Below, piece by piece: positions 1 to 64,000 of a DNA stretch of 64,000 nucleotides. The DNA comes from Liolophura sinensis (taxonomy: Eukaryota; Mollusca; Polyplacophora; Chitonida; Chitonidae). The notes under the pieces were generated by a model that searched no databases, had not been told where the DNA came from, and was given only the letters and a program-made list of their open reading frames with translations. The stretch's first letter is position 1, and every line of letters starts with the position of its first letter. The stretch lies in NCBI RefSeq assembly GCF_032854445.1, contig NC_088297.1, positions 19,663,127-19,727,126 on the forward strand, written 5' to 3'. The position numbers and the translations under genes were made by a program.

Positions 1-2170
1 TCCACAGATCATAGTTGAAAATTCTGAAGTATACATATCCCAGGTAACTGGTGAAAGAGATATCAACAATGGCAATGTTAATAGTTGTACCTAAGTCCCT
101 AAACAATTGCCAAGTACATCTTATTTCACAATGCACATATGAATAGCAGAAGTAATCTATGTTTTTAAGCCTCTCTACAAGAACATGAACATTTCATAAT
201 AAATATGCATCAATAATTGCTCAACATATGTAGAAGCATGTACCTTTGCAAGTACATCCATAATGCATACTCCATGCCAATTGGTCTATTATAAAGTACA
301 GATGAATAGCAGTCCAAATCCTGAAATTGGCTAAAAACCTAGACTTCTGTCTTTAGAAAGGAAAAATGTCCTACAATCTTGATGACAACAGGTAAAATTT
401 TACCTTCAAGATAAATGGCCTGGTCACATCTTTTGAATAAGATGATCAACTATTTCACCAGGGTAACTTACACTTCCACTAACATATAAAGTACTAAAGA
501 ACTGTTGAAATGTATAGATAATTTTAACATTAGATTCATTCAAGATCATGATGACATGCACTAAGATAGTGCTTTATGATGTCCTTCTTTAAAAACTATA
601 CATAAAACATGTGAAACATACACATAACAAAAATGCAACAAACCATCGTTAAAAAAATGTTGAAGTCCCAAATATTAATAGGGGTATGTTTCACAAGATA
701 ATTTATACTTGTAAACATTCATACATCTACATGCATGCTACTTTTATAGATAACCCATTACTTGCAACCGGTAGGCCTTTCTTTCTGTATTCTGCAGATA
801 TTCAGTATTTTGATTTGAGAATCTAAAATCCTATCTCGCACACCCACAGCAGAAACATCTTATTCAATATTATACCACGAATATCTGTATTCCATTCATA
901 CCAATCTTTTGTTTAAACCAAATGCTGAAAATTCCATATGTATACATGCGTGACAAAATCTGATCTTGTGATGGGACTTCAACTAACTACCCCGGTTTTT
1001 AAGGATGGTTACATGTAAATCAGAACAAAACATCAACAATAGAACAATATTCACAAAGCAGTGAGGAAAAGCTGCATTCTCTCACTTACCTGCATTTGGC
1101 ATCTGTACATATATGAAGCATTCACTTGTGTCTTAGGCAAGATAATCACATACAGTAAGGGCCATATGAAAGCTAAGTGATGGAAACATGATTTTTTGGT
1201 TTATACACCAAACTCCTGAACGTCTGAAGTTGAAAACCAGAAGGTACTCAAACTATTAGTCGAAGTAATAAAATGCTACTGCATCAGTTCATTAGCTGCT
1301 ACAAGCATCTCTATACAAGTTGCTCTTTCCATCTTGGATATCCTATCATTTAATATGGATTATTCGCTTAATGTTCGGCCCATTACCTGTTACAGAATGC
1401 TGCAATTATTTCAAATTTGCACTCTTATTATCATTTCTGGTGGGCAAATCATCTACTTGAATTAAACATTTACTGTTGTGGGATGAATCACAATGTCAAA
1501 AACTTTACAAATTTGTACTAGTCTGCTGGACATATAAATGTAACATTTCAAGGCCACACATGTACATTATAACACACTGATTTAAAAATAAAGTATTGTT
1601 TAAGTACGTATGTTCAGTTTCATTCAGTAATTTATAAAATACTGACAAATATGAAGTAAGTATTCTAAAGGCACACTCTCTATACCATTTCCTTTAATAT
1701 TTAGGTTTTCAAATTGAAAATCTTAAAATAATTTTTTTTGCAAATGGTTGAAATCTATGTTCTACTAAATTCTAAACCCAGGGGACATAACTAATGTTTT
1801 TATTTAAAAGTTGCAATGTTATCTCCCCTGATGTGATCATCCCTTCATCAAATCTTGAGGTCTAGATAGTCGTCTTTCTCTATAGGGCTTGCATACTTAA
1901 AATAAATAACCACTGAATATGTACTAGTCTTCAGGTGGCTCTGTATTCTTTATGTTTTATGAAATATCCATGAAACTGCTTTCTAGTTCTGGCTTCCAAT
2001 TAAAGGGCCCAGGCACCTGTTTGACATTATGAGGGAGACACCCTAAGATTCAATTCTGGCTCATGCTGTTCCAAGAAATAATATCTTTTGAAGTTAAAAA
2101 AAAAAAAAAAAACAAAAAAAAAGCATGGAAAACCACAAAAAAATGAAAGAAATGCTCTTTTTATCACGGG
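1..2170. other. 3' flank of gene A, no gene seen
   Basis: This is AT-rich DNA beyond the 3' end of gene A. I see no open frame with coding character, no SINE with an intact head and no RNA gene. An A-rich run lies near 2097-2122. On the minus strand this is a T-run downstream of the gene A poly(A) signal. Confidence 0.5.
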
Positions 2171-2180
2171 TGAAAAATAC

Positions 2181-2186
2181 TTTATT
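2181..2186 (-). terminator. poly(A) signal of gene A
   Basis: AATAAA reads on the minus strand (TTTATT on the plus strand) about 70 bases beyond the gene A stop codon. It is the first canonical hexamer after the stop, so the 3' UTR is probably short. Inferred from position only. Confidence 0.55.
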
Positions 2187-2257
2187 ACTTCAAAAAGAAA
2201 TTCACAGAACTGTAACGTAACAGGAAAAGTCAAAGTACAACTCAAAATTTAAGCGCA

Positions 2258-3360
2258 TCATGGCAAGTTCTCTGCTTTAACACCGGAAATCTGCCTATCA
2301 TTGTCAGGGTCAGAGTCATTTTCAATGGACAGCGCCTCACATTTTGTGTTAACAGTATACAAAGTAGGAGCAGGCTGTAGGGAAACTGATGAAGATGCAG
2401 AGCGGACTTTTGACTGAGACGAATGCAAGATGTTGCTCATTTCACGATGGTTGTCTACGGATGGCTTGTTAACATAGCTTCTCACACTCGATTCGCTTTG
2501 ATGACCTGTCACTGACATGACATCACTGACGGACAAACCAGCGTCTGCGAACAGAGAGGTAGCTGTTGCGCTGACACAGAGATTAGTATAACGCCGGCTG
2601 AGATTTGCATCTTTAGATATATCAGCCATTAGGGTCCTCTGAGTTTTAAAACCCATTGCCTGACTTGCATACCATGGGGATGGCCTGTCACAAATTGTAT
2701 CAGTATCAGCTAAGACTGGGAAATTGGTTAGAGGGCGCTGAAAAAAATACTCACAATGCGAGTTTCGCCTTTTAAGATAAAGTTTCAGACTTTTAACAGG
2801 GCATGTGTCATCTCCAGTGGCATACATTCTGGGATGTCTAACAGAGTCTCTGTACATTTTGTTCCTCTTACTGTACAATATCTCTGCATACTCAACCCCA
2901 GCATCATCAAATTTAAAATCAAATGAACTAGCTGAAAGATCTCGTAAACCATCACGACCAAAATGCAAGCTTATTTCAAACCAAACTTTTCTCACAAGTG
3001 ATTTTGGAGAACTGTTAGAGAGGGTGCCACTGGAGTAAAGTCTCCTTAAATCGGTCTCAGAAATGGGCTTATGATGGACCGTGATGTCTTTTCCATCACG
3101 GCACTTCTCTTTTATTATTCCTGCCAGAACATTATTTGACATCACAAACTCCCGATCATTCATTATATTTATGTTTCTCTCAAAAGGTGGAGAATTCAAG
3201 TAGCGATTAATGGAAGCTCTTATTCCAATTAGAGCCGACTTGGAATAACATTCACCTCGCTTACTGCGAGCTTCAGCATAAAAACGACGCAGCAGGATGT
3301 TCAACTCTGTACTGGTTAGCCCCTCAAAATCTCTGGAAGTGTTTGTTTCAGCAAGCCAGT
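2258..3360 (-). CDS. Gene A coding exon 4: Crypton-type tyrosine recombinase domain, active site lost
   Basis: Begins after a GAATTTCAG acceptor and ends at TGA (2260-2258). It carries the rest of the core-binding domain (IGIRASINRYLNSPPF) and the catalytic fold, ending in VTGHQSESSVRSYV, the conserved end of this family. HxxR is replaced by LxxS in YTNLCVSAT, and the first arginine box (FGRDGLRDL) is about three residues shorter than the family form. The C-terminal tail is acidic and ends with a VKAE SUMO-type motif (718-721). Known Crypton recombinases need these arginines and the histidine, so catalysis is unlikely. Confidence 0.83.
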
Positions 3361-6300
3361 CTGAAATTCAAGACGCCACTTAGAAAACAAGGCCACACAG
3401 AGATCTTATTAAAATATCACACTGTCACCAGGTAAGAAAAATTTGACTAAGTTTTACTCATACGTATAAGGATGCTTAGAGAGTGTGTAAATGCACATAA
3501 ATGCTTAAAATGCTTGTGTACATAGATTTATCTGATTTCATATTTATTTTTCGTCATATTAAGCAAAGGTTAAACTGCAGTTGTGATTACAACTATTTGG
3601 CACACTTTAAATTATTAACAAACCTTTAAAAACGTGCACTCCCCATTTTGTTTGTTTGCCCGTTGTTCGATCAAATCTCTTGCTAGCCAGTTCTTGAAGC
3701 CGTGATTCAGTTGTTGGCTTGAATCGACCAGGCTCTTGAACAGACTCTAAGCATGAAAGAAGTGTCTAGTCATCACTGTCTCTCAAAAATTTTTCCATAT
3801 TGTTGCCTGTTGTTAATTGACCTCTTACACTCGCCAATCAGCTACAGAATCAATGCTGACTTTAGACTGCATTCTCGAGGTGCAATCTGTTAAATTCTAC
3901 CAGTTAAATGAAAAAGTGCCAACAATTATTTCATACAATGTGTAGAATTCAACAAATCACACAGTGTGAACTCTGGTTGTAGAATAATCTTTGTCCTATT
4001 TTCCTTTGCCTATTTCAAATGGGACGAGTTGATATAACAAATTACACACTGAACGTGTCTTAACTGCAAGAGCTATACATACAAACAACTTACGTAGGTT
4101 CAGATTTGTGTAAGCGTGTAACAAGCAAAACTTGAGTTACTCCAAGTAAATGTTACTGTATTTGTTTCATCATAGAATCATAATGATGAATACCACTTCC
4201 ATTTTATTCCTAGAGAAACAGTAACTTGTGACATCTTGAGTTACATGTTAGCAGCTCTTTATTAAAAAATTAAAACTAAAAATATTTTTGGATAAATACT
4301 ACCACTGATTAAGTTTTTATGCATGTAGGCATGTAGTTTTAAAATACACTGGACAATCCATCACAAATTACAACAATATAATGGCTCAGTACATTTAAGT
4401 AACCAATCAGCATCGATTCTGTATCCTTTAAATTTGTGCTGACACACTTGTAGGTTACAAATGATCTAAACACTTCTACAAGTTTACATTTTCTCCTTGA
4501 ATATAAACACTCTTTAACATGCAGTTCCATTTTGTTTGTTTTCATCTGATGTGGGATTCATTCATAATAAACAGAATAATCTTTCCATAACCCCATAAAA
4601 CAATGAACTCATCCGACAATTAATCATGCCTCACAAGACTGCTGGCCTGTAACTGTCTAGACAATAAAAGAAACTTTTAGATATACATGTAGGCTGACTA
4701 TGGAGCACAGCTTATGCCAGATTTTGAAAATGGGGTGTCACCTTCACAAGTTTATTATTTTCAATGTATCTCGTGTTTATTATGTTTTGTTTTTTTTTGT
4801 CAGAATTGTCTGTCTTAATGACACCCACCATGCACAGACCTTAATTATTGCAGGGACACAGTTTTCACTAACTTACATGACACTTATGTTAACTGCACAG
4901 ATGACCAAGCTAATTCTTCTATTTTCCCTGTATCTCTCTTAATTCCATCAGAATAATCACCATGACATTTTCTCCATGAATAACCCTTAGTTCCTACTAG
5001 GAAAGAGGTTTCATTAAATTACATGACACTGGGTCAGGTTATCTGTGCATGTACATGGCCAAACACCTTGCCCACTTACATGTACATTTAGCCAGAATCT
5101 GAAATCAGGGTGTCTCGTTTCTCATTCTATTTCCGTATCTCTTCTACATGTACGTTAATTTATTCAGAATAGCGTCTCAAAGCCATTGAGAATCACCTCC
5201 CCTCCCCCTCCGCTGCTAAACCTGCCTACCCAGCACAAGCTGGATTTAAACATGTCCCCACACTTTCCAAGGCATGACAGTACATTTACATGTGTATGTA
5301 CTGTTACTTTGTACAGTTTCTTAAAAAATGTGACAGTTCATGAAGTTCATAAACAACAAGTTGGCTTCAGTTTTCAAACAGTTCATGGGAAATGAATGCA
5401 GCTTTTCCTTCATACTAACTTCACAATTCAGCAATTAAAACACCTGAAAACAATGCTCTGTGATCACATTGGAAAGTAATTCAGATATTCAACTTGCTTG
5501 TTGTTGAGATGTGGAACAAAAGATGCTGGTAAAGAATGGCAATACTGCTTTCATTTCTAATTTCAAAACTACTAGTAAAGTGAATCATTTTAAATCTGTT
5601 CAGCTTTTACTTGCAAATTTTTTCCACTGTTCCACCATTCCATTGATTTGTACCGATACCTATCTTTACCAACTAAATTAGGTTCCTTTCTCTCACAAGC
5701 AGTTACATACTAAGAAAATGAATGCAACAATTAAACATTTACAGTGATAAAGGTCCAAGAGGGTTTATACCGACCAGTTTATGGTAGGCCTTAATCTCCA
5801 GTTTTCTCTCAAACATACTTGCATGTTTCACCACAGCCATTTGATGAACAGCAAATCAATTCATTTTCAATATTATAATACGGCATTTAAGATTTAAACT
5901 TGTAAATGGACATCGTCCAATAAAAATGTGCAAGCAAGGCAAGCCAAGTTTCGCAAAATAAAGGCAACCTTTTTTCTAAATGAAACTGGCTTATAGGCAA
6001 CAGGAAGCACAAGAGTGTAAACAGATTCTAAAATCAGATTCATTGCTGTATTGAGACAGCAATACTGTGTTGCTACGATACAATTAGCAAAGTACAAACC
6101 TCCTTACTCTCAGAGTTTAGGTAAAGAACCCAAATGGAGAATTTGGACAAATATTTTAAAAAGACACAGAGCAGTGATTTCAAAAGTGATAAATCATAGA
6201 GAATGGTCTAGAAATCCACCTACCGTTTAATTCTGACTGGTCTAATGTGTCCATTGATATGCTACCTTCGGCTAGACTACTGTTGCTTGTGACGGTTGCG

Positions 6301-7692
6301 GATGGTCGGTTGGGTGAAAACGTTGATGTGGATGTGGTAGGCTGTGCAGAGGACTGAAAGTTTGTGGAGTTATCTGCCCATTGGATGTTTGCTGACTGGT
6401 CAGACTGGTCTTGTAAACTAGCTGAATAGTCCATATCGCTTACAGTTGCAGAGTCATTGGTTCCTGATGGCATTTCAGGGTTTTGGTCTTCAAATGCGCT
6501 TCCTAGGACAGATATGAGGCTTTGGTTCAGTGGGGATTCTTCAGATGGGTTTTTCCGGACTTTAAAAGGTGTGCTGCTATCTTGCGTGTCGCTGGACACA
6601 GAGTCTCTGGCCGGACGTTTCCGACTATCAGGCTCCAGTGCCTGGTGAGAATGTAAACTGACTGGAAATACACCTCCCTGGTTGTCCTCCGAGGGCTCAT
6701 CCTTTATCACGACAATATCATCCGTGTTCTCACTCAAATGCGGAACTGCACCCATTGTATCAGCCCCTGAAAGTCTGTTATTGACATCACTCTGCATATC
6801 TGTCACAGTCTGAGACCGCGTCTGGCCCTGCCCACTTTGTGCCATCCTGCTGTGGGAGTTCACATTCCTTCTGTGGAATGCACTGGACCGCGAGTACATC
6901 CCACCCCTGGAGAAGCCTAGGCCCGTTCTTGGGGCAAGTCGACTTCCCAGGACCTTCTTCACCGCAGGGGCGGTTGCGGTGCGCAAGCCCTTTAGCCATG
7001 ATGGATCTGGCTTTTCCCCTGAACAGTCTAAAAAATAAAACAGAATTCACACAAATCAAAATAATTATATAAGACTCCTCACAGTATTTTTATTAAATTT
7101 CTGTTTAATTCAAACTAATTCTTCAAAATTTTAAAAAAAGTTTAACATTTCTCGAGTCAATATTCTGACAACTGAACATATTTTGCTGGTAAACCAGTCC
7201 TCAGAAGATTGGCATACAACTTTCAAGTTCCCTCAAGTCAGCAATAAAGTCTTTCTCTTTGAATGAACTATAGCCGACAATGTCTCTTCCACACAGCGCA
7301 TCTTAAATGACATACCAGCTTTAAGAGCCTACTGTCTTTGTTCTGACATGCTTTGACAATATATTATTTTGAAAATAATAGTGTTGCCTTCCTACTTCAT
7401 CTCTCATCAAATGATTTCATTTAAATCAAGCCAAGTTTTGAAAGCTACATATCTGCTTTTTCGTCTTTTATTTTTGTGATGCTCTTTGTTCATGGTTTAA
7501 ATCATGCAAAAAGTAATCACAAACCTAAGATCATACACTTGGCATACCTAAAGAAATGGCCCCTTTTGATTTATACTCTGCCAACCGCAAATCCAACCAG
7601 ACCGCAAATTGTGACAAGACGATGGGTTCGCTGCAAAGTTCTCCAATGATCGATGCAAATTTGAACTGTACTCTCTCTAGAGACACACCCAT
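2258..7692 (-). CDS. Gene A: conserved N-terminal module fused to an inactive Crypton-type tyrosine recombinase domain
   Basis: Four coding exons (7692-7548, 7027-6224, 3746-3624, 3360-2258) join with GT-AG borders, all in phase 1, to give about 724 residues. Residues 1-48 are the domain shared with genes B and C. Residues 49-317 are a disordered Ser/Gln/Thr-rich linker with a basic PDSRKR patch (181-186) and an IKDE SUMO-type motif (156-159). Residues 330-655 resemble the DUF3504/Crypton recombinases domesticated in vertebrates as ZMYM, QRICH1, KCTD1 and KIAA1958. The catalytic HxxR of this family reads LxxS (618, 621) and the first arginine box is shortened, while Gly-His (643-644) and Tyr653 remain. 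I infer a nuclear, DNA-binding but not recombining protein. An extra exon in the 2.5-kb intron between exons 2 and 3 cannot be excluded. The lineage-specific name is unknown to me. Confidence 0.82.
3361..3623 (-). other. Gene A intron 3
   Basis: A 263-base intron with a GTTTGT donor and a TTTCAG acceptor on the minus strand. AT-rich, no repeat recognised. Confidence 0.7.
3624..3746 (-). CDS. Gene A coding exon 3: start of recombinase core-binding domain
   Basis: A 123-base exon with a TGCTTAG acceptor and a GTTTGT donor, phase 1 at both ends. It encodes the first helix of a Crypton-type core-binding domain (RTTGKQTKWGVHVFK), which continues in exon 4 as DWLAETN. It was found by following the phase, because it is too short to stand out as an open frame. 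Confidence 0.75.
3747..6223 (-). other. Gene A intron 2
   Basis: A 2.5-kb AT-rich intron. It holds two copies of a short dispersed repeat (around 4705-4960 and 5034-5165). The minus-strand frames here lack coding character, but a further phase-1 exon would fit the gene structure and cannot be ruled out by eye. Confidence 0.6.
4705..5165 (+). repeat. Dispersed repeat R8, two diverged copies
   Basis: Two stretches share a GCCAGA(A)T(C/T)TGAAA..GGGTGTC core followed by a T-rich part. A third copy lies near 8216-8345. Non-coding, family unknown. Confidence 0.4.
6224..7027 (-). CDS. Gene A coding exon 2: disordered linker with SUMO and NLS-like motifs
   Basis: Begins after a TTTTTTAG acceptor. 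The split codon gives Asp, then CSGEKPDPSWLKGLR, matching the start of exon 2 in genes B and C. It is rich in Ser, Gln, Asn and Thr, with no globular domain visible. It carries DDIVVIKDEPSED, a SUMO-type motif with an acidic tail, and EPDSRKR, a basic patch also found in gene C. It ends in phase 1 at a GTAGGT donor. Confidence 0.82.
7028..7547 (-). other. Gene A intron 1
   Basis: A 520-base intron with a GTATGC donor and a TTTTTTAG acceptor, both clear on the minus strand. Nothing else seen. Confidence 0.7.
7548..7692 (-). CDS. Gene A coding exon 1: conserved ~48-residue domain
   Basis: Starts at the ATG at 7692-7690, encodes MGVSLERVQFKFASI and ends in phase 1 at a GTATGC donor. It is 145 bases long, exactly like gene B exon 1, and its protein differs from gene B at only two residues while 26 of the 48 codons differ silently. 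The sequence looks mostly helical with a conserved WLDLRLAEYK stretch. No family is recognised. The exon extends 5' to an acceptor at 7751-7752, so 7693-7751 is 5' UTR. Confidence 0.85.
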
Positions 7693-7751
7693 TTTCACCT
7701 TTCACTGCTTATGATGCTGGATGATAGTTGGCCACCACTTGTGTCAGGGAT

Positions 7752-9337
7752 CTGAAATATGAACAAAGACACACACCTTAACACAAACGTTCATTAATTC
7801 ATGAATTCAATTTATTGCCATTGTTTGACACCCTACATAAGTCTTTGCTTAAACAATGGCTGTTTTGCATAGATGTCACAAAGTTTACACTAGCTTATTT
7901 CATGCATGATGACTGGTAATAGGTTTTAGCAACAGGTTCTTAAGCCACAACAAATCTAAATCTAATGGTTACTGCGTATGTACTGTTGTCTCCAATTAAA
8001 GATGGAATAGGATCCCAACACTTTTGAACTTAACATAGGCATTGCTGTAACTGCCCTCCACACAACAAAACCCTAAGGAAGCCCTGCTCCATCCATGTGT
8101 TTCATGCCTAAACCTGACAAGTAATGTTTGAAAGACAAACACCAACTGAAAGAAATTTTCAGACAACCAGCAAATAACTTAATAGAATTAAAGCTTAACT
8201 TCAAACTATGGCAGACATTAGTCTCATTTGTATAGATTTACCCAGAATTTGAAATCAGGGCATCTCATTTCCATTTTTTCCTATCTGTCCTGTTTTAATT
8301 TTGTCCGAATTTTGTCAACGACATTCAGACACTCCCATGGCTAAACCTTCGTTTGTTTAACAGTTTACACTGCTGGATTACTCTTTAAAGATTGTTTACT
8401 GCTGTCTTCTTTGAGAAGTCTACACCTTTGAACCTGGGGAATCAGTGTATACCAAAATAGGACAGGTTTGAGTTGCATAGATCAGTGAAAATTTCCCTGT
8501 GCAACTGAGAGATCATATCAGCCCCTGTCTGAGAGAGTGAAGAATTTCATCTGTGAAGAGAATATGCAGGGCAAGTAGCTGGGGAGTAAAGATGCAAGAA
8601 AAATAGGATTGGGAATATCCTTTTTCTGTCATATTTTTTTCATTATTGAAGCTAAAGTAATTTCAGTGAAACCTGGGCTAAATTCGATAGTGTGGGGATC
8701 ACACAATCTTCCAACACTGAACCTAATGATGCACGTGAAGATGTATACAGAAGCACTAAATACAGAAGAAACAGTAATCTTGCAAGCCCATTCATTTCTT
8801 TTAATGGACTTGTGAAAACGTGAAATTTTTATCCAGCAGATTCAAACTTTAATTTTAGACTTATTCCAGGGTTTCATAAATGGAACTGAGCTTTGGTAAT
8901 TAAACACGCAGGTGGGCAAGTTGGTTTGAAACTGATGATCTAAAGAACTGTATAGGCCTAACGATTTTTTTTTTCCTTTTCAAGCGTAAACCACAATTTA
9001 TTTCAAACGACTTGGAACTCAACATTCAAGTGTCCCATCCTGTCCACAGTTTAAAAATACTGATTTGCTTTCGCGTGTGCAATGTCTTGAAGATAGCACT
9101 GAGTGTTAGCACTGAGAGTTTGCGTAAGTCGGACCGCCAGACGTGAACACAGCCTCCATTATCCCTGAACAGATCTGAAGCCATCGCTGCAGGGGGTCCC
9201 TTTCAGAACACAAAGGGAATGCGAGAAGTTCGCCTGCAAAATTAACACGTGCAATTTCACATAACGTCGTCAGATAGGATTTTCCATGCACACGAGCAAT
9301 TTAAAATACACACTACCATGTTCTGTGTGCCACTCAC
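7752..9337 (-). other. Gene A upstream region, probable 5' UTR intron
   Basis: The acceptor at 7752-7753 implies at least one upstream non-coding exon. The stretch is AT-rich and holds an R8 repeat copy near 8216-8345. No coding exon is seen. Confidence 0.4.
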
Positions 9338-9520
9338 CGTGAAAATTCATCAGAATTTACCGCAAAAGGATCAGTCCCTGTGCCTGACCTCTTTCCTCCC
9401 ACGAATTATGCATAAATACTAATCTCACCTCCACCACAGAAGAGCTCTTCGCTGTCCTATCCAAGCTGGTTTTCACAACAGCCAACGTCACAAAATCCAT
9501 TTTCTCGAGAATTGTTTGTG
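9338..9520 (-). promoter_or_regulatory. Candidate first exon and promoter of gene A
   Basis: On the minus strand a GTGAGT donor follows base 9338, and a CRE-like TGACGTT lies near 9484. Start site unproven. Offered only because the coding exon has a 5' acceptor and this is the nearest strong donor upstream. Confidence 0.22.
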
Positions 9521-11400
9521 AATAGCACTGAGTGTGTGAATAAACCAGGATAACCTGATTGACGCAAAATGATCAACGTAAACTTTAATGTAAACTTGCA
9601 GCAAATTTAACTCACTTTATTATATGCACATGCATATATGTACACAACGTTGTTCCGCCATGCATTTTCCTTGAAAGCTTTGAAAATACTTTCGATGACC
9701 TCACTTGCATTATTTTGAAATCTTTGAAAATGCTTGATAAAGGCATCATCTCCAGAACAGCTTTAATAATCGGTTTCATTGCTTGCAAACTATCTAGTGG
9801 TCATTTTAAAAACAAAGGTTTAAAAATAGGCTACATTGCAAGGTTTTAAAAACCATTTTCTCTCTTTAAAAAGCTTCATTTGTATAGCTTCAAAACTTAT
9901 TTCTTGAGTTTTGAATGTATTTTTTAAAGCTTTAAAGCTCATATAGAAAGTTTTAAAATTTATTTTTAAGTCCTAAGAAATCATTTGTGATGCGTGAGAA
10001 ATCATTTTTGAAGCTTTAAACTTGCTGCCATACATATAGGCCTTGATGCTACATATACATATATGAGAGTTGTAAAAAATTTTAAAAATACCAGTCGATC
10101 GCCAGCATGAGACAACGCGTGCTGGAGTTTAATATATCTTTATCCAAGGCGCACGTTTTTGGCAAAGGAATTCTATAACGAAGATTAGGCCTGTGGATTT
10201 GAGGGAAATTAAGAAGGTTGGGCCAGAAAATAAATAGATAATTAAGGGAACAAAAAGTTCGGATTTTGATGCATTTGATGTCATTTATTTATTTATTTAT
10301 TTGATTGATTGATATTTCACTTATACGGAATGACTTTATCGATGAACTTGCGGGACGCTGGACTGACAAGTTAGCGAATGTAGGCCTACCCATTCCATGG
10401 ATTGGATTCCCCCTGACAGACTGGTTTTGTCAGCTATCACCGTCGATGTAAAGTTGTAGTCTGCCGGTATTCATATAATTTCCTGGCTGACCTCCTAAAT
10501 AGGAAAGCCGTAGTTTAAAACCTTTAACTATTACGCCCCAGGGAAATTACGCCTTAAGCCACAAACCAAGCTGCATACATTAATATATATAAAACCTGTG
10601 GTTCACATTATATCTGTTATATTAGTTCCAGATAAAACAAGTTTCTCCAAAACGTTCACTCGCCTAAAATATTAATTGGAGTTCCATCATACGACTATTC
10701 CTAAAGGCGAGTATCCTGAAATCGTTTCACGGGGTAAATTTTTAATCTACACATAGATCGATTGTAGTTTTATCAGCTTAACAGTCTGCAGTGCACGTGT
10801 CTCCGCGGGCCTTCATTTGGTGGTCGCCATTAAACTAGTTCGACTTTGCTTTTGATATATTTTATTTATTTATTCATTTCCTTTTTAAATGAAAAGTGGC
10901 ACTGCCGTGGCCGTAGGGCCTATTGCTTCCGACGCCACTGTGATAACAAATCACTTTGTAGCAATTATTGTTTTTTTTTTTGTTTTTTCGATCTGTTCCT
11001 TTTGGATGTTAAAAATTACTGACCTCTAGTTCATTCCCGCTTCTGACTGACTATTTTCGGGGCCTTACAATTTTTTAAAACAGTTCGCCATCCTCTATTA
11101 TAAAGGCCTATAGATGTGGATTAAAAAATCGTTAACCTATAGGCCTACCAGATACATCAGACGTGTGCATGGCTTCACCATGTCACGTTACAATCAAATT
11201 TTGAGCTAGGCATGGTGTAGGTGTACTATCTCCTTTCCACGCATTATCACGCGAGATTTGTAATATTGACGCATTGCTATAAAGGTGAATTTGCGAGTAA
11301 CGTATGGAAGTTTCACCCTTCGCCTTAATGGAAAGTTTCGCCCTAAGTCTTAATGGAAGTTTCGCCCTACGTCTTTCCTCCGTGTGGATGGTTGTTGAGG
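9521..11400. other. Intergenic region between divergent genes A and B
   Basis: No gene seen. 9650-10030 is low-complexity DNA with many TTTGAAA/TTTAAAA variants. ATTT runs lie near 10275-10310 and 10860-10880. A 25-base unit with GAAGTTTCGCCCTA is repeated three times near 11300-11373. Confidence 0.5.
11300..11373 (+). repeat. Short tandem repeat, ~25 bp x 3
   Basis: Three imperfect copies of a unit containing TTAATGGAAGTTTCGCCCTA lie in tandem. Function unknown. Close to the candidate gene B promoter. Confidence 0.5.
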
Positions 11401-11402
11401 GC

Positions 11403-11854
11403 GAGGGGCGGGAAGGGGATGGGACAGGTCTACTAAGCTGTGGCTATAACTACGATGCATAAGTACATATAACTACCATGCATGTGTACATTTAACTACC
11501 ATGCAGGTGTAGGGCCTACATATGTACATGTAGACCTACATGTATATAGCCTACGCATGTAGGCCTACCGTAACTATTATTTCGGGAGCAAGTAAGCGAA
11601 AGCAATATCCAAAATATGCTCCTTGTTTTCTTTTAGCGGGGAAATATATATGTCACACGCATGTATAATCCACTGGGAAGTAACAGATATTCTCGTGCAT
11701 GTATTTTGTTTTGTCGGGCCTCCAAACGAAGTTGTAGCTCTCTTTGTCGCGGGCCGTGAAGGCTTCAGGTGGTGCACTTGACAGACATATCGGAGCTCTT
11801 TTGCAAAGGAGGTAATTTATAGTCATTGTCAACCTCAAAGAGTAAAATAAAACG
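11403..11854 (+). promoter_or_regulatory. Candidate promoter and first non-coding exon of gene B
   Basis: A GC-box-like GAGGGGCGGG (11403-11412) precedes CpG-containing DNA. A strong donor, AAACG then GTAAGT, lies at 11854/11855. This fits a non-coding first exon, since gene B exon 1 has an acceptor just 5' of its ATG. Unsupported by transcripts. Confidence 0.28.
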
Positions 11855-13603
11855 GTAAGTTTTATGAAATTGTGTCATGTTTTCTCTTTTGTTGAAAGCC
11901 GTTGACTCACTCCTGGAACAAAACTGTCTACTGATATGTAACAGAAAGGGTAAACATGAAAACAGATATGCATTGCAAAATATTAGCTGGTGTTGTTGTT
12001 GTTTCGCCTTCCCCCAGGGTGGGAAAATCTCCAGATCCGATTTTAATTAACTTTGTATATCAATTTTTGGTGATTTCTAGTGTAAGTAATATTGTTATTA
12101 TATTGTAACGTAAAACTGTTAAGACAATAAAGGTTTACGAAGTTTATTTGGTGTGAGTTGTAAAGACAAGGCTGCTCAATTACATCTAGTCACATGAGGT
12201 AAGCCGTAGAGGTATTCCATCTACATGGAATTTAATGAAAGCCCTCTTGAGTTCATCTGTCTAGATAGTCTGGTGGTAGAGGATTTGATATCATTTGAAT
12301 GAAGAATCTGCTTATCACATCTGATATGAGCGTCATCAGCAAGCAATTGCCAACACTTGACAACTGTTGCAAGGAAGACGGACCTCCTAACGTAATCTGT
12401 AGCCAAACCTGCAGCCCTGAGTCGGTTTGAACCACCAATGATCAACTTTTTGATATAGCTAGTGGCTGTCACTGACGGCGAGGCATAGGTACAGTGAGCA
12501 TTAAGAGACAGATTTCTCAATTTGGCTTGGCGTTCAGCATGAAGGGAATTGTGCAACGACTGGTTGACCCATATCAGTATATTGGCTCAAGTGGGGCGAC
12601 TTACTTGCCTTTTGTAAGTCATCTCAGTGAAGCAGCACTAAATAAAAGAGCGGTGGAAATCCATCCTCCAACAAGGAGGTGCATTACATACACTCTAAGA
12701 ATTCCTTCATCATCATATGACTGAAAAATTGTTGAGCATGATGTTAAACCCCAAGGAGACACTCGCTCACTCTCTTAGGCACATTGTATGTCGTGGTAGT
12801 TATTATAGGATGCAAGGAATGTTTCTTTTTTGTTTTCTAATATGCAGTTGAGGATGTGTCATTACATATAAATGTACAAGAAAACTTCTTAGATACAATG
12901 AGCCATTGGGTGACAGATTTCTCTGTTGGCATAATCTGCCTTATTTAAATACACATATGAAAGCATGGTGTTTATGTTTGTTCAAAATGGGTAAGAACAT
13001 ATAGAACCAACACATATATTTGAATTTTACATTTTGATCTTTTTGGCAATCCCCAGTTATATTGGTCTTTGATTTCTTTCAGGCCATTTGGAATAGAACT
13101 GCATGGTGGTAACAGCTGGACCCATCCGCTGATTTAGAGGTATAATTTACTTGTGATAAATTTACAAATTTCAGTTTTCAAGATAAGCAGTCCTGTACGT
13201 TTTGGGGGGTAACTGGACATTTACATGCTCTTGAACTGCTGAGTTAATTTGATTTCCCAAAAAAGGCTCGGTGTGTTTACATGTATCTTAATATACCATC
13301 TAGAGGTTGCTCTCGAATTGTTACTAATATTGTCATATTGCAGACTGCTCTGTACTGGAACAAAAGCTGAGAACCATTCATGCAAACTGCCATGGGAACC
13401 ATGAAACTGGAGGTGCTTTTAGTTTAATTTGTTTTTCACTGTCCATAACTTTATCACATTGCAGATGGAATATGTATTCTATGAAACAAGCATATCAGTT
13501 AACTTTAATCAATATCCTTATCCATGCAGCCTATATGGTGGAACAGAAGATATTTGTATTTTTTAAAATGTTCTCACTTTTGTGTTGTTTTTGTACCCAT
13601 CAG
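11855..13603 (+). other. Probable 5' UTR introns of gene B
   Basis: Holds an S2 SINE (12530-12775). A possible non-coding exon at 13083-13139 lies between TTTCTTTCAG and a GTATAA donor. The minus-strand frame at 12221-12556 overlaps the SINE head side and resembles no protein I know. Confidence 0.35.
12530..12775 (+). repeat. S2 SINE, 5'-truncated copy
   Basis: Starts GCATGAAGGGAATTGTGCAA and ends with TGACTGAAAAATTGTTGAGC then CACTCGCTCACTCTCT. Matches the full copy at 60474-60838 but lacks the tRNA-like head. Confidence 0.7.
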
Positions 13604-13628
13604 GCTGGGGGACGTTTATCTCGTGAAA
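13604..13628 (+). other. Gene B 5' UTR part of exon 1
   Basis: Runs from the acceptor TACCCATCAG to the ATG. It implies upstream non-coding exons. Confidence 0.55.
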
Positions 13629-13773
13629 ATGGGTGTGTCACTTGAGAGAGTACAGTTCAAGTTTGCCTCCATTATTGGAGAGCTCTGTAGCGAGCCATTA
13701 GTTCTCTCTCAGTTTGCTGTATGGCTGGATTTGAGGTTGGCAGAATACAAATCCAAAGGATCTATATCCCTGG
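13629..13773 (+). CDS. Gene B coding exon 1: conserved ~48-residue domain
   Basis: The ATG at 13629 is chosen because the same Met starts the domain in gene A and an acceptor (CCCATCAG, exon from 13604) lies just upstream. It ends in phase 1 at GTAAGT. Protein is MGVSLERVQFKFASIIGELC onward. The domain is unrecognised. Confidence 0.87.
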
Positions 13774-16700
13774 GTAAGTAGACGAATCTACCCTGATGGA
13801 AGGACATGTATTAGATAGCAAAACAAATCCATTTATTTATTTATTTCATTGCTGCGATACACCATACTCAAGAAAATTTCACTTATTCCTTATGTAACTT
13901 TTCTTTTCAAGGATTTACCTCCCTTGATAGTAGGAATTTGTCCTTTGTTTCTTAAGACTATGAAAAATAATGTTGTTTACTTCACAATGCACAGATGCAA
14001 ATTGAAATGATTCAAAAGTTGTTGACCTTATAAGAAATTGTACAATCAGATTAATCACTGTGGTTATTTAAATTGCCTCACACCTGTACTTCCGATTACT
14101 AACAGCATTGGACACTTGAACTGATACCTACCATACAGGGGCCATGAAGAGGGAAGTAATCTATGTATTACAAAAACACGGAATACAACGGCATCAAGCA
14201 TTGCCTGGGGGAAACCTCCGACCATCCACAGACTGCTAGCAGATCTTCCCACATGCCACGACAAATCTACATGCGCTCAAAATAAAACACAACACTAGAC
14301 CAAATATATATACATGTACATAGATGCATGGTTAAAGCATCCCACATAAAGTTTAAACAGCATACCTTTTTATTTTTGGTGATGTTGCATAACATAGCAA
14401 TTCAAAGCAAGCAATATCGTACACACTGAGAAAAGCGCCAGGGCCTTTATGTTATTCATTTTTACCAACCTGAACCTCGCAATTCATATATATTTCTAAA
14501 AACTGTGAGCCCTGTTTTGCCTTTTAGCCATGTGAGCTTGGGGTATGAGCGACGCATCGTCCTTGAAATATATTAAAAACTGTGGCAGGTTACTTGAGAA
14601 GATTTATTTGGATCTGCCTGTCTGAATAAATCATTTTTACTTATGTTTTGACATATGGATATTTTTTCTTTTTTTTTTATGCATGTCTTTTGTTCTGTTT
14701 GTATTTGTATTCTAAAAGTGTTGCCTGTCTCATTTCTATAGTTGTAAGTGGGATTTGTAATGATCATTTGATGCATTGCACATTTTAGAATTATTGATCT
14801 TCACTGTTCACGTTTTCCTACCTATATCTGGTCCATACTTGAAGTTGTAAGTACAAATCCAGCTCCTGCCTGGTTTCTTCCCATCAGAATGCTAGCTGCT
14901 GTCATATAAGTGAAATATTTAGGAGTATTGTGTAAATCACCAATAAAATCAAATCAAGTCCAGCTCTTCCTAGTGCAGCTCCAGCATTAAGACAAATTAG
15001 CTGCAAGTATCTGGCGAAGGGTGATGGTTTACAGGAGGGGGCACCCTGGTTTCCTCCTGTCATTCTGATTTCCGTCTTACAAGTGAAAAATTCTTGAGCT
15101 GTGTAAGGCATTAAACATCAATCAGATCAATAGATAAATCAACTGGCATGAAGTGAGGAAGTTTTTTTTTCCTGCAGATTGCTGTGGAATGCTCCCTGAG
15201 CCTGATTGGTTGAAAGGGTTAAAACCACCCACAATACCTTCTGAACCAGTGGCCCCTGGGGATCAAGCTTTGAGTGGAGACCTGGGGGACAGCTTCTTTT
15301 CTCTGGCAAAGGAAACCAACTCACAAGATTTTACCAGCCTGAGACATTCCTTCTCTTCACACAAATCTCAAAGACATTTCCCGAATCATCAGATCGAGCC
15401 TCAGTCATCTCCAGCCGTGTATCGACATGCAGAGAGTGCACAATCGGAGACCAATATGTCGCCAGATGTTGTTGTTGTACCAGAAGAGGATGATATCCCC
15501 ACGGTTGTCAACTCCAGTCATGCCCAACAATCATATTTTACTTCCAAAAATTCTACAGTCTCTTCCCATTCAGGTTTTGTTTTTCATTACTGTTTTTGAT
15601 TTCGTTTGATTTAAACTATAGATATGTTGGTGTAGGATAAACTGTGATGCTTATACCCCCACAGAGGAGGTGATCTTTTTTTATCAGCATTGTTTTTTGT
15701 CTGCAAGTCTAGCTGTCTGTCTGTATATTCAGCTCTTTGCAAAGTAATGAATAACGTAATTCAGGGCTTTGGAAGAAATTTTGTTGACAGGTGGATAAGG
15801 ACCACTCACAATTCAGTTTGGGATCCATACCCAGGAATTTTTTTAAACAATTCTGCACAGAAAGAACACAAAAATGCCCATTTTTCTGTCCCTTTGTTGG
15901 AATTCTGTTTTGTACATTGAGTTGATTCAGATGTTAGCAATCAAGTGCTTTCTAGTTTCACCATTTTTTTTCCTCAGATACACATAATTTTTAGATAAAC
16001 TTGGTGTGCTATTGTTAGATAGCATTATATTCTCTCAAAGTTAATCACACAAAACAGCTTGACAGCTATGCAAAATAAGTAAAGAAGAAAAAAACAGTAA
16101 AAGTAAAGCCATCAGAATTTTCTCCCGATAACTCAATTATCAAACGATGCATGAAACTGTCGTTCTTTATTTTGTGATACGCGGAGGATGTGTCATAATA
16201 TAAAGGTACAGAAGTAAAAACAAATCCTGTGAGCCCACATGGGAGAATGTGGGGGTGAGGGGGTCTAAGCTGGCCTTCTAAACTGATAAGTTCACCGATG
16301 ACGTCATCTCTGGCCACGTCGGAAAAAATGCTTAAAATATAGAGGTAATTGAAGGTAATATGAAATATGAAAATTTAAAGAAAAAAATATTTTGGCATAA
16401 TTTCCTTCATTGAAAGCATAATATTTGTTTCAGAGTTCTTCTTCGTGTAACTTTAAAGTCATCCACCATATTTATCATACCACCCTCCACAAGCCCTGCC
16501 ATAATACATACTCAGCTCACAAGTCCTTCACATTCGGCCCTACCACTTCATGCATCTGAATTGACGTGGCCTTTTTGACGTTTACATGTAGATTCATCCG
16601 TGTGCTTTAAAATACAGATTCTTTAGTATCAAAAGTCATTGTCAAAACTGCTTTCAAGTTTCTTGACTGACAGAGTATTAAATTTCTGGAGATTGCGGAC

Positions 16701-17849
16701 CACTTTTCACCCTGACGCTTTGTGTTTAGGACAAAAGAGAATTAAAAGCAGTAACGGCCTTGTAATATGACCTTTGAGTCGTTCCAGATCAACTCACAAC
16801 GGGGAAATGTGGAGTAGATTCGCGCAGTGAAAAATGTAAGCTTAGTATATGAAAACACGAAATATCTCAAAGAAGTATTTAATATAATTATTCCTGTGTT
16901 GTTTTGGCTTTCAGAACCATCTCTGTCACACGACTCATCACCGTCTAGGAGAGCTTATCACGTGTCCAACTTTTCTCACTTGAGATCCACTCACCGAGTT
17001 GCCCCGTATAAATTTAGCGCACCCAACGACAGCGAGAGTAGGAAGAGAAATTCCACTGAAAGAAACATTGCCGCAGCGGTAAGCAGCTTTCAGAGGTGGA
17101 TCCTCGAAGAACCGCGCAACGACAAAAGGGAAATAACTGATATCTCCGCCCCGGAACTGGATTCGTATTTGGCGGAATTTTTCTCTGTCATGAAGAAGCC
17201 GTCTGGTGAAGACTACACACGGCGTTCCTTCAGTGTCTATCGTTATAGCTTGGACAGATATTTGAAAGAACACAAGTATCCCTTCTCCATTTGCAAGTCT
17301 GAGGAGTTTTTGAAGAGCCAAAGGTCTTTCCATCGACGGAAACTGTCCCTGCCAGAAATGGCAACGGATCAGTATCGTATCAATACCGCCCAGCTTCCTC
17401 CTTCCTATTTGCTTCCATTAGACAAACCCAGTGCCGCTAACATCAGTTCTTTCCCAGCGGGAACCAGCTATGGTTCCAACGCAATGTATATTCCAGAGAA
17501 CCCACCTGAACAGTCTGACGATTTTGATGTTGTAGAAGTTATGGAGTTAAATGAGCTTCGAGAAGTCGAGAGGGTAACAGGGTATAAACAGAGTGCTACA
17601 GCATCAACAAGAACTGAAAAGTCGGGAGAAGAAAGGATGGGATGGCATACAGAACCAAAGACAATACAAACAGGGCCTGTTGAAAATCCCGGCACAATGG
17701 AGGAATATCCAGAGCAGAAATCCATCAAAAACCTCTCTTTAGAAACCATAGCGAAGGAAGGCCAACAGTCTGACGCTTCCAGAGATTTTTTTGATGAGAA
17801 AGAAACGAAATTCAATCCTAACTCAAACAGTGGTTCTGAAGGTGAATGA
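13629..17849 (+). CDS. Gene B: conserved N-terminal module fused to a Crypton recombinase core-binding domain
   Basis: Three coding exons (13629-13773, 15178-15573, 16915-17849), phase-1 junctions, about 491 residues. Residues 1-48 are the shared domain, 46 of 48 identical to gene A. Residues 49-181 are a disordered linker starting DCCGMLPEPDWLKGLK and containing VVVVPEEDD (146-154), which looks like a SUMO-interacting motif. A basic DSESRKR patch (219-225) precedes residues 226-322, which resemble the helical N-terminal, DNA-contacting half of KIAA1958-type Crypton recombinases (ELDSYLAEFFSVMKKPSGED and SLDRYLKEHKYPF). No catalytic half follows. The last 160 residues are acidic and unrecognised. 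I infer a nuclear DNA-binding protein. The final GAAG is followed by GTGAAT, a possible phase-1 donor just before the TGA, so a longer splice form may exist. Confidence 0.82.
14285..14560 (+). repeat. Dispersed repeat R4, copy 1
   Basis: Shares CACTAGACCAAAT and TTTTGCCTTTTAGCCATGTG blocks in order with 19635-19960. The 42690-42985 copy shares the later part. Non-coding, class unknown. Confidence 0.5.
14855..14965 (+). repeat. S1-type SINE fragment
   Basis: Matches the S1 3' half: CCTGGTTTCTTCCCATCAGA then ATAAGTGAAATATT. The end is divergent. Confidence 0.5.
14985..15145 (+). repeat. S1-related SINE, divergent subfamily
   Basis: Carries CCTGGTTTCCTCCTGTCATT and a tail AAAATTCTTGAGCTGTGTAA then GCATTAAACATCAATCAGAT, similar to S1 but with TGTGTAAGGC in place of TACGGCG. 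Confidence 0.5.
15178..15573 (+). CDS. Gene B coding exon 2: disordered linker with SIM-like motif
   Basis: Starts after TTTCCTGCAG with DCCGMLPEPDWLKGLK, the motif shared with A and C. Ser/Gln/Pro-rich. The VVVVPEEDD stretch aligns with IVVIKDEPSED of gene A, but the SUMO-acceptor lysine is replaced by proline. Ends phase 1 at CAG then GTTTTG. Confidence 0.82.
15574..16914 (+). other. Gene B intron 2
   Basis: A 1.3-kb AT-rich intron ending at TGGCTTTCAG. No repeat recognised with confidence and no coding frame supported. Confidence 0.7.
16915..17849 (+). CDS. Gene B coding exon 3: KIAA1958-like core-binding domain plus acidic tail
   Basis: Begins with EPSLSHDSSPSRRAYH after the acceptor. 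The recombinase-type domain spans roughly residues 226-322 of the protein. The usual LKxxGKG linker and catalytic domain of Crypton proteins are absent. The tail ends NSNSGSEGE then TGA (17847-17849). Confidence 0.83.
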
Positions 17850-18229
17850 AAAAACACATTGAAAGCTTGAACCATCCCAGTGAAAGTCAAGGATAAACTT
17901 TCAACTAGCATGATTCTGAGGATCAAAACGTGTAATATTTTCATGTAGAAAACTGAAAGAATGTAATGAAGTGCATGCCAGTAATTACCAGATATATCTG
18001 AGTTTGTTTGCTCATTAGGCCTGTGTTTCTTAAAACATTTCAACAATTAGCCCCGTTCATTATAAGCTAAAAAAAACTTATGATTTTAGCCTCCTCTGCA
18101 AAGTCAAAATGGACTTTAAATCAGAATTTAAGCCTCCTTTAAAGTAAAGATGGACTCTTATTGCTGAATATAAACTCTGCCTCTTGGCCTATATCCAGAA
18201 GGTGTATGGCATGTATGCTGAAAATTTGA

Positions 18230-18230
<1 letters not shown>
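17850..18230 (+). other. 3' side of gene B
   Basis: No canonical AATAAA is visible just after the stop. A short unit (TTTAA..CAGAATTTAAGCCTCCTTT) is loosely repeated near 18080-18150. No gene. Confidence 0.4.

Positions 18231-18231
<1 letters not shown>

Positions 18232-18297
<66 letters not shown>
18232..18297. repeat. (AT)n microsatellite
   Basis: About 30 uninterrupted TA dinucleotides followed by a T run. Confidence 0.95.
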
Positions 18298-18306
<9 letters not shown>

Positions 18307-18582
18307 CATTTTTAGCTCTCTAAAAGCTAAAGTTATATATGCATGCACTACAGTGTATATCGGAGCAGAGGAGTGTGTAAGGCGAAAAAATTCTAACGGT
18401 GAACACGAGGTTAGGGATACAAACTCAGACAAGAAATTTTATATTTGCCCAGGGAAGTTGTTTCCTAAAGCGGTCCCCACTAGCTCTTACTGTTGAATGT
18501 TCGTCAAGGAATGGACACTCATGGAGCCGTCAGGGCATTCTTACTTTCATTTAAGACGACTTGCCTTCCATCAGTATCAGTT

Positions 18583-19146
18583 TACATTTATTTATTTATT
18601 TATCTGTTCGTGTTCTTTTTTTTCTTTTTTTGGGGTTTTTTTTTCTTTTTTTATTATTGTTATTATTCTTTTTTTATTATTGTTATTATTATTATTGATT
18701 TGATGACTTGATTGGTGTTTTGTGCTAATGCCAAGAATATTTCACTTATACGACGGCGGCCAGCACTATGGTGGAAGGAAGCCGGCAGAGCCAGGGGAAT
18801 ATTTGATTGGTGTATTACGCCGTACTCAAGAATATTTCACTTATACGACGGCGGCCAGCACTATGGTGGAAGGAAGCCGGCAGAGCCAGGGGAATATTTG
18901 ATTGGTGTATTACGCCATACTCAAGAATATTTCACTTATACGACGGCGGCCAGCATTATGGTGGACGGAAAGAGGGCAGAGCCCAGGGGTAACCCACGAC
19001 ATCAGGTTGCTGTCAGACCTTCCAACGTACGGTCGGAGAGGAAGCCATCATGAGCTGAGCTTCAACTCACAGCGACCGCATGGATGAAGGGCTGATGGGT
19101 CATTGCGCCGCTCTGGGGTACTAACCAGCCCGGCCACGAAAGCTCC
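18583..19146 (-). repeat. S1 SINE with triplicated 3' end
   Basis: The S1 3' part is present three times in tandem at a 95-base spacing (from about 18712, 18807 and 18902), followed by one copy of the body and the tRNA-like head near 19125-19146. T-rich low-complexity DNA precedes it (18583-18705). Confidence 0.8.
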
Positions 19147-19634
19147 CATATCAGTTTATTGGTCTCAGTGTCGAAAGTTCGTCATTAAATTTCCAAAGGT
19201 CAGTGGTTTACTCCGACACTCCGGCCCGTTAAAAATGCACGAAGAGAGTGAGCCCAATATACATGTACATGCACCTGGGTACAAATTACTTCTTATTTTA
19301 TATCGAAGAATTAGGGAAATTGGCAATCTGATTACCACAACAATGCAGAATTGTCATCCATGTTTCTATACGCCAAGCATCAAGATGGCAAACTGGTGTT
19401 GTAACCCGTATACGAATCCTGAGGAGAAAATAAAATCGCGAAACCAAATTACACAGCCTGCTTGAAGTCGGGCCCTATAAAGTTCTTGAATGTGACGGTC
19501 AACGCCAGTAAAATAAATAATAAAATATCGCAAATGGCCTGTTTTGATTCTTCTGGCGGCGGTTCAGGATAAGTTTTTTTTTCTTTTTCTTTTTTTTTAT
19601 CGGGTTCACTTAATCGCCTTGAGCATTAAAATAA
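19147..19634. other. No gene seen
   Basis: Around 19190-19250 a weak match to the S4 SINE type (GGTCAGTGGTTTACTCC) is visible. Otherwise unique-looking AT-rich DNA. Confidence 0.35.
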
Positions 19635-19960
19635 AAGCTGACACTAGACCAAATGTACATATTCATCCATAAGGCATCTTACATGAAGTTATAAAAACGT
19701 ATATGTCCTTATCAATTCAGACCAATCAGGCGCGAGTTTTGTCTCTAACCCTAGAACACTGCTGTTCCCTTCTGCGTCTCCCGAACCATGTTTTGCCTTT
19801 TAGCCATGTGTGCATGGGGTACGAATGACGTGACATCATGTTCCGACGCTGCTCTGAAATGGCGTACCCCACGGCCTCGTTTGAATTCCTGATTAAAACT
19901 TAATTTATAAAGTTACCAAACTCGTCAGAAATAAATGTCTGTGGCCGTTTGGGTCTATTT
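19635..19960 (+). repeat. Dispersed repeat R4, copy 2
   Basis: The longest copy. It contains ACACTAGACCAAATGTACAT, TTTTGCCTTTTAGCCATGTG, GAAATGGC, GGCCT and AAAACTTAATTTATAAAG blocks. Compare 14285-14560 and 42690-42985. Confidence 0.55.
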
Positions 19961-20494
19961 TTACATCCCTCGGCCTAAATTCTTTAGATTATGTTGGCTG
20001 TCTTCTTCGAAACGTTCATGTATAGTTCAGGCCATGGACACGATTTGTGCATTTATAGAATGTTTCATGGTTCACTGACTTCACAGAAGTTCTCATTTAG
20101 TAAAATACGATAAAAATCGGGTGCACTAAGTCGTTCATATGTACATGATTAAGAATTGTTAAGAATTGCAACATATGAATATAAGACTTTGGTGAAATTC
20201 AGCTGTTTAAGAATGGAAATAAAGGTCTGGTTTTGCTTAAGAATACTTTATTAGATGTATTCCGCAAAAGCGGACGTGCGTACTGTTTAAAGATCGGGCC
20301 ACACTTTTTTTACAGCATATATCTGGGGCATTTTACCTTAAAAAAGAGCAAACATTTTTTTTCTTGAACGACACACGCTACACGTGCCTTCAGTGAATTC
20401 AGGCATATCATCCGTTCAAACGTTTTACTGTTTTCCATTGAAAACAAATTGATCACGTGCAGAAACCAACAAACCTATCGGAGTTCCATACTCC
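19961..20494. other. No gene seen
   Basis: AT-rich, no repeat or coding frame recognised. Confidence 0.4.
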
Positions 20495-20800
20495 TAACAG
20501 CCACTCTACGCTCTTTTTACATCACTGCCACCACTAGATCAGTCTTTTTTTGCAGCCTGTACGACGTGCGTATAGGCTGCAAAATTTTCATTTTTGCAAC
20601 AGTTGTGTCCTGAGCGGGACTATATTATTTGTAATATTCATCATTCATCATTAAAAATTGTTTCCGATCTTGGCTGGGGTCATGTTGTTCATGTACGTTA
20701 GGTGAAGAGATTGCATGTGCATAAAGTATTATTAAAAACAAAGGATGACACAGACTGTTTTCTGACATCACTTCCTGTCGCGTGTGACTCCACTGACTTC
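20495..20800 (+). repeat. Dispersed repeat R3, copy 1
   Basis: Shares in order TTTTTACATCACTGCCACCA, TAATATTCATCATTC and a GTATTATTAAAAACAAAGG block with copies at 49345-49650 and 54255-54560. About 300 bases, non-coding. Confidence 0.55.
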
Positions 20801-21469
20801 GGTGTTATTCATGATTTATGAAAAAAAATGCATGTGGTGGCAGTGATGTAAACCGAAACGTCTAGAACGGCGCATTTGGTGTGAGGAGTACGTCAGAATT
20901 CTAGTACATCACAAATCAGTCTACGCAGTCATCAAATATTGATGTATAACGTCATAGCTTCCGCCATACCAGATAACATATCAATGGAAAACATTCTATA
21001 CGAGAATGTTCAAAAAGCAATTAATAGTACGATTTGTCACATTTATATATCTACTGACGTTTTCCCGATTGAATTCCCACTTACATCGTTTCAAAAATAT
21101 GACACTTGATGCATGGAACTGTTGAATAATTTGTTTCTTTTTTTTAGATTTTCAAAATTATTTGAATGTGAAAAGATATTATATAACTGAAATATATACG
21201 CTGTTAATGTGCATTTTATATTTACAGTGCAAAGCAGTTTCAACGTGTCATTTATCCAGAAAACAGACTGAAAAGTATATATAAATAAACATGCACGTTA
21301 TGACGTATTTTAACGTGAACCATAGAGAAAAGTAAGCAAAGGTTTATTTTGTTTACGTTTTTTAGTATAACCTCGGGACGTATCATGAGTTTCCAGCTTC
21401 GTCATAACAACGGACTACTTGGTGCGCAGGTTATCTGTGTTCGTTTATTTCTCTAATGGATTTTTTATT
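20801..21469. other. No gene seen
   Basis: AT-rich intergenic DNA without recognisable features. Confidence 0.4.
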
Positions 21470-21905
21470 TGACTAGTTTTTTATGCCGTTTTTTTTCACT
21501 TATACTACGGCGCCCAGCATTATGGTGGGAGGAAACAGGACAGAGCCAGGGGAAAACACAAGAACATCCGCAAGTTGCTGGTAGACTTTCCCACTTAAGA
21601 CCGGAAATGAAGCCAAACAGCATGAGCTGGACTGGAACTCATAACGGCCGCACTGGGTCATTGTCCCGCGCTGGCGTGTTATCTCCATCGGCAACGGAGG
21701 CTCCTTTTCTGACGGAAGTTTTACGCCGTACTGAAGAATATTTCATTTATACTGCGGGGCCCAGCATTATGGTAGGAGGACGCCTCGCAGGTTGCTCACA
21801 GAAAAGCCAGTGTGAGCCGGACTTGAACTCACATCAATGACATTGATGATAGTCGCCTGAGCCATTATGCTGCAAGAGCACGCTATAACCACTGCGCCTC
21901 GGAAG
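21470..21905 (-). repeat. Two S1 SINE copies end to end
   Basis: Copy one runs 21470-21710 and keeps its head remnant (CGGCAACGGAGGCTCC). Copy two runs 21711-21905 with an internal deletion and its head (GCGCCTCGG). Same orientation, probably one inserted next to the other. Confidence 0.7.
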
Positions 21906-22239
21906 TCGCTGCATACATGTCACACAAATGTGTGATTGTTACTCCTATGCTTGAATGACAGCGGATGTATTGTAATTATATACAGTATAGCCTAAAGCAT
22001 TAAACAGAAATTAACATGTGCATAATACTGACAGGATATGTATAATACCGAGACATTGTCCTGCTTTTCAGTAACGAAATTCTTGCCAACACGAATATGA
22101 ACGATTATCGCCTTATACAACTTTGGCAATATTGAAGCCATATAGTCGCGAACAAATTCTTTGAAACCAGTATTTATTTTTTTACAAAAGCAACAACTTG
22201 TATTTGTTAACCTCAGAACGAATGTCACGAGGATTCCAG

Positions 22240-22478
22240 CTTCCTCTTTACAATCCTCTTTACATGAAGGGGATAGTGCAACGACTGGTTGACCGCTCGG
22301 GCAGGGTGACTGACTTGCCTCTGGGAAGGCGTCTCAGAGAAGAAGCACTAGATAGAAGAGCGGTGGAAATCCGCCCTGCAACAGGGAGGCACATTAGATG
22401 CACTCTAAGGATTCGTTCTTCGTCATATGACCGAAAAATTGTTAAGTACGACGTTAAACCCCCAAGCACTAACTCACT
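22240..22478 (+). repeat. S2 SINE, 5'-truncated copy
   Basis: Begins ATGAAGGGGATAGTGCAACG and ends GACGTTAAACCCCCAAGCAC then TAACTCACTCC. No tRNA head. Confidence 0.75.
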
Positions 22479-24230
22479 CCTATTTACAAAGATCAAATTA
22501 TTTGTCAGGTGATGTGCATGTGTGTAAACAGGTGTGATGTTCGCTTTTGTGCCATGAATAATGCATGGTGTGTATTGTCATAGTATACTGTAAAGCCTAA
22601 ACCATTTTTTTAAGATAGGGAAACTGTTGGAAACTTGTCAATAAAGAGGGCAGGATATATACCGGTACTCAGATAGTGTTCTGAAATTTTCGGTGTGATG
22701 AGTGGAAAATGCTCTGTTAATATGCACGCTCTTTCAAGCCAGAATTAAAAAAAAATTACCGTGTATATTCAGAAACTTCAAGAAAGGTCGATTTTGTTTA
22801 CGTGCTTTCTTGGCGTGTTTACTTGTTAACCTTATGACGTAATCACGAGGGTGTCGCTTTACAACAGGACAATCCCACTTTGGTCGCATCCTGAATAAGT
22901 CTGCTATATATACACAGTGTAAACAATGGCATAGCCAAAGAACATCCAGAGAAGAAAGATCAGATTTCTGCCAGCAGTTTATTTACATCTTAAATACCTT
23001 ACCAGTGGCTACGTCCCTTTGCGTCAAACTCGGTGACCCATATCCACTTTTATTTGGTTATACTTTCCTGTAGCCTGATGTTTTGTTTGCTTTGGTAAAA
23101 ATACAAACATCTTCCTGACCCACTTTAAGCTTTGACGTACCAAGAGGCGAGTGTATTTTGGCTTATTCATTCAACCCATCCTCCCGATCAAGGTCAGGCC
23201 TATGCATTGATCGATGCGTAGTTATACATGAAAATACTTAAAATGTGCATGTGTGGTCCTCTTCCGGCGAATAACACTTTCATAAAGCACTCAACTTACT
23301 GGCACATGCACTATTTTCAAGGATTACAGGAGTAAATTCACAAACACATGGAGCAGTTCTGTTCATCAACAAACGTAGATTTTCATTCAGGAAAGCGTGC
23401 ACTTTTGAAAATTTAAAGTAGTTCCTGGCCCATTTTTCAAGATGGCGACCCCTGGTGTCTCAGTTTCCCATTTCACAATTTAACAAAACCGGGCACATTT
23501 TGTCGAATTCATATACAGCCACGCCGCAAAGGCTCTGTCTATATACATGCATTTGATCTCGCTATAATTTAGTGGAGCACCTGTGGATGTAACATCTTAA
23601 CGTGGCCAACATCGTCCAAGGATAAAGGTGAGAATTCTGTTTTACTTAACGTTATGTACGCAAAAGCAGCAGATAACTGAATCTTTTATTATACATTACA
23701 GTCTTCGAAATTCATGCTCTGCCATTTTGCCGTCTGTAAGTTTACCCCTGACTTCGTGCGAGGCCTGTGCCTATTATCGTAATCATGGCAGAGCGTTACC
23801 AATGCATAGCGGTAATACATGTATTACCATTTAATTAACAAAAAAAGTGTAACCCAATAAGCTCAAACCTTTTTTCGGCAAATCCTCAAAAAAAAAACCT
23901 CTCTGGCCTTTGGCGTGAAGATTATAATGCTGAAGGGATGCATAATTAATTTATGATAATTACAGTAGCTTAAACCATAAAATAAATATTCATTTCAGCT
24001 AATGAAAACATATTGTTATATTACCCAGCACAACCAGAATCCTCCTCCAGCTTTCACTTCAAGTTTAATGCATTAATCATTATTAAGTTCTTTCGTTAAC
24101 AAATTAATGGGATAATGAGTGGCAGTAACTACTAACTAGGCCTACTGTTGCCTTAAATGTAATAGATTCGAAATTACATTTCTTCCGAAACCATGTGTCA
24201 AGAGAGGGTAGATTTAGAATTAATATACTT
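22479..24230. other. No gene seen
   Basis: Intergenic AT-rich DNA. No coding frame or repeat is supported. Some CpG near 23440-23590 without a clear promoter. Confidence 0.4.
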
Positions 24231-24395
24231 TCCGGCCCAATATGGGAAGGTCCTCCAGCAACCTGCCGATGGTCGCGAGTTTCTCCAGGGCTCTGTCCGG
24301 TGTCCTCCCACCATACTGCTGGACGCCGTCGTATAAGAGAAATGTCCTTGAGTACGGCATAAATCTCCAATCAAATAAATAAATAAATAAATAGA
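24231..24395 (+). repeat. S1 SINE, 5'-truncated
   Basis: S1 3' part (GCCGTCGTATAAGAGAAATG, TTGAGTACGGC) ending in AATCAAATAAATAAATAAAT. Confidence 0.8.
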
Positions 24396-24859
24396 ACTCA
24401 TGTTCGGTCGACATGCAGCCAACATAGTTGACGCGGAGGGAAATAATCTACACATAAACTATCTGTAGACCCAAACGTGAAATAAAAAGTTTTGCCTAAG
24501 GACCCAGTTTACAAAGTTGTATTGTACAAGGGCATTTTACCACGTTAACGTATCTCATGAATACATGTTACGACTGATTCATATAAAACTGGCCCCAGGC
24601 CCGATACCCGTATAGATTAGATGAGCGCATTGACTTTCTGTACTATATATGTAGTAAATTTACCAACTTCAACCCAAAAGTTACATCCCAAGTTTCCCGC
24701 GCGGCACCATAACACATGCAGCTTGCATTTTCTCTATAACAAGGGAAGAACATTGTAACGCTCTTCCCACCTACAACATATCAAAAATAAACCTTGCACG
24801 ACCAATATTTTTGTGAGCTGTTGTTGTTGGAAATAGTTATACCATAGTTATTACGTCAA
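24396..24859. other. No gene seen
   Basis: Unique-looking DNA just before the minisatellite. Confidence 0.4.
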
Positions 24860-25409
24860 AGGGGGTGGGTAATAACACTGGGAAAAACGTCAGAGGGGTG
24901 GGTAATAACATTGGGCAAAGCGTCAAGTTGGTGGGTAATAACACTGGGCAAAACGTCAAGGGGTGGGTAATAACACTGGGCAAAACGTCAGGGGGTGGGT
25001 AATAACACTGGGCAAAACGTCAAGGGGTGGATGATAACACTTGGGCAAAACAGCAGGAAGGTGGGTAATAACACTGGGCAAAACGCCAGGGAGGTGGGTA
25101 ATAACATCGGGCAAAACGTCAGTGGGGCGGGTTATAACACTGGCAAAACGTCAAGGGGGTGGGTAATAACACTGGGAAAAAACGTCAACAGGGTGGGTAA
25201 TAACACTGTGCAAAACAGCAGGAAGGTGGGTTATAACACTGGGCAAAACGTCAGTGGGGTGGGTAATAACACTGTTCAAAACGTCAAGGGGGTGGGTAAT
25301 AACACTGGGCAAAACGTCGGGGGGGGGGGGGGGTGATAACACGGGACAAACGTCAGAAGGGGGGTAATAACACTGGGCAAAACGTCAAGGGGGTCGGTAA
25401 TAATAGTGA
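24860..25409 (+). repeat. 33-bp G-rich minisatellite, about 16.5 copies
   Basis: Unit approximately GGTGGGTAATAACACTGGGC then AAAACGTCAAGGG. Because 33 is a multiple of three, a frame of VGNNTGQNV-type repeats stays open, but indels break the phase and nothing suggests translation. Units with an AAACAGCAGGAAGG variant recur five units apart, hinting at higher-order amplification. A G-run of about 13 lies at 25318-25332. Confidence 0.9.
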
Positions 25410-26039
25410 CAGTATTATCCAATGCCCCAGCATTCTTGAATTCAGAGGCCAGTTTTGGGCCCAGTAGCACGCATTGCGCATGTGTATCTTATTGCCTTAT
25501 AATTTTTCAGTAGATTGGTTTTGGTGAGCCAGTCGAATTACAGCAAACTGGTTGTAAAATTAGCATTGATTGTTGTCATCATATACAAAGACCATTCCTG
25601 TACAGTACCTATTCAACAGCAGCTAGTCTTGGTGGGTTAATAAGCAGGTGCCGGATTAGCTCAAAATCTTAAACCTCAACACAATGCTTTTTTGGCACAA
25701 GAAGTCTTTTGAAAACATTTATGAGATGGATGAAAAATATTAACTTCTAAATCCCTGAGGTAGGATCCAGCTTTGTGGGATTAGCGCCTATTCCACAGGG
25801 CTTGCTAGTTGACAAAGTTAATTGTAATTGTACGTTATATACCATATGCAACAGACTTTACGAGGCGTACTATGCCCGCTGAAAACCGAGCCATAAATTT
25901 CTATTTAATGTGATTTGTAGAGTTTACCAGAAAACCAGATTTAATGGGTTTTTTTCCTCAAGTTTGAAGCCACAAAATGCCATAAAGCTATGTTGATATG
26001 TTCTTATCCGGCAATGCTGAAAAGCCATGCTGCAATGCT
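25410..26039. other. No gene seen
   Basis: Intergenic DNA without recognised repeats or coding frames. Confidence 0.4.
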
Positions 26040-26206
26040 ATGATTTATTTGTTTGGTTTGATTGGTGTTTTACGCCGTACTCAAGAATATTTCAGTTATA
26101 CGACGGCGAACAGCATAAGGGTCGGCAGAAACCGGGCAGGACCCCCTAGAAACCCACAACCATCCGCAGGTTGTTGGCAGACCCTCCCACGTACAGCCGG
26201 AGAGGG
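26040..26206 (-). repeat. S1 SINE, head truncated
   Basis: Minus-orientation copy from the ATTTATT tail through TACGCCGTACTCAAGAATAT to CAGCCGGAGAGG. Confidence 0.8.
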
Positions 26207-26227
26207 CAATGTACACATTTTCTGTTA

Positions 26228-26252
26228 AAATGAACAGATTAATTTTTTGAGT
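26228..26252. repeat. Solo MITE terminus (M1 type)
   Basis: ATTAATTTTTTGAGTGT matches the right end of the M1 element at 29579-29774, with nothing of its body beside it. Confidence 0.4.
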
Positions 26253-26510
26253 GTACCCTATAAATTCTGGTTGAATGCCTTTACAACCCACAAGTTTTCG
26301 CTGCTTTGGCATATATTCCGTACGTTGTTCGTGTGTTATGTGCACGACTGCCGTCAGTTTCTAAATATAGCTTGCCACTGTTTACATATGCTAAGTTCAG
26401 GGAGTGCTGTCTGCCTCTACCTTAGAATATTCCAGAATGCGCTCAGTTCGGTTCCTGTTTGTTTACATCAAGTGTTCAGGAATTTTCTTATTCTGGACAA
26501 TTCCACCAGG

Positions 26511-26520
26511 CTATATAAGA
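26511..26520 (+). promoter_or_regulatory. TATA box of the EF-hand gene
   Basis: CTATATAAGA lies about 350 bases before a strong GTAAGT donor (26871), placing a start site near 26540-26550 and a non-coding first exon ending at 26870. Confidence 0.5.
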
Positions 26521-26539
26521 CGGGGGAGAACAGAGAAAA

Positions 26540-26870
26540 GAGAAAGGAGAATTACTGAGAGCTTGGATGCTTTTGCTGTGTATTACTTTAGTAGGCCATT
26601 TGTGCTGAATTTTGGTGTCTCTATAGCCTCTGGCTTTGTTATATCCTATCTCCACCGAGCACTTGTTCAGTCTGAACTTGTATGTTTAATTTGTGCTCTT
26701 GTATCCACTGTGCCTATTAGTACACGGACCCTGTCTGTGGAATTTTGTGTATATTTCGTCATACACTCAGTTATACTGTGGATTTTCCCTCTTGTGGATT
26801 TGCCTCTGAGCATTTATGCCTGTGTGGTATATATATTGTGGAATATATGCGTCCGTTTGGACTTGACACC
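26540..26870 (+). other. Probable non-coding exon 1 of the EF-hand gene
   Basis: Bounded by the TATA box and the donor CACC then GTAAGTACTT. A long open frame crosses it (26404-26874), but that frame also runs through the TATA box and ends past the donor, so I treat it as untranslated. Confidence 0.4.
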
Positions 26871-27165
26871 GTAAGTACTTTAGTATTTGTATAGATACTG
26901 CTATCCTTTCTTGTTAAACTTAAGTACTTTAGTATTTGTATAAGTATTATTATATGTTCTTGTTAAGCTAATAAATTGTTGTAAAATAAAATCTGCTGGT
27001 TTTGGTTACTTTTTTGTGCGGCTAAACTGTCGTGTATTTCGAACAAGCCATCTCTTTATAATACAGGCAGTTTGGGTCGTAACACGTGTCTTTATTTACA
27101 TGATGTAACTAATAGGTCTATAAACGTTATCTTAACTTATTTGTTTTTGGTTCTGTTCCTTCCAG
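26871..27165 (+). other. Intron 1 of the EF-hand gene
   Basis: 295 bases from GTAAGT to TGTTCCTTCCAG. Its first 23 bases recur about 50 bases downstream (TAAGTACTTTAGTATTTGTA). Confidence 0.5.
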
Positions 27166-27183
27166 GATTGGCTCTAAGTGAAC

Positions 27184-27725
27184 ATGACGTCAATGGATGT
27201 CCTCGAGGAACGCTATAGAACATTCTTCGTTTCGTTGACGTCAACAAGGACAAAGTGTTAAGTCAAGCGGATGTAGACAAATTACTGGTGAACCTTTGCC
27301 GGAAGCACAGAGCTAACCGGAAGGAGTATGAAGAAATTCTCCGCGAATTAGACAGATGGTGGCAAGAAATGGAACCTATGACTGTCGATGGAAAAATCTC
27401 AGAAGATCGATATGTGGATATAATGAAAAACATTATCCAAAGTGATCCGGACAAATTTAAAGACAATATAAACAGATGTTACAATCTATTGTTTGACATC
27501 ATGGACAGAAACAAAGACAACAGAATATCAAAGGAAGAGTTTTTAAAATACTTCGCGTCTTTTAAAATGCACAAGAAGACGACTATAGAAATGATTTTTC
27601 ATCAATTGGACTTGAACATGGATGATTATATTACTCGGGATGAGTGGATTTTGGCCCATCTGAACTACATGACCTGTTCTAGCCCAGATTTTGATCACGG
27701 ATTTCTTTACAAAGTTGTAAAATGA
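27184..27725 (+). CDS. EF-hand calcium-binding protein, sarcoplasmic-calcium-binding-protein-like, with frame change
   Basis: Likely binds Ca2+ in the cytosol. From the ATG at 27184 the frame reads MTSMDVLEERYRTFF, then one base appears to be missing near 27228, and the rest continues to TGA at 27725, about 181 residues in all, the usual length for invertebrate SCP/calexcitin proteins. Four EF-hand regions are visible: DVNKDKVLSQAD, a degenerate TVDGKISEDRY site, a canonical DRNKDNRISKEE and DLNMDDYITRDE. The third and fourth have good acidic ligands. The second half is a single exon. An acceptor (CCTTCCAG) at 27165 precedes the ATG, and TAA in frame before the ATG supports this start. The frame change may be an assembly error, a true lesion, or a missed splice. 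No neighbour is functionally linked. Confidence 0.62.
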
Positions 27726-28039
27726 TATGTTCGAAACGGATTAACAAACTTGGAAGATCTCAGACTATTATATATACGAAGGTTAAATCCATTCATTCAT
27801 CAATTCATTGGATACTGGAATCCCAGCGTAGATTAGATTAGACCCAATTTGATCCTGTAATTAAATACCTGTTTGGCAGAGTATACCGTTGCCTGGCTTC
27901 AACAACCTCGTTAAGACGAACTCTAATGCTAGCAATGTTGTGTTAATCTATAATCATTGATTCATTCTAAAAATATAGCAGATCAATTAAAATTTCGATC
28001 AGCGATAAATACTGTATCTCAGTGAATTACTGTTGCTTT
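27726..28039 (+). other. 3' side of the EF-hand gene
   Basis: No AATAAA. The nearest variant is ATTAAA near 27985. No other feature. Confidence 0.35.
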
Positions 28040-28206
28040 TATTATTTATTTATTGATTTGATTGGTGTTTTACGCCGTAGTCAAGAAATTTTCACTTATA
28101 CGACGGCGGCCATCATTATGGTGTGGGGAAACCGGGCAGAGCACAGGGGAAACACACTACCATCCACAGGTTGCTGACAGACCTTCCCACTTACGGCCGC
28201 AGAGGC
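28040..28206 (-). repeat. S1 SINE, head truncated
   Basis: ATTTATTTATTGATTTGATT tail, TTTTACGCCGTAGTCAAGAA, ending TTACGGCCGCAGAGG. Confidence 0.8.
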
Positions 28207-28489
28207 TTCTTTTATTACTGCTGCTTTTTCCCCGATGTACATGTAAGACACTTGGTTAACATTTGTCTTTATAAATATAACTGTGCCATATACCAGCAGG
28301 TGGGTGAGGGTTTCTAGAGAGCTATGGGCAGTGTTGGTGTGATACGATCCTCTAGAATATCTCTGTTATGGATGAAAAAAAAAATCAGCAGAAACCATGC
28401 ACTCTTCACATGTATGCATGTGACGGACAAATGTAAATCTATAGGCGTCAAAACAGACATTCGTATACCAGTAGTAAACCAAATGGACT

Positions 28490-28822
28490 GAGTGAGGGAG
28501 TGAGTGCTTGGGGTTTAACGCCGTATTTAACAACTTTTCAGTCATATGACGACGAAGGAATCCTTAGAGTGCCTGTAATGTGCCTCCTTGTTGCAGGACG
28601 GATTTCCTCCGCTCTTTTGTCCAGTGCTGCTTCACTGAGACGTCTTACCGAAGGCAAGTAAGCCGTCCCGCCCGAGCCATTAGGCCTATATTGGTACGGG
28701 TCAACAAGTTGTTGCACTATCCCCTTCATGCTGAGCGCCAAGCGAGGAAGTTACAACTTCCTCTTTTAAAGTCTTAGGTGTGACTCGACGCAGGATTGAC
28801 CCTGGATCTACCGCTCCCGTAA
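28490..28822 (-). repeat. S2 SINE, nearly complete
   Basis: Minus orientation. The 3' tail is at 28490-28550 (GAGTGAGTGCTTGGGGTTTA) and the head-side CTTAGGTGTGACTCGACGCA then GGATTGACCCTGGATCTACC near 28773-28816. Confidence 0.78.
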
Positions 28823-29331
28823 ACCAAATGGACATTTCCTGGCCAATAATCAAAAAGCCAATTCTCTAAACAGCGTTCAACACAACCCATCACAGAACTT
28901 TGAAAATATATGAAGTACAAAATTAAGACGGATTCATATAAAATAGATTTTAATCATGTTGTAAAGACGCAATGAATATTCTAGGTGTATGAATGGAATC
29001 AGTACCAATATTAGCTCTCCTACTTTATACATTATGATGGTGGAGCATGTCTCGTGTGCACCACTGATCACTCCTCAAAATGGTACAAATAGTTCTTTTT
29101 AAGATAAATGTGAAAAGTGTCAACTTTCTGCGATCTATGCCAAACAAAGACGAAAAAAATTATTTTTTAAATTTAGCAAAAGTAAAGAATTCTGGGATGA
29201 TATGATCATTTACCGATATAAAATATCAGCCTCGTATCCGCACCTGTTAGCGTTATCGGTAATAAATTTCCTAAAATTTATAAAGCGGGTCGCATTATAA
29301 CTTTTCCAAACTTTGGAATCATTTTAATACT
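28823..29331. other. No gene seen
   Basis: AT-rich intergenic DNA. Confidence 0.4.
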
Positions 29332-29512
29332 ATATTTATTTATTTATTTGATTGGCGTTTTACGCCGTAAGAATATTTCATTTATACGGCGGTGGCCAGC
29401 GTTATGGTGGGAGGAAACCGGACATCCGCAGTTTGCTGACAGACCTTCAGAGACCCGGAGAGGAAGTCAGCATGAGCTGGACTTGAACTCACAGACACCG
29501 CATTGGTGACTT
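29332..29512 (-). repeat. S1 SINE with internal deletions
   Basis: TTTATTTATTTATTTGATTG tail through GGAAACCGGACATCCGCAG to GAACTCACAGACACCGCATT. Confidence 0.75.
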
Positions 29513-29578
29513 TTAATACTATAAGTTGCACAGGTACGAGTCTGGTACTTATTGAAAGGCAATAGAGTGAGCTCTTCT

Positions 29579-29774
29579 TCACTCAAAAAATTGTTGCAGC
29601 AGATTATTCTGTTAAATATAACACACATAGTCTGTTACCATTCTAATAGACTAATATGATGTTATGTGTATTGTATGAGACAATATTGTGTTATAATAAC
29701 AGAATACATATGGTACCACACTGGTACCAGACAACAGACTTTATGTTACATTTAACAAATTAATTTTTTGAGTG
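29579..29774. mobile_element. MITE-like element M1
   Basis: About 195 bases bounded by inverted CACTCAAAAAATT and AATTTTTTGAGTG. No coding capacity. The AT-rich body resembles 36800-36965. Target-site duplication not clear. Confidence 0.55.
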
Positions 29775-29847
29775 TTGGTAAATACAGGAACATTCGCTTG
29801 ATCAGCGAATAAGTATTTTTTTGCCAAAACTCTCCGGTATAGCCCTT

Positions 29848-29972
29848 TAAACATCTAACACGAGTTTTGTCGAGCGGTCATTGTCAGATAAACCTCACGA
29901 ACATCTCACACGAGTGTCGTTGAGCGGTCATTGTCACATAAACCTCACAAACATCTCAAACGAGTGTCGACG
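29848..29972 (+). repeat. ~53-bp tandem repeat, 2.4 copies
   Basis: Unit with AAACATCTCACACGAGTGTC then GAGCGGTCATTGTCAATAAACCTCAC-like sequence, repeated with few changes. Confidence 0.8.
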
Positions 29973-30183
29973 AACACAAAGCCTGCTTCAGTTCCACTAC
30001 ATGCAAGGGTTACCATTCATGCGATGTTTTGATGTTCATTGAATTTGAAGATGCTTGAATTTCTCACTAATAGCATCTATCTGGAATTCGGGGAAACCGT
30101 ATATAGGTACAGTATTCCAATGGGTGCAAGTTGTGCCCTCGGTATATTGATGATCCGATAACTTCAAGCAAACATCTATAGCA

Positions 30184-30506
30184 ATGGTTGTGAAAGATAT
30201 ATACCGGCCTTCGCTGGATTTAAAGGAAACCACAGACTTTCCAGGTGCCACATTTTATCTGGACCTATATTTGTGCAAAGACCAGAACGGTAAAGTTTTC
30301 GCAGACTTTACGACAAGAGGGATAGTTTCAATTTTGGCCTTGTTAAGTATCCTTACTTGGACAGCAATATACCGAAGGGCCCTACATATAGCGTATACAT
30401 ATCTCGCCTTGTAGCATTTGTTAGATCCTGCGTGTTGTGTGATGATTTCAATCAACGTCATAGGTCATTACTGCAAAAGTTACTATTACTAGTGTGTCAA
30501 GGTTAA
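30184..30506 (+). pseudogene. Reverse-transcriptase-like fragment, frameshifted
   Basis: The first part (30184 to about 30312) reads SLDLKETTDFPGATFYLDLY then LCKDQNGKVFADF. It then shifts one frame to KRDSFNFGLVKYPYLDSNIP and PTYSVYISRLVAFVRSC, ending at TAA 30504. The LKETT, YLDL, DKRDxFNF, PxLxSNIP and YxVYISxL order matches the C-terminal side of a reverse-transcriptase-like protein widespread in corals, amphioxus and molluscs, remembered rather than searched. The fragment is frameshifted, with no catalytic motifs and no upstream part, so it is a dead element copy. Confidence 0.6.
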
Positions 30507-31035
30507 TGCATCAAACGCCTTCACTCCAAGTTCTTAAGTTTTACAATGGGTATAATTCTCTTGTAAATGAATATGTTCAGAGCGTCTAGAATCTCTGGTG
30601 TTATGCTTCACGATTGTGTCTAACTCCGCATAACCCGGGGATAGGGGCTTTGTATTCATCGTTTTGAAATAGATCGCCATGTTGGATATATGAACAGTTG
30701 CAATCAAAGCACAACTGAGATACATATTTTCTTATCGACAACAGATATTCTAGCATGGTACACTAAATACTGACTTAACTTAGTCGCCTAGAACATACCT
30801 TGCGCCTTTTCAACATCACTGAAAAGTGTTGATTGCTTTTCTTTTCATGATTCTGTCTTATTTTTGTGCTCTATATACTTGCTTAGTTCTTTGGTGGTTT
30901 GTGTTATGCGTCGTTTTGGGAAATGGCCTTGCGATAGAAATCCAACCTTTATGCGCTGTCGAAACTTCGCGATTTAGTTCAGCGTTAAAAAAAAGTTACA
31001 AGAGTGACAACATTCATATTGAATTTCTTTCCGAA

Positions 31036-31260
31036 ATGGTTCGCTGTTCTGCACACGTTGGTAAAAACAGGTCGTCGAAAAACCCTGGAGTTAGTTCTTA
31101 CAAGTTTCCAGACAATTTGGCCCTCAGGAAAGAGTGGATTTACAGCACAAGAAGGAAGGATTTCGTGCCGACCTAGAACAGCCTTATCTGCACTCGCCAT
31201 TTTACAGCTGAAAGCTTCAACAGGAATACAGCTGACAGCTTCAACAGAAATACAGCTGAA
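31036..31260 (+). pseudogene. Degenerate THAP zinc-finger domain
   Basis: MVRCSAHVGKNRSSKNPGVS then SYKFPDNLALRKEW and later CTRHFTAESF follow the THAP C2CH order (Cys, FP, W, Cys-x2-His-Phe). The second zinc cysteine is replaced (HVGKNR rather than HGCKNR), and TAG interrupts the frame between DFVPT and NSLIC (near 31174). The terminal AVPTIF-type motif is absent, and a 24-base unit (TACAGCTGA.AGCTTCAACA) is duplicated after it. A relic of a THAP-bearing transposase or gene. Confidence 0.62.
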
Positions 31261-32529
31261 TTTCCACACCTGCACACAGTACTTATAAAATACTATTAAC
31301 AAAAGCGAGAACCGATAGACAGTAAATCTCTCTTCACTGTAACAACCAACTTGTATTTATATTGTACACGACTCTGTTCAGAATGCCGATAATAGCATGT
31401 ACAGGCAGTTGTTATCACATATAGTTATGAATTTAGAATCCCTTAAAAAATAGAATGATATTTCTTATGAAGCGGACAGAGGGAGAGAATAGTAAACAAA
31501 CATTAAATCTTGAACCCACAAAATGTACAGCGTAACACGAGGTAAGGCCATAGCTTACATATAAAAATTCTTAAAAGTTTTGAAAGGCGAAAAGATGAAG
31601 TTCAGCATTGGGGATATGGCACAGATGGGCAATTCACTCCGAGTAACCATACTGAAGAGGCCCTGACAAACTTCGCAATTCACTAGCGCTGTAAGTGTCA
31701 TGTTATAATTGGCTGTCACGTCAAGAAACATATTAGCTTTTGAATGTTACTGTGGTTTCTTATAGTGAGACAGACAGATGTCGATGCAATAAACTGGATT
31801 TTGAGGTTAGTTAGGAGCAGGGTACTGACAACTGCTGTCCGTGTCACAATGCGTACATTTAGGGCAGCTAGGATACAGCAGTAACTTGTCATGGTGAGCT
31901 CGCAAGAAAACCGCCTCGGGAGAGTCATTGCTTGGAGAATACTACTGTGACTTTGCATTATTTTTCCTGAGAAAAGTCAGTTTTATTATGAAGATATCTT
32001 CCCAAAATCTGTATGAAAGAGCCTGTTATCTATCAGAAGGTCCTGCTATATTCGGTAAATTGCCTGAAATCGGTACAGAAAGCTAGGCCAAATGCTTGCA
32101 CCCATACAGAACGAGGACGAGCAGGACCGCTTACAAGACGCTTGTGTCCCACGAACATCGCCCTGACCGAGCGCTAGACTAAAAGAAACATCGGCCCTTT
32201 GAACACGGGAGTGGGATGATACTCTTTGGTTGTATATCGAGCGATTTTCTCATTTTCACATTGTTTAATACCGATGGTACGGTGTGCTCCAAGGTTTTGT
32301 AATGTCACTCTAGATAGCTGTAACATGGCGAAATGGCGTCACCAAATGAATGGCTAGGTGCTGACGATTGCCTGCTATTTATTTCGTTAATAAACGGTGT
32401 AGATTTTTTAAAAATATTTTGGAACATTTCTGGAATACTACTGTCTTAATTAATTTAGCGGCTGACTTTAAGTTCTCTTTAAGTAAATATGGACAGAGTG
32501 TCCAGAATCCCAGTCACTCAGCATCATTG
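31261..32529. other. No gene seen
   Basis: Intergenic. No coding frame or repeat recognised. Confidence 0.4.
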
Positions 32530-32868
32530 AAAACGTCTCAGGCTGGATTCCTCTCCAGTCGTACTGAAGGTCTGGCAGCAACCTGTAGATGGCCGTGGAT
32601 CTCCTCCCAACATTATGCTGACACCAATGAAATAATAAATAAATCTTTCTGAGCATAATTTGTGGATGAAACGAAGGACATATTTCGAATCAGAATGAAA
32701 CAGTTTTCCAACTGTCTCATGCGTGCGACTTTCCAGCAGCCCGTGATGGTCGTGGGTTTCCATTCGGGCGCTGCCGGGTTTCCTCTGATCATAATACTGG
32801 CCGCCGTCGTATAAGTGAAATATTCTTGAGTACGGCGTAAAATACTAATCAAACAAGTAAATAAATAT
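32530..32868 (+). repeat. Two S1 SINE fragments
   Basis: 32530-32645 is a short copy ending in AATAATAAATAAAT. 32730-32868 is a better copy with TTGAGTACGGCGTAAAATAC and an AAATAAAT tail. Both head-truncated, separated by about 85 bases. Confidence 0.7.
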
Positions 32869-33111
32869 AAATTTGGTACGTTATGTAAATATAGGCCTAC
32901 ACACCGCATATTGACTGAAACGCGTGATCTTCAGGGAAAGTTATAGTTTGTATGTACGAGCCTCCGCATGGAGTCAGAGAAAAGGAATCTACAAAACTCC
33001 TTCTCCAAGATCGGGTTTTAACCCACACCTCCGGACCGACGAAATTGCTCCATCTATACACACTTTCGATGGAAGTGCAGTGAATTACATAGGGCGAGAC
33101 CGAAGTGAACT

Positions 33112-33284
33112 ATAGTCATTGGTGTGCTAGCGCAGCGCATATGATCCAGGATCCTCTCTCCAGTGCGATCGCTGTCAGTTCGAGTGCAGCTCATGTTGGC
33201 TTCCTATCCGGTCGTATAAGTGTGAAGGTCTGTCAGCAGCCTGTGGACGGTGGCTGGCGTCGTATAAGTGAAATATTCTTGTTA
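33112..33284 (+). repeat. S1 SINE with internal deletion
   Basis: Head-side GTGCTAGCGCAGCGCATATG through GTATAAGTGAAATATTCTTG. The central GTTTCC..CCACC block is deleted. Confidence 0.7.
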
Positions 33285-33807
33285 CTCGGACTATCCTAAC
33301 TATTCTAACTCCAGTCAAAGATATAAATAAATCAGCTATTGTGCCATAATATCACCAGACAACAGATGGAATTGTTTTATGTTTAACATACTTTGATGTA
33401 TAGGCATATGGCACCTGTGTATGGATATTGATTATTACAGAAGAGATAATGCCTTTAGCGTCTAAACTAAATGGCGAAAGAGAACAAGCAACACAAATAC
33501 ACGTTTCTGTTACAGCTACAAGGGCAATCGTCTGTTTTTTTCTCTGTGCGCTGTACGTCTTAATTATACCCAACCGCTTACTGTTATATTGACCTCGAAC
33601 AGTGAATGAGACAGGAGAAATTCACAAAATACACAAGCCCGGGTCTGGAAACCACGCCTCCTGTCTTTTAAGCGATTGAAGCCGCTGCCAGCTGCGACAC
33701 CTCGCATATAGGTTACCCCATCGATCTGTGCTCTAATAACTTAGTACGTATAGCCCGTCTCGTGTGCGCCTTATATATATCAGAGGAGAAAATTTCACAA
33801 AACCTTA
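33285..33807. other. No gene seen
   Basis: No coding frame or repeat recognised. Confidence 0.4.
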
Positions 33808-34073
33808 TATTTGTTTATTTGCTTGATTGGTGTTTCGCGCCTAACTCGAGTATTTGACTTATACAACGGTGGTCAGTAATAGAGGTTGGAGAAAACCGGG
33901 CAGAGCCCGAGGGAAACCCTACGACCATCGCAGACTGCTGGAAGACTTTCTCACGTGCAGCCGGAGAGGAAGCCAACATGAGCTGGACTTGAACTCAGAG
34001 TTCAAACTCGCATTGGTGAGAGGCTCCTGGGTCATGCTGGCGTGCTAACCTCTCGGTCACGGAGGCCCCCAAA
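33808..34073 (-). repeat. S1 SINE, near full length
   Basis: Tail at 33808 (TTTGTTTATTTGC), head ending CTCGGTCACGGAGGCCCC at 34072. Confidence 0.8.
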
Positions 34074-35211
34074 CCTTTATATCTCCAGTTCGTCCTATTC
34101 TCCGGTATGCACTGAACCCCCAAATCCAAAACGTGCAGCGTTAAACCTTCTTTCAATAACAATCCCGCCGTTGGGCATTTTGAATCAAGAATTCCAACCT
34201 ACGTCCACCATGTTTCATGCATGCTCTAGTCCCAGGGAAGGTGTAACGTGCTTACTGTTTGAAAGATTAAACTGTTGACAACGAAATCCAATGACTCGTA
34301 ACATTGCCCTTAGTTTTGAAGGCCAAGAAAAGTAAAAACCAGATAAAATCCCAACGATAAGTCGAAGTCGAAAAAAGCCAGAATGTAGAGCCTACCTTGT
34401 CGAAACTAGACGTTCGAGCTCAAAATATGTCGGAGGTTGGTGCGATTCAAAAGTTCAAACGGCTAGATTGCTGTTCAAATATGGCCTAGCGACACGGGCT
34501 TTGACATATCTACACCTGTGATCGACGTAGTAAGAGCTCTCTATACGACTGGTCTGATATACGTCAGTTGTAAATACACGTGTATGCATGGACCACTGTG
34601 CGCTAGATTCAAGTGCCATAGGAATCAAATCTCGGAACTTCAATGCCCGGTAAGGGGCTTTTATCTTTCCAGCTTCACTTGATTGGACCTGAATCACATC
34701 GGTCTTGGCACAAGTTTATAACATAATTAAGACGTACAGTATAGAAAAACCAGAAGCAGCGACGACAGTGTGGTAGATAAATAACAGCAAATTGCACGCC
34801 CCCTAGCAACCTGGCTTGATCAGAATTAGGTTAAGAAATGCAGTGAAGTTTATTGCAATTGATTAGAGGTCACAGGTCTAGAATTACTCAAAATGCTGTG
34901 TTGTCATCACATTTAACATACAAAAACATTGAAATAGTCTGTATACACAACATATTCGGCATCATGTAAGCCAAATGGAGCGGGTTACCTGACTAGCAGT
35001 TTGTTCGCGTGGCATTCACTATGATGATGGCTGCACACATGCACATGAAACAGTGTACGTCCGTCTACACCGGAAATTAGTGTCTTCCACATAGATTACG
35101 CATGCTTGAATGTAATACGCAACTCTGGATACCTGTCCATCTGTGTTATAATTATGAATTCTAGAAACTAATTTATCTCTTGAATTTTTCTTATTGATGC
35201 TAGAATAAATT
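34074..35211. other. No gene seen
   Basis: Unique-looking intergenic DNA. No supported coding frame. Confidence 0.4.
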
Positions 35212-35332
35212 ATTTTATTTATTTATTTAATTGATTGGTGTTTTACGCTGTACTCAAGAATATATCACTTAAACAACAGGGACCAGCATTATGGTGAGAG
35301 GAAACCCGACACAGCCCAGGGGAACACATGAT
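35212..35332 (-). repeat. S1 SINE, heavily truncated
   Basis: Only the 3' third remains, from TTATTTATTTAATTGATTGG to CCCAGGGGAACACATG. Confidence 0.75.
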
Positions 35333-35458
35333 CTGACCTCTTGTATAATGATCAATATTCATATGCATAGGTTCGCTATGCCAATACACCAAAGCGTTCA
35401 GTATATAAACACAAAACGATTGTATCAATTGCCTTGTAGCATTTTGGCCCGATAGCTG

Positions 35459-35705
35459 ATTTCTTTATTTATTTTTTTTATTTGAGTGGAGTTATAGCCC
35501 GAGTTCCACAAATATTTTACATATACGACGGCAGGCCCAGTATTATATATGGTTGGAGAAAACCTGACAGAGACCCATTCACTCATATGACCGGAGAGGA
35601 AGCCTGCAGCATGAGGACGTCTTGAATTCACATGTACAGATGGCTGAGAGGCTCCTGGGTTATTGTGCTGCGATAGCTCGCTAACCACTAGGCCACGGAG
35701 GACCC
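35459..35705 (-). repeat. S1 SINE, diverged full-length copy
   Basis: Tail TTTATTTATTTTTTTTATTT, body ATACGACGGC and CCGGAGAGGAAGCCTGCAGC, head CTAACCACTAGGCCACGGAG. Confidence 0.75.
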
Positions 35706-35861
35706 CAAGAATAAACTATGTCCCCCCCAACATCATGATATAAACAACGCGGTGTCCCGATACACCAACTAAAGTCTGTTCTGTTTAGCGAAATAGTTTG
35801 TGGCGTGACGGGATCAGTGTACGTCCTCGCCGGTCGATAGTCAAAGCACTGCAAATGGCGA

Positions 35862-36218
35862 CCGCTTCAGTAGCCTAATGGTTAGAGCGTCCTCCTCGAA
35901 GTCGCGGGAGGTCCCGGGGTCAAACCTCGGTCGGGTCATACTGAAGAACGATACTTGCTGCTGCCTCACTTGGTGCTCAGCATTAGCAGGACAGAGCACT
36001 GAAACATGCCTGGTTGACCTGGTGTCAGTTTAACTGGCTGGGGTGTCACGTCTGCTGTCTTCGGCATGATATTTCATTGGCAGTATCACTTTGGTGGCAT
36101 GGACTCGCCCTGCCACAAGAAGACATGGTATGTATATAAACACACATCTAATGACTCCATAATGACTCCAACGTCTCCATATGACTGAAAAAGTGTTAAG
36201 TACGACAGTTATACCGTA
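35862..36218 (+). repeat. S3 SINE with tRNA-like head
   Basis: Head CGCTTCAGTAGCCTAATGGT then TAGAGCGTCC has an A box, and GGGTCAAACCTC a B box, as in tRNA-derived SINEs. The end TATGACTGAAAAAGTGTTAA then GTACGAC is the S2-type tail. Reported as a SINE, not a functional tRNA, because the arms do not all pair and the body continues for 280 bases. Confidence 0.65.
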
Positions 36219-36221
36219 AGT

Positions 36222-36234
36222 ATACATACATACA

Positions 36235-36264
<30 letters not shown>
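36222..36264. repeat. (CATA)n microsatellite
   Basis: About ten CATA units in a row. Confidence 0.95.
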
Positions 36265-36267
<3 letters not shown>

Positions 36268-36730
36268 GTATAAATAGGCCCTACGCTGTATATGACTATA
36301 GAGCATGACCTCCCCCCATGATATTGTCACACGAATATACAGTGAAAGTCGTCTTGTCATTTTACGTGTTTAGGCCCTTTCACGCTCTCGTGCTTTTGGC
36401 CAGCAACAACAACCTGCAAGTCTTCGTAAGGCTTTGATTGATCATATATACAAAACGTCGCGGGGCATCTCTGTGAACTTATACATGAGGTAATTTGCGG
36501 CTTGCGATCCAGAGCAAGTCTTTTGCGAGCAATTACTATCAGCGATCGCAGATATTTTGGCCCTACCCAAAACATTTGCGACCACTGGAGAATTGAAACG
36601 ATCGTCTGCTACCGACTGAGAGAAAGACCCGCTGAATATGACAGCAAACAATTTCTTGAGTGTCAGGTGGGTAAATTAAACCGGCCTCGATTTACAACGA
36701 TCAAAAGATCTAGACGAATTAATTGTACTC

Positions 36731-36975
36731 TCAAAAAATATATATTTTTTTAATCTTAACAAAACGTCTGTTGAGTGTTGCTAGAACTGATCCTGCTATT
36801 GCAACCGATTATTCTGTTAAATATTGCACACATATTCTTTTAATTCTTTATGAGAATTTTATCAGACTAACAAAACATTATATTGAATATGACACAATAC
36901 TGTGTTATGTTATCAGAATATATTATAGCACCACTCAGACAAAAGGCTTTCTGATCAAATGAATAGATTGTGTTT
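36731..36975. mobile_element. MITE-like element related to M1
   Basis: Starts TCTCAAAAAATAT and shares GATTATTCTGTTAAATAT, GACACAATACTGTGTTAT and ATAGCACCACTC with M1 at 29579-29774. The right end is decayed into a T/G-rich run. Confidence 0.5.
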
Positions 36976-39748
36976 TTTTGTTTGTTTTTGTTTTCAGTTT
37001 TGAGTTACGGAGTGGGGTAATTAACTCTCAGTTACGGCAAGAAACTGACGGTTGCGGTTGAGAAGTCAAACATGTCATTTTACGAAGAGGTACGTTGACC
37101 GCTGTTTACATGCACGCGCATTAAAACTTCCCTATAGCCTAAATTATCAATCGAGTGGGCTCTGTATAATTAACTAGCATGTTTTGAAACTCGCCGAACT
37201 ATATGGGTCATTACTCGCGGGCTTGGTGTGCATTCGATTATAATTTTCTATTTCACTGTGTGGATTTCGACCCTATACTGCCTTTGCATTCTTGTAATAT
37301 TAATGTATGTTAAATATGATTTCAACACAGCATTTTGAGTAATTCTAAACCAGTGTCGTATAATAAATTGCAATTAACATCATTGCGTTTGTTTTATCTG
37401 TAATTCTGCTTAAAGCATGGTGCTAGAGGGCGTGCAACTTGCTACTGTTTAAGCATTTACGTAAACAGTTAGAATAAAACCGTAACTGAGGTGAATTGGC
37501 AAGCAGACATATTTCACCAATTACGTGTGGCCATTTGCTAGTTACATGCATCACACTATCCTTGCTTCTCTGTTTTTTTCTCTGTAAGCTGTACGTCTTC
37601 AAATATATTTGACAGCTCCGAATGTGACGTGCAATTGTTGGTAATTTTATACAAAAAAAGTCATTCTTATCTATCGAAAGGACCCCTTGCAACTGCATGT
37701 AGATACGAAATCGTTCCAGTTCGCTGCAGAAGTGAGGTGTAATTTTTTTCCAAACTAAAAAAACGTGGAAAACCTACCCTCATATGAAGTACAATTACTA
37801 AAGAATATGCGTGTGAAAAAGCAGATTTTGCTATATTAAGGCGGAAATTCACACCATAATGAAAATATGATTACATGAACCAAAACCATATGCACATATT
37901 TGATATCTAGTTATGAAGTTTCAAGCTGGAACGAAACAATTGAAAGTTCAGTGCATCGGACTCTACATTCATCATAATATTTCATGGCTTATATCAGATT
38001 GCTCGCACTGGTCCTGTGGTAACGTGTGCATTTAAACTCTGGTGTCGAATATTATCTCGAGTTCGATTTCTATCTTTAGATTGTTAGTAGTGCTTAAGAA
38101 GATAAGTTAATGGGAGGGAAATAAGTTGAACTACACAAGAAACTCTCTTCTATATTTCTTTATATTTCTGCAAGCTTATATTAGATAAGTTTAAATATAT
38201 TAGAATAAATCTGTATAAATTAGTTTTGGTATTCTTCCAATGAACGTGCAATGCTAACTACTTCAGCTGACAGCAAATCGTACAGTTACATCGGGAAAAA
38301 GGACTGACACCTGTTTATCAGCATTTTTCATCGTCTGCACCCTTGTGTCATTCGCGGTAGATGTGTCACTGTGAACAGGTTGACAATCGGCCTGTATGAG
38401 CGGAATGGAGACGATTTCCCATCTAGTTGCAAAAGGCCCTTATGTGAGGATATGTAAGCCAGACCAGTTTATCAGACTAATTTCATTTTTGCCCTTTATT
38501 CAGTGACAGTAGACGTCATTAATTGATTTAAATTTTAAATGGAAAGAACTTTTCACATGTTCGACTGCGATCAGCTTTGTGGTTGGAGAGGGGTAAGACA
38601 AACAATAATGAGTGCCTGATGTAAACCACCTTCTCTTGGGAAATTACTGATGAACTTTTCCTCGTGCGATGTACATGATGTACATCATCTAAGTGGAAGA
38701 AATGTGGCCTTCAACAAACATTAAACTGCGAATGGCCACACGCGGGCGTCGTCGACCGTTTAATTTTTGTCCCAACGATGGAAAACTCTGAAAAACAAAT
38801 TGTATTGACCCCCTGTTTAAAAAGTTAAGAAAAAAAACCCCAAAAAAAACCCTTCCGAACACCATTTTTTTTCACCCTCCTCTCGTATCAAATTTTCAAC
38901 TAAATTTAACCAGTTAACCCCTTTCTTAGCAATTCCACACACGTAAGCTAATTCTGAATACAGTCAAACTCAGACTTGGTCAATAAATTTATTAAAACTG
39001 AAGAGATCAATCAAATGAGATATTCCACAGCCCCTATATATAGGCCCTCTCAGACGCTGTTATAATTAGTCATTATTTGTTTATTTTTAATAAAGGCCCT
39101 TTATATACGGCATTATGGTGAGACAGATTATACCAGACAATATAGAAATGTTAGACATTTGTAATTGTGATACAGCACGGGAATAAATTTACGCGCTCAT
39201 ATAACGTTACTTCAGCAATTGGATTGTGGCATGTTGCTGTTAACAGCCACAGAGAACGTAGCTCTTCAGTCGATAGAGGTAAAGTTAGTCAATGTTGTTG
39301 GATGGCGTCCGGAGGTAGCTCGTTTGCACGAGTTAGCAAAAAGAAGACAAGCGCCTTCTGAGAAAGTGGAGACAAATTGTTTGACACGCTCTCCAAGCTG
39401 AGCTCACCTCCATGATGAAACCTGTATTACTGATCTTCAACGTGGTGTGGATAGGTAACAAGTGACTTCGTTGACAACCTTCATTGAACGACGATTTTCA
39501 CCGACCGAGCTGGCCGAAATCATATCTGTGTCGACGTCGAACGACTCAAAGCATACAACTGTATCTGGGTCACATTTCGTTGTTATGAATAAAACTAGTC
39601 TCAACAAGTTGTTTTCATAGCAGTGTGTACCCAAAGGGACCCGTGTCCGTGTAAGTCTACTTTTTATCCATCTTTTCTTAGTTTGCTCGCAATTAATTTC
39701 TGAGAATTTAGTGGAGGAAACTTCATGCTGTGCCGAAGTCAGTTGGCT
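36976..39748. other. No confirmed gene
   Basis: An ATG followed by CATTTTACGAAGAG and a GTACGT donor at 37071-37094 could be a six-codon first exon, but nothing downstream supports it. CpG-rich DNA around 39290-39410 has no supported product. Confidence 0.35.
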
Positions 39749-39812
39749 CCGCCCCTCGAGCTGGTCAACTGATGACGTGAACGAGACCTGTATTTACGGA
39801 TCTAGTCGTAAA
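39749..39812 (+). promoter_or_regulatory. Candidate promoter and first non-coding exon of gene C
   Basis: A GC box (CCGCCCC, 39749-39755), a CRE-like TGATGACGTGA (39770-39780) and an AAA then GTAAGT donor at 39812/39813 sit close together. Gene C exon 1 needs an upstream non-coding exon. Linkage inferred. Confidence 0.25.
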
Positions 39813-40534
39813 GTAAGTCAAGGTTACGATCGCCTTGATCTATTCATTTCAAGTCAAGTTGCATATGTCCGAGTTTTATTTCCCTGTGGTGTATATAGCA
39901 GTGGTGATAATTGTTTTTCAAAGAAGATGAGATGTACAAATCATAACATAAACTGAATGACTTTTTACTGTACACCGGTAGTTTATAATATAGCATACTT
40001 GATATTTAGATTGATAAGTTAATACAGTTTGTGGTGACAACATTAGCAGCTATATACAGGAATTATGTATGTAGTTAAACCAGTTCAGCCTCAGGTTGAA
40101 CTGGCTGTTCTTTCAAAAACACTCCCTCAGACATGAAGGGAAATCAACATGTCATAATGGCAGTGGGGTGGTGAGTTAGAAATTTGTTAATATAGTCACG
40201 AATGTCATCTCCATATATATAGAAAAATTAAAAATAAAAATATGTAATAAAAATATAAAATAGAGAATAAACATGACAATCAGTATTATTGATTTAGCAT
40301 GGTAGTTTCACATGTATGTAATTTTTTTCTGTTTTTCAGTGCTTGTTTATTGGTGGCTAATTGTTCTTTAAGTTTTTTCTTTTTTAAACTTTTACATGAA
40401 CATTTGTTGGAAATGAGACTACCTGTGATTGTTTTTTAAGTTTTGGATGTATGCCTGAGGCTGTTTCTGGCTTTCTGACATCTTGTTTCATGATGATGTA
40501 GTTCCATGTACTGCTTTGTCATATGTTGAGACAG

Positions 40535-40870
40535 GTCATGGCCGAGTGGTTCAACTGCTTGTTGCTCAGTCATTAGCTAGGACACACTAAGTGTTTGTTT
40601 GTTTCCAGGATAGAGGGACGTTGTAGCTTAGAGGCGAGGTCCGTAACTTTTAACTGCTGGCACAACATAGGTGCGGGATCAAGATAGTGTACAAGTGTCT
40701 GCACAGTACGTCACCAACACTGGTGTGAAAGTTTGGTAGTGACATGCCTAAGTTTGGTGGTTTGCCTCAAGCACTCCAGGCACTTGCACACATATATGTA
40801 CAGTAGGTTCATCCACCTACAACCTTGACACTTTTCACATTGATTCACAAACTAATTTTAAGCTTTTGAA
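40535..40870 (+). repeat. S4-type SINE, decayed
   Basis: tRNA-like start TCATGGCCGAGTGGTTCAAC and later TTTGGTGGTTTGCCTCAAGC, like 46590-46900. Confidence 0.4.
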
Positions 40871-42689
40871 GATGCATTTACATAATTTCATTGTCCTGTT
40901 AATCAAAAACTAAGACGGCTAATAGTTTGTAATTTGCTCCGAACTGTAACCCAAGGTAAGGACTTTCCTTGGTTTCTGAAAATGTATGAGCTAAAATAGT
41001 ATGCTCTATAGTAGAATTGTTTAAATGACATCACCATATTTCAGCGGTAGAAATTAATGATATATTTAAGACCACTCATTCCCTGGACTTGGATAATAAC
41101 TGCACAATTAGATGTTCATGGTAGCCGTGAAACTGCAGGCAGTTCTCTGTCAAGATAGATTTTTTTCCAGTCTAGAAGGATAAAATAACGGAAATTAATA
41201 ACACAAGCAAGTACTGTGCAATTTTAGAGCTGTTATGCACGTATACATGTATGTAGTACATGGCCTCTGGCAGAGTCTGGCCTTTATGTAATACCAAAAA
41301 TTACCCAGTTTAGCTGTCTTGGGTTAAAAGTTCATGTGACTTTTTTTTTACATTCCGTCTTTATTAATGTCGCCTTTAAGTATAATGTGAATGACCTTAG
41401 GTTTTGCGTAAGAAGTGCATTTTTAGAGGCAAATATTAAATATTATAAAATATTACTATTGTTGCAGGAACTTACATTTTTCCAGTAGGATATAACAGCA
41501 CCTTCCAAAGAAATCACAAAATACTTTTCCAAGATAAGTAGAACTCATGAGACTGACATGTATCAGGCAAAATGTGCATCTTAGGGACATGAATCATGTT
41601 GAAGTTGAAATTAACACTCACAAGCATTCTGTAGGTCACAGTCACCAGGAGATTTAATAATCATTTATGTAAAGAGACTATCAGTTAACTTATCACATTT
41701 CAGTGTGTTTCAGTTATTGGGTGTGAAGATACTGTAAGCCCTGTTTATGTAACTTACATGTATAACATGCATTGCAGTTTTAGGGGTACTGTGTATACAT
41801 GATTGAACTAATTAGGAAGGGCCATGTGACCCCATGGGTATTCTGCAAGACAAACGTTGCAGTATACATGTACATGTAGCTCTAACAATGAGTGGGGTTG
41901 GTTGAACCAATGAACAGCCTGCTAAACAGGTCTGCAAGAACCAATGATTGATGTGGAAAACAATACAGATAAACAATCTCAACAATGGTCTTTCATCTCT
42001 ATATTTCTGTAGTTTTGCAGAGGAACCTGAACTTTTTGACTTTCAGACTGTTAAAGGAACATGTATGATAATCATAACTAACCTAAAATATCACCTATGA
42101 CAAGGTTGCACATTTTGCCAGATTCTTAGTATTCTGGTGATCTTATAAACATATCTTCAGGTGTTTTTTGAAGGTAGGATGATATTATTCAGGGAAAGTC
42201 TTAATTAGCATCAAAAGTAACATTTTATGTTATTCATATCTGTGATCTAAAAAGTATAGCTTAAAACACTAATCAAATCCATGATCTAAAAATGCACGTT
42301 TTGAGATGAAACCTTGATCATTTATCATACGAGAAAATTGTTGGTGGCATGTGGTTTATGGTTCATTGGTTAAGGTGGTTGCCTTTCCATAACTAGATAA
42401 ACTACATGAAGTGCTGGCTTTAAACCCAATGTTCTCCGGGCTTTGGTGATATTTATGATGTAAATTCTCTACATCTCTAGATCAAGTTCACTTTTAAATA
42501 CATACACAAAAATATAGGCATTGAAAGGGTCATTTGTTTTTGTATTGCACTATTTCTCCACATCAGAAAAAATCCCACTTTTACACCTAAACATATAGTA
42601 GGATTTTTCTGATGTGGAGAAAAGATAGAATAAAGAAAAAAATTTGCATCGATAAAGTAAAGTTTTAAAAGCATACCTAATGTTGAATA

Positions 42690-42985
42690 ACTGTTATATC
42701 ACTGTTCAAAGTATGCGAAATTGCACATGTTGAGAAAATCACAAGCGCCAGCATGTGTACTGTTTTTAACCAGTCAGGCATGAGTTGTTTCTATCACCAG
42801 TGAATCAAGCTGTTTCTGCCGACATCACACAAACCTTGTTTAGCGTGTGTTAAGTACAAGTTATGTGACATCACGTTAAAAGTTTCTTTGAAATGGCAGA
42901 TCGCATGGCCTGGTAAAAATTCTGGAGTAAAACTTAATTTATAAAGGAGTTATGGATCATTTCAGACACAAATGGCTGGTTAGGT
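42690..42985 (+). repeat. Dispersed repeat R4, copy 3
   Basis: Shares ACCAGTCAGGC, TTTGAAATGGC, GGCCT and AAAACTTAATTTATAAAG with 19635-19960. Confidence 0.5.
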
Positions 42986-43044
42986 ATGTTTATTCCTCCC
43001 TCCAAAAGTAATTGTACTGAAACGATTTTACTTGTCGTCTAGTC

Positions 43045-43306
43045 TTTTCATTTATTCATGTGTTTCATTGGTGTTTTATGTATTTGATTGGTGTTTTAAG
43101 CTTTACTCAAGAATATTTCACTTATACGACAACAGCCAGCATTATCATGGGAGGAAACCTGGACAGAGATTGGGGGAAACCCATGGCAATCCGCAGGTTG
43201 CTGACAGACCATGAGCTGGACTTCAACTTCCAGCAACTGCATTGGTGGGATTCTCCCGAGTCATTTGCCACTCGATGACACACTAACCACTCGGACACAG
43301 AGGCCC
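43045..43306 (-). repeat. S1 SINE, near full length
   Basis: Tail near 43045-43100 with a duplicated TTTGATTGGTGTTTTA start, head ending CTCGGACACAGAGGCCCC at 43305. Confidence 0.78.
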
Positions 43307-43381
43307 CTCTTCTTTTCATGTGTACTCCATGAAAGTTGTATGAAATGTATGTGAACATCACACTGGTACTTTTGGTTTCAG

Positions 43382-43468
43382 AATCCCCGTTTGAACAACC
43401 CTCACCCAGACCAGCTGGTCTTTTCCAGAACAGCTCCTGTCTGCGCATATTGATGTCTTTCCCACACC
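43382..43468 (+). other. Gene C 5' UTR part of exon 1
   Basis: Starts after a TTTTGGTTTCAG acceptor and runs to the ATG. Confidence 0.55.
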
Positions 43469-43622
43469 ATGGGTTCATTGGAGGAAATCTTGGAACGAGT
43501 GCAATACAAATTCGCTTCCATCATTGGAGAACTCTGCGGGGAACCTCTCGCTTTGTCCCAGTTCGCTATATGGGTGGACTTAAGATTAGCTGAGTACAAA
43601 TTAAGGGGATCAATATCTCTTG
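43469..43622 (+). CDS. Gene C coding exon 1: conserved domain
   Basis: ATG in CACACCATGG context. Protein MGSLEEILERVQYKFASIIG onward. Five residues differ from gene B across the shared core, mostly conservative (F to Y, V to I, L to V, K to R). Ends phase 1 at GTAAGT. Confidence 0.85.
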
Positions 43623-46600
43623 GTAAGTTAGAGTTTTGGAATTATATTGATACAGTGGGGAAGGTCTGCCAGCCGATGGTCATGGATTTCCCCGGTTCTC
43701 TAACTGGTTTTCTCCCACCATTATGCTAACTGACGTCATATAGGTGATATTATAGGTTAAAACTCCAGTCCAATAAATAAATCATTTAATAAATAAATAT
43801 TGATACAGTGGAAGCTGCATAAACCACCGAGAAGCTAGAATGCCTGTTTTAGACAAGATTTGTGAAAAATGGTTCAGGCACCTCCTGAACTGGAGAGATG
43901 TACATCTATGTATGATGAGAGACATATAGCAAAGGGAGTTAAAACCAGAGAAGCGATGAGAATGTGAAAGCTGGCAAATGGCGATACGTAACCAATGAAA
44001 TATGTACTCATTTAGAATTTTACTGTTTTAACTGTTGATGTAAATGCTTAAATATAGCCAAATTACTCAACCCCTAGAACCAGTAGAAAGGTGTACTTTC
44101 TTTTTAATGCCTCAAAAATAGCTGTTACTGTGGAGACATGATGTACATATCTGCATGTGTGTCCCTAAACGAGGTGCCAATTCTTGTGGTTTCATGGGCG
44201 AAATTTTAATCTGGTGTTATCATCATACATGTTGACGTGATAATGGATGTATAAATCCAGCGGTTAGAATTAATAATCAGAGTGCTGTAATTGGGTCAAG
44301 TTTCATGTCTAGCATTGATGCAGCGTTGTTATATCAAAGGTAAGTTATTATAAAGGAAATAGTATTGTCGATTAAGCGGAAATAATGTTGAATTAATGAC
44401 TATGCACAATCAAAGAAACAAACAGTGAGCATGTTCATTTTCACCGACTTCATGTACGTGTATGTATGTTACTGTTTTCGTAGATTGCTCTGGCCAAAAA
44501 CTGGATCCAGTCTGGTTGAGATCTCTGAAGACGCTCAACAATGATACCTCACAACCCCCTGCTCAAGGTTCCGTAGACCAGACTTCTCAGCCAAAGCACT
44601 TCTCTCCAGTGACCAGCAGCACAAACCCGTGCCTCTTTGTCCATGGCCTGCCTGCTCCCTATACTGACAGGAACACAGCTGCGCAGCACCCTCTTCCCAC
44701 ACCTCCTCACGCCCACTCCGGCCAGACGCCTTACACCCATGGCCTCACACCTCTTCTTGATAGGGCCATACTTCCGCCAACCACACCTGCAAGACAGGAA
44801 CCTGATTCCCGCAAACGAAGTGCCTCACCCAACATAATGTTGGTCAAAACAGAGCCAGTAGAACACAACGATTTCACCATGAGTGTTCCACCGAACAAGT
44901 CTCATCTGAAAGCAAATGAACCCCTGTTAGCAGAAAAGGGCTCCATCTCTCCAGCAAAGCTGGCACGTCTTCAAGATGGGCCGCCACCACTAAAGGCCAT
45001 TGTAGATGGTGCTGAGTTACATTCCAGCCTGTCTTCATGTTGTTCTGACCTGAAGTATATGGACACTAACCGAGATGCAGGCTTCAAACCCGACCAGAAC
45101 ACAGAGTGCCTGGAAAGTGACATGGAGCTGATGGCGTCTACCTCAGGGAATGGGTCGGATGGACCTGAAGACTTGTCCACATCTCGCTTGAACTCTGTGA
45201 CGTGTAATGGACAAGCCACAGTCAAGGAGACAGAAAACACCTGCAAGACTACATCAGGTAGGTGATTATTTACATGCAGTGTTTCCACTGTTTGTTTGTT
45301 TGTTTGTTTCACAGTTTCATCATTTTAGTAAAGCTTCTAATTAGTTCTAATCTTATTATGACCTCTCTCTAATCTGGTGACGTCACCATCTACAATGTGG
45401 TGTTTTTAAGTAAAAGTGTATTATGGCATGGAGATACAGTAGTTATTCATTTAGGCAATTTCGATTTTCAGTGTTAAAATCGACACACCCTTTTTGTGGT
45501 GTTGCTTTATTATCTACAAAAGATCCACGTATTGAATTACAAAAAAATTACATTTGTATTAAATATTTCAGGAAATAAAAAACATTCATGAGTTATGGAT
45601 AATATATTATTGTATATATTACATGTACACGTATGTTCAATCATTCTGATTAGCGGTCATATGCTATAAAGCGACATCGGCACGGCATAAAGGCCGTCAC
45701 CTTCATGTCGTAATGTGAAGTCTCATATTGAGACTTTTTCTATCATTGTTTCTGACGTTCTTTGTGAGCTCTTATTTAGGCGCCTTTTAGGATGGATTTA
45801 TTTATATACATGTACATGTATTTGATTGGTGTTTTAAATGTCAAACTCAAGACTATTTCGCCTACAAGGTGGTGGCCAGTGTTATAGTGGAAGGAAACTG
45901 GCAAGAGGCCAAGGGAAACTCGCCGACATCTTCAGGTTGCTGGGAGACCTTCCCACGTTTAAACTCACAGCGACCACATTGGTGAGAGGCTCCTGGGTCA
46001 TTGTGCTGCGCTGGCATGCTAACCACCTCTTTAAATGGAATTGGACTGTGTATTATGAAATTGTTAAGAGGCCTCTATAAACAGCCTTGTAAATTATATA
46101 TCAATGTACATAAAAGTTCTTATTATAGTAGTTCTTTGCTCTGTGAACTGAGCAACATTTTAAGGAATGTAAAGATCACAAATTATGTAAAATTTTTTAG
46201 GCAGTATCATAATGCTGTGTCTATAAATGGCTCAGCGATTGCCATGTCATGCATGATGAGGTAATACGCAGAGAAGAGTTGCTGCTGAAACCACACAGTT
46301 CATTCAGTCCAGATTATAGTACAGTACCTACAAAGGAAAAAACAAAAACTTGCTCTGCATTTGCTGCATTTAATACATTCCACAGGATTGTATAACATAT
46401 TTTCAGCGAACTGACAGATAAATTAGATTTACGTAAAAGTTTGACCTTCAAAACAAATTAAGAAAAAACATGTTTATATGAATACCTGATTGTGTAGTGC
46501 AGGAGCTACATGTAAATACAGGTTACACGGGGATTTGGTTTAAGTCAAGACACAATTATTGTGATACGATCAAATGTCATACGTCATGCTGCCACGTGTC

Positions 46601-49600
46601 TCGGGTGGCTAAGGGTTCAAAACCAGGCCATGGACAGTAATTTGTGTATTCCGCCGCTCTTGCTGTTTGAGGGGCTGTGATTGCAGTCTAACATTCATTG
46701 AACACCACTTTGCCTACCATGAGTATTGCGTGCATATTTATATATCAAGTGTGAGAAAGTTTGTGAGTAGTTTGCCAAATGTTGGTGGTTTGCAATGTTT
46801 ACCCTGGGCACACCGGTTTCCTCAACCCATAAACCTGATCACCAACCTGTCAGTGAAAAATTCTTGACTGTGGCATTAAGCCACAATCAACTGGCATTAA
46901 GCCACAATCAACTGGCATTAAGCCACAATCAACAGGCATTAAGCCACAATCAAGTGAATAAAAATCAAGATGAGATACATGTACATATTTACATGTATAG
47001 GCCTAATTTGACACTTTAAGTTACCCTAAATGACCTAAAATTTCACCCTTAAGAGTGCATTTTAAGATATGAATAAACGTCACAAAATATTATTTTTGGT
47101 ACTGAAACTGTTGGTGCTGTTGGTTGGTGCGCCAGCGCAGCATAATGACCCAGAAGTCTCTCACCAATGTTGTCACTGTGAGTTCAAGTGCAGCTTATGC
47201 TGGCTTCCTCTCTGGTCGTAAGTGGGAAGGTCGGCCAGCAATTTGCAGATAGTCGTGGGTTTCCCCCAGGCTCTGCCTGGTTTCCTCCCACCATAATGCT
47301 GGCTGCCGTCGTATAAGTAAAACATTCTTGAGTACGGCATAAAACACAAATCAAATAAATAAATAAATAAATAAGTAAATAAATCATGGCAGCGTGGCAT
47401 TTTTATTGTTTATTTAGTTACTAGATCTCAAATGACCTACTTTAGTGCTGTTCCATTTGATTGTGCTGTGTTATAATGCATGAATGAACCTATATGAACT
47501 AGGGTATATTCCAAGGCCTTCACATACATGTAGCTGTCAGTTAAGATGAAAAAGCCTGATTATGAAATGGATCTTGAAAACATCGTTTAGTGTTTCAGTT
47601 TTTTTTTAGTTGCACTGATATGGCCTCTGCATTGACGTCAGTAAATGGGGCTTGTAGATGCAGAAATACACATGTATGAAACTGTAAACCTCGAACCAAA
47701 AAAAAAAATAAAGAAAAAAAAAAAACAGAAATGAACATTCATTGATGCGCACTACTTCTTTTTTAAATTTAAATGGAGCATTTACTTTTTTATCTCTCGA
47801 AATAGACTTTGGTGTGAGCTTTTTGTGATAAAACATTTACATGCTTACAGTTAAGTTTTATGCAGGCTTGCAGTGTGTACAATTACAGGTACAACCATAT
47901 GCATTCTACAGGGATACATGTGTACATGTTTTTGTCTCAGGCTTTGTTACATGAAACTGTATAGAACTCATTTAAGTTTTGCAACATCCTGTCTGCTCTT
48001 TTTACCCAACATACATGTCGTTGTAACAGGGATACACAGTTTCTCTTTTCTCATGTTGTTAATCCTTCTAATAAGCAACATATATCAAATATTATGGTCA
48101 GAAAAATGTATGTATTACTAATATCTGTCCTAAAAATTAAGACAAAATTTGCAGTCCTTTTATTAGGTAGTATTTGGTAACTAGCCCGAAATGTGAAAGA
48201 GGGTGTCCAAACAGTCCATTTTGATGCTGTTTTGATTGAACAGGGTGTCCATATTTCATTTTTTCCTCTGTACGATTTTAGAATCATTGAAAATAGGAAG
48301 TCCCCTCAACATTGATTGTCTATTTCTTCTATCCACTTGAATGTGTGGATGGGTACTCGGTGGCTCACGAAACATTAACGAATTTTGAAATTCCATTTTG
48401 CAATTTCTATGCCCCAGTCCAGTGTTAAATTTCCAGGTGTGTAGATATATACATGTAGATACATGTATCTGTGGCAGTTTCGCCCATTTTTATGTGTTCA
48501 GCTTTTCAGGAGAACAGATAATGGATGAAAATCTGATGTTAAGGAATGAAAATACACATGCCCCTCCCTCTCAAACCCCAGTCTCAAATTATACACTGAT
48601 ACATGTACATGGAAAATAAAAAGGGTGTTGAAAAATGAAGAAAGATGAACACAGTTTCTTTCCATCTCAAGAATTTAATGGCTAGGTTAAATACTGTACC
48701 TTGAACTGAAATGTAGAAGACAGCCGAATGCATCTGGTTGGCATGGCACTGTCTGATACAGCACAGACATACCCAGAAATTAGTCTGGCATTAACATCTG
48801 AACAGTCCCCCATTGTGTTGGCGACAACTGACACTTAATACTTGACACTTGATCACTTGATACATGTATATATATATATATAGATATATTTGTGTGTAGC
48901 AACTGTCCCGGAAGATCAAAGAGTTCAATTCAAGACCAGCTCATGCCGGCTTTTTCAGTATGAAATAATAAATTTATTTATTTATTTGATTGGTCCTTTT
49001 ACGCCATACTCAAGAATATTTCACTTATACGACTGCGTCCAGCAATATGGTGGGAGGAAACCAGGAAGAGACCATCTGCAGGTTGCTGGCAGACCTTCCT
49101 ACACATGGCCGGAGAGGAAGACAGCATGAGCTGGACTTGAACTCATAGAGCCCGCATTGGTGAGAGGCTCCAGGGTAATTACACTGCACTAGCGCACTAA
49201 CCATCTGAGCCACGCAGGTCCCTGAAATAATTAATACTTTATTTCGTACTGAACATACATGTGCTCTAACTGTACTTTTAAGGCAGTCATTAGATGTCCT
49301 TGCTAAGAAATATGCATACCCCTTGCACGTACTGATGCATGCTCCTCACAGCGCATGCGTTGCTCTCTATTTTTCGCTTTACATCACTACCACCAATAGA
49401 CAAGCTTGACCTTTGGATCCCATGGGATGTACATAGGCATGTTTAGGCTTTGTAGCCTCATCACGTGTCTCCCCCTGTGGAACTTTTTAATCATCATTCG
49501 TCAGTAAAATTGTTTCAGGTTTTGGTTAAAATCATGTTGTACATACTCTGGATAAAGAGAATGAATGTGTATATAGTATTATTAGAGACAAAGGTTGAGA

Positions 49601-52600
49601 CGGATTGTTTGTGTTTTCTGATATGACTTCTTGCCTCATCACCACGATGCCAGTGTTGTTGAAGATTTCTGTACAAAATTTACTACCTACTTCCTCAGCC
49701 TCTTGGCACATTGAAAGATCAACTTTTAGTGCAATTCATGTATTTTTTTAAATTTGATTTATTTATTTATTTATTTATTTGATTAGTGTTTTACGCCGTA
49801 CTCAAGAATATTTCACTCATACGACGGCGGCCAGCATTATGGTGGGTGGAAACCGGGCTGAGCCCGGGGGAAACCCACGACCATCCGCAGGTTGCTGGCA
49901 GACCTTCCCACTTACGGCCGGAGAGGAAGCCAGCATGAGCTGGACTTGAACTCACAGCGACCGCATTGGTGAGAGGCTACTGGGTCATTACGCTGTGCTA
50001 GCGCGCTAACCGACTGAGCCACGGAGTCCCCCTTTTAAATTTGATTTTTAAGACAAAACTACACTTGTTGGATTGACCAGTTTCAGGGCTTCACAGAAAG
50101 AATAATTTCATCAGTCCACACAGAATAATGTTTGAGTAGGCACCTTGCAAACATGCGAAAAGGTTGAAGAAATGCAATGTTGATAGCAGTGATTTAAAGC
50201 AAAAGGTAGAGAGCGATGCATGCGCTGTAAGGAGTTTTGAATGCTTTGGTTTCTTGGTAACTGTACCGACATGTATATAAAAGTAAACATCACAAGATGT
50301 GCCACAAAATACAGGTTCAGTACAGCTCAGTCTAAAAGTCAATTGTTTACTGCTGGTATCGTGCTCCAAAATACTGAATAAAGCTGCTGAGGCGCGCACA
50401 AAATTATCGTCGAAGGTGTGAATATAGTTCTGCCTACAGATCCGCTCTTGTTTGCAAGTGAAAGTGCAGCCTGTGTGTTTCAGCAGTTTGAGCATAGAAG
50501 CCATGAAAAGTGGAAAGTTTATCTTGCGATGTGTAACCTACCTCTGCACAGCCAAATCAACTTGATTATAGGGAGTTAATATGGGATTAAATCATCGTCT
50601 GGTGTTGACGATCGCCACACTAATTTTGATATACATTTATATTATGCCATGTAATACCATGCAACAAATATTGTATAGTAAACTGGGCAAATCTTCCCCT
50701 AAATTTCAACCAACACGACATTCTTGTGGATAAAGCATTAGCGGGAACTTCTCACCTAGGACATCGCCCCAACACAGGCTGATAGCAGTCTTGTGTGGCC
50801 GGGCCTCTGTTTGATCCTTCGCGCTGATATCTTATCATTTGTCGCGTTTGTATAAAGGCGACATCTAAATGACATCATGTATTCATATTGCAGCAAGGAT
50901 CGTGTCAGCCTCATGTCAAAAGAACTGAAAAAGGCCTATGCTACTTCCGCTTGACGGACGTAGGCCTAGTGGCAGCAATCGGTGTTCTCAACAAATAACC
51001 TGAAATGGCTGGTGTATTTTTTTGTTTATTCTGACTGTTGTGTTTTGGAAGTTTCCAAGATTAGCCGACATTGATTGTTTATACAGATCTACTCAGTTGC
51101 TGACCGAATTGCCACGCGGGAAGTTGTACAGAAGAGGGGTTTACACAGTGAATTCAGCCCAAGTAGCCAGTTTTGAGAGATTAATTTATTCCTATTGTTC
51201 ACGAATTTCAAAACAATACAGAGTGTGTCAGTTATTAAAGTTTGACACTTGTGAGTATTATTTCCTTACTCCAATACCTCATATCTATTGTTCTTTAATT
51301 TTTGCAAAGTGTCATTGCTGGACACTAAGCCTGCTTGAGTTCTTCTTCCAAGTCTGTCTACAAAACCTGTAGGATTGCGCTAATCTCCTGCCTGGTTTTG
51401 ACTTTCAGCCTTTTAAGTGGGGATTAAAAGAAAAATCATTTAACAGCTACATGTAGTACATGACTTGTTTAAAGCTGATGTTGACTTTTTGATTCTTATG
51501 TTTAATATCTAAGTGTACTTTCTCAGAATTTTCTGACAATTACTTCTACATACATCTGTTAGTGGTCTTGCGGTAATATGGATGGAGGAAACCGGAGTCA
51601 GTTGTGGATCTTGGAGTTTGAACTTTTTTTATCGCTGAAGGTAAAAAAAAGTTCTGTTGTGACATGTGACGTCTGTCAGAAATATTTTTGATTATGTTTA
51701 CTGTCGCATGGGCATCAGAGAAAAAGTGTCACAAAAAGTTATTTAGAGCTGAAAGATGGAAAAAATTGAGGAACTGAGTATTTGTGAAGTTAAGTTCCTG
51801 CCAGATAGAGGTGTCACGAGTGATATGGCAGGACAGGTAATCGGTTGACAGAATTGATCGTCTTTGACATTTTACATTATACAGTTTTACCTTCAACAAG
51901 AAAAGAGTTTGAACTCAAAACATTCCTCTTGGGAGTAACATTGACAAATCTCCTGACTGATAGGCTATCCGATCAGCTGCATTAAAAACAATGTTCTGCT
52001 GGAATGAAAATTTGTTTTGATATGAATAATGAAGTGTAGGCTTTTTTTTTTTTTTTGTTTTTGTTTTAGCATGTGCACCACTTTTTAATACTAATGGTTT
52101 ACTTTTCAGCATTGGCACTGATCATTTTTTAATCAATTATGGATTTATTAGCTTTAGTTATTTATTTATTTGATTGGTATTTTACGCCATACTCAAGAAT
52201 GTTTCACTTATTCGAAGGCGGCCAGCATTATGGTAGGTGGAAACCGGACAGAGCTCAGGGGAAACCCACGACCAACCGCAGGTTGCTGGTAGATCTTCCC
52301 ACGTACAGCCGGAGAGGAAGCCAGCATGAGCTGGACTTGAATGAGTGATTTTGGTTTAACGCTACATTGGCAATATTTCAGCCATATCGTGGCGAAGCTG
52401 GGCTTGAAGCTCACAGCGACGGCATTATTAGCTTTAATACCACAAGCCAAAGACAAGTGATTGGTTAGGATATCCAGCCAATCATTAATTTGCAGATAAA
52501 TGTACTAAGGTTAAATAAATCAAATACTGGTGGAATTATATGCAATATTAGGCTACCCTAAATGACCTAAAAATTCGGCCACAAAAGAGCATTTTTGTAG

Positions 52601-55600
52601 ACAAATAAATGTCTTGATTACCTCTGGTGCTAAAATTTAAATTTTCTCATTAAGGTATCACCCTGCCTTTCAGACAAACCTCAAAACACCTATCTTAAAT
52701 CAATCTTAAACCAACTCCCGGAATCTGAAAAAATTATCAACTTATTCATGAATGAAATTAGGTCATTTAGGGTAAATATGCAACTTTAACAACATTACAA
52801 CAATTTTCAGTATGAGTGCATGTACATGTAATTACAAACCTGTATCATTTTACTATATATATACATACATAGTATATATACACATTTTTAACTCATTTCG
52901 AACTGCCTCTTAATTTGTGCCTTTTCGACCTTAGCTGCAATTTTGGGCATCAGGTGTGAAGAATTGCTACCATACATGTGCATGTGTGTATCCCTGCAGA
53001 TAGGTAGATTGACAAGACGAAGCAGCCGTGTGTTACAGCTATATGTAGACCTATATATTAAAACTTCTAGCTCCAGTATGAACCCACATGTACCAGTCAT
53101 ATTCTTCCCTGAGGCTATGTAGGGCAATGTTTATCAGAATACGCTCTCCTCTTTGTATTAAAGCTCTTTCTGAATTCTGTCTCTCCGTGTGCGTGCAAAC
53201 TGTGCCGCATGAATATCAATGGCTGAGCTAAAACGTGCAGGTACGAAGGCAGAGTGTGTATTTAGCCTTGAGATACTGTATGATCAATGCATACATTCTG
53301 TGATATAAAAGTGCACATAACCTGTGAAAAATGTGGGACTGGGGCATGTTAAAATACATTTTGTGGTTTTTTAAATAATGAGCTTTGGCAAGAAATTATA
53401 CTTAATAAGTGTACATATAATTGGGTTGTGATTATTCAGTTTTGCACAGCTTACGTGTACTTGTGTTTCTGTTCACACTGCTATGGTCTATATTCGTGTA
53501 CTGTGTCAGCCTGGATGTACTGGAGTACCCACTTAAACAGTTACAGGGCAAATTTGAAATTGATGGCCCTTTAATGTTGAAAGAAAAAACAACATATAAT
53601 GCAGCCTTAGCCAATAGAAAGAGACCTTAAGAAAAAAGGCTCACTGCTTCTGGGGTTTTCAAAGTGATGTTAAGCTGTTGAACACGCTCTAGTGGCATTT
53701 TGCGTAGTCCATGATGTCTGTTGTGTGATCTGTCATGAATAAGGTGTGATTGCATACCTGTACGTCACGTGAGCAAGTAAGTCAGTAAACGTATTCGCCA
53801 GAGGTCGGTGGTTTATGCCAGGCACCTGGTTTTCTTCATCCATGAAAATGACCACTGTCACATAATGAAGAATACAACAAATAACTAAGAAATTAATAAA
53901 TACATGTATAAAAACAAAATTACTTTTCACCACTCTAGTATCTAGTGCTGCTTCACTGAGACTCCTTACCAAAGGGAAGTAAGCCGCCTCGCCTGAGCCA
54001 TTATGCTGATACTGGTCAACCAGTCATTATACTGTCCCCTTCATACTGAACGCCAAGTTACAACTTCCTCTTTTAAGGTCTTAGGTGTGGCTCAATCCAG
54101 GACTAACCCTGGATCTACCGGTCCCAAAGCGGACCCTCCGGCTAGCTATGTTATCGGGGCTGGTCATGGGACTAGAGTGGAGTTGTGTATGGTACATGTA
54201 CCTTGTATGGTGTGGTACCACATTGTGTTCCCCATTCCCATTACAGCGCACATACCACTCTCTATGCTTGTTTTACGTCACTGCCGCCACTAGACAAGTT
54301 TGACTAATGGGACCACTGTGATGCTCATGGGCGTTTTAGGCTTAGCCTCACCATAAATGTTCTTGCATGTAATTGCTGTCAGCATTTTACAATAAAATTG
54401 CTTTAGGGGTCTGCTGGAATCCTGTTGTGCATAGTATTTTAGATAAAGAGAATACTTACATCTATGTACAAAATAGAAATAAAGCTTGAGACAGAGTTTT
54501 CCTTTTTTTTTTCTTATCACTAACTCCTATCTGCCTCATCACCTTGGTGGTCAGAATTCTCTAGTGGCAACAGTAGTGTGTGTGGAGAGTTGTGCATGTG
54601 CTGTATGGATTTCAGCCTCAACCTTCTCCAGTTTCCTTGCACTCATATTAGGCTGACCTCTGTTCTGTAAGGTGAATGTCACTGTGGATAGCTTAGCCCT
54701 AGAATGCCCAGCAGAGAAATATATTCAATATTTATGTAAGACAGGAAAATATCTTGCGGTGTTTTCTTGTCACTAGAAAAAGAAATGTTTGTTTCCACTT
54801 TATGTATCATGTGCTTATCAGCTTTTTTTGTTACACTTTAGATTGAATGTCTGCAGGGTGCACACTTAAACCTTTGAAAAGCTGCTTTGTTAATATTTAC
54901 TCAATTAATTAAAACAGTTAATCCAAATAATGTACATTTTGTATAAAGCTCAGACAATCAGTACCAGTAACGTATGTTGTCTGCTTGTGGAGACGTCCAC
55001 TTAAGCACAAGGGGTCACTCATATATTTGTCATGGGACGATTGAAAAGAGGTTACAAATACCGAGCTCGATACAGGCTCATACATGTGTATTCATGCTCG
55101 CTTAGCATGGTTAAGCTTACTAAAGGGTGGACTGGGGAGAGTTCATATTGGTACACGTATGGCTGCACAGGTGTGGAAATTGTCAACATCTGAGCTGGTT
55201 TCATATAAAGGTGATATCACCTGTGACATTACAATTGTATAGTTCAGCTCTCGCAATTTCCAGCTGCTGCTTTAGAGTAAACATGCGAGTCAGTAAGATG
55301 CTCAGATATTTATTTATTTCAATGGTGTTCTACGCCATAGGTAAGAATATTTTACTTATACAATGGCAGCCAGCCTTATGGTGGGAGAAACCTGGACTGA
55401 GCCCTGGGGGAAACCCACAACCATCCGCAGATTTCTGGCAGACCCTTCCCACAAATGGTCAGATACATGCAGTAGATACATGTACATGTTATACAGTGAA
55501 AGATTCTTCCATATACACCTTTTATAACCACAATCAAATTAATTAAGCACAAACTGGAAATAGCGTGTACATCTACAATATACATGTGTGTGTAGAATTT

Positions 55601-58600
55601 CATGACATCTTAAACTCAGGTCCCTTGTTTCAAAGTGAGAATGGTTCCTGTTAAAATATAGGAATCCTAAAATGGAAAAAAAAAAAAAATACAATTTCAA
55701 AAATTTCTTCCGAACATGACAGACTGAACTACAGGGCTACAGATACTACTAAAGTCACTGGCAGTTAAATTCACATGTAGGAAACTATCCAATCCAGTGG
55801 GTGTATATGTTATACCAGTTAAAATCATGGAAAATGTCTATTTTGATGTTGTACATGTACAGGTATTATTGAATGACCTTGAAAATCCTTGAAAGTAAAG
55901 GGTGTCAGAATCAATTTGAAAGGGGTATGGCGATTGGTCGACTATCCTAGCACAAAAGGCGATGTGGCCTCAGAAACTTTGTGATGCAAGACGGCTGAAG
56001 ATGCCCTGAAATAGACCTATTGTCGCTTTATGCGCTTAACTGTCTAAAGGGCATACGAGTGACTGCATGGGCCCTCATTTTGTTTGTTTGCAATTAGGTT
56101 GATTCGACATTACTTTTTATTTATTAATTTATTTATTTATTTATTTACTTATCTTCATTTTTCTATTTTTTTTGGTGAAAAGTGCAGCTGCTGCTGTCAC
56201 TGAGCAGTGCACCTGCATTTTGTATTTTTTGTCTATATTAGAAGTATTGTTTTGGCATTTGCTTTGTTTATGCTATATATTATTGATTTTGTAAAGCATA
56301 TAATCAGCAGAAGTCTTGTCCTACCATCAAATATGTAGGCTGTACTTGTATGTAGTCTACCTCTAGTCAGCTGTAATATCTGCTTCCTATACAGGCTTAT
56401 CAGTACTTACATCTCAGGAAAGACCTAGTACTTTCAGTGTGTCCGATGTTTTGTCCTGTTGAATTCTTGCTTCCTTATGTTGGAAAATGAAATCAGTTCT
56501 TTCACTCATAGATACTGAGTATGTATGAAATAACAAATCAGATTTGTACTAAAATTTGAGCTCTTTAACCAAGGAAGGGGCCATCAGATGAAATGGGAAT
56601 GTCATGCTGTTATACAAATCAGCATACAGTACATGTATGTATTTATTTATTTGATTAATGTTTTACACCCTACTGAAGAAGATTTCACCTTTTTTCACCA
56701 GCATTATGGTTGGAGGAAACTGAGCTGAGTGCGGGAGAAACCCTCAGTCATCCTTAGGTTGCTGGCAGGCTTTCCCACATACTTGAACTCTTGTAGGAGA
56801 CTACTAGATCTGACCACTGAGAGTGACATTGGGCAAACTTTAATAAAGACATAGAATACAGCAACATACATGTGCAGCAGTTACTGTATTTCAACTAGAG
56901 TTTGGCCTGTAAAATTGCTCTTTCAAAAGGCCTTACAATCATACTTTAGATGTCAACTCTTACATATAAGTTTTTCTGATAAGAAAAAAATGAGCTTTTA
57001 CTTGAACATATAAGCTTGATGAATAAATAAGATTATAAATTTGAGTAAGGCTTAATTTAAGGTGAAACACAGTCCTGGAGATAATATTGGAAATCCGTCT
57101 GTTTGGTGTATAGTTACAATGGCTGAATACAAACTAAAGAACAAATTTTTACAAGAGGATAACCATGTATGTATAAGATTTTCGATCCTGCCTATTTTGA
57201 TGAATCAGAAAGATTTGTGGGGAAGCTCATAATATCATGAAAAAAAGGCATACATATAGTTCTTACCATATTTTGGTTTGCTTTTCTTTTTTCTTTCTTT
57301 CTTTTTTTAATCATTTTTTGCAGGTTCTTAAAACACAATACAAAATTCATGTGCTCCATTGCATACATATGGTTCTAACGTGTAACATTGGCTGTCATTC
57401 CAGTTCCTCTAAACTATCATTTTATTGTGGCTGCTACATCCTGCACTTACCAGGATTTTAGGGAAGTGCTAGCAGCTACACAGCAGAGTAGGGTGATAAG
57501 TGTCATGGCTTGTATAAGTCTTGCCTATTGTTTCCTTATTGCACACACACTTTAGCCGGAACTTATTAAGGCATAATGTAAAAAGGTTATGTAAACTCTT
57601 AGCCACCTCATAACTGTGCACAGAGCAAACGGATGCACGTTCACTGTACAGTGTATGTATGGGCACCAAAGATTTTGCAAGATCACTTTTTAATAGTATA
57701 TATATATCTTCTATTGTGCAGTTGTAGGAGTAGTAAAATTTTTTTGTTTTCTATTTATTTATTTGAACTTGCCCAGAATGGCGTAGTGGTGCTGTAAATT
57801 AATCTTTTGATGTAAATATCATGGCCAGAGTAAAAAGCAAATTTAAAAATGCCAAAAATAAACAGCAAAAAAAAATTAAATGAAATAAAATTGAAAGAAG
57901 GGAAAAAAAATTATGAATGGGAAAAGGACAGAATGAATAATATAATAGCAAACTACCTTCATTTGGCAAGTATCTGATTCAAGCCAGCAAGAGCTGGATT
58001 TCAGCCTCATTCAATCTGGCAGTAACTTGCGGATGGTCATTGGTTTCCGCTGCATTCTGCCCAGTTTCCTCCCACCATATTAAACACTGGTCACCATTGT
58101 TTCATTAAAATATCTTGAGAGCAGGGTATAAACTCTAATCAAGTAAATAAATTTGGCCTCACTGAGTTTAGCGGGGACGTGTTCTATCTGTCCTCTATAG
58201 CGTGAAGAACACACAAGCCAAATGAGGGAGCTTTGTCCATACAATAGAATGTGCATTGGTGCATGTAGGTGAAGAACAGAGGTCTTTAGGGCATATCAGT
58301 ATCACTTAGGATAGTGAAGACAAGATGTCTTTTTATAGAGGCTTTGTAACAGGAATTATTAAAATACACATGTATAATGTTACACATAAGCATTCACAGG
58401 ATGTGATAACGGTTACGGTACAGCCAGGAATTATCCTGATGGCTGTGGAACACAGTGTACAAGAAGGATCGCTGTGAAAACACAGTCTGAAGTGTGTCCA
58501 TGATGATGTAGGAACCATGCCATGATGGTGGGGCCTCTGTGGCCAAGGTGGTTAGCATGTCAGCGCAGTGCAATGACCCAGGAGCCTCTCACCAATGCAG

Positions 58601-59311
58601 TTGCTGTGAGTTCAAGTCCAACTCATGCTGGGTTCCTCTCCGGCCGTAGAAGGGAAGGTCTTCCAGCAAACTGCGAATGGTCGTGGGTTTGTTTTCAGTT
58701 AGTCAGCCTTTTTAAAATGCGTAAGGTTGTTGTACCATTGAAACACCAAGTTAGCGAAGTACCTGTAATAAATTTGATTTGCATCACAGAATATTAACTC
58801 TCTTCGTTTCTTCTGTTGTCTGCTCTCCAGTGCTACAGCCTTTTGGAGATTTCAGCTGCTTGAGGAACGGACCGCGCTTTTCCCAACAATGGCATCAGTT
58901 CGTCACCAACCGAAGCATCAACCTCAAAAGCATGTCCTCTGATCGTTACAGCGGTTATATGGAACTGCTCAAAGTGGCGCAGTCCAAAGTACACGAGCCA
59001 AAGTCAGTGAAAGAACACAAGATGTTGTACAAGTTTGACTTGTGGAGGGACGGGTCTACTGAACGCCTCATCAAGAAACGGCACAAAGACACCGATCCTG
59101 TCCGCTTCTACATTCCGACGACCAGCTCTACCATGCTCTCCTCGCAGTCCATCTGGACTCCGGCCACGGGGGCATCAAGAAAATGCTGACACTCTGTAAG
59201 GAAAGGTACGCCAATATCACAGCCGATGCGGTCAAGCTATTTACGCACCTGTGTTACGACTGTCAAACAAGAAAGAGAACAATTCCCCCCAAAATCAGGG
59301 ATAACTCCTAG
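43469..59311 (+). CDS. Gene C: conserved N-terminal module fused to a Ginger/KRBA2-like integrase zinc-binding module, frameshifted
   Basis: Three coding exons (43469-43622, 44484-45257, 58831-59311), phase-1 junctions. Residues 4-51 are the shared domain, with a short extra N-terminus. The linker starts DCSGQKLDPVWLRSLK and carries PDSRKR (158-163), a VKTE SUMO-type motif (172-175) and PEDLS (279-283), a CtBP-corepressor-type motif. Exon 3 matches the region before and including the H2C2 zinc domain of Ginger integrases and of KRBA2-like proteins (NLKSMSSDRYSGYMELLK, LYKFDL, then HLDSGHGGIKKM, YANIT, LCYDCQTRK). The frame changes by one base near 59119. Read straight through, the protein stops at 59189 (about 428 residues) and loses the zinc ligands. 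The DDE catalytic core is absent either way. The lesion may be an assembly error. I infer a nuclear regulator. Confidence 0.68.
43623..44483 (+). other. Gene C intron 1
   Basis: 861 bases from GTAAGT to TGTTTTCGTAG. Contains an S1 fragment (43655-43802). Confidence 0.75.
43655..43802 (+). repeat. S1 SINE, head truncated
   Basis: GGGGAAGGTCTGCCAGC, TTTTCTCCCACCATTATGCT and an AATAAATAAAT tail. Confidence 0.7.
44484..45257 (+). CDS. Gene C coding exon 2: disordered linker with SUMO, NLS-like and CtBP-type motifs
   Basis: Starts after TTTTCGTAG. Pro/Ser/Thr-rich. EPDSRKR, VKTEPVE and GPEDLSTSR stand out. Ends phase 1 at TCAG then GTAGGT. Confidence 0.83.
45797..46025 (-). repeat. S1 SINE, diverged
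   Basis: ATTTATTT tail and TTTGATTGGTGTTTTAAATG, ending in TGTGCTGCGCTGGCATGCTA and ACC of the head. Confidence 0.7.
46590..46900 (+). repeat. S4 SINE
   Basis: tRNA-like region (GTCTCGGGTGGCTAAGGGTT, CAAAACCAGGCC), middle TGTTGGTGGTTTGCAATGTT, tail TCAGTGAAAAATTCTTGACT then GTGGCATTAAGCCACAATCA. The tail resembles S1 with TGTGGC in place of TACGGC. Confidence 0.55.
46872..46958 (+). repeat. 21-bp tandem repeat, 4 copies, derived from an S4 tail
   Basis: TGGCATTAAGCCACAATCAA plus one base, repeated four times almost perfectly, starting inside the SINE 3' end. Each unit contains a GGC..GCC palindrome. Confidence 0.9.
47000..47110. repeat. Half of MITE M2
   Basis: TTACCCTAAATGACCTAAAA followed by TTTCACCC..AGAGTGCATTTTA, matching the left half of M2 at 52553-52776. 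No right end found. Confidence 0.45.
47121..47383 (+). repeat. S1 SINE, near full length
   Basis: From GGTGCGCCAGCGCAGCATAA to an AAATAAATAAATAAATAAGT tail. Confidence 0.82.
48970..49222 (-). repeat. S1 SINE, near full length
   Basis: Tail at 48970, head ending ATCTGAGCCACGCAGGTCCC at 49222. Confidence 0.82.
49345..49650 (+). repeat. Dispersed repeat R3, copy 2
   Basis: TTTACATCACTACCACCAAT, TCATCATTCGTCAGTAAAAT and AGTATTATTAGAGACAAAGG blocks. Compare 20495-20800. Confidence 0.55.
49755..50033 (-). repeat. S1 SINE, best-preserved full-length copy
   Basis: From the ATTTATT tail to head GCGCTAACCGACTGAGCCAC then GGAGTCCCCC. On the minus strand it has tRNA-like A and B box sequences. Useful as the family reference. 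Confidence 0.88.
50052..50140 (+). repeat. Dispersed repeat R7, copy 1
   Basis: ACAAAACTACACTTGTTGGA, TTCACAGAAAGAATAATTTC and ATCAG match 60899-61010 closely. Confidence 0.6.
50141..52154. other. Gene C intron 2, no feature recognised
   Basis: Unique-looking intronic DNA. The frame at 51022-51372 has no recognisable similarity and no splice context. Confidence 0.4.
52155..52340 (-). repeat. S1 SINE, head truncated
   Basis: TTATTTATTTGATTGGTATT tail to GCCAGCATGAGCTGGACTTG. Confidence 0.82.
52341..52425 (-). repeat. Tail of another SINE type
   Basis: TGAGTGATTTTGGTTTAACG, GCAATATTTCAGCCATATCG and TGGCG match a SINE 3' end common in molluscs. It replaces the missing head of the preceding S1 copy. 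Confidence 0.55.
52553..52776. mobile_element. MITE-like element M2
   Basis: About 224 bases between inverted TACCCTAAATGACCT and AGGTCATTTAGGGTA. No coding capacity. A half copy lies near 47023. Confidence 0.65.
53750..53885 (+). repeat. S4-type SINE fragment
   Basis: AGTCAGTAAACGTATTCGCC, AGAGGTCGGTGGTTTATGCC and CACCTGGTTTTCTTCATCC follow S4 order. Confidence 0.45.
53926..54135 (-). repeat. S2 SINE, tail truncated
   Basis: AGTGCTGCTTCACTGAGACT through GGTCTTAGGTGTGGCTCAAT to ACCCTGGATCTACCG. Missing the 3' tail. Confidence 0.7.
54255..54560 (+). repeat. Dispersed repeat R3, copy 3
   Basis: TTTTACGTCACTGCCGCCAC, GACAAGTTTGAC, TTTTAGGCTTAGCCTCA and AGAGAATACTTACATC blocks shared with 49345-49650. 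Confidence 0.55.
55305..55465 (-). repeat. S1 SINE, head truncated
   Basis: TATTTATTTCAATGGTGTTC, TACGCCATAGGTAAGAATAT, ending in CCCTTCCCACAAATGG. Confidence 0.75.
56636..56800 (-). repeat. S1 SINE, diverged and truncated
   Basis: GTATTTATTTATTTGATTAA tail, GAAACTGAGCTGAGTGCGGG and TTAGGTTGCTGGCAGGC. Confidence 0.7.
56801..58014. other. Gene C intron 2, no feature recognised
   Basis: AT-rich, with short A/T runs at 57820-57930. No coding frame supported. Confidence 0.4.
58015..58152 (+). repeat. S1 SINE, head truncated
   Basis: GGCAGTAACTTGCGGATGGT, CAGTTTCCTCCCACCATATT and a TAATCAAGTAAATAAATT end. Confidence 0.65.
58530..58690 (+). repeat. S1 SINE, head half only
   Basis: GGGGCCTCTGTGGCCAAGGT and GGTTAGCATG head, ending at AATGGTCGTGGGTTT. 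The 3' half is absent, so it was lost after insertion. It lies 140 bases before gene C exon 3. Confidence 0.78.
58831..59311 (+). CDS. Gene C coding exon 3: Ginger/KRBA2-like H2C2 module with frame change
   Basis: Acceptor CTGCTCTCCAG. The first frame reads VLQPFGDFSCLRNGPR to VRFYIPTT. The conserved continuation DQLYHALLAVHLDSGHGG lies one frame over from 59120 and ends at TAG 59309-59311. His in LAVH and SGHGG and Cys in CYDC are the H2C2 ligands. In the first frame translation ends at TGA 59187-59189. Confidence 0.7.
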
Positions 59312-59825
59312 CATTGGCTTTATAATGGTAGAATGTTGGATAATTATCTTGATGCCAGGATAAGGATAGTGCCAGATTTAGATTCCTCTGTTAATACCAC
59401 AAAAATATCAGAAATGTTTTTTAAAAGCTAATTAGGTTGTTCAAGAGAGCTGTGATTCTGCTTTGAAATAGGAAAAATTCATTTTGATGGAGAAAAATTA
59501 CTTCGATGGTGATCTCTGGTGAAAATTTGCTATTTGTTACTTTCAAAAATGAAGAATAGGTAAGCTTGTACATGAAGCTTAGACTTTGATTTACCATAAC
59601 AGAAGGGATTCTCTCTTCCATTTTTATGAGTGTACTGGAATGTACAAATGCCACAACATTAGCTGAATAGGATTCCTGTTTCAAGTTGAAGCTACTGTAT
59701 GCTAAGCTAATTATAACTACTATGGCAACAGGCATTAAAAATAGACATGGTAGTTACAATCGTGTTCTATGTACATGCCAGCAACAGTAACCTGTGGAAG
59801 GAAACCCTTCAGTACATTGTAAAGG
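59312..59825. other. 3' side of gene C, no feature
   Basis: AT-rich, no canonical AATAAA just after either stop. No gene. Confidence 0.4.
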
Positions 59826-60112
59826 CAAACATGTGTACACGTGTATTCTCACTTGCCCAGTACACAAACGTGTACATACATGTACACGTACAGCTACATG
59901 TACATACATGTGTACACGTGTATTCTCACTTGCCCAGTACACATACATGCACATACAGCTACATACATGTGTACATGTGTATTCTCACTTGCCCAGTACA
60001 CATACGTGTACATACATGTACATGTACAGCTACATACATGTGTACATGTGTATTCTCACTTGCCCAGTACACATGTGTACACACATGTGCACATACAGCT
60101 ACACACGTCATT
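59826..60112 (+). repeat. 59-77-bp minisatellite, 4 copies
   Basis: GTGTATTCTCACTTGCCCAG recurs at 59841, 59918, 59977 and 60048, separated by ACATGTAC-rich spacers of variable length. Long frames on both strands here are products of the repeat. Confidence 0.85.
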
Positions 60113-60473
60113 GATACACCATGTTTGGCCTGACCAGACAACACTGATCATAAGCCAGGATAAGGTAATAGTGCATGTACAGGTATGATTGCCTGCTCAT
60201 GCGTTACATGCTTTTATCATGGTGACCATAGATGGTACATGTACAAGGAGAAAAACCTTTGCCAAAAGCCCCATATATGTATACATACATAGGTGCTCAG
60301 TAGGGCAGATTGTGGGCCATACAATACCATGTGGCACACCCATGCACACCCACTGGAATTAAAAGTGGGTACCTGCCCTTCCTCACTTAAATTAGGGCTT
60401 GCCACTGTATTTTGCTTTTTACTGATTATAGTTAAATACAGTAGTACTCTACATGTAATTATTAAAATTTTCG

Positions 60474-60838
60474 ACCGGCCCGGATAGCACAGTGGGTAAA
60501 GTGTCCGCTTTGGGAGCGGTAGATTCAGGATCAATCCTGGGTCGAGTCACACCTAAGACTTTAAAAGAGGAAGTTGTAACTTTCTTGCTTGGCATTCAGC
60601 ATGAAGGTGATAGTGCAACGACTGGTTGACCCGTATCAGTATAATGTCTCGGGCGGGACGGCTTACTTGTCTTCGGTAAGACGTCTCAGTGAAGCAGCAC
60701 TAGATAAAAGAGGGGTGGAAATCCGGCTGCAACAAGAAGGTACATTACACACACCCTAAGGATTCCTTCGTCATCATATGACTGAAAAAATTGTTGAGAA
60801 CGACGTTTAAACACCAAGCACTCACTCACTCACTCAAA
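60474..60838 (+). repeat. S2 SINE, full-length copy with tRNA-like head
   Basis: Head CGGCCCGGATAGCACAGTGG then GTAAAGTGTCCGC, CTTTGGGAG loop and GGATCAATCC B-box-like site. Body CAACGACTGGTTGACCCGTA, tail TGACTGAAAAAATTGTTGAG then AACGACG and CACTCACTCACTC. The acceptor stem does not close and the body continues, so it is not a tRNA gene. Confidence 0.8.
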
Positions 60839-60898
60839 CTTTTGGCATATGAAAGAGCATCTTTCAGTGCTATTTGTACAGATTTATGATGTGATTTT

Positions 60899-61010
60899 GG
60901 AGACAAAACTACATTGGTTGGATTGGCCCGTTTCAGAGCTTCACAAAAAGTATAATTTCATCAGCCTACACAGAGTTATGCTTTCGGAATGTATGCGAAA
61001 AAGGTTGAGT
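60899..61010 (+). repeat. Dispersed repeat R7, copy 2
   Basis: Matches 50052-50140: GACAAAACTACATTGGTTGG, TTTCAGAGCTTCACAAAAAG and TATAATTTCATCAG. Confidence 0.6.
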
Positions 61011-61597
61011 TCGAGTGTGAGTTTGCAAATATCACATCTGCTGACATGTTTGTAGTATTGTACATTATATGTGCACATGTAGCTGATGGCAAACTGCATT
61101 GATGACTCTAACTACACAGTGCCGCCCCCTTCATATACACGTATGTGTGAGACTGTACTATGTACACATATATGCATGAATGTAAGTATCACTAGTTGTA
61201 TAATACCAGAAAATACTGGTTGTAAATAAGCCCTTCAAGAGCATGGTAAAGTTAAAACACCTCCAGGCTTAACGCACAAGTCAAGAGGATTAACATACAT
61301 ACAGATCTTGAGATCAGTAAAAAAAAAAAAAGGTTAGCTTTTTTCTTCCTTTTATTTTTCCACATCTCAGCCAGCTGTTTCGTTGATTTTTATTTACAAG
61401 TTACAAGATTATAGCTGTAGGTTGTAAATGCAAAAAGTTTTGCATTAAACTACAATGAAATGAATAAATAAGCAACTTTTATATAGGAAATGGTCAAATT
61501 GTAGATGTAAGTACTTGCCAAGTTAAACTATGGTGTCTTGATACAAAGTTATTTCACTATACATGGAGTTAGTATAATTATTCAAACTTAAAATCAA
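61011..61597. other. No gene seen
   Basis: AT-rich with a poly-A run near 61318. No supported feature. Confidence 0.4.
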
Positions 61598-61802
61598 TGT
61601 ATATTTATTTATTTAATTGATGTTTTACGTCGTACTCAAGAACATTTTTCCTTATATGGCGGCGGCCAGCAATATCGTGGGAGGAAACAGGGCAGAGCCC
61701 GGGGGAAACCCACGACCATCCGCAGGTTGCTGAAATACCTTCCCCACTTACGGCCGGAGAGGAAGCCAGAATGAGCTGGGACTTGAACTCACAGCGATCG
61801 AA
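61598..61802 (-). repeat. S1 SINE, head truncated
   Basis: TATTTATTTATTTAATTGAT tail, CGTCGTACTCAAGAACATTT, through GGACTTGAACTCACAGCGAT. Confidence 0.82.
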
Positions 61803-61995
61803 ATCAATTTATAGCATAGACGTGTACATGTATGTGTACTGGGCATGAAAAGATGTATGTGGCATTTGTACATTTAATTTTAAGTGGATAAATTTATGTA
61901 CATTTACATGTATGTGTATACAAATATAATTACATTTTGGAAATGTATTTGTATCAGTGTACAAATACATGTACACATTTAGGTTTACATTAAAA

Positions 61996-62434
61996 ATGGA
62001 AGCAACCAAGTAGTCATCCTGCTTATCAGTAAAACTTTCTTGCTCTGTCATAGTCACTGATCGTATTACTTCCTTTTTGCCATCTGTGTGCGAGAAAACT
62101 ACAATATTTTCTCAATGAAACCGTTCTATAACACATGCTGCATTCTACTAGGAGAAAGGTAACCGGCCATGTAATTTTTTCTGTTTGTCACTTGATGGCA
62201 GTAAATTTAGAAATTTATGAAAATTCTGCTCCCCGCTCTCTCCCCTTAAAAGATGCTCCCAGCATTCACCTTCCAACAGAGACCAGTTTTATAGAAGCAT
62301 CCCCATAGAGGCCAGTTTTCATTTGCTTACGAAAGAGACAAATTGTTCACATTGAGACCTTTTATACATGTACTTGCAGATATGCCAATGTGTGGGGTAA
62401 TCTTAGGTGAAACTACAAGCTAAAAAAACACAAA
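61996..62434 (+). repeat. Direct duplication, left copy
   Basis: ATGGAAGCAACCAAGTAGTC to GTGAAACTACAAGCTAAAAA. Very close to 63480-63990. Differs by single-base indels and a block near the end. Confidence 0.9.
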
Positions 62435-63479
62435 AGTGTAATTGAATGTGGGACAAAGATAGACATCTATCTTAATCCCAAAGCGAGCCTACATGATAAA
62501 GTGTACATTGAGTTTGTGTTGAAAAGAATTTTGCTGATTATTTTTTCTATCGTATTTGTGTATTGGACAATGCATCGAATTCCTCCTTGAGGCCAGTAAA
62601 AAAAAAACCACACACACAACAAAGACAAGTTGTTGCTGATACTACCATTTGTGATTGTGAATATTCATGTTATATCATATATAAACATATACAATATGAT
62701 AATGTCTATATATATATATATATATATGGATGTTTTGTTTTGGCAGGTTTCTTATTATATTCTTGTACATAAAAGAAATTTTACCTATACTTATGTACCC
62801 AGTAACTACCCTAGTTTACGGTTGTTAAATATATAATATCATATAGAGGCCAGTATCATTGTGACTTTAATAATTAGAATATGTTAATTGACGCAGAAGC
62901 CAGAACTGCATAAAACATGTTGAACATGGAATGAGTATGACTATATATATGTACGTGGATATATATATATATATACAGTGTGCTTGTAAATATATATATT
63001 TTGGTAGAGTGCTTTTTAATTTTAACTCGAAATGAAATGTCTATCAGTGAGTAGATGATGACTTATTACATACACATGTGTATTTATGAAAATGAGGCCA
63101 GTGAAATATAGATGTAATAAGCATGTAATATGTAAGCCCCATGGTTTTCCTATCTGCATCTGCTCAGTGTTGAAATGAGCATACAGTTTGCGGCCAGGAA
63201 ATAGTCGAGGTCCTGAAACAGACCTCTTCTGAAAAACTATCCCCAAAATGTTTTTTCCTGAAATTTTTGGTGTTTTGTTTTTATTTTTTTGTGGAGAATT
63301 TTGGCAAAACAGAGAAAACATGATCGGACTTAATATTTGCAGCACCGAAAGGATTTTTTGAGAAATATTTTAATTCAAAAGCCTTTTTAACTGGTTATGT
63401 ACACGGATGTGACAAAAATAAAGACATTAATAAAATTAAGCTTTAGGGCAGTAGTGTAGGTGACAATAAACTTAAAAAG
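62435..63479. other. Spacer between direct duplicates
   Basis: AT-rich with TATA runs at 62709-62728 and 62958-62975. No coding frame supported. Confidence 0.5.
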
Positions 63480-63990
63480 ATGGAAGCAACCAAGTAGTCA
63501 TCCTGCTTATCAAGTAAAACTTTCTTGCTCTGTCATAGTCATTGATCATATTACTTCCTTTTGCCATCTGTGCGCGAGAAAACTACAATATTTTCTCAAT
63601 GAAACCGTTCTATAAACACATGCTGCATTCTACTAGGAGAAAGGTAACCGGCCATGTAATTTTTCTGTTTGTCACTTGATGGCAGTAAATTTAGAAATTT
63701 ATGAAAATTCTGCTCCCCCCTCTCTCCCCTTAAAAGATGCTCCCAGCATTCACCTTCCAACAGAGACCAGTTTTATAGAAGCATCCCATAGAGGCCAGTT
63801 TTCATTTGCTTACGAAAGAGACAAATTGTTCACATTGAGACCTTTTATACATGTACTTGCAGATATGCCAATACAAATTCATGTATGGAAATTGGGTACA
63901 TCCTTGAACAGTGAGAATGTTACAAGTTACAAGTTAAATTTGTATGGGTAAACTTAGGTGAAACTACAAGCTAAAAAAAAACTCACAAAA
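63480..63990 (+). repeat. Direct duplication, right copy
   Basis: Same sequence as 61996-62434, with an extra block of about 70 bases near 63872-63950. Single-base indels relative to the left copy break the 91-residue frame at 63676-63951, so the frame is not conserved and probably not coding. Confidence 0.9.
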
Positions 63991-64000
63991 AAAGAAAAAA

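Follow-up and report, generated by a model that had tools for sequence, protein, structure and literature searches.

In flies, mod(mdg4) produces proteins whose variable endings are FLYWCH or zinc finger domains, and lola is similar. KRAB zinc-finger proteins combine a constant effector region with a large, diversified DNA-binding repertoire held in gene clusters. In jawed vertebrates, the two isoforms of KIAA1958 carry different DUF3504 domains, encoded in different exons; in the study describing them this alternative splicing was not experimentally confirmed (Kojima and Jurka, PMC3212892). The study also lists other domesticated genes and discusses binding to DNA or to proteins as the likely use of domesticated recombinases.

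Here we describe a gene family of the chiton Liolophura sinensis that, in our judgement, joins the ideas of mod(mdg4) and KIAA1958 at a larger scale and with an orphan constant module. We consider it likely that this is a constant-plus-variable family of nuclear regulators of the mod(mdg4)/KIAA1958 type with over 150 variable exons. The architecture itself, with joins as given by RefSeq models, we regard as very nearly certain; the proposed function, including putative DNA binding and repression, stands at an even balance between right and wrong. As in mod(mdg4), the constant exons are followed by many alternative 3' exons and joined to one of them, here by RefSeq models, but mod(mdg4) is one gene whereas the chiton family comprises dozens, with recombinase-derived endings. 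The BTB domain of mod(mdg4) and lola is a further difference, since the chiton N-terminal module has 48 residues, two helices and, as judged from the lack of any Pfam match, no BTB. The family resembles KRAB zinc-finger proteins in pairing a constant part with a large diversified repertoire in gene clusters, but much of the chiton diversity lies in alternative exons and most members have no zinc fingers. Polyplacophora are a mollusc class with little molecular study. No description of such a family in L. sinensis was found in the literature listings searched, and term searches showed 'Crypton' and 'KIAA1958' to be absent from the main texts of the L. japonica genome, Acanthochiton and five-chiton papers.

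The genome was reported under the name L. japonica as 609.5 Mb in 632 scaffolds (PMC11068029), and a later correction reportedly renames it L. sinensis (PMC12441733). Genome-wide searches used an assembly of 609,464,459 bases in 632 contigs. The window, meaning the whole stretch of 64,000 nucleotides analysed, lies on a scaffold of 27.5 Mb, to which coordinates marked C3 refer. Below, CBD denotes the core-binding domain of a Crypton-type tyrosine recombinase and N-module the 48-residue domain of constant exon 1. Exon joins beyond those spliced by hand are taken from RefSeq models, which are predictions and not reads. The features of the three genes in the window, A, B and C, are as follows.

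7548..7692, minus strand: gene A (LOC135463632) constant exon 1, N-module, predicted two-helix hairpin (model pLDDT 91)
6224..7027, minus strand: gene A constant exon 2, with a P directly after the SUMO consensus VIKDE, and with a basic RKR motif
3624..3746, minus strand: gene A exon 3, used in isoform X1, where the Crypton core-binding domain starts
2258..3360, minus strand: gene A, final exon of isoform X1, encoding a Crypton tyrosine recombinase, with matches to the core-binding part (3125-3361) and the catalytic part (2411-3070)
13629..13773, plus strand: gene B (LOC135463772) constant exon 1
15178..15573, plus strand: gene B constant exon 2, SUMO consensus not found in residues 61-300
16915..17849, plus strand: gene B terminal exon, with a core-binding domain at 17046-17351 and, after it, 165 residues in which no catalytic domain is matched
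43469..43622, plus strand: gene C (LOC135463762) constant exon 1
44484..45257, plus strand: gene C constant exon 2, with the SUMO consensus LVKTE and a P directly after it
58831..59189, plus strand: gene C terminal exon according to the RefSeq protein, no Pfam match in this frame
59138..59278, plus strand: integrase H2C2 zinc-binding match (PF17921, E 1e-5), in a frame different from that of gene C exon 3

Splicing by hand gave four coding exons for A and three each for B and C, every intron being GT-AG and in phase 1. The spliced proteins (724, 491 and 428 amino acids, respectively) are letter for letter the RefSeq proteins LOC135463632 X1 (P0016), LOC135463772 X2 (P0023) and LOC135463762 (P0096). 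An earlier reading of the window, made from the sequence only, had proposed that the three genes share exon 1 and the start of exon 2, and both are indeed present in all three; its text leaves the gene A exon at 3624-3746 unmentioned. The open frames at 7534-7701 (minus strand), 13509-13778 and 43454-43726 (both plus strand) match each other at 80-96% identity. The N-modules of A and B have 46 of 48 residues in common and those of A and C 35 of 48, a likeness among the three exons that, by sequence comparison, lies far above chance. In exon 1, A and B agree at just 43% of third codon positions, while their proteins are different at two residues out of 48; dN ranges from 0.03 (A/B) to 0.11, and dS was not computable (flag -1, taken as saturation). 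The A/B values indicate that exon 1 is old and constrained.

The sequence-only reading had gene A ending in a Crypton recombinase and gene B in the core-binding half of one, and both assignments hold. The X1 ending of A matches PF25561 (QRICH1) with an E-value of 9e-7 at 29.4 bits, below the cut-off of 30.8, and 37 other proteins match it at E <= 0.001; these include Tyr-recombinase proteins from bivalves and, from sharks and rays, proteins of the KCTD1 type. It is homologous to the Crypton tyrosine recombinase and aligns with KCTD1-type and mollusc Crypton recombinases. In its HxxR motif the histidine and the second arginine are replaced (TNLCVSAT, against TNHCVRAT in relatives), while the later histidine and the tyrosine-bearing motif are retained. 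The catalytic residues of A are therefore incomplete, as in Crypton-derived host genes, and the intact set of an active Crypton transposon is found neither in A and B nor in the array of gene A described below. No catalytic-domain match was seen in gene B, beyond its core-binding half, or in the array exons. PF12012 is annotated on many homologues of the A X1 ending and is absent from A and B at E-values up to 10. Since PF12012 is absent and PF25561 stays under its cut-off, we do not file A and B as DUF3504 genes in the narrow sense. The prokaryotic library NCBIfam matched none of four proteins.

Gene C had been thought to end in a Ginger/KRBA2-like H2C2 zinc module, an assignment that fails on the reading frame. 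PF17921 (Integrase_H2C2) does match near the end of C at 26.0 bits, over a cut-off of 25.5, but in the frame 59063-59311, which overlaps exon 3, whose own frame stops at 59189. The RefSeq protein terminates before the match, and no in-frame H2C2 integrase zinc domain of the Ginger/KRBA2 kind is present in gene C. The mismatch may reflect a real shortening, decay or an assembly slip. By eye, we take the first half of the terminal exon to be KRBA2/Ginger-like, although Pfam gives no match there. Ten picked plus-strand open reading frames in the 13.5-kb intron of gene C gave no other Pfam domains. A term search showed that 'KRBA2' does not occur in the main text of the Ginger paper (PMC2836005).

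Gene A does not have the one C-terminus previously attributed to it; besides the recombinase ending there are further isoforms and 25 CBD exons. Sixteen RefSeq isoforms of LOC135463632 share exactly their first 316 residues, encoded by exons 1-2, and then diverge. X1 alone ends in the window, and the 15 others end in short terminal exons beyond it. A CBD profile run over the 200 kb to the left of the window gave 25 full matches and one fragment (C3:19655690), all on the strand of A, in an array spanning C3:19600539-19661444 (~61 kb). The array exon nearest the window (C3:19661127-19661680) is found 1.4 kb from window base 1, and because all 25 lie left of that base the sequence-only reading missed them; within the window the profile found no CBD exon besides those of A and B, the next best match having an E-value of 0.39. 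Each of the 15 short isoforms corresponds to its own array exon, with a phase-1 AG acceptor in all 15; the remaining 10 exons match none of the 16 isoforms and have in-frame AG candidates. All 25 domains run uninterrupted for about 100 residues and meet a stop 1-48 codons later, although frames were cut at stops, so that the open frame itself is given by the method. The array exons encode the core-binding domain without the catalytic domain. Truncated Crypton copies were considered as the source of the array and rejected, since no catalytic remnants are present. In a second gene, LOC135463739, one constant unit is accompanied by nine same-strand CBD exons in the 30 kb examined, six of which match the six CBD isoforms examined (RefSeq models).

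Nor is the family local, as had been supposed. A genome search with the N-module, in which all 45 candidates were scored, returned 45 places: 35 on the scaffold of the window, seven on C7, two on C1 and one on C6. The CBD query gave 293 candidates, of which 150 were scored. The search reads through stops and counts them, and none of the 150 has an internal stop. In every one of the 150, the first N-module upstream lies on the same strand and within 100 kb; when N-module strands were shuffled 2000 times, a mean of 73.5 CBDs and at most 129 were strand-matched. It can be seen that 33 of the 45 N-modules have between 1 and 24 scored CBD exons, and that 12, gene C among them, have no CBD exon among the 150 scored. 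Local searches found two CBD exons outside the 150 (C3:19655923 and C3:2134576), bringing the number to at least 152.

These counts bear on whether the downstream CBD exons could mostly be relics or mobile copies, strung to the constant exons by gene prediction. The ten array exons without an isoform and the one fragment would fit such an origin, as would the fact that RefSeq X models are predictions; against it stand the stop-free, strand-matched state of all 150 scored CBDs, saturated synonymous sites on a conserved scaffold, the 15 of 15 phase-1 acceptors and the lack of catalytic remnants beside the gene A array. We consider this explanation highly improbable.

The CBD profile matches 108 of the 121 L. 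sinensis proteins examined (A X1 weakly) and leaves 13 unmatched. For identity comparisons 106 of the 108 were used, two rows with 40 or more gaps (P0114, P0120) being dropped. Two CBDs of one gene share 38.5% identity on average (494 pairs) and two from different genes 36.1% (5071 pairs); in 63 of 96 cases the nearest CBD comes from the same gene, where 9.4 would be expected. In a tree of 105 CBDs, which leaves out A X1 and rests on few columns with weak deep support, the nine genes with at least four CBDs require 17 label changes, against 48.3 after shuffling (0 of 200 as low); 28 of the 105 rows, from genes with under four CBDs, are ungrouped. Among 300 exon pairs of the gene A array, mean pS is 0.82 and pS exceeds pN in 283. 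Same-gene nearest neighbours, clustering in the tree and high pS together suggest that the arrays grew largely by long-ago exon duplication within genes. The dN/dS of recent copies was unusable, the synonymous sites being saturated.

The sequence-only reading had instead seen one host module repeatedly acquiring parts of unrelated mobile elements. Separate captures did happen, to judge by the non-CBD endings, among which are C2H2 endings, one of Tc5/CENP-B type and two with weak matches to BEN; the recombinase ending of A, which is distant from the array CBDs (46 bits, against 78-139), and perhaps an integrase relic in C may be added to them. As the main process, however, repeated independent capture is improbable in our view: a single CBD profile covers 108 of 121 proteins, A X1 weakly, and the CBDs cluster by gene, as duplication of exons within genes would give.

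Within the CBD a few residues are nearly fixed (W242, L262, L266, Y302 and F312 in gene B numbering) and many others are free. With A X1 left out of charge and entropy counts, 97 of 105 CBDs are basic. The array CBDs are homologous to Crypton tyrosine recombinases (hhalign 98.8%), and the modelled CBD adopts the QRICH1/Cre core-binding fold. A search of PDB sequences with the CBD profile gave no meaningful match. The best structural match, by entry titles and scores, is QRICH1 in the Zincore complex on DNA. This match also suits a family of the same anatomy in which the CBDs are protein-interaction domains that dock zinc-finger proteins or other partners, as in QRICH1/Zincore; protein binding is moreover named as the other likely use of domesticated recombinases in PMC3212892. 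We regard docking as a serious but somewhat unlikely alternative to DNA-site selection by the CBDs.

The constant part starts with a predicted orphan two-helix hairpin. In the model the helices span residues 5-19 and 23-42 (pLDDT 91). The N-modules of A, B and C matched no Pfam family and no PDB chain by sequence at E-values up to 10, and Foldseek on the PDB gave no fold match (one match at E 7.1). Two protein searches, which require shared 5-residue words and bound candidate length (in the first to about 0.55 to 1.75 times 724 amino acids), listed no N-module outside L. sinensis: the first listed 97 of 123 candidates, all from L. sinensis, and the second found 125 at E <= 0.001 among 7995 scored, the 120 listed being all from L. 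sinensis. Exon 2 is probably disordered, that of gene B being modelled at very low confidence, as disorder would be. A SUMO consensus ([VIL]KxE) occurs in residues 61-300 in 31 of 33 genes, often followed by P, compared with a mean of 2.7 and a maximum of 7 in 200 shuffles; gene B is one of the two genes without it. A basic triplet is found in 30 of the 33 genes (counted without a control).

The core of the sequence-only proposal, a shared host module with mobile-element-derived, probably DNA-binding C-termini in a family of likely nuclear proteins, is retained in our preferred reading, a family of nuclear regulators with constant and variable parts. A constant 5' unit, made of the hairpin exon 1 and the SUMO exon 2, would be followed by a terminal exon or a row of them on the same strand, and exon 2 would be spliced to one terminal exon at a time, in cis or in trans, as the RefSeq isoforms suggest. 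Alternative splicing with polyadenylation could give one ending per transcript, and so could trans-splicing of the mod(mdg4) kind. Targets would then be set by the CBD, which would select a site in the DNA or a partner bound to it; the hairpin may hold members of the family together or attach them to a cofactor, and the SUMO consensus may recruit repressive complexes. In this way one gene could yield a panel of related regulators with different targets. More broadly, and rather doubtfully, the chiton lineage might have turned tamed Crypton recombinases into sequence-specific repressors, a repertoire spread over the genome and selected by splicing, with more than 150 DNA-binding endings on a few dozen constant units, most with a SUMO consensus. 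Such a repertoire would serve either to repress mobile elements, as an invertebrate counterpart of the KRAB zinc-finger proteins, or as a code for cell identity. The choice among 25 terminal exons, the target of a Crypton core-binding domain and the presence of regulator families built from mobile elements in animals beyond vertebrates and insects all become testable.

Domesticated Crypton recombinases have been described with one or two endings (PMC3212892, accessible part), whereas in the chiton they form the variable part of a large exon library. Like KIAA1958, the chiton genes have, by RefSeq models, different exons with Crypton-derived domains behind one N-terminus, but KIAA1958 has two endings and carries a DUF3504 domain, whereas a chiton gene has up to 25 CBD exons and its array exons encode the core-binding part alone. 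QRICH1, ZMYM, WOC and KCTD1 are likewise host genes whose Crypton-derived recombinase has an incomplete catalytic set, and tandem arrays of endings, which the chiton has, are not described for them in the accessible part of PMC3212892. The likeness to QRICH1 lies in the fold of the CBD and that to KCTD1 in the alignment with the X1 ending of A. One chiton isoform (P0058) is named by NCBI as a KIAA1958 homolog.

Isoforms of a single gene, LOC135463852, end in DNA-binding domains of differing classes: Tc5/CENP-B, a weakly matching BEN or the Crypton-type core-binding domain found in most endings. The isoforms are X1 (P0037), X2 (P0031), X3 (P0033) and X4 (P0034). In gene C (LOC135463762), the last exon and the integrase zinc-binding (H2C2) match, both within 58831-59311 (+), overlap and are read in different frames.

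Four divergent copies of the N-module, the 48-residue domain of constant exon 1, were found in the L. sinensis genome at 53-65% identity, two of them on the scaffold that holds the window (C3), and these are possibly older branches of the constant-plus-variable family.

C1:70529833, divergent N-module
C1:79760600, divergent N-module
C3:9009358, divergent N-module
C3:7693655, divergent N-module

Among proteins of other animals that match the Crypton recombinase ending of gene A, BTB is annotated on P0155 and BEN on P0153 (both Mytilus), and KCTD-type (PF02214) domains on P0135, P0137, P0138, P0140, P0144 and P0148 from sharks and rays. These annotations are a sign that Crypton pieces have been fused repeatedly to regulator domains.

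A short interspersed repeat has numerous copies in the window with similar translations, of which examples are listed; repeats of this kind can mimic coding exons.

24201-24458 (-), repeat copy
47187-47402 (-), repeat copy
49758-49946 (+), repeat copy
52158-52289 (+), repeat copy

The open frame at 24974-25336 (+), built from a short GQNVKGVGNNT-like repeating unit, is probably a minisatellite. Between genes B and C, the open reading frame at 27219-27725 (+) encodes EF-hand pairs (PF13499, E 5.6e-14) and is a putative, unrelated calcium-binding gene or a portion of one.
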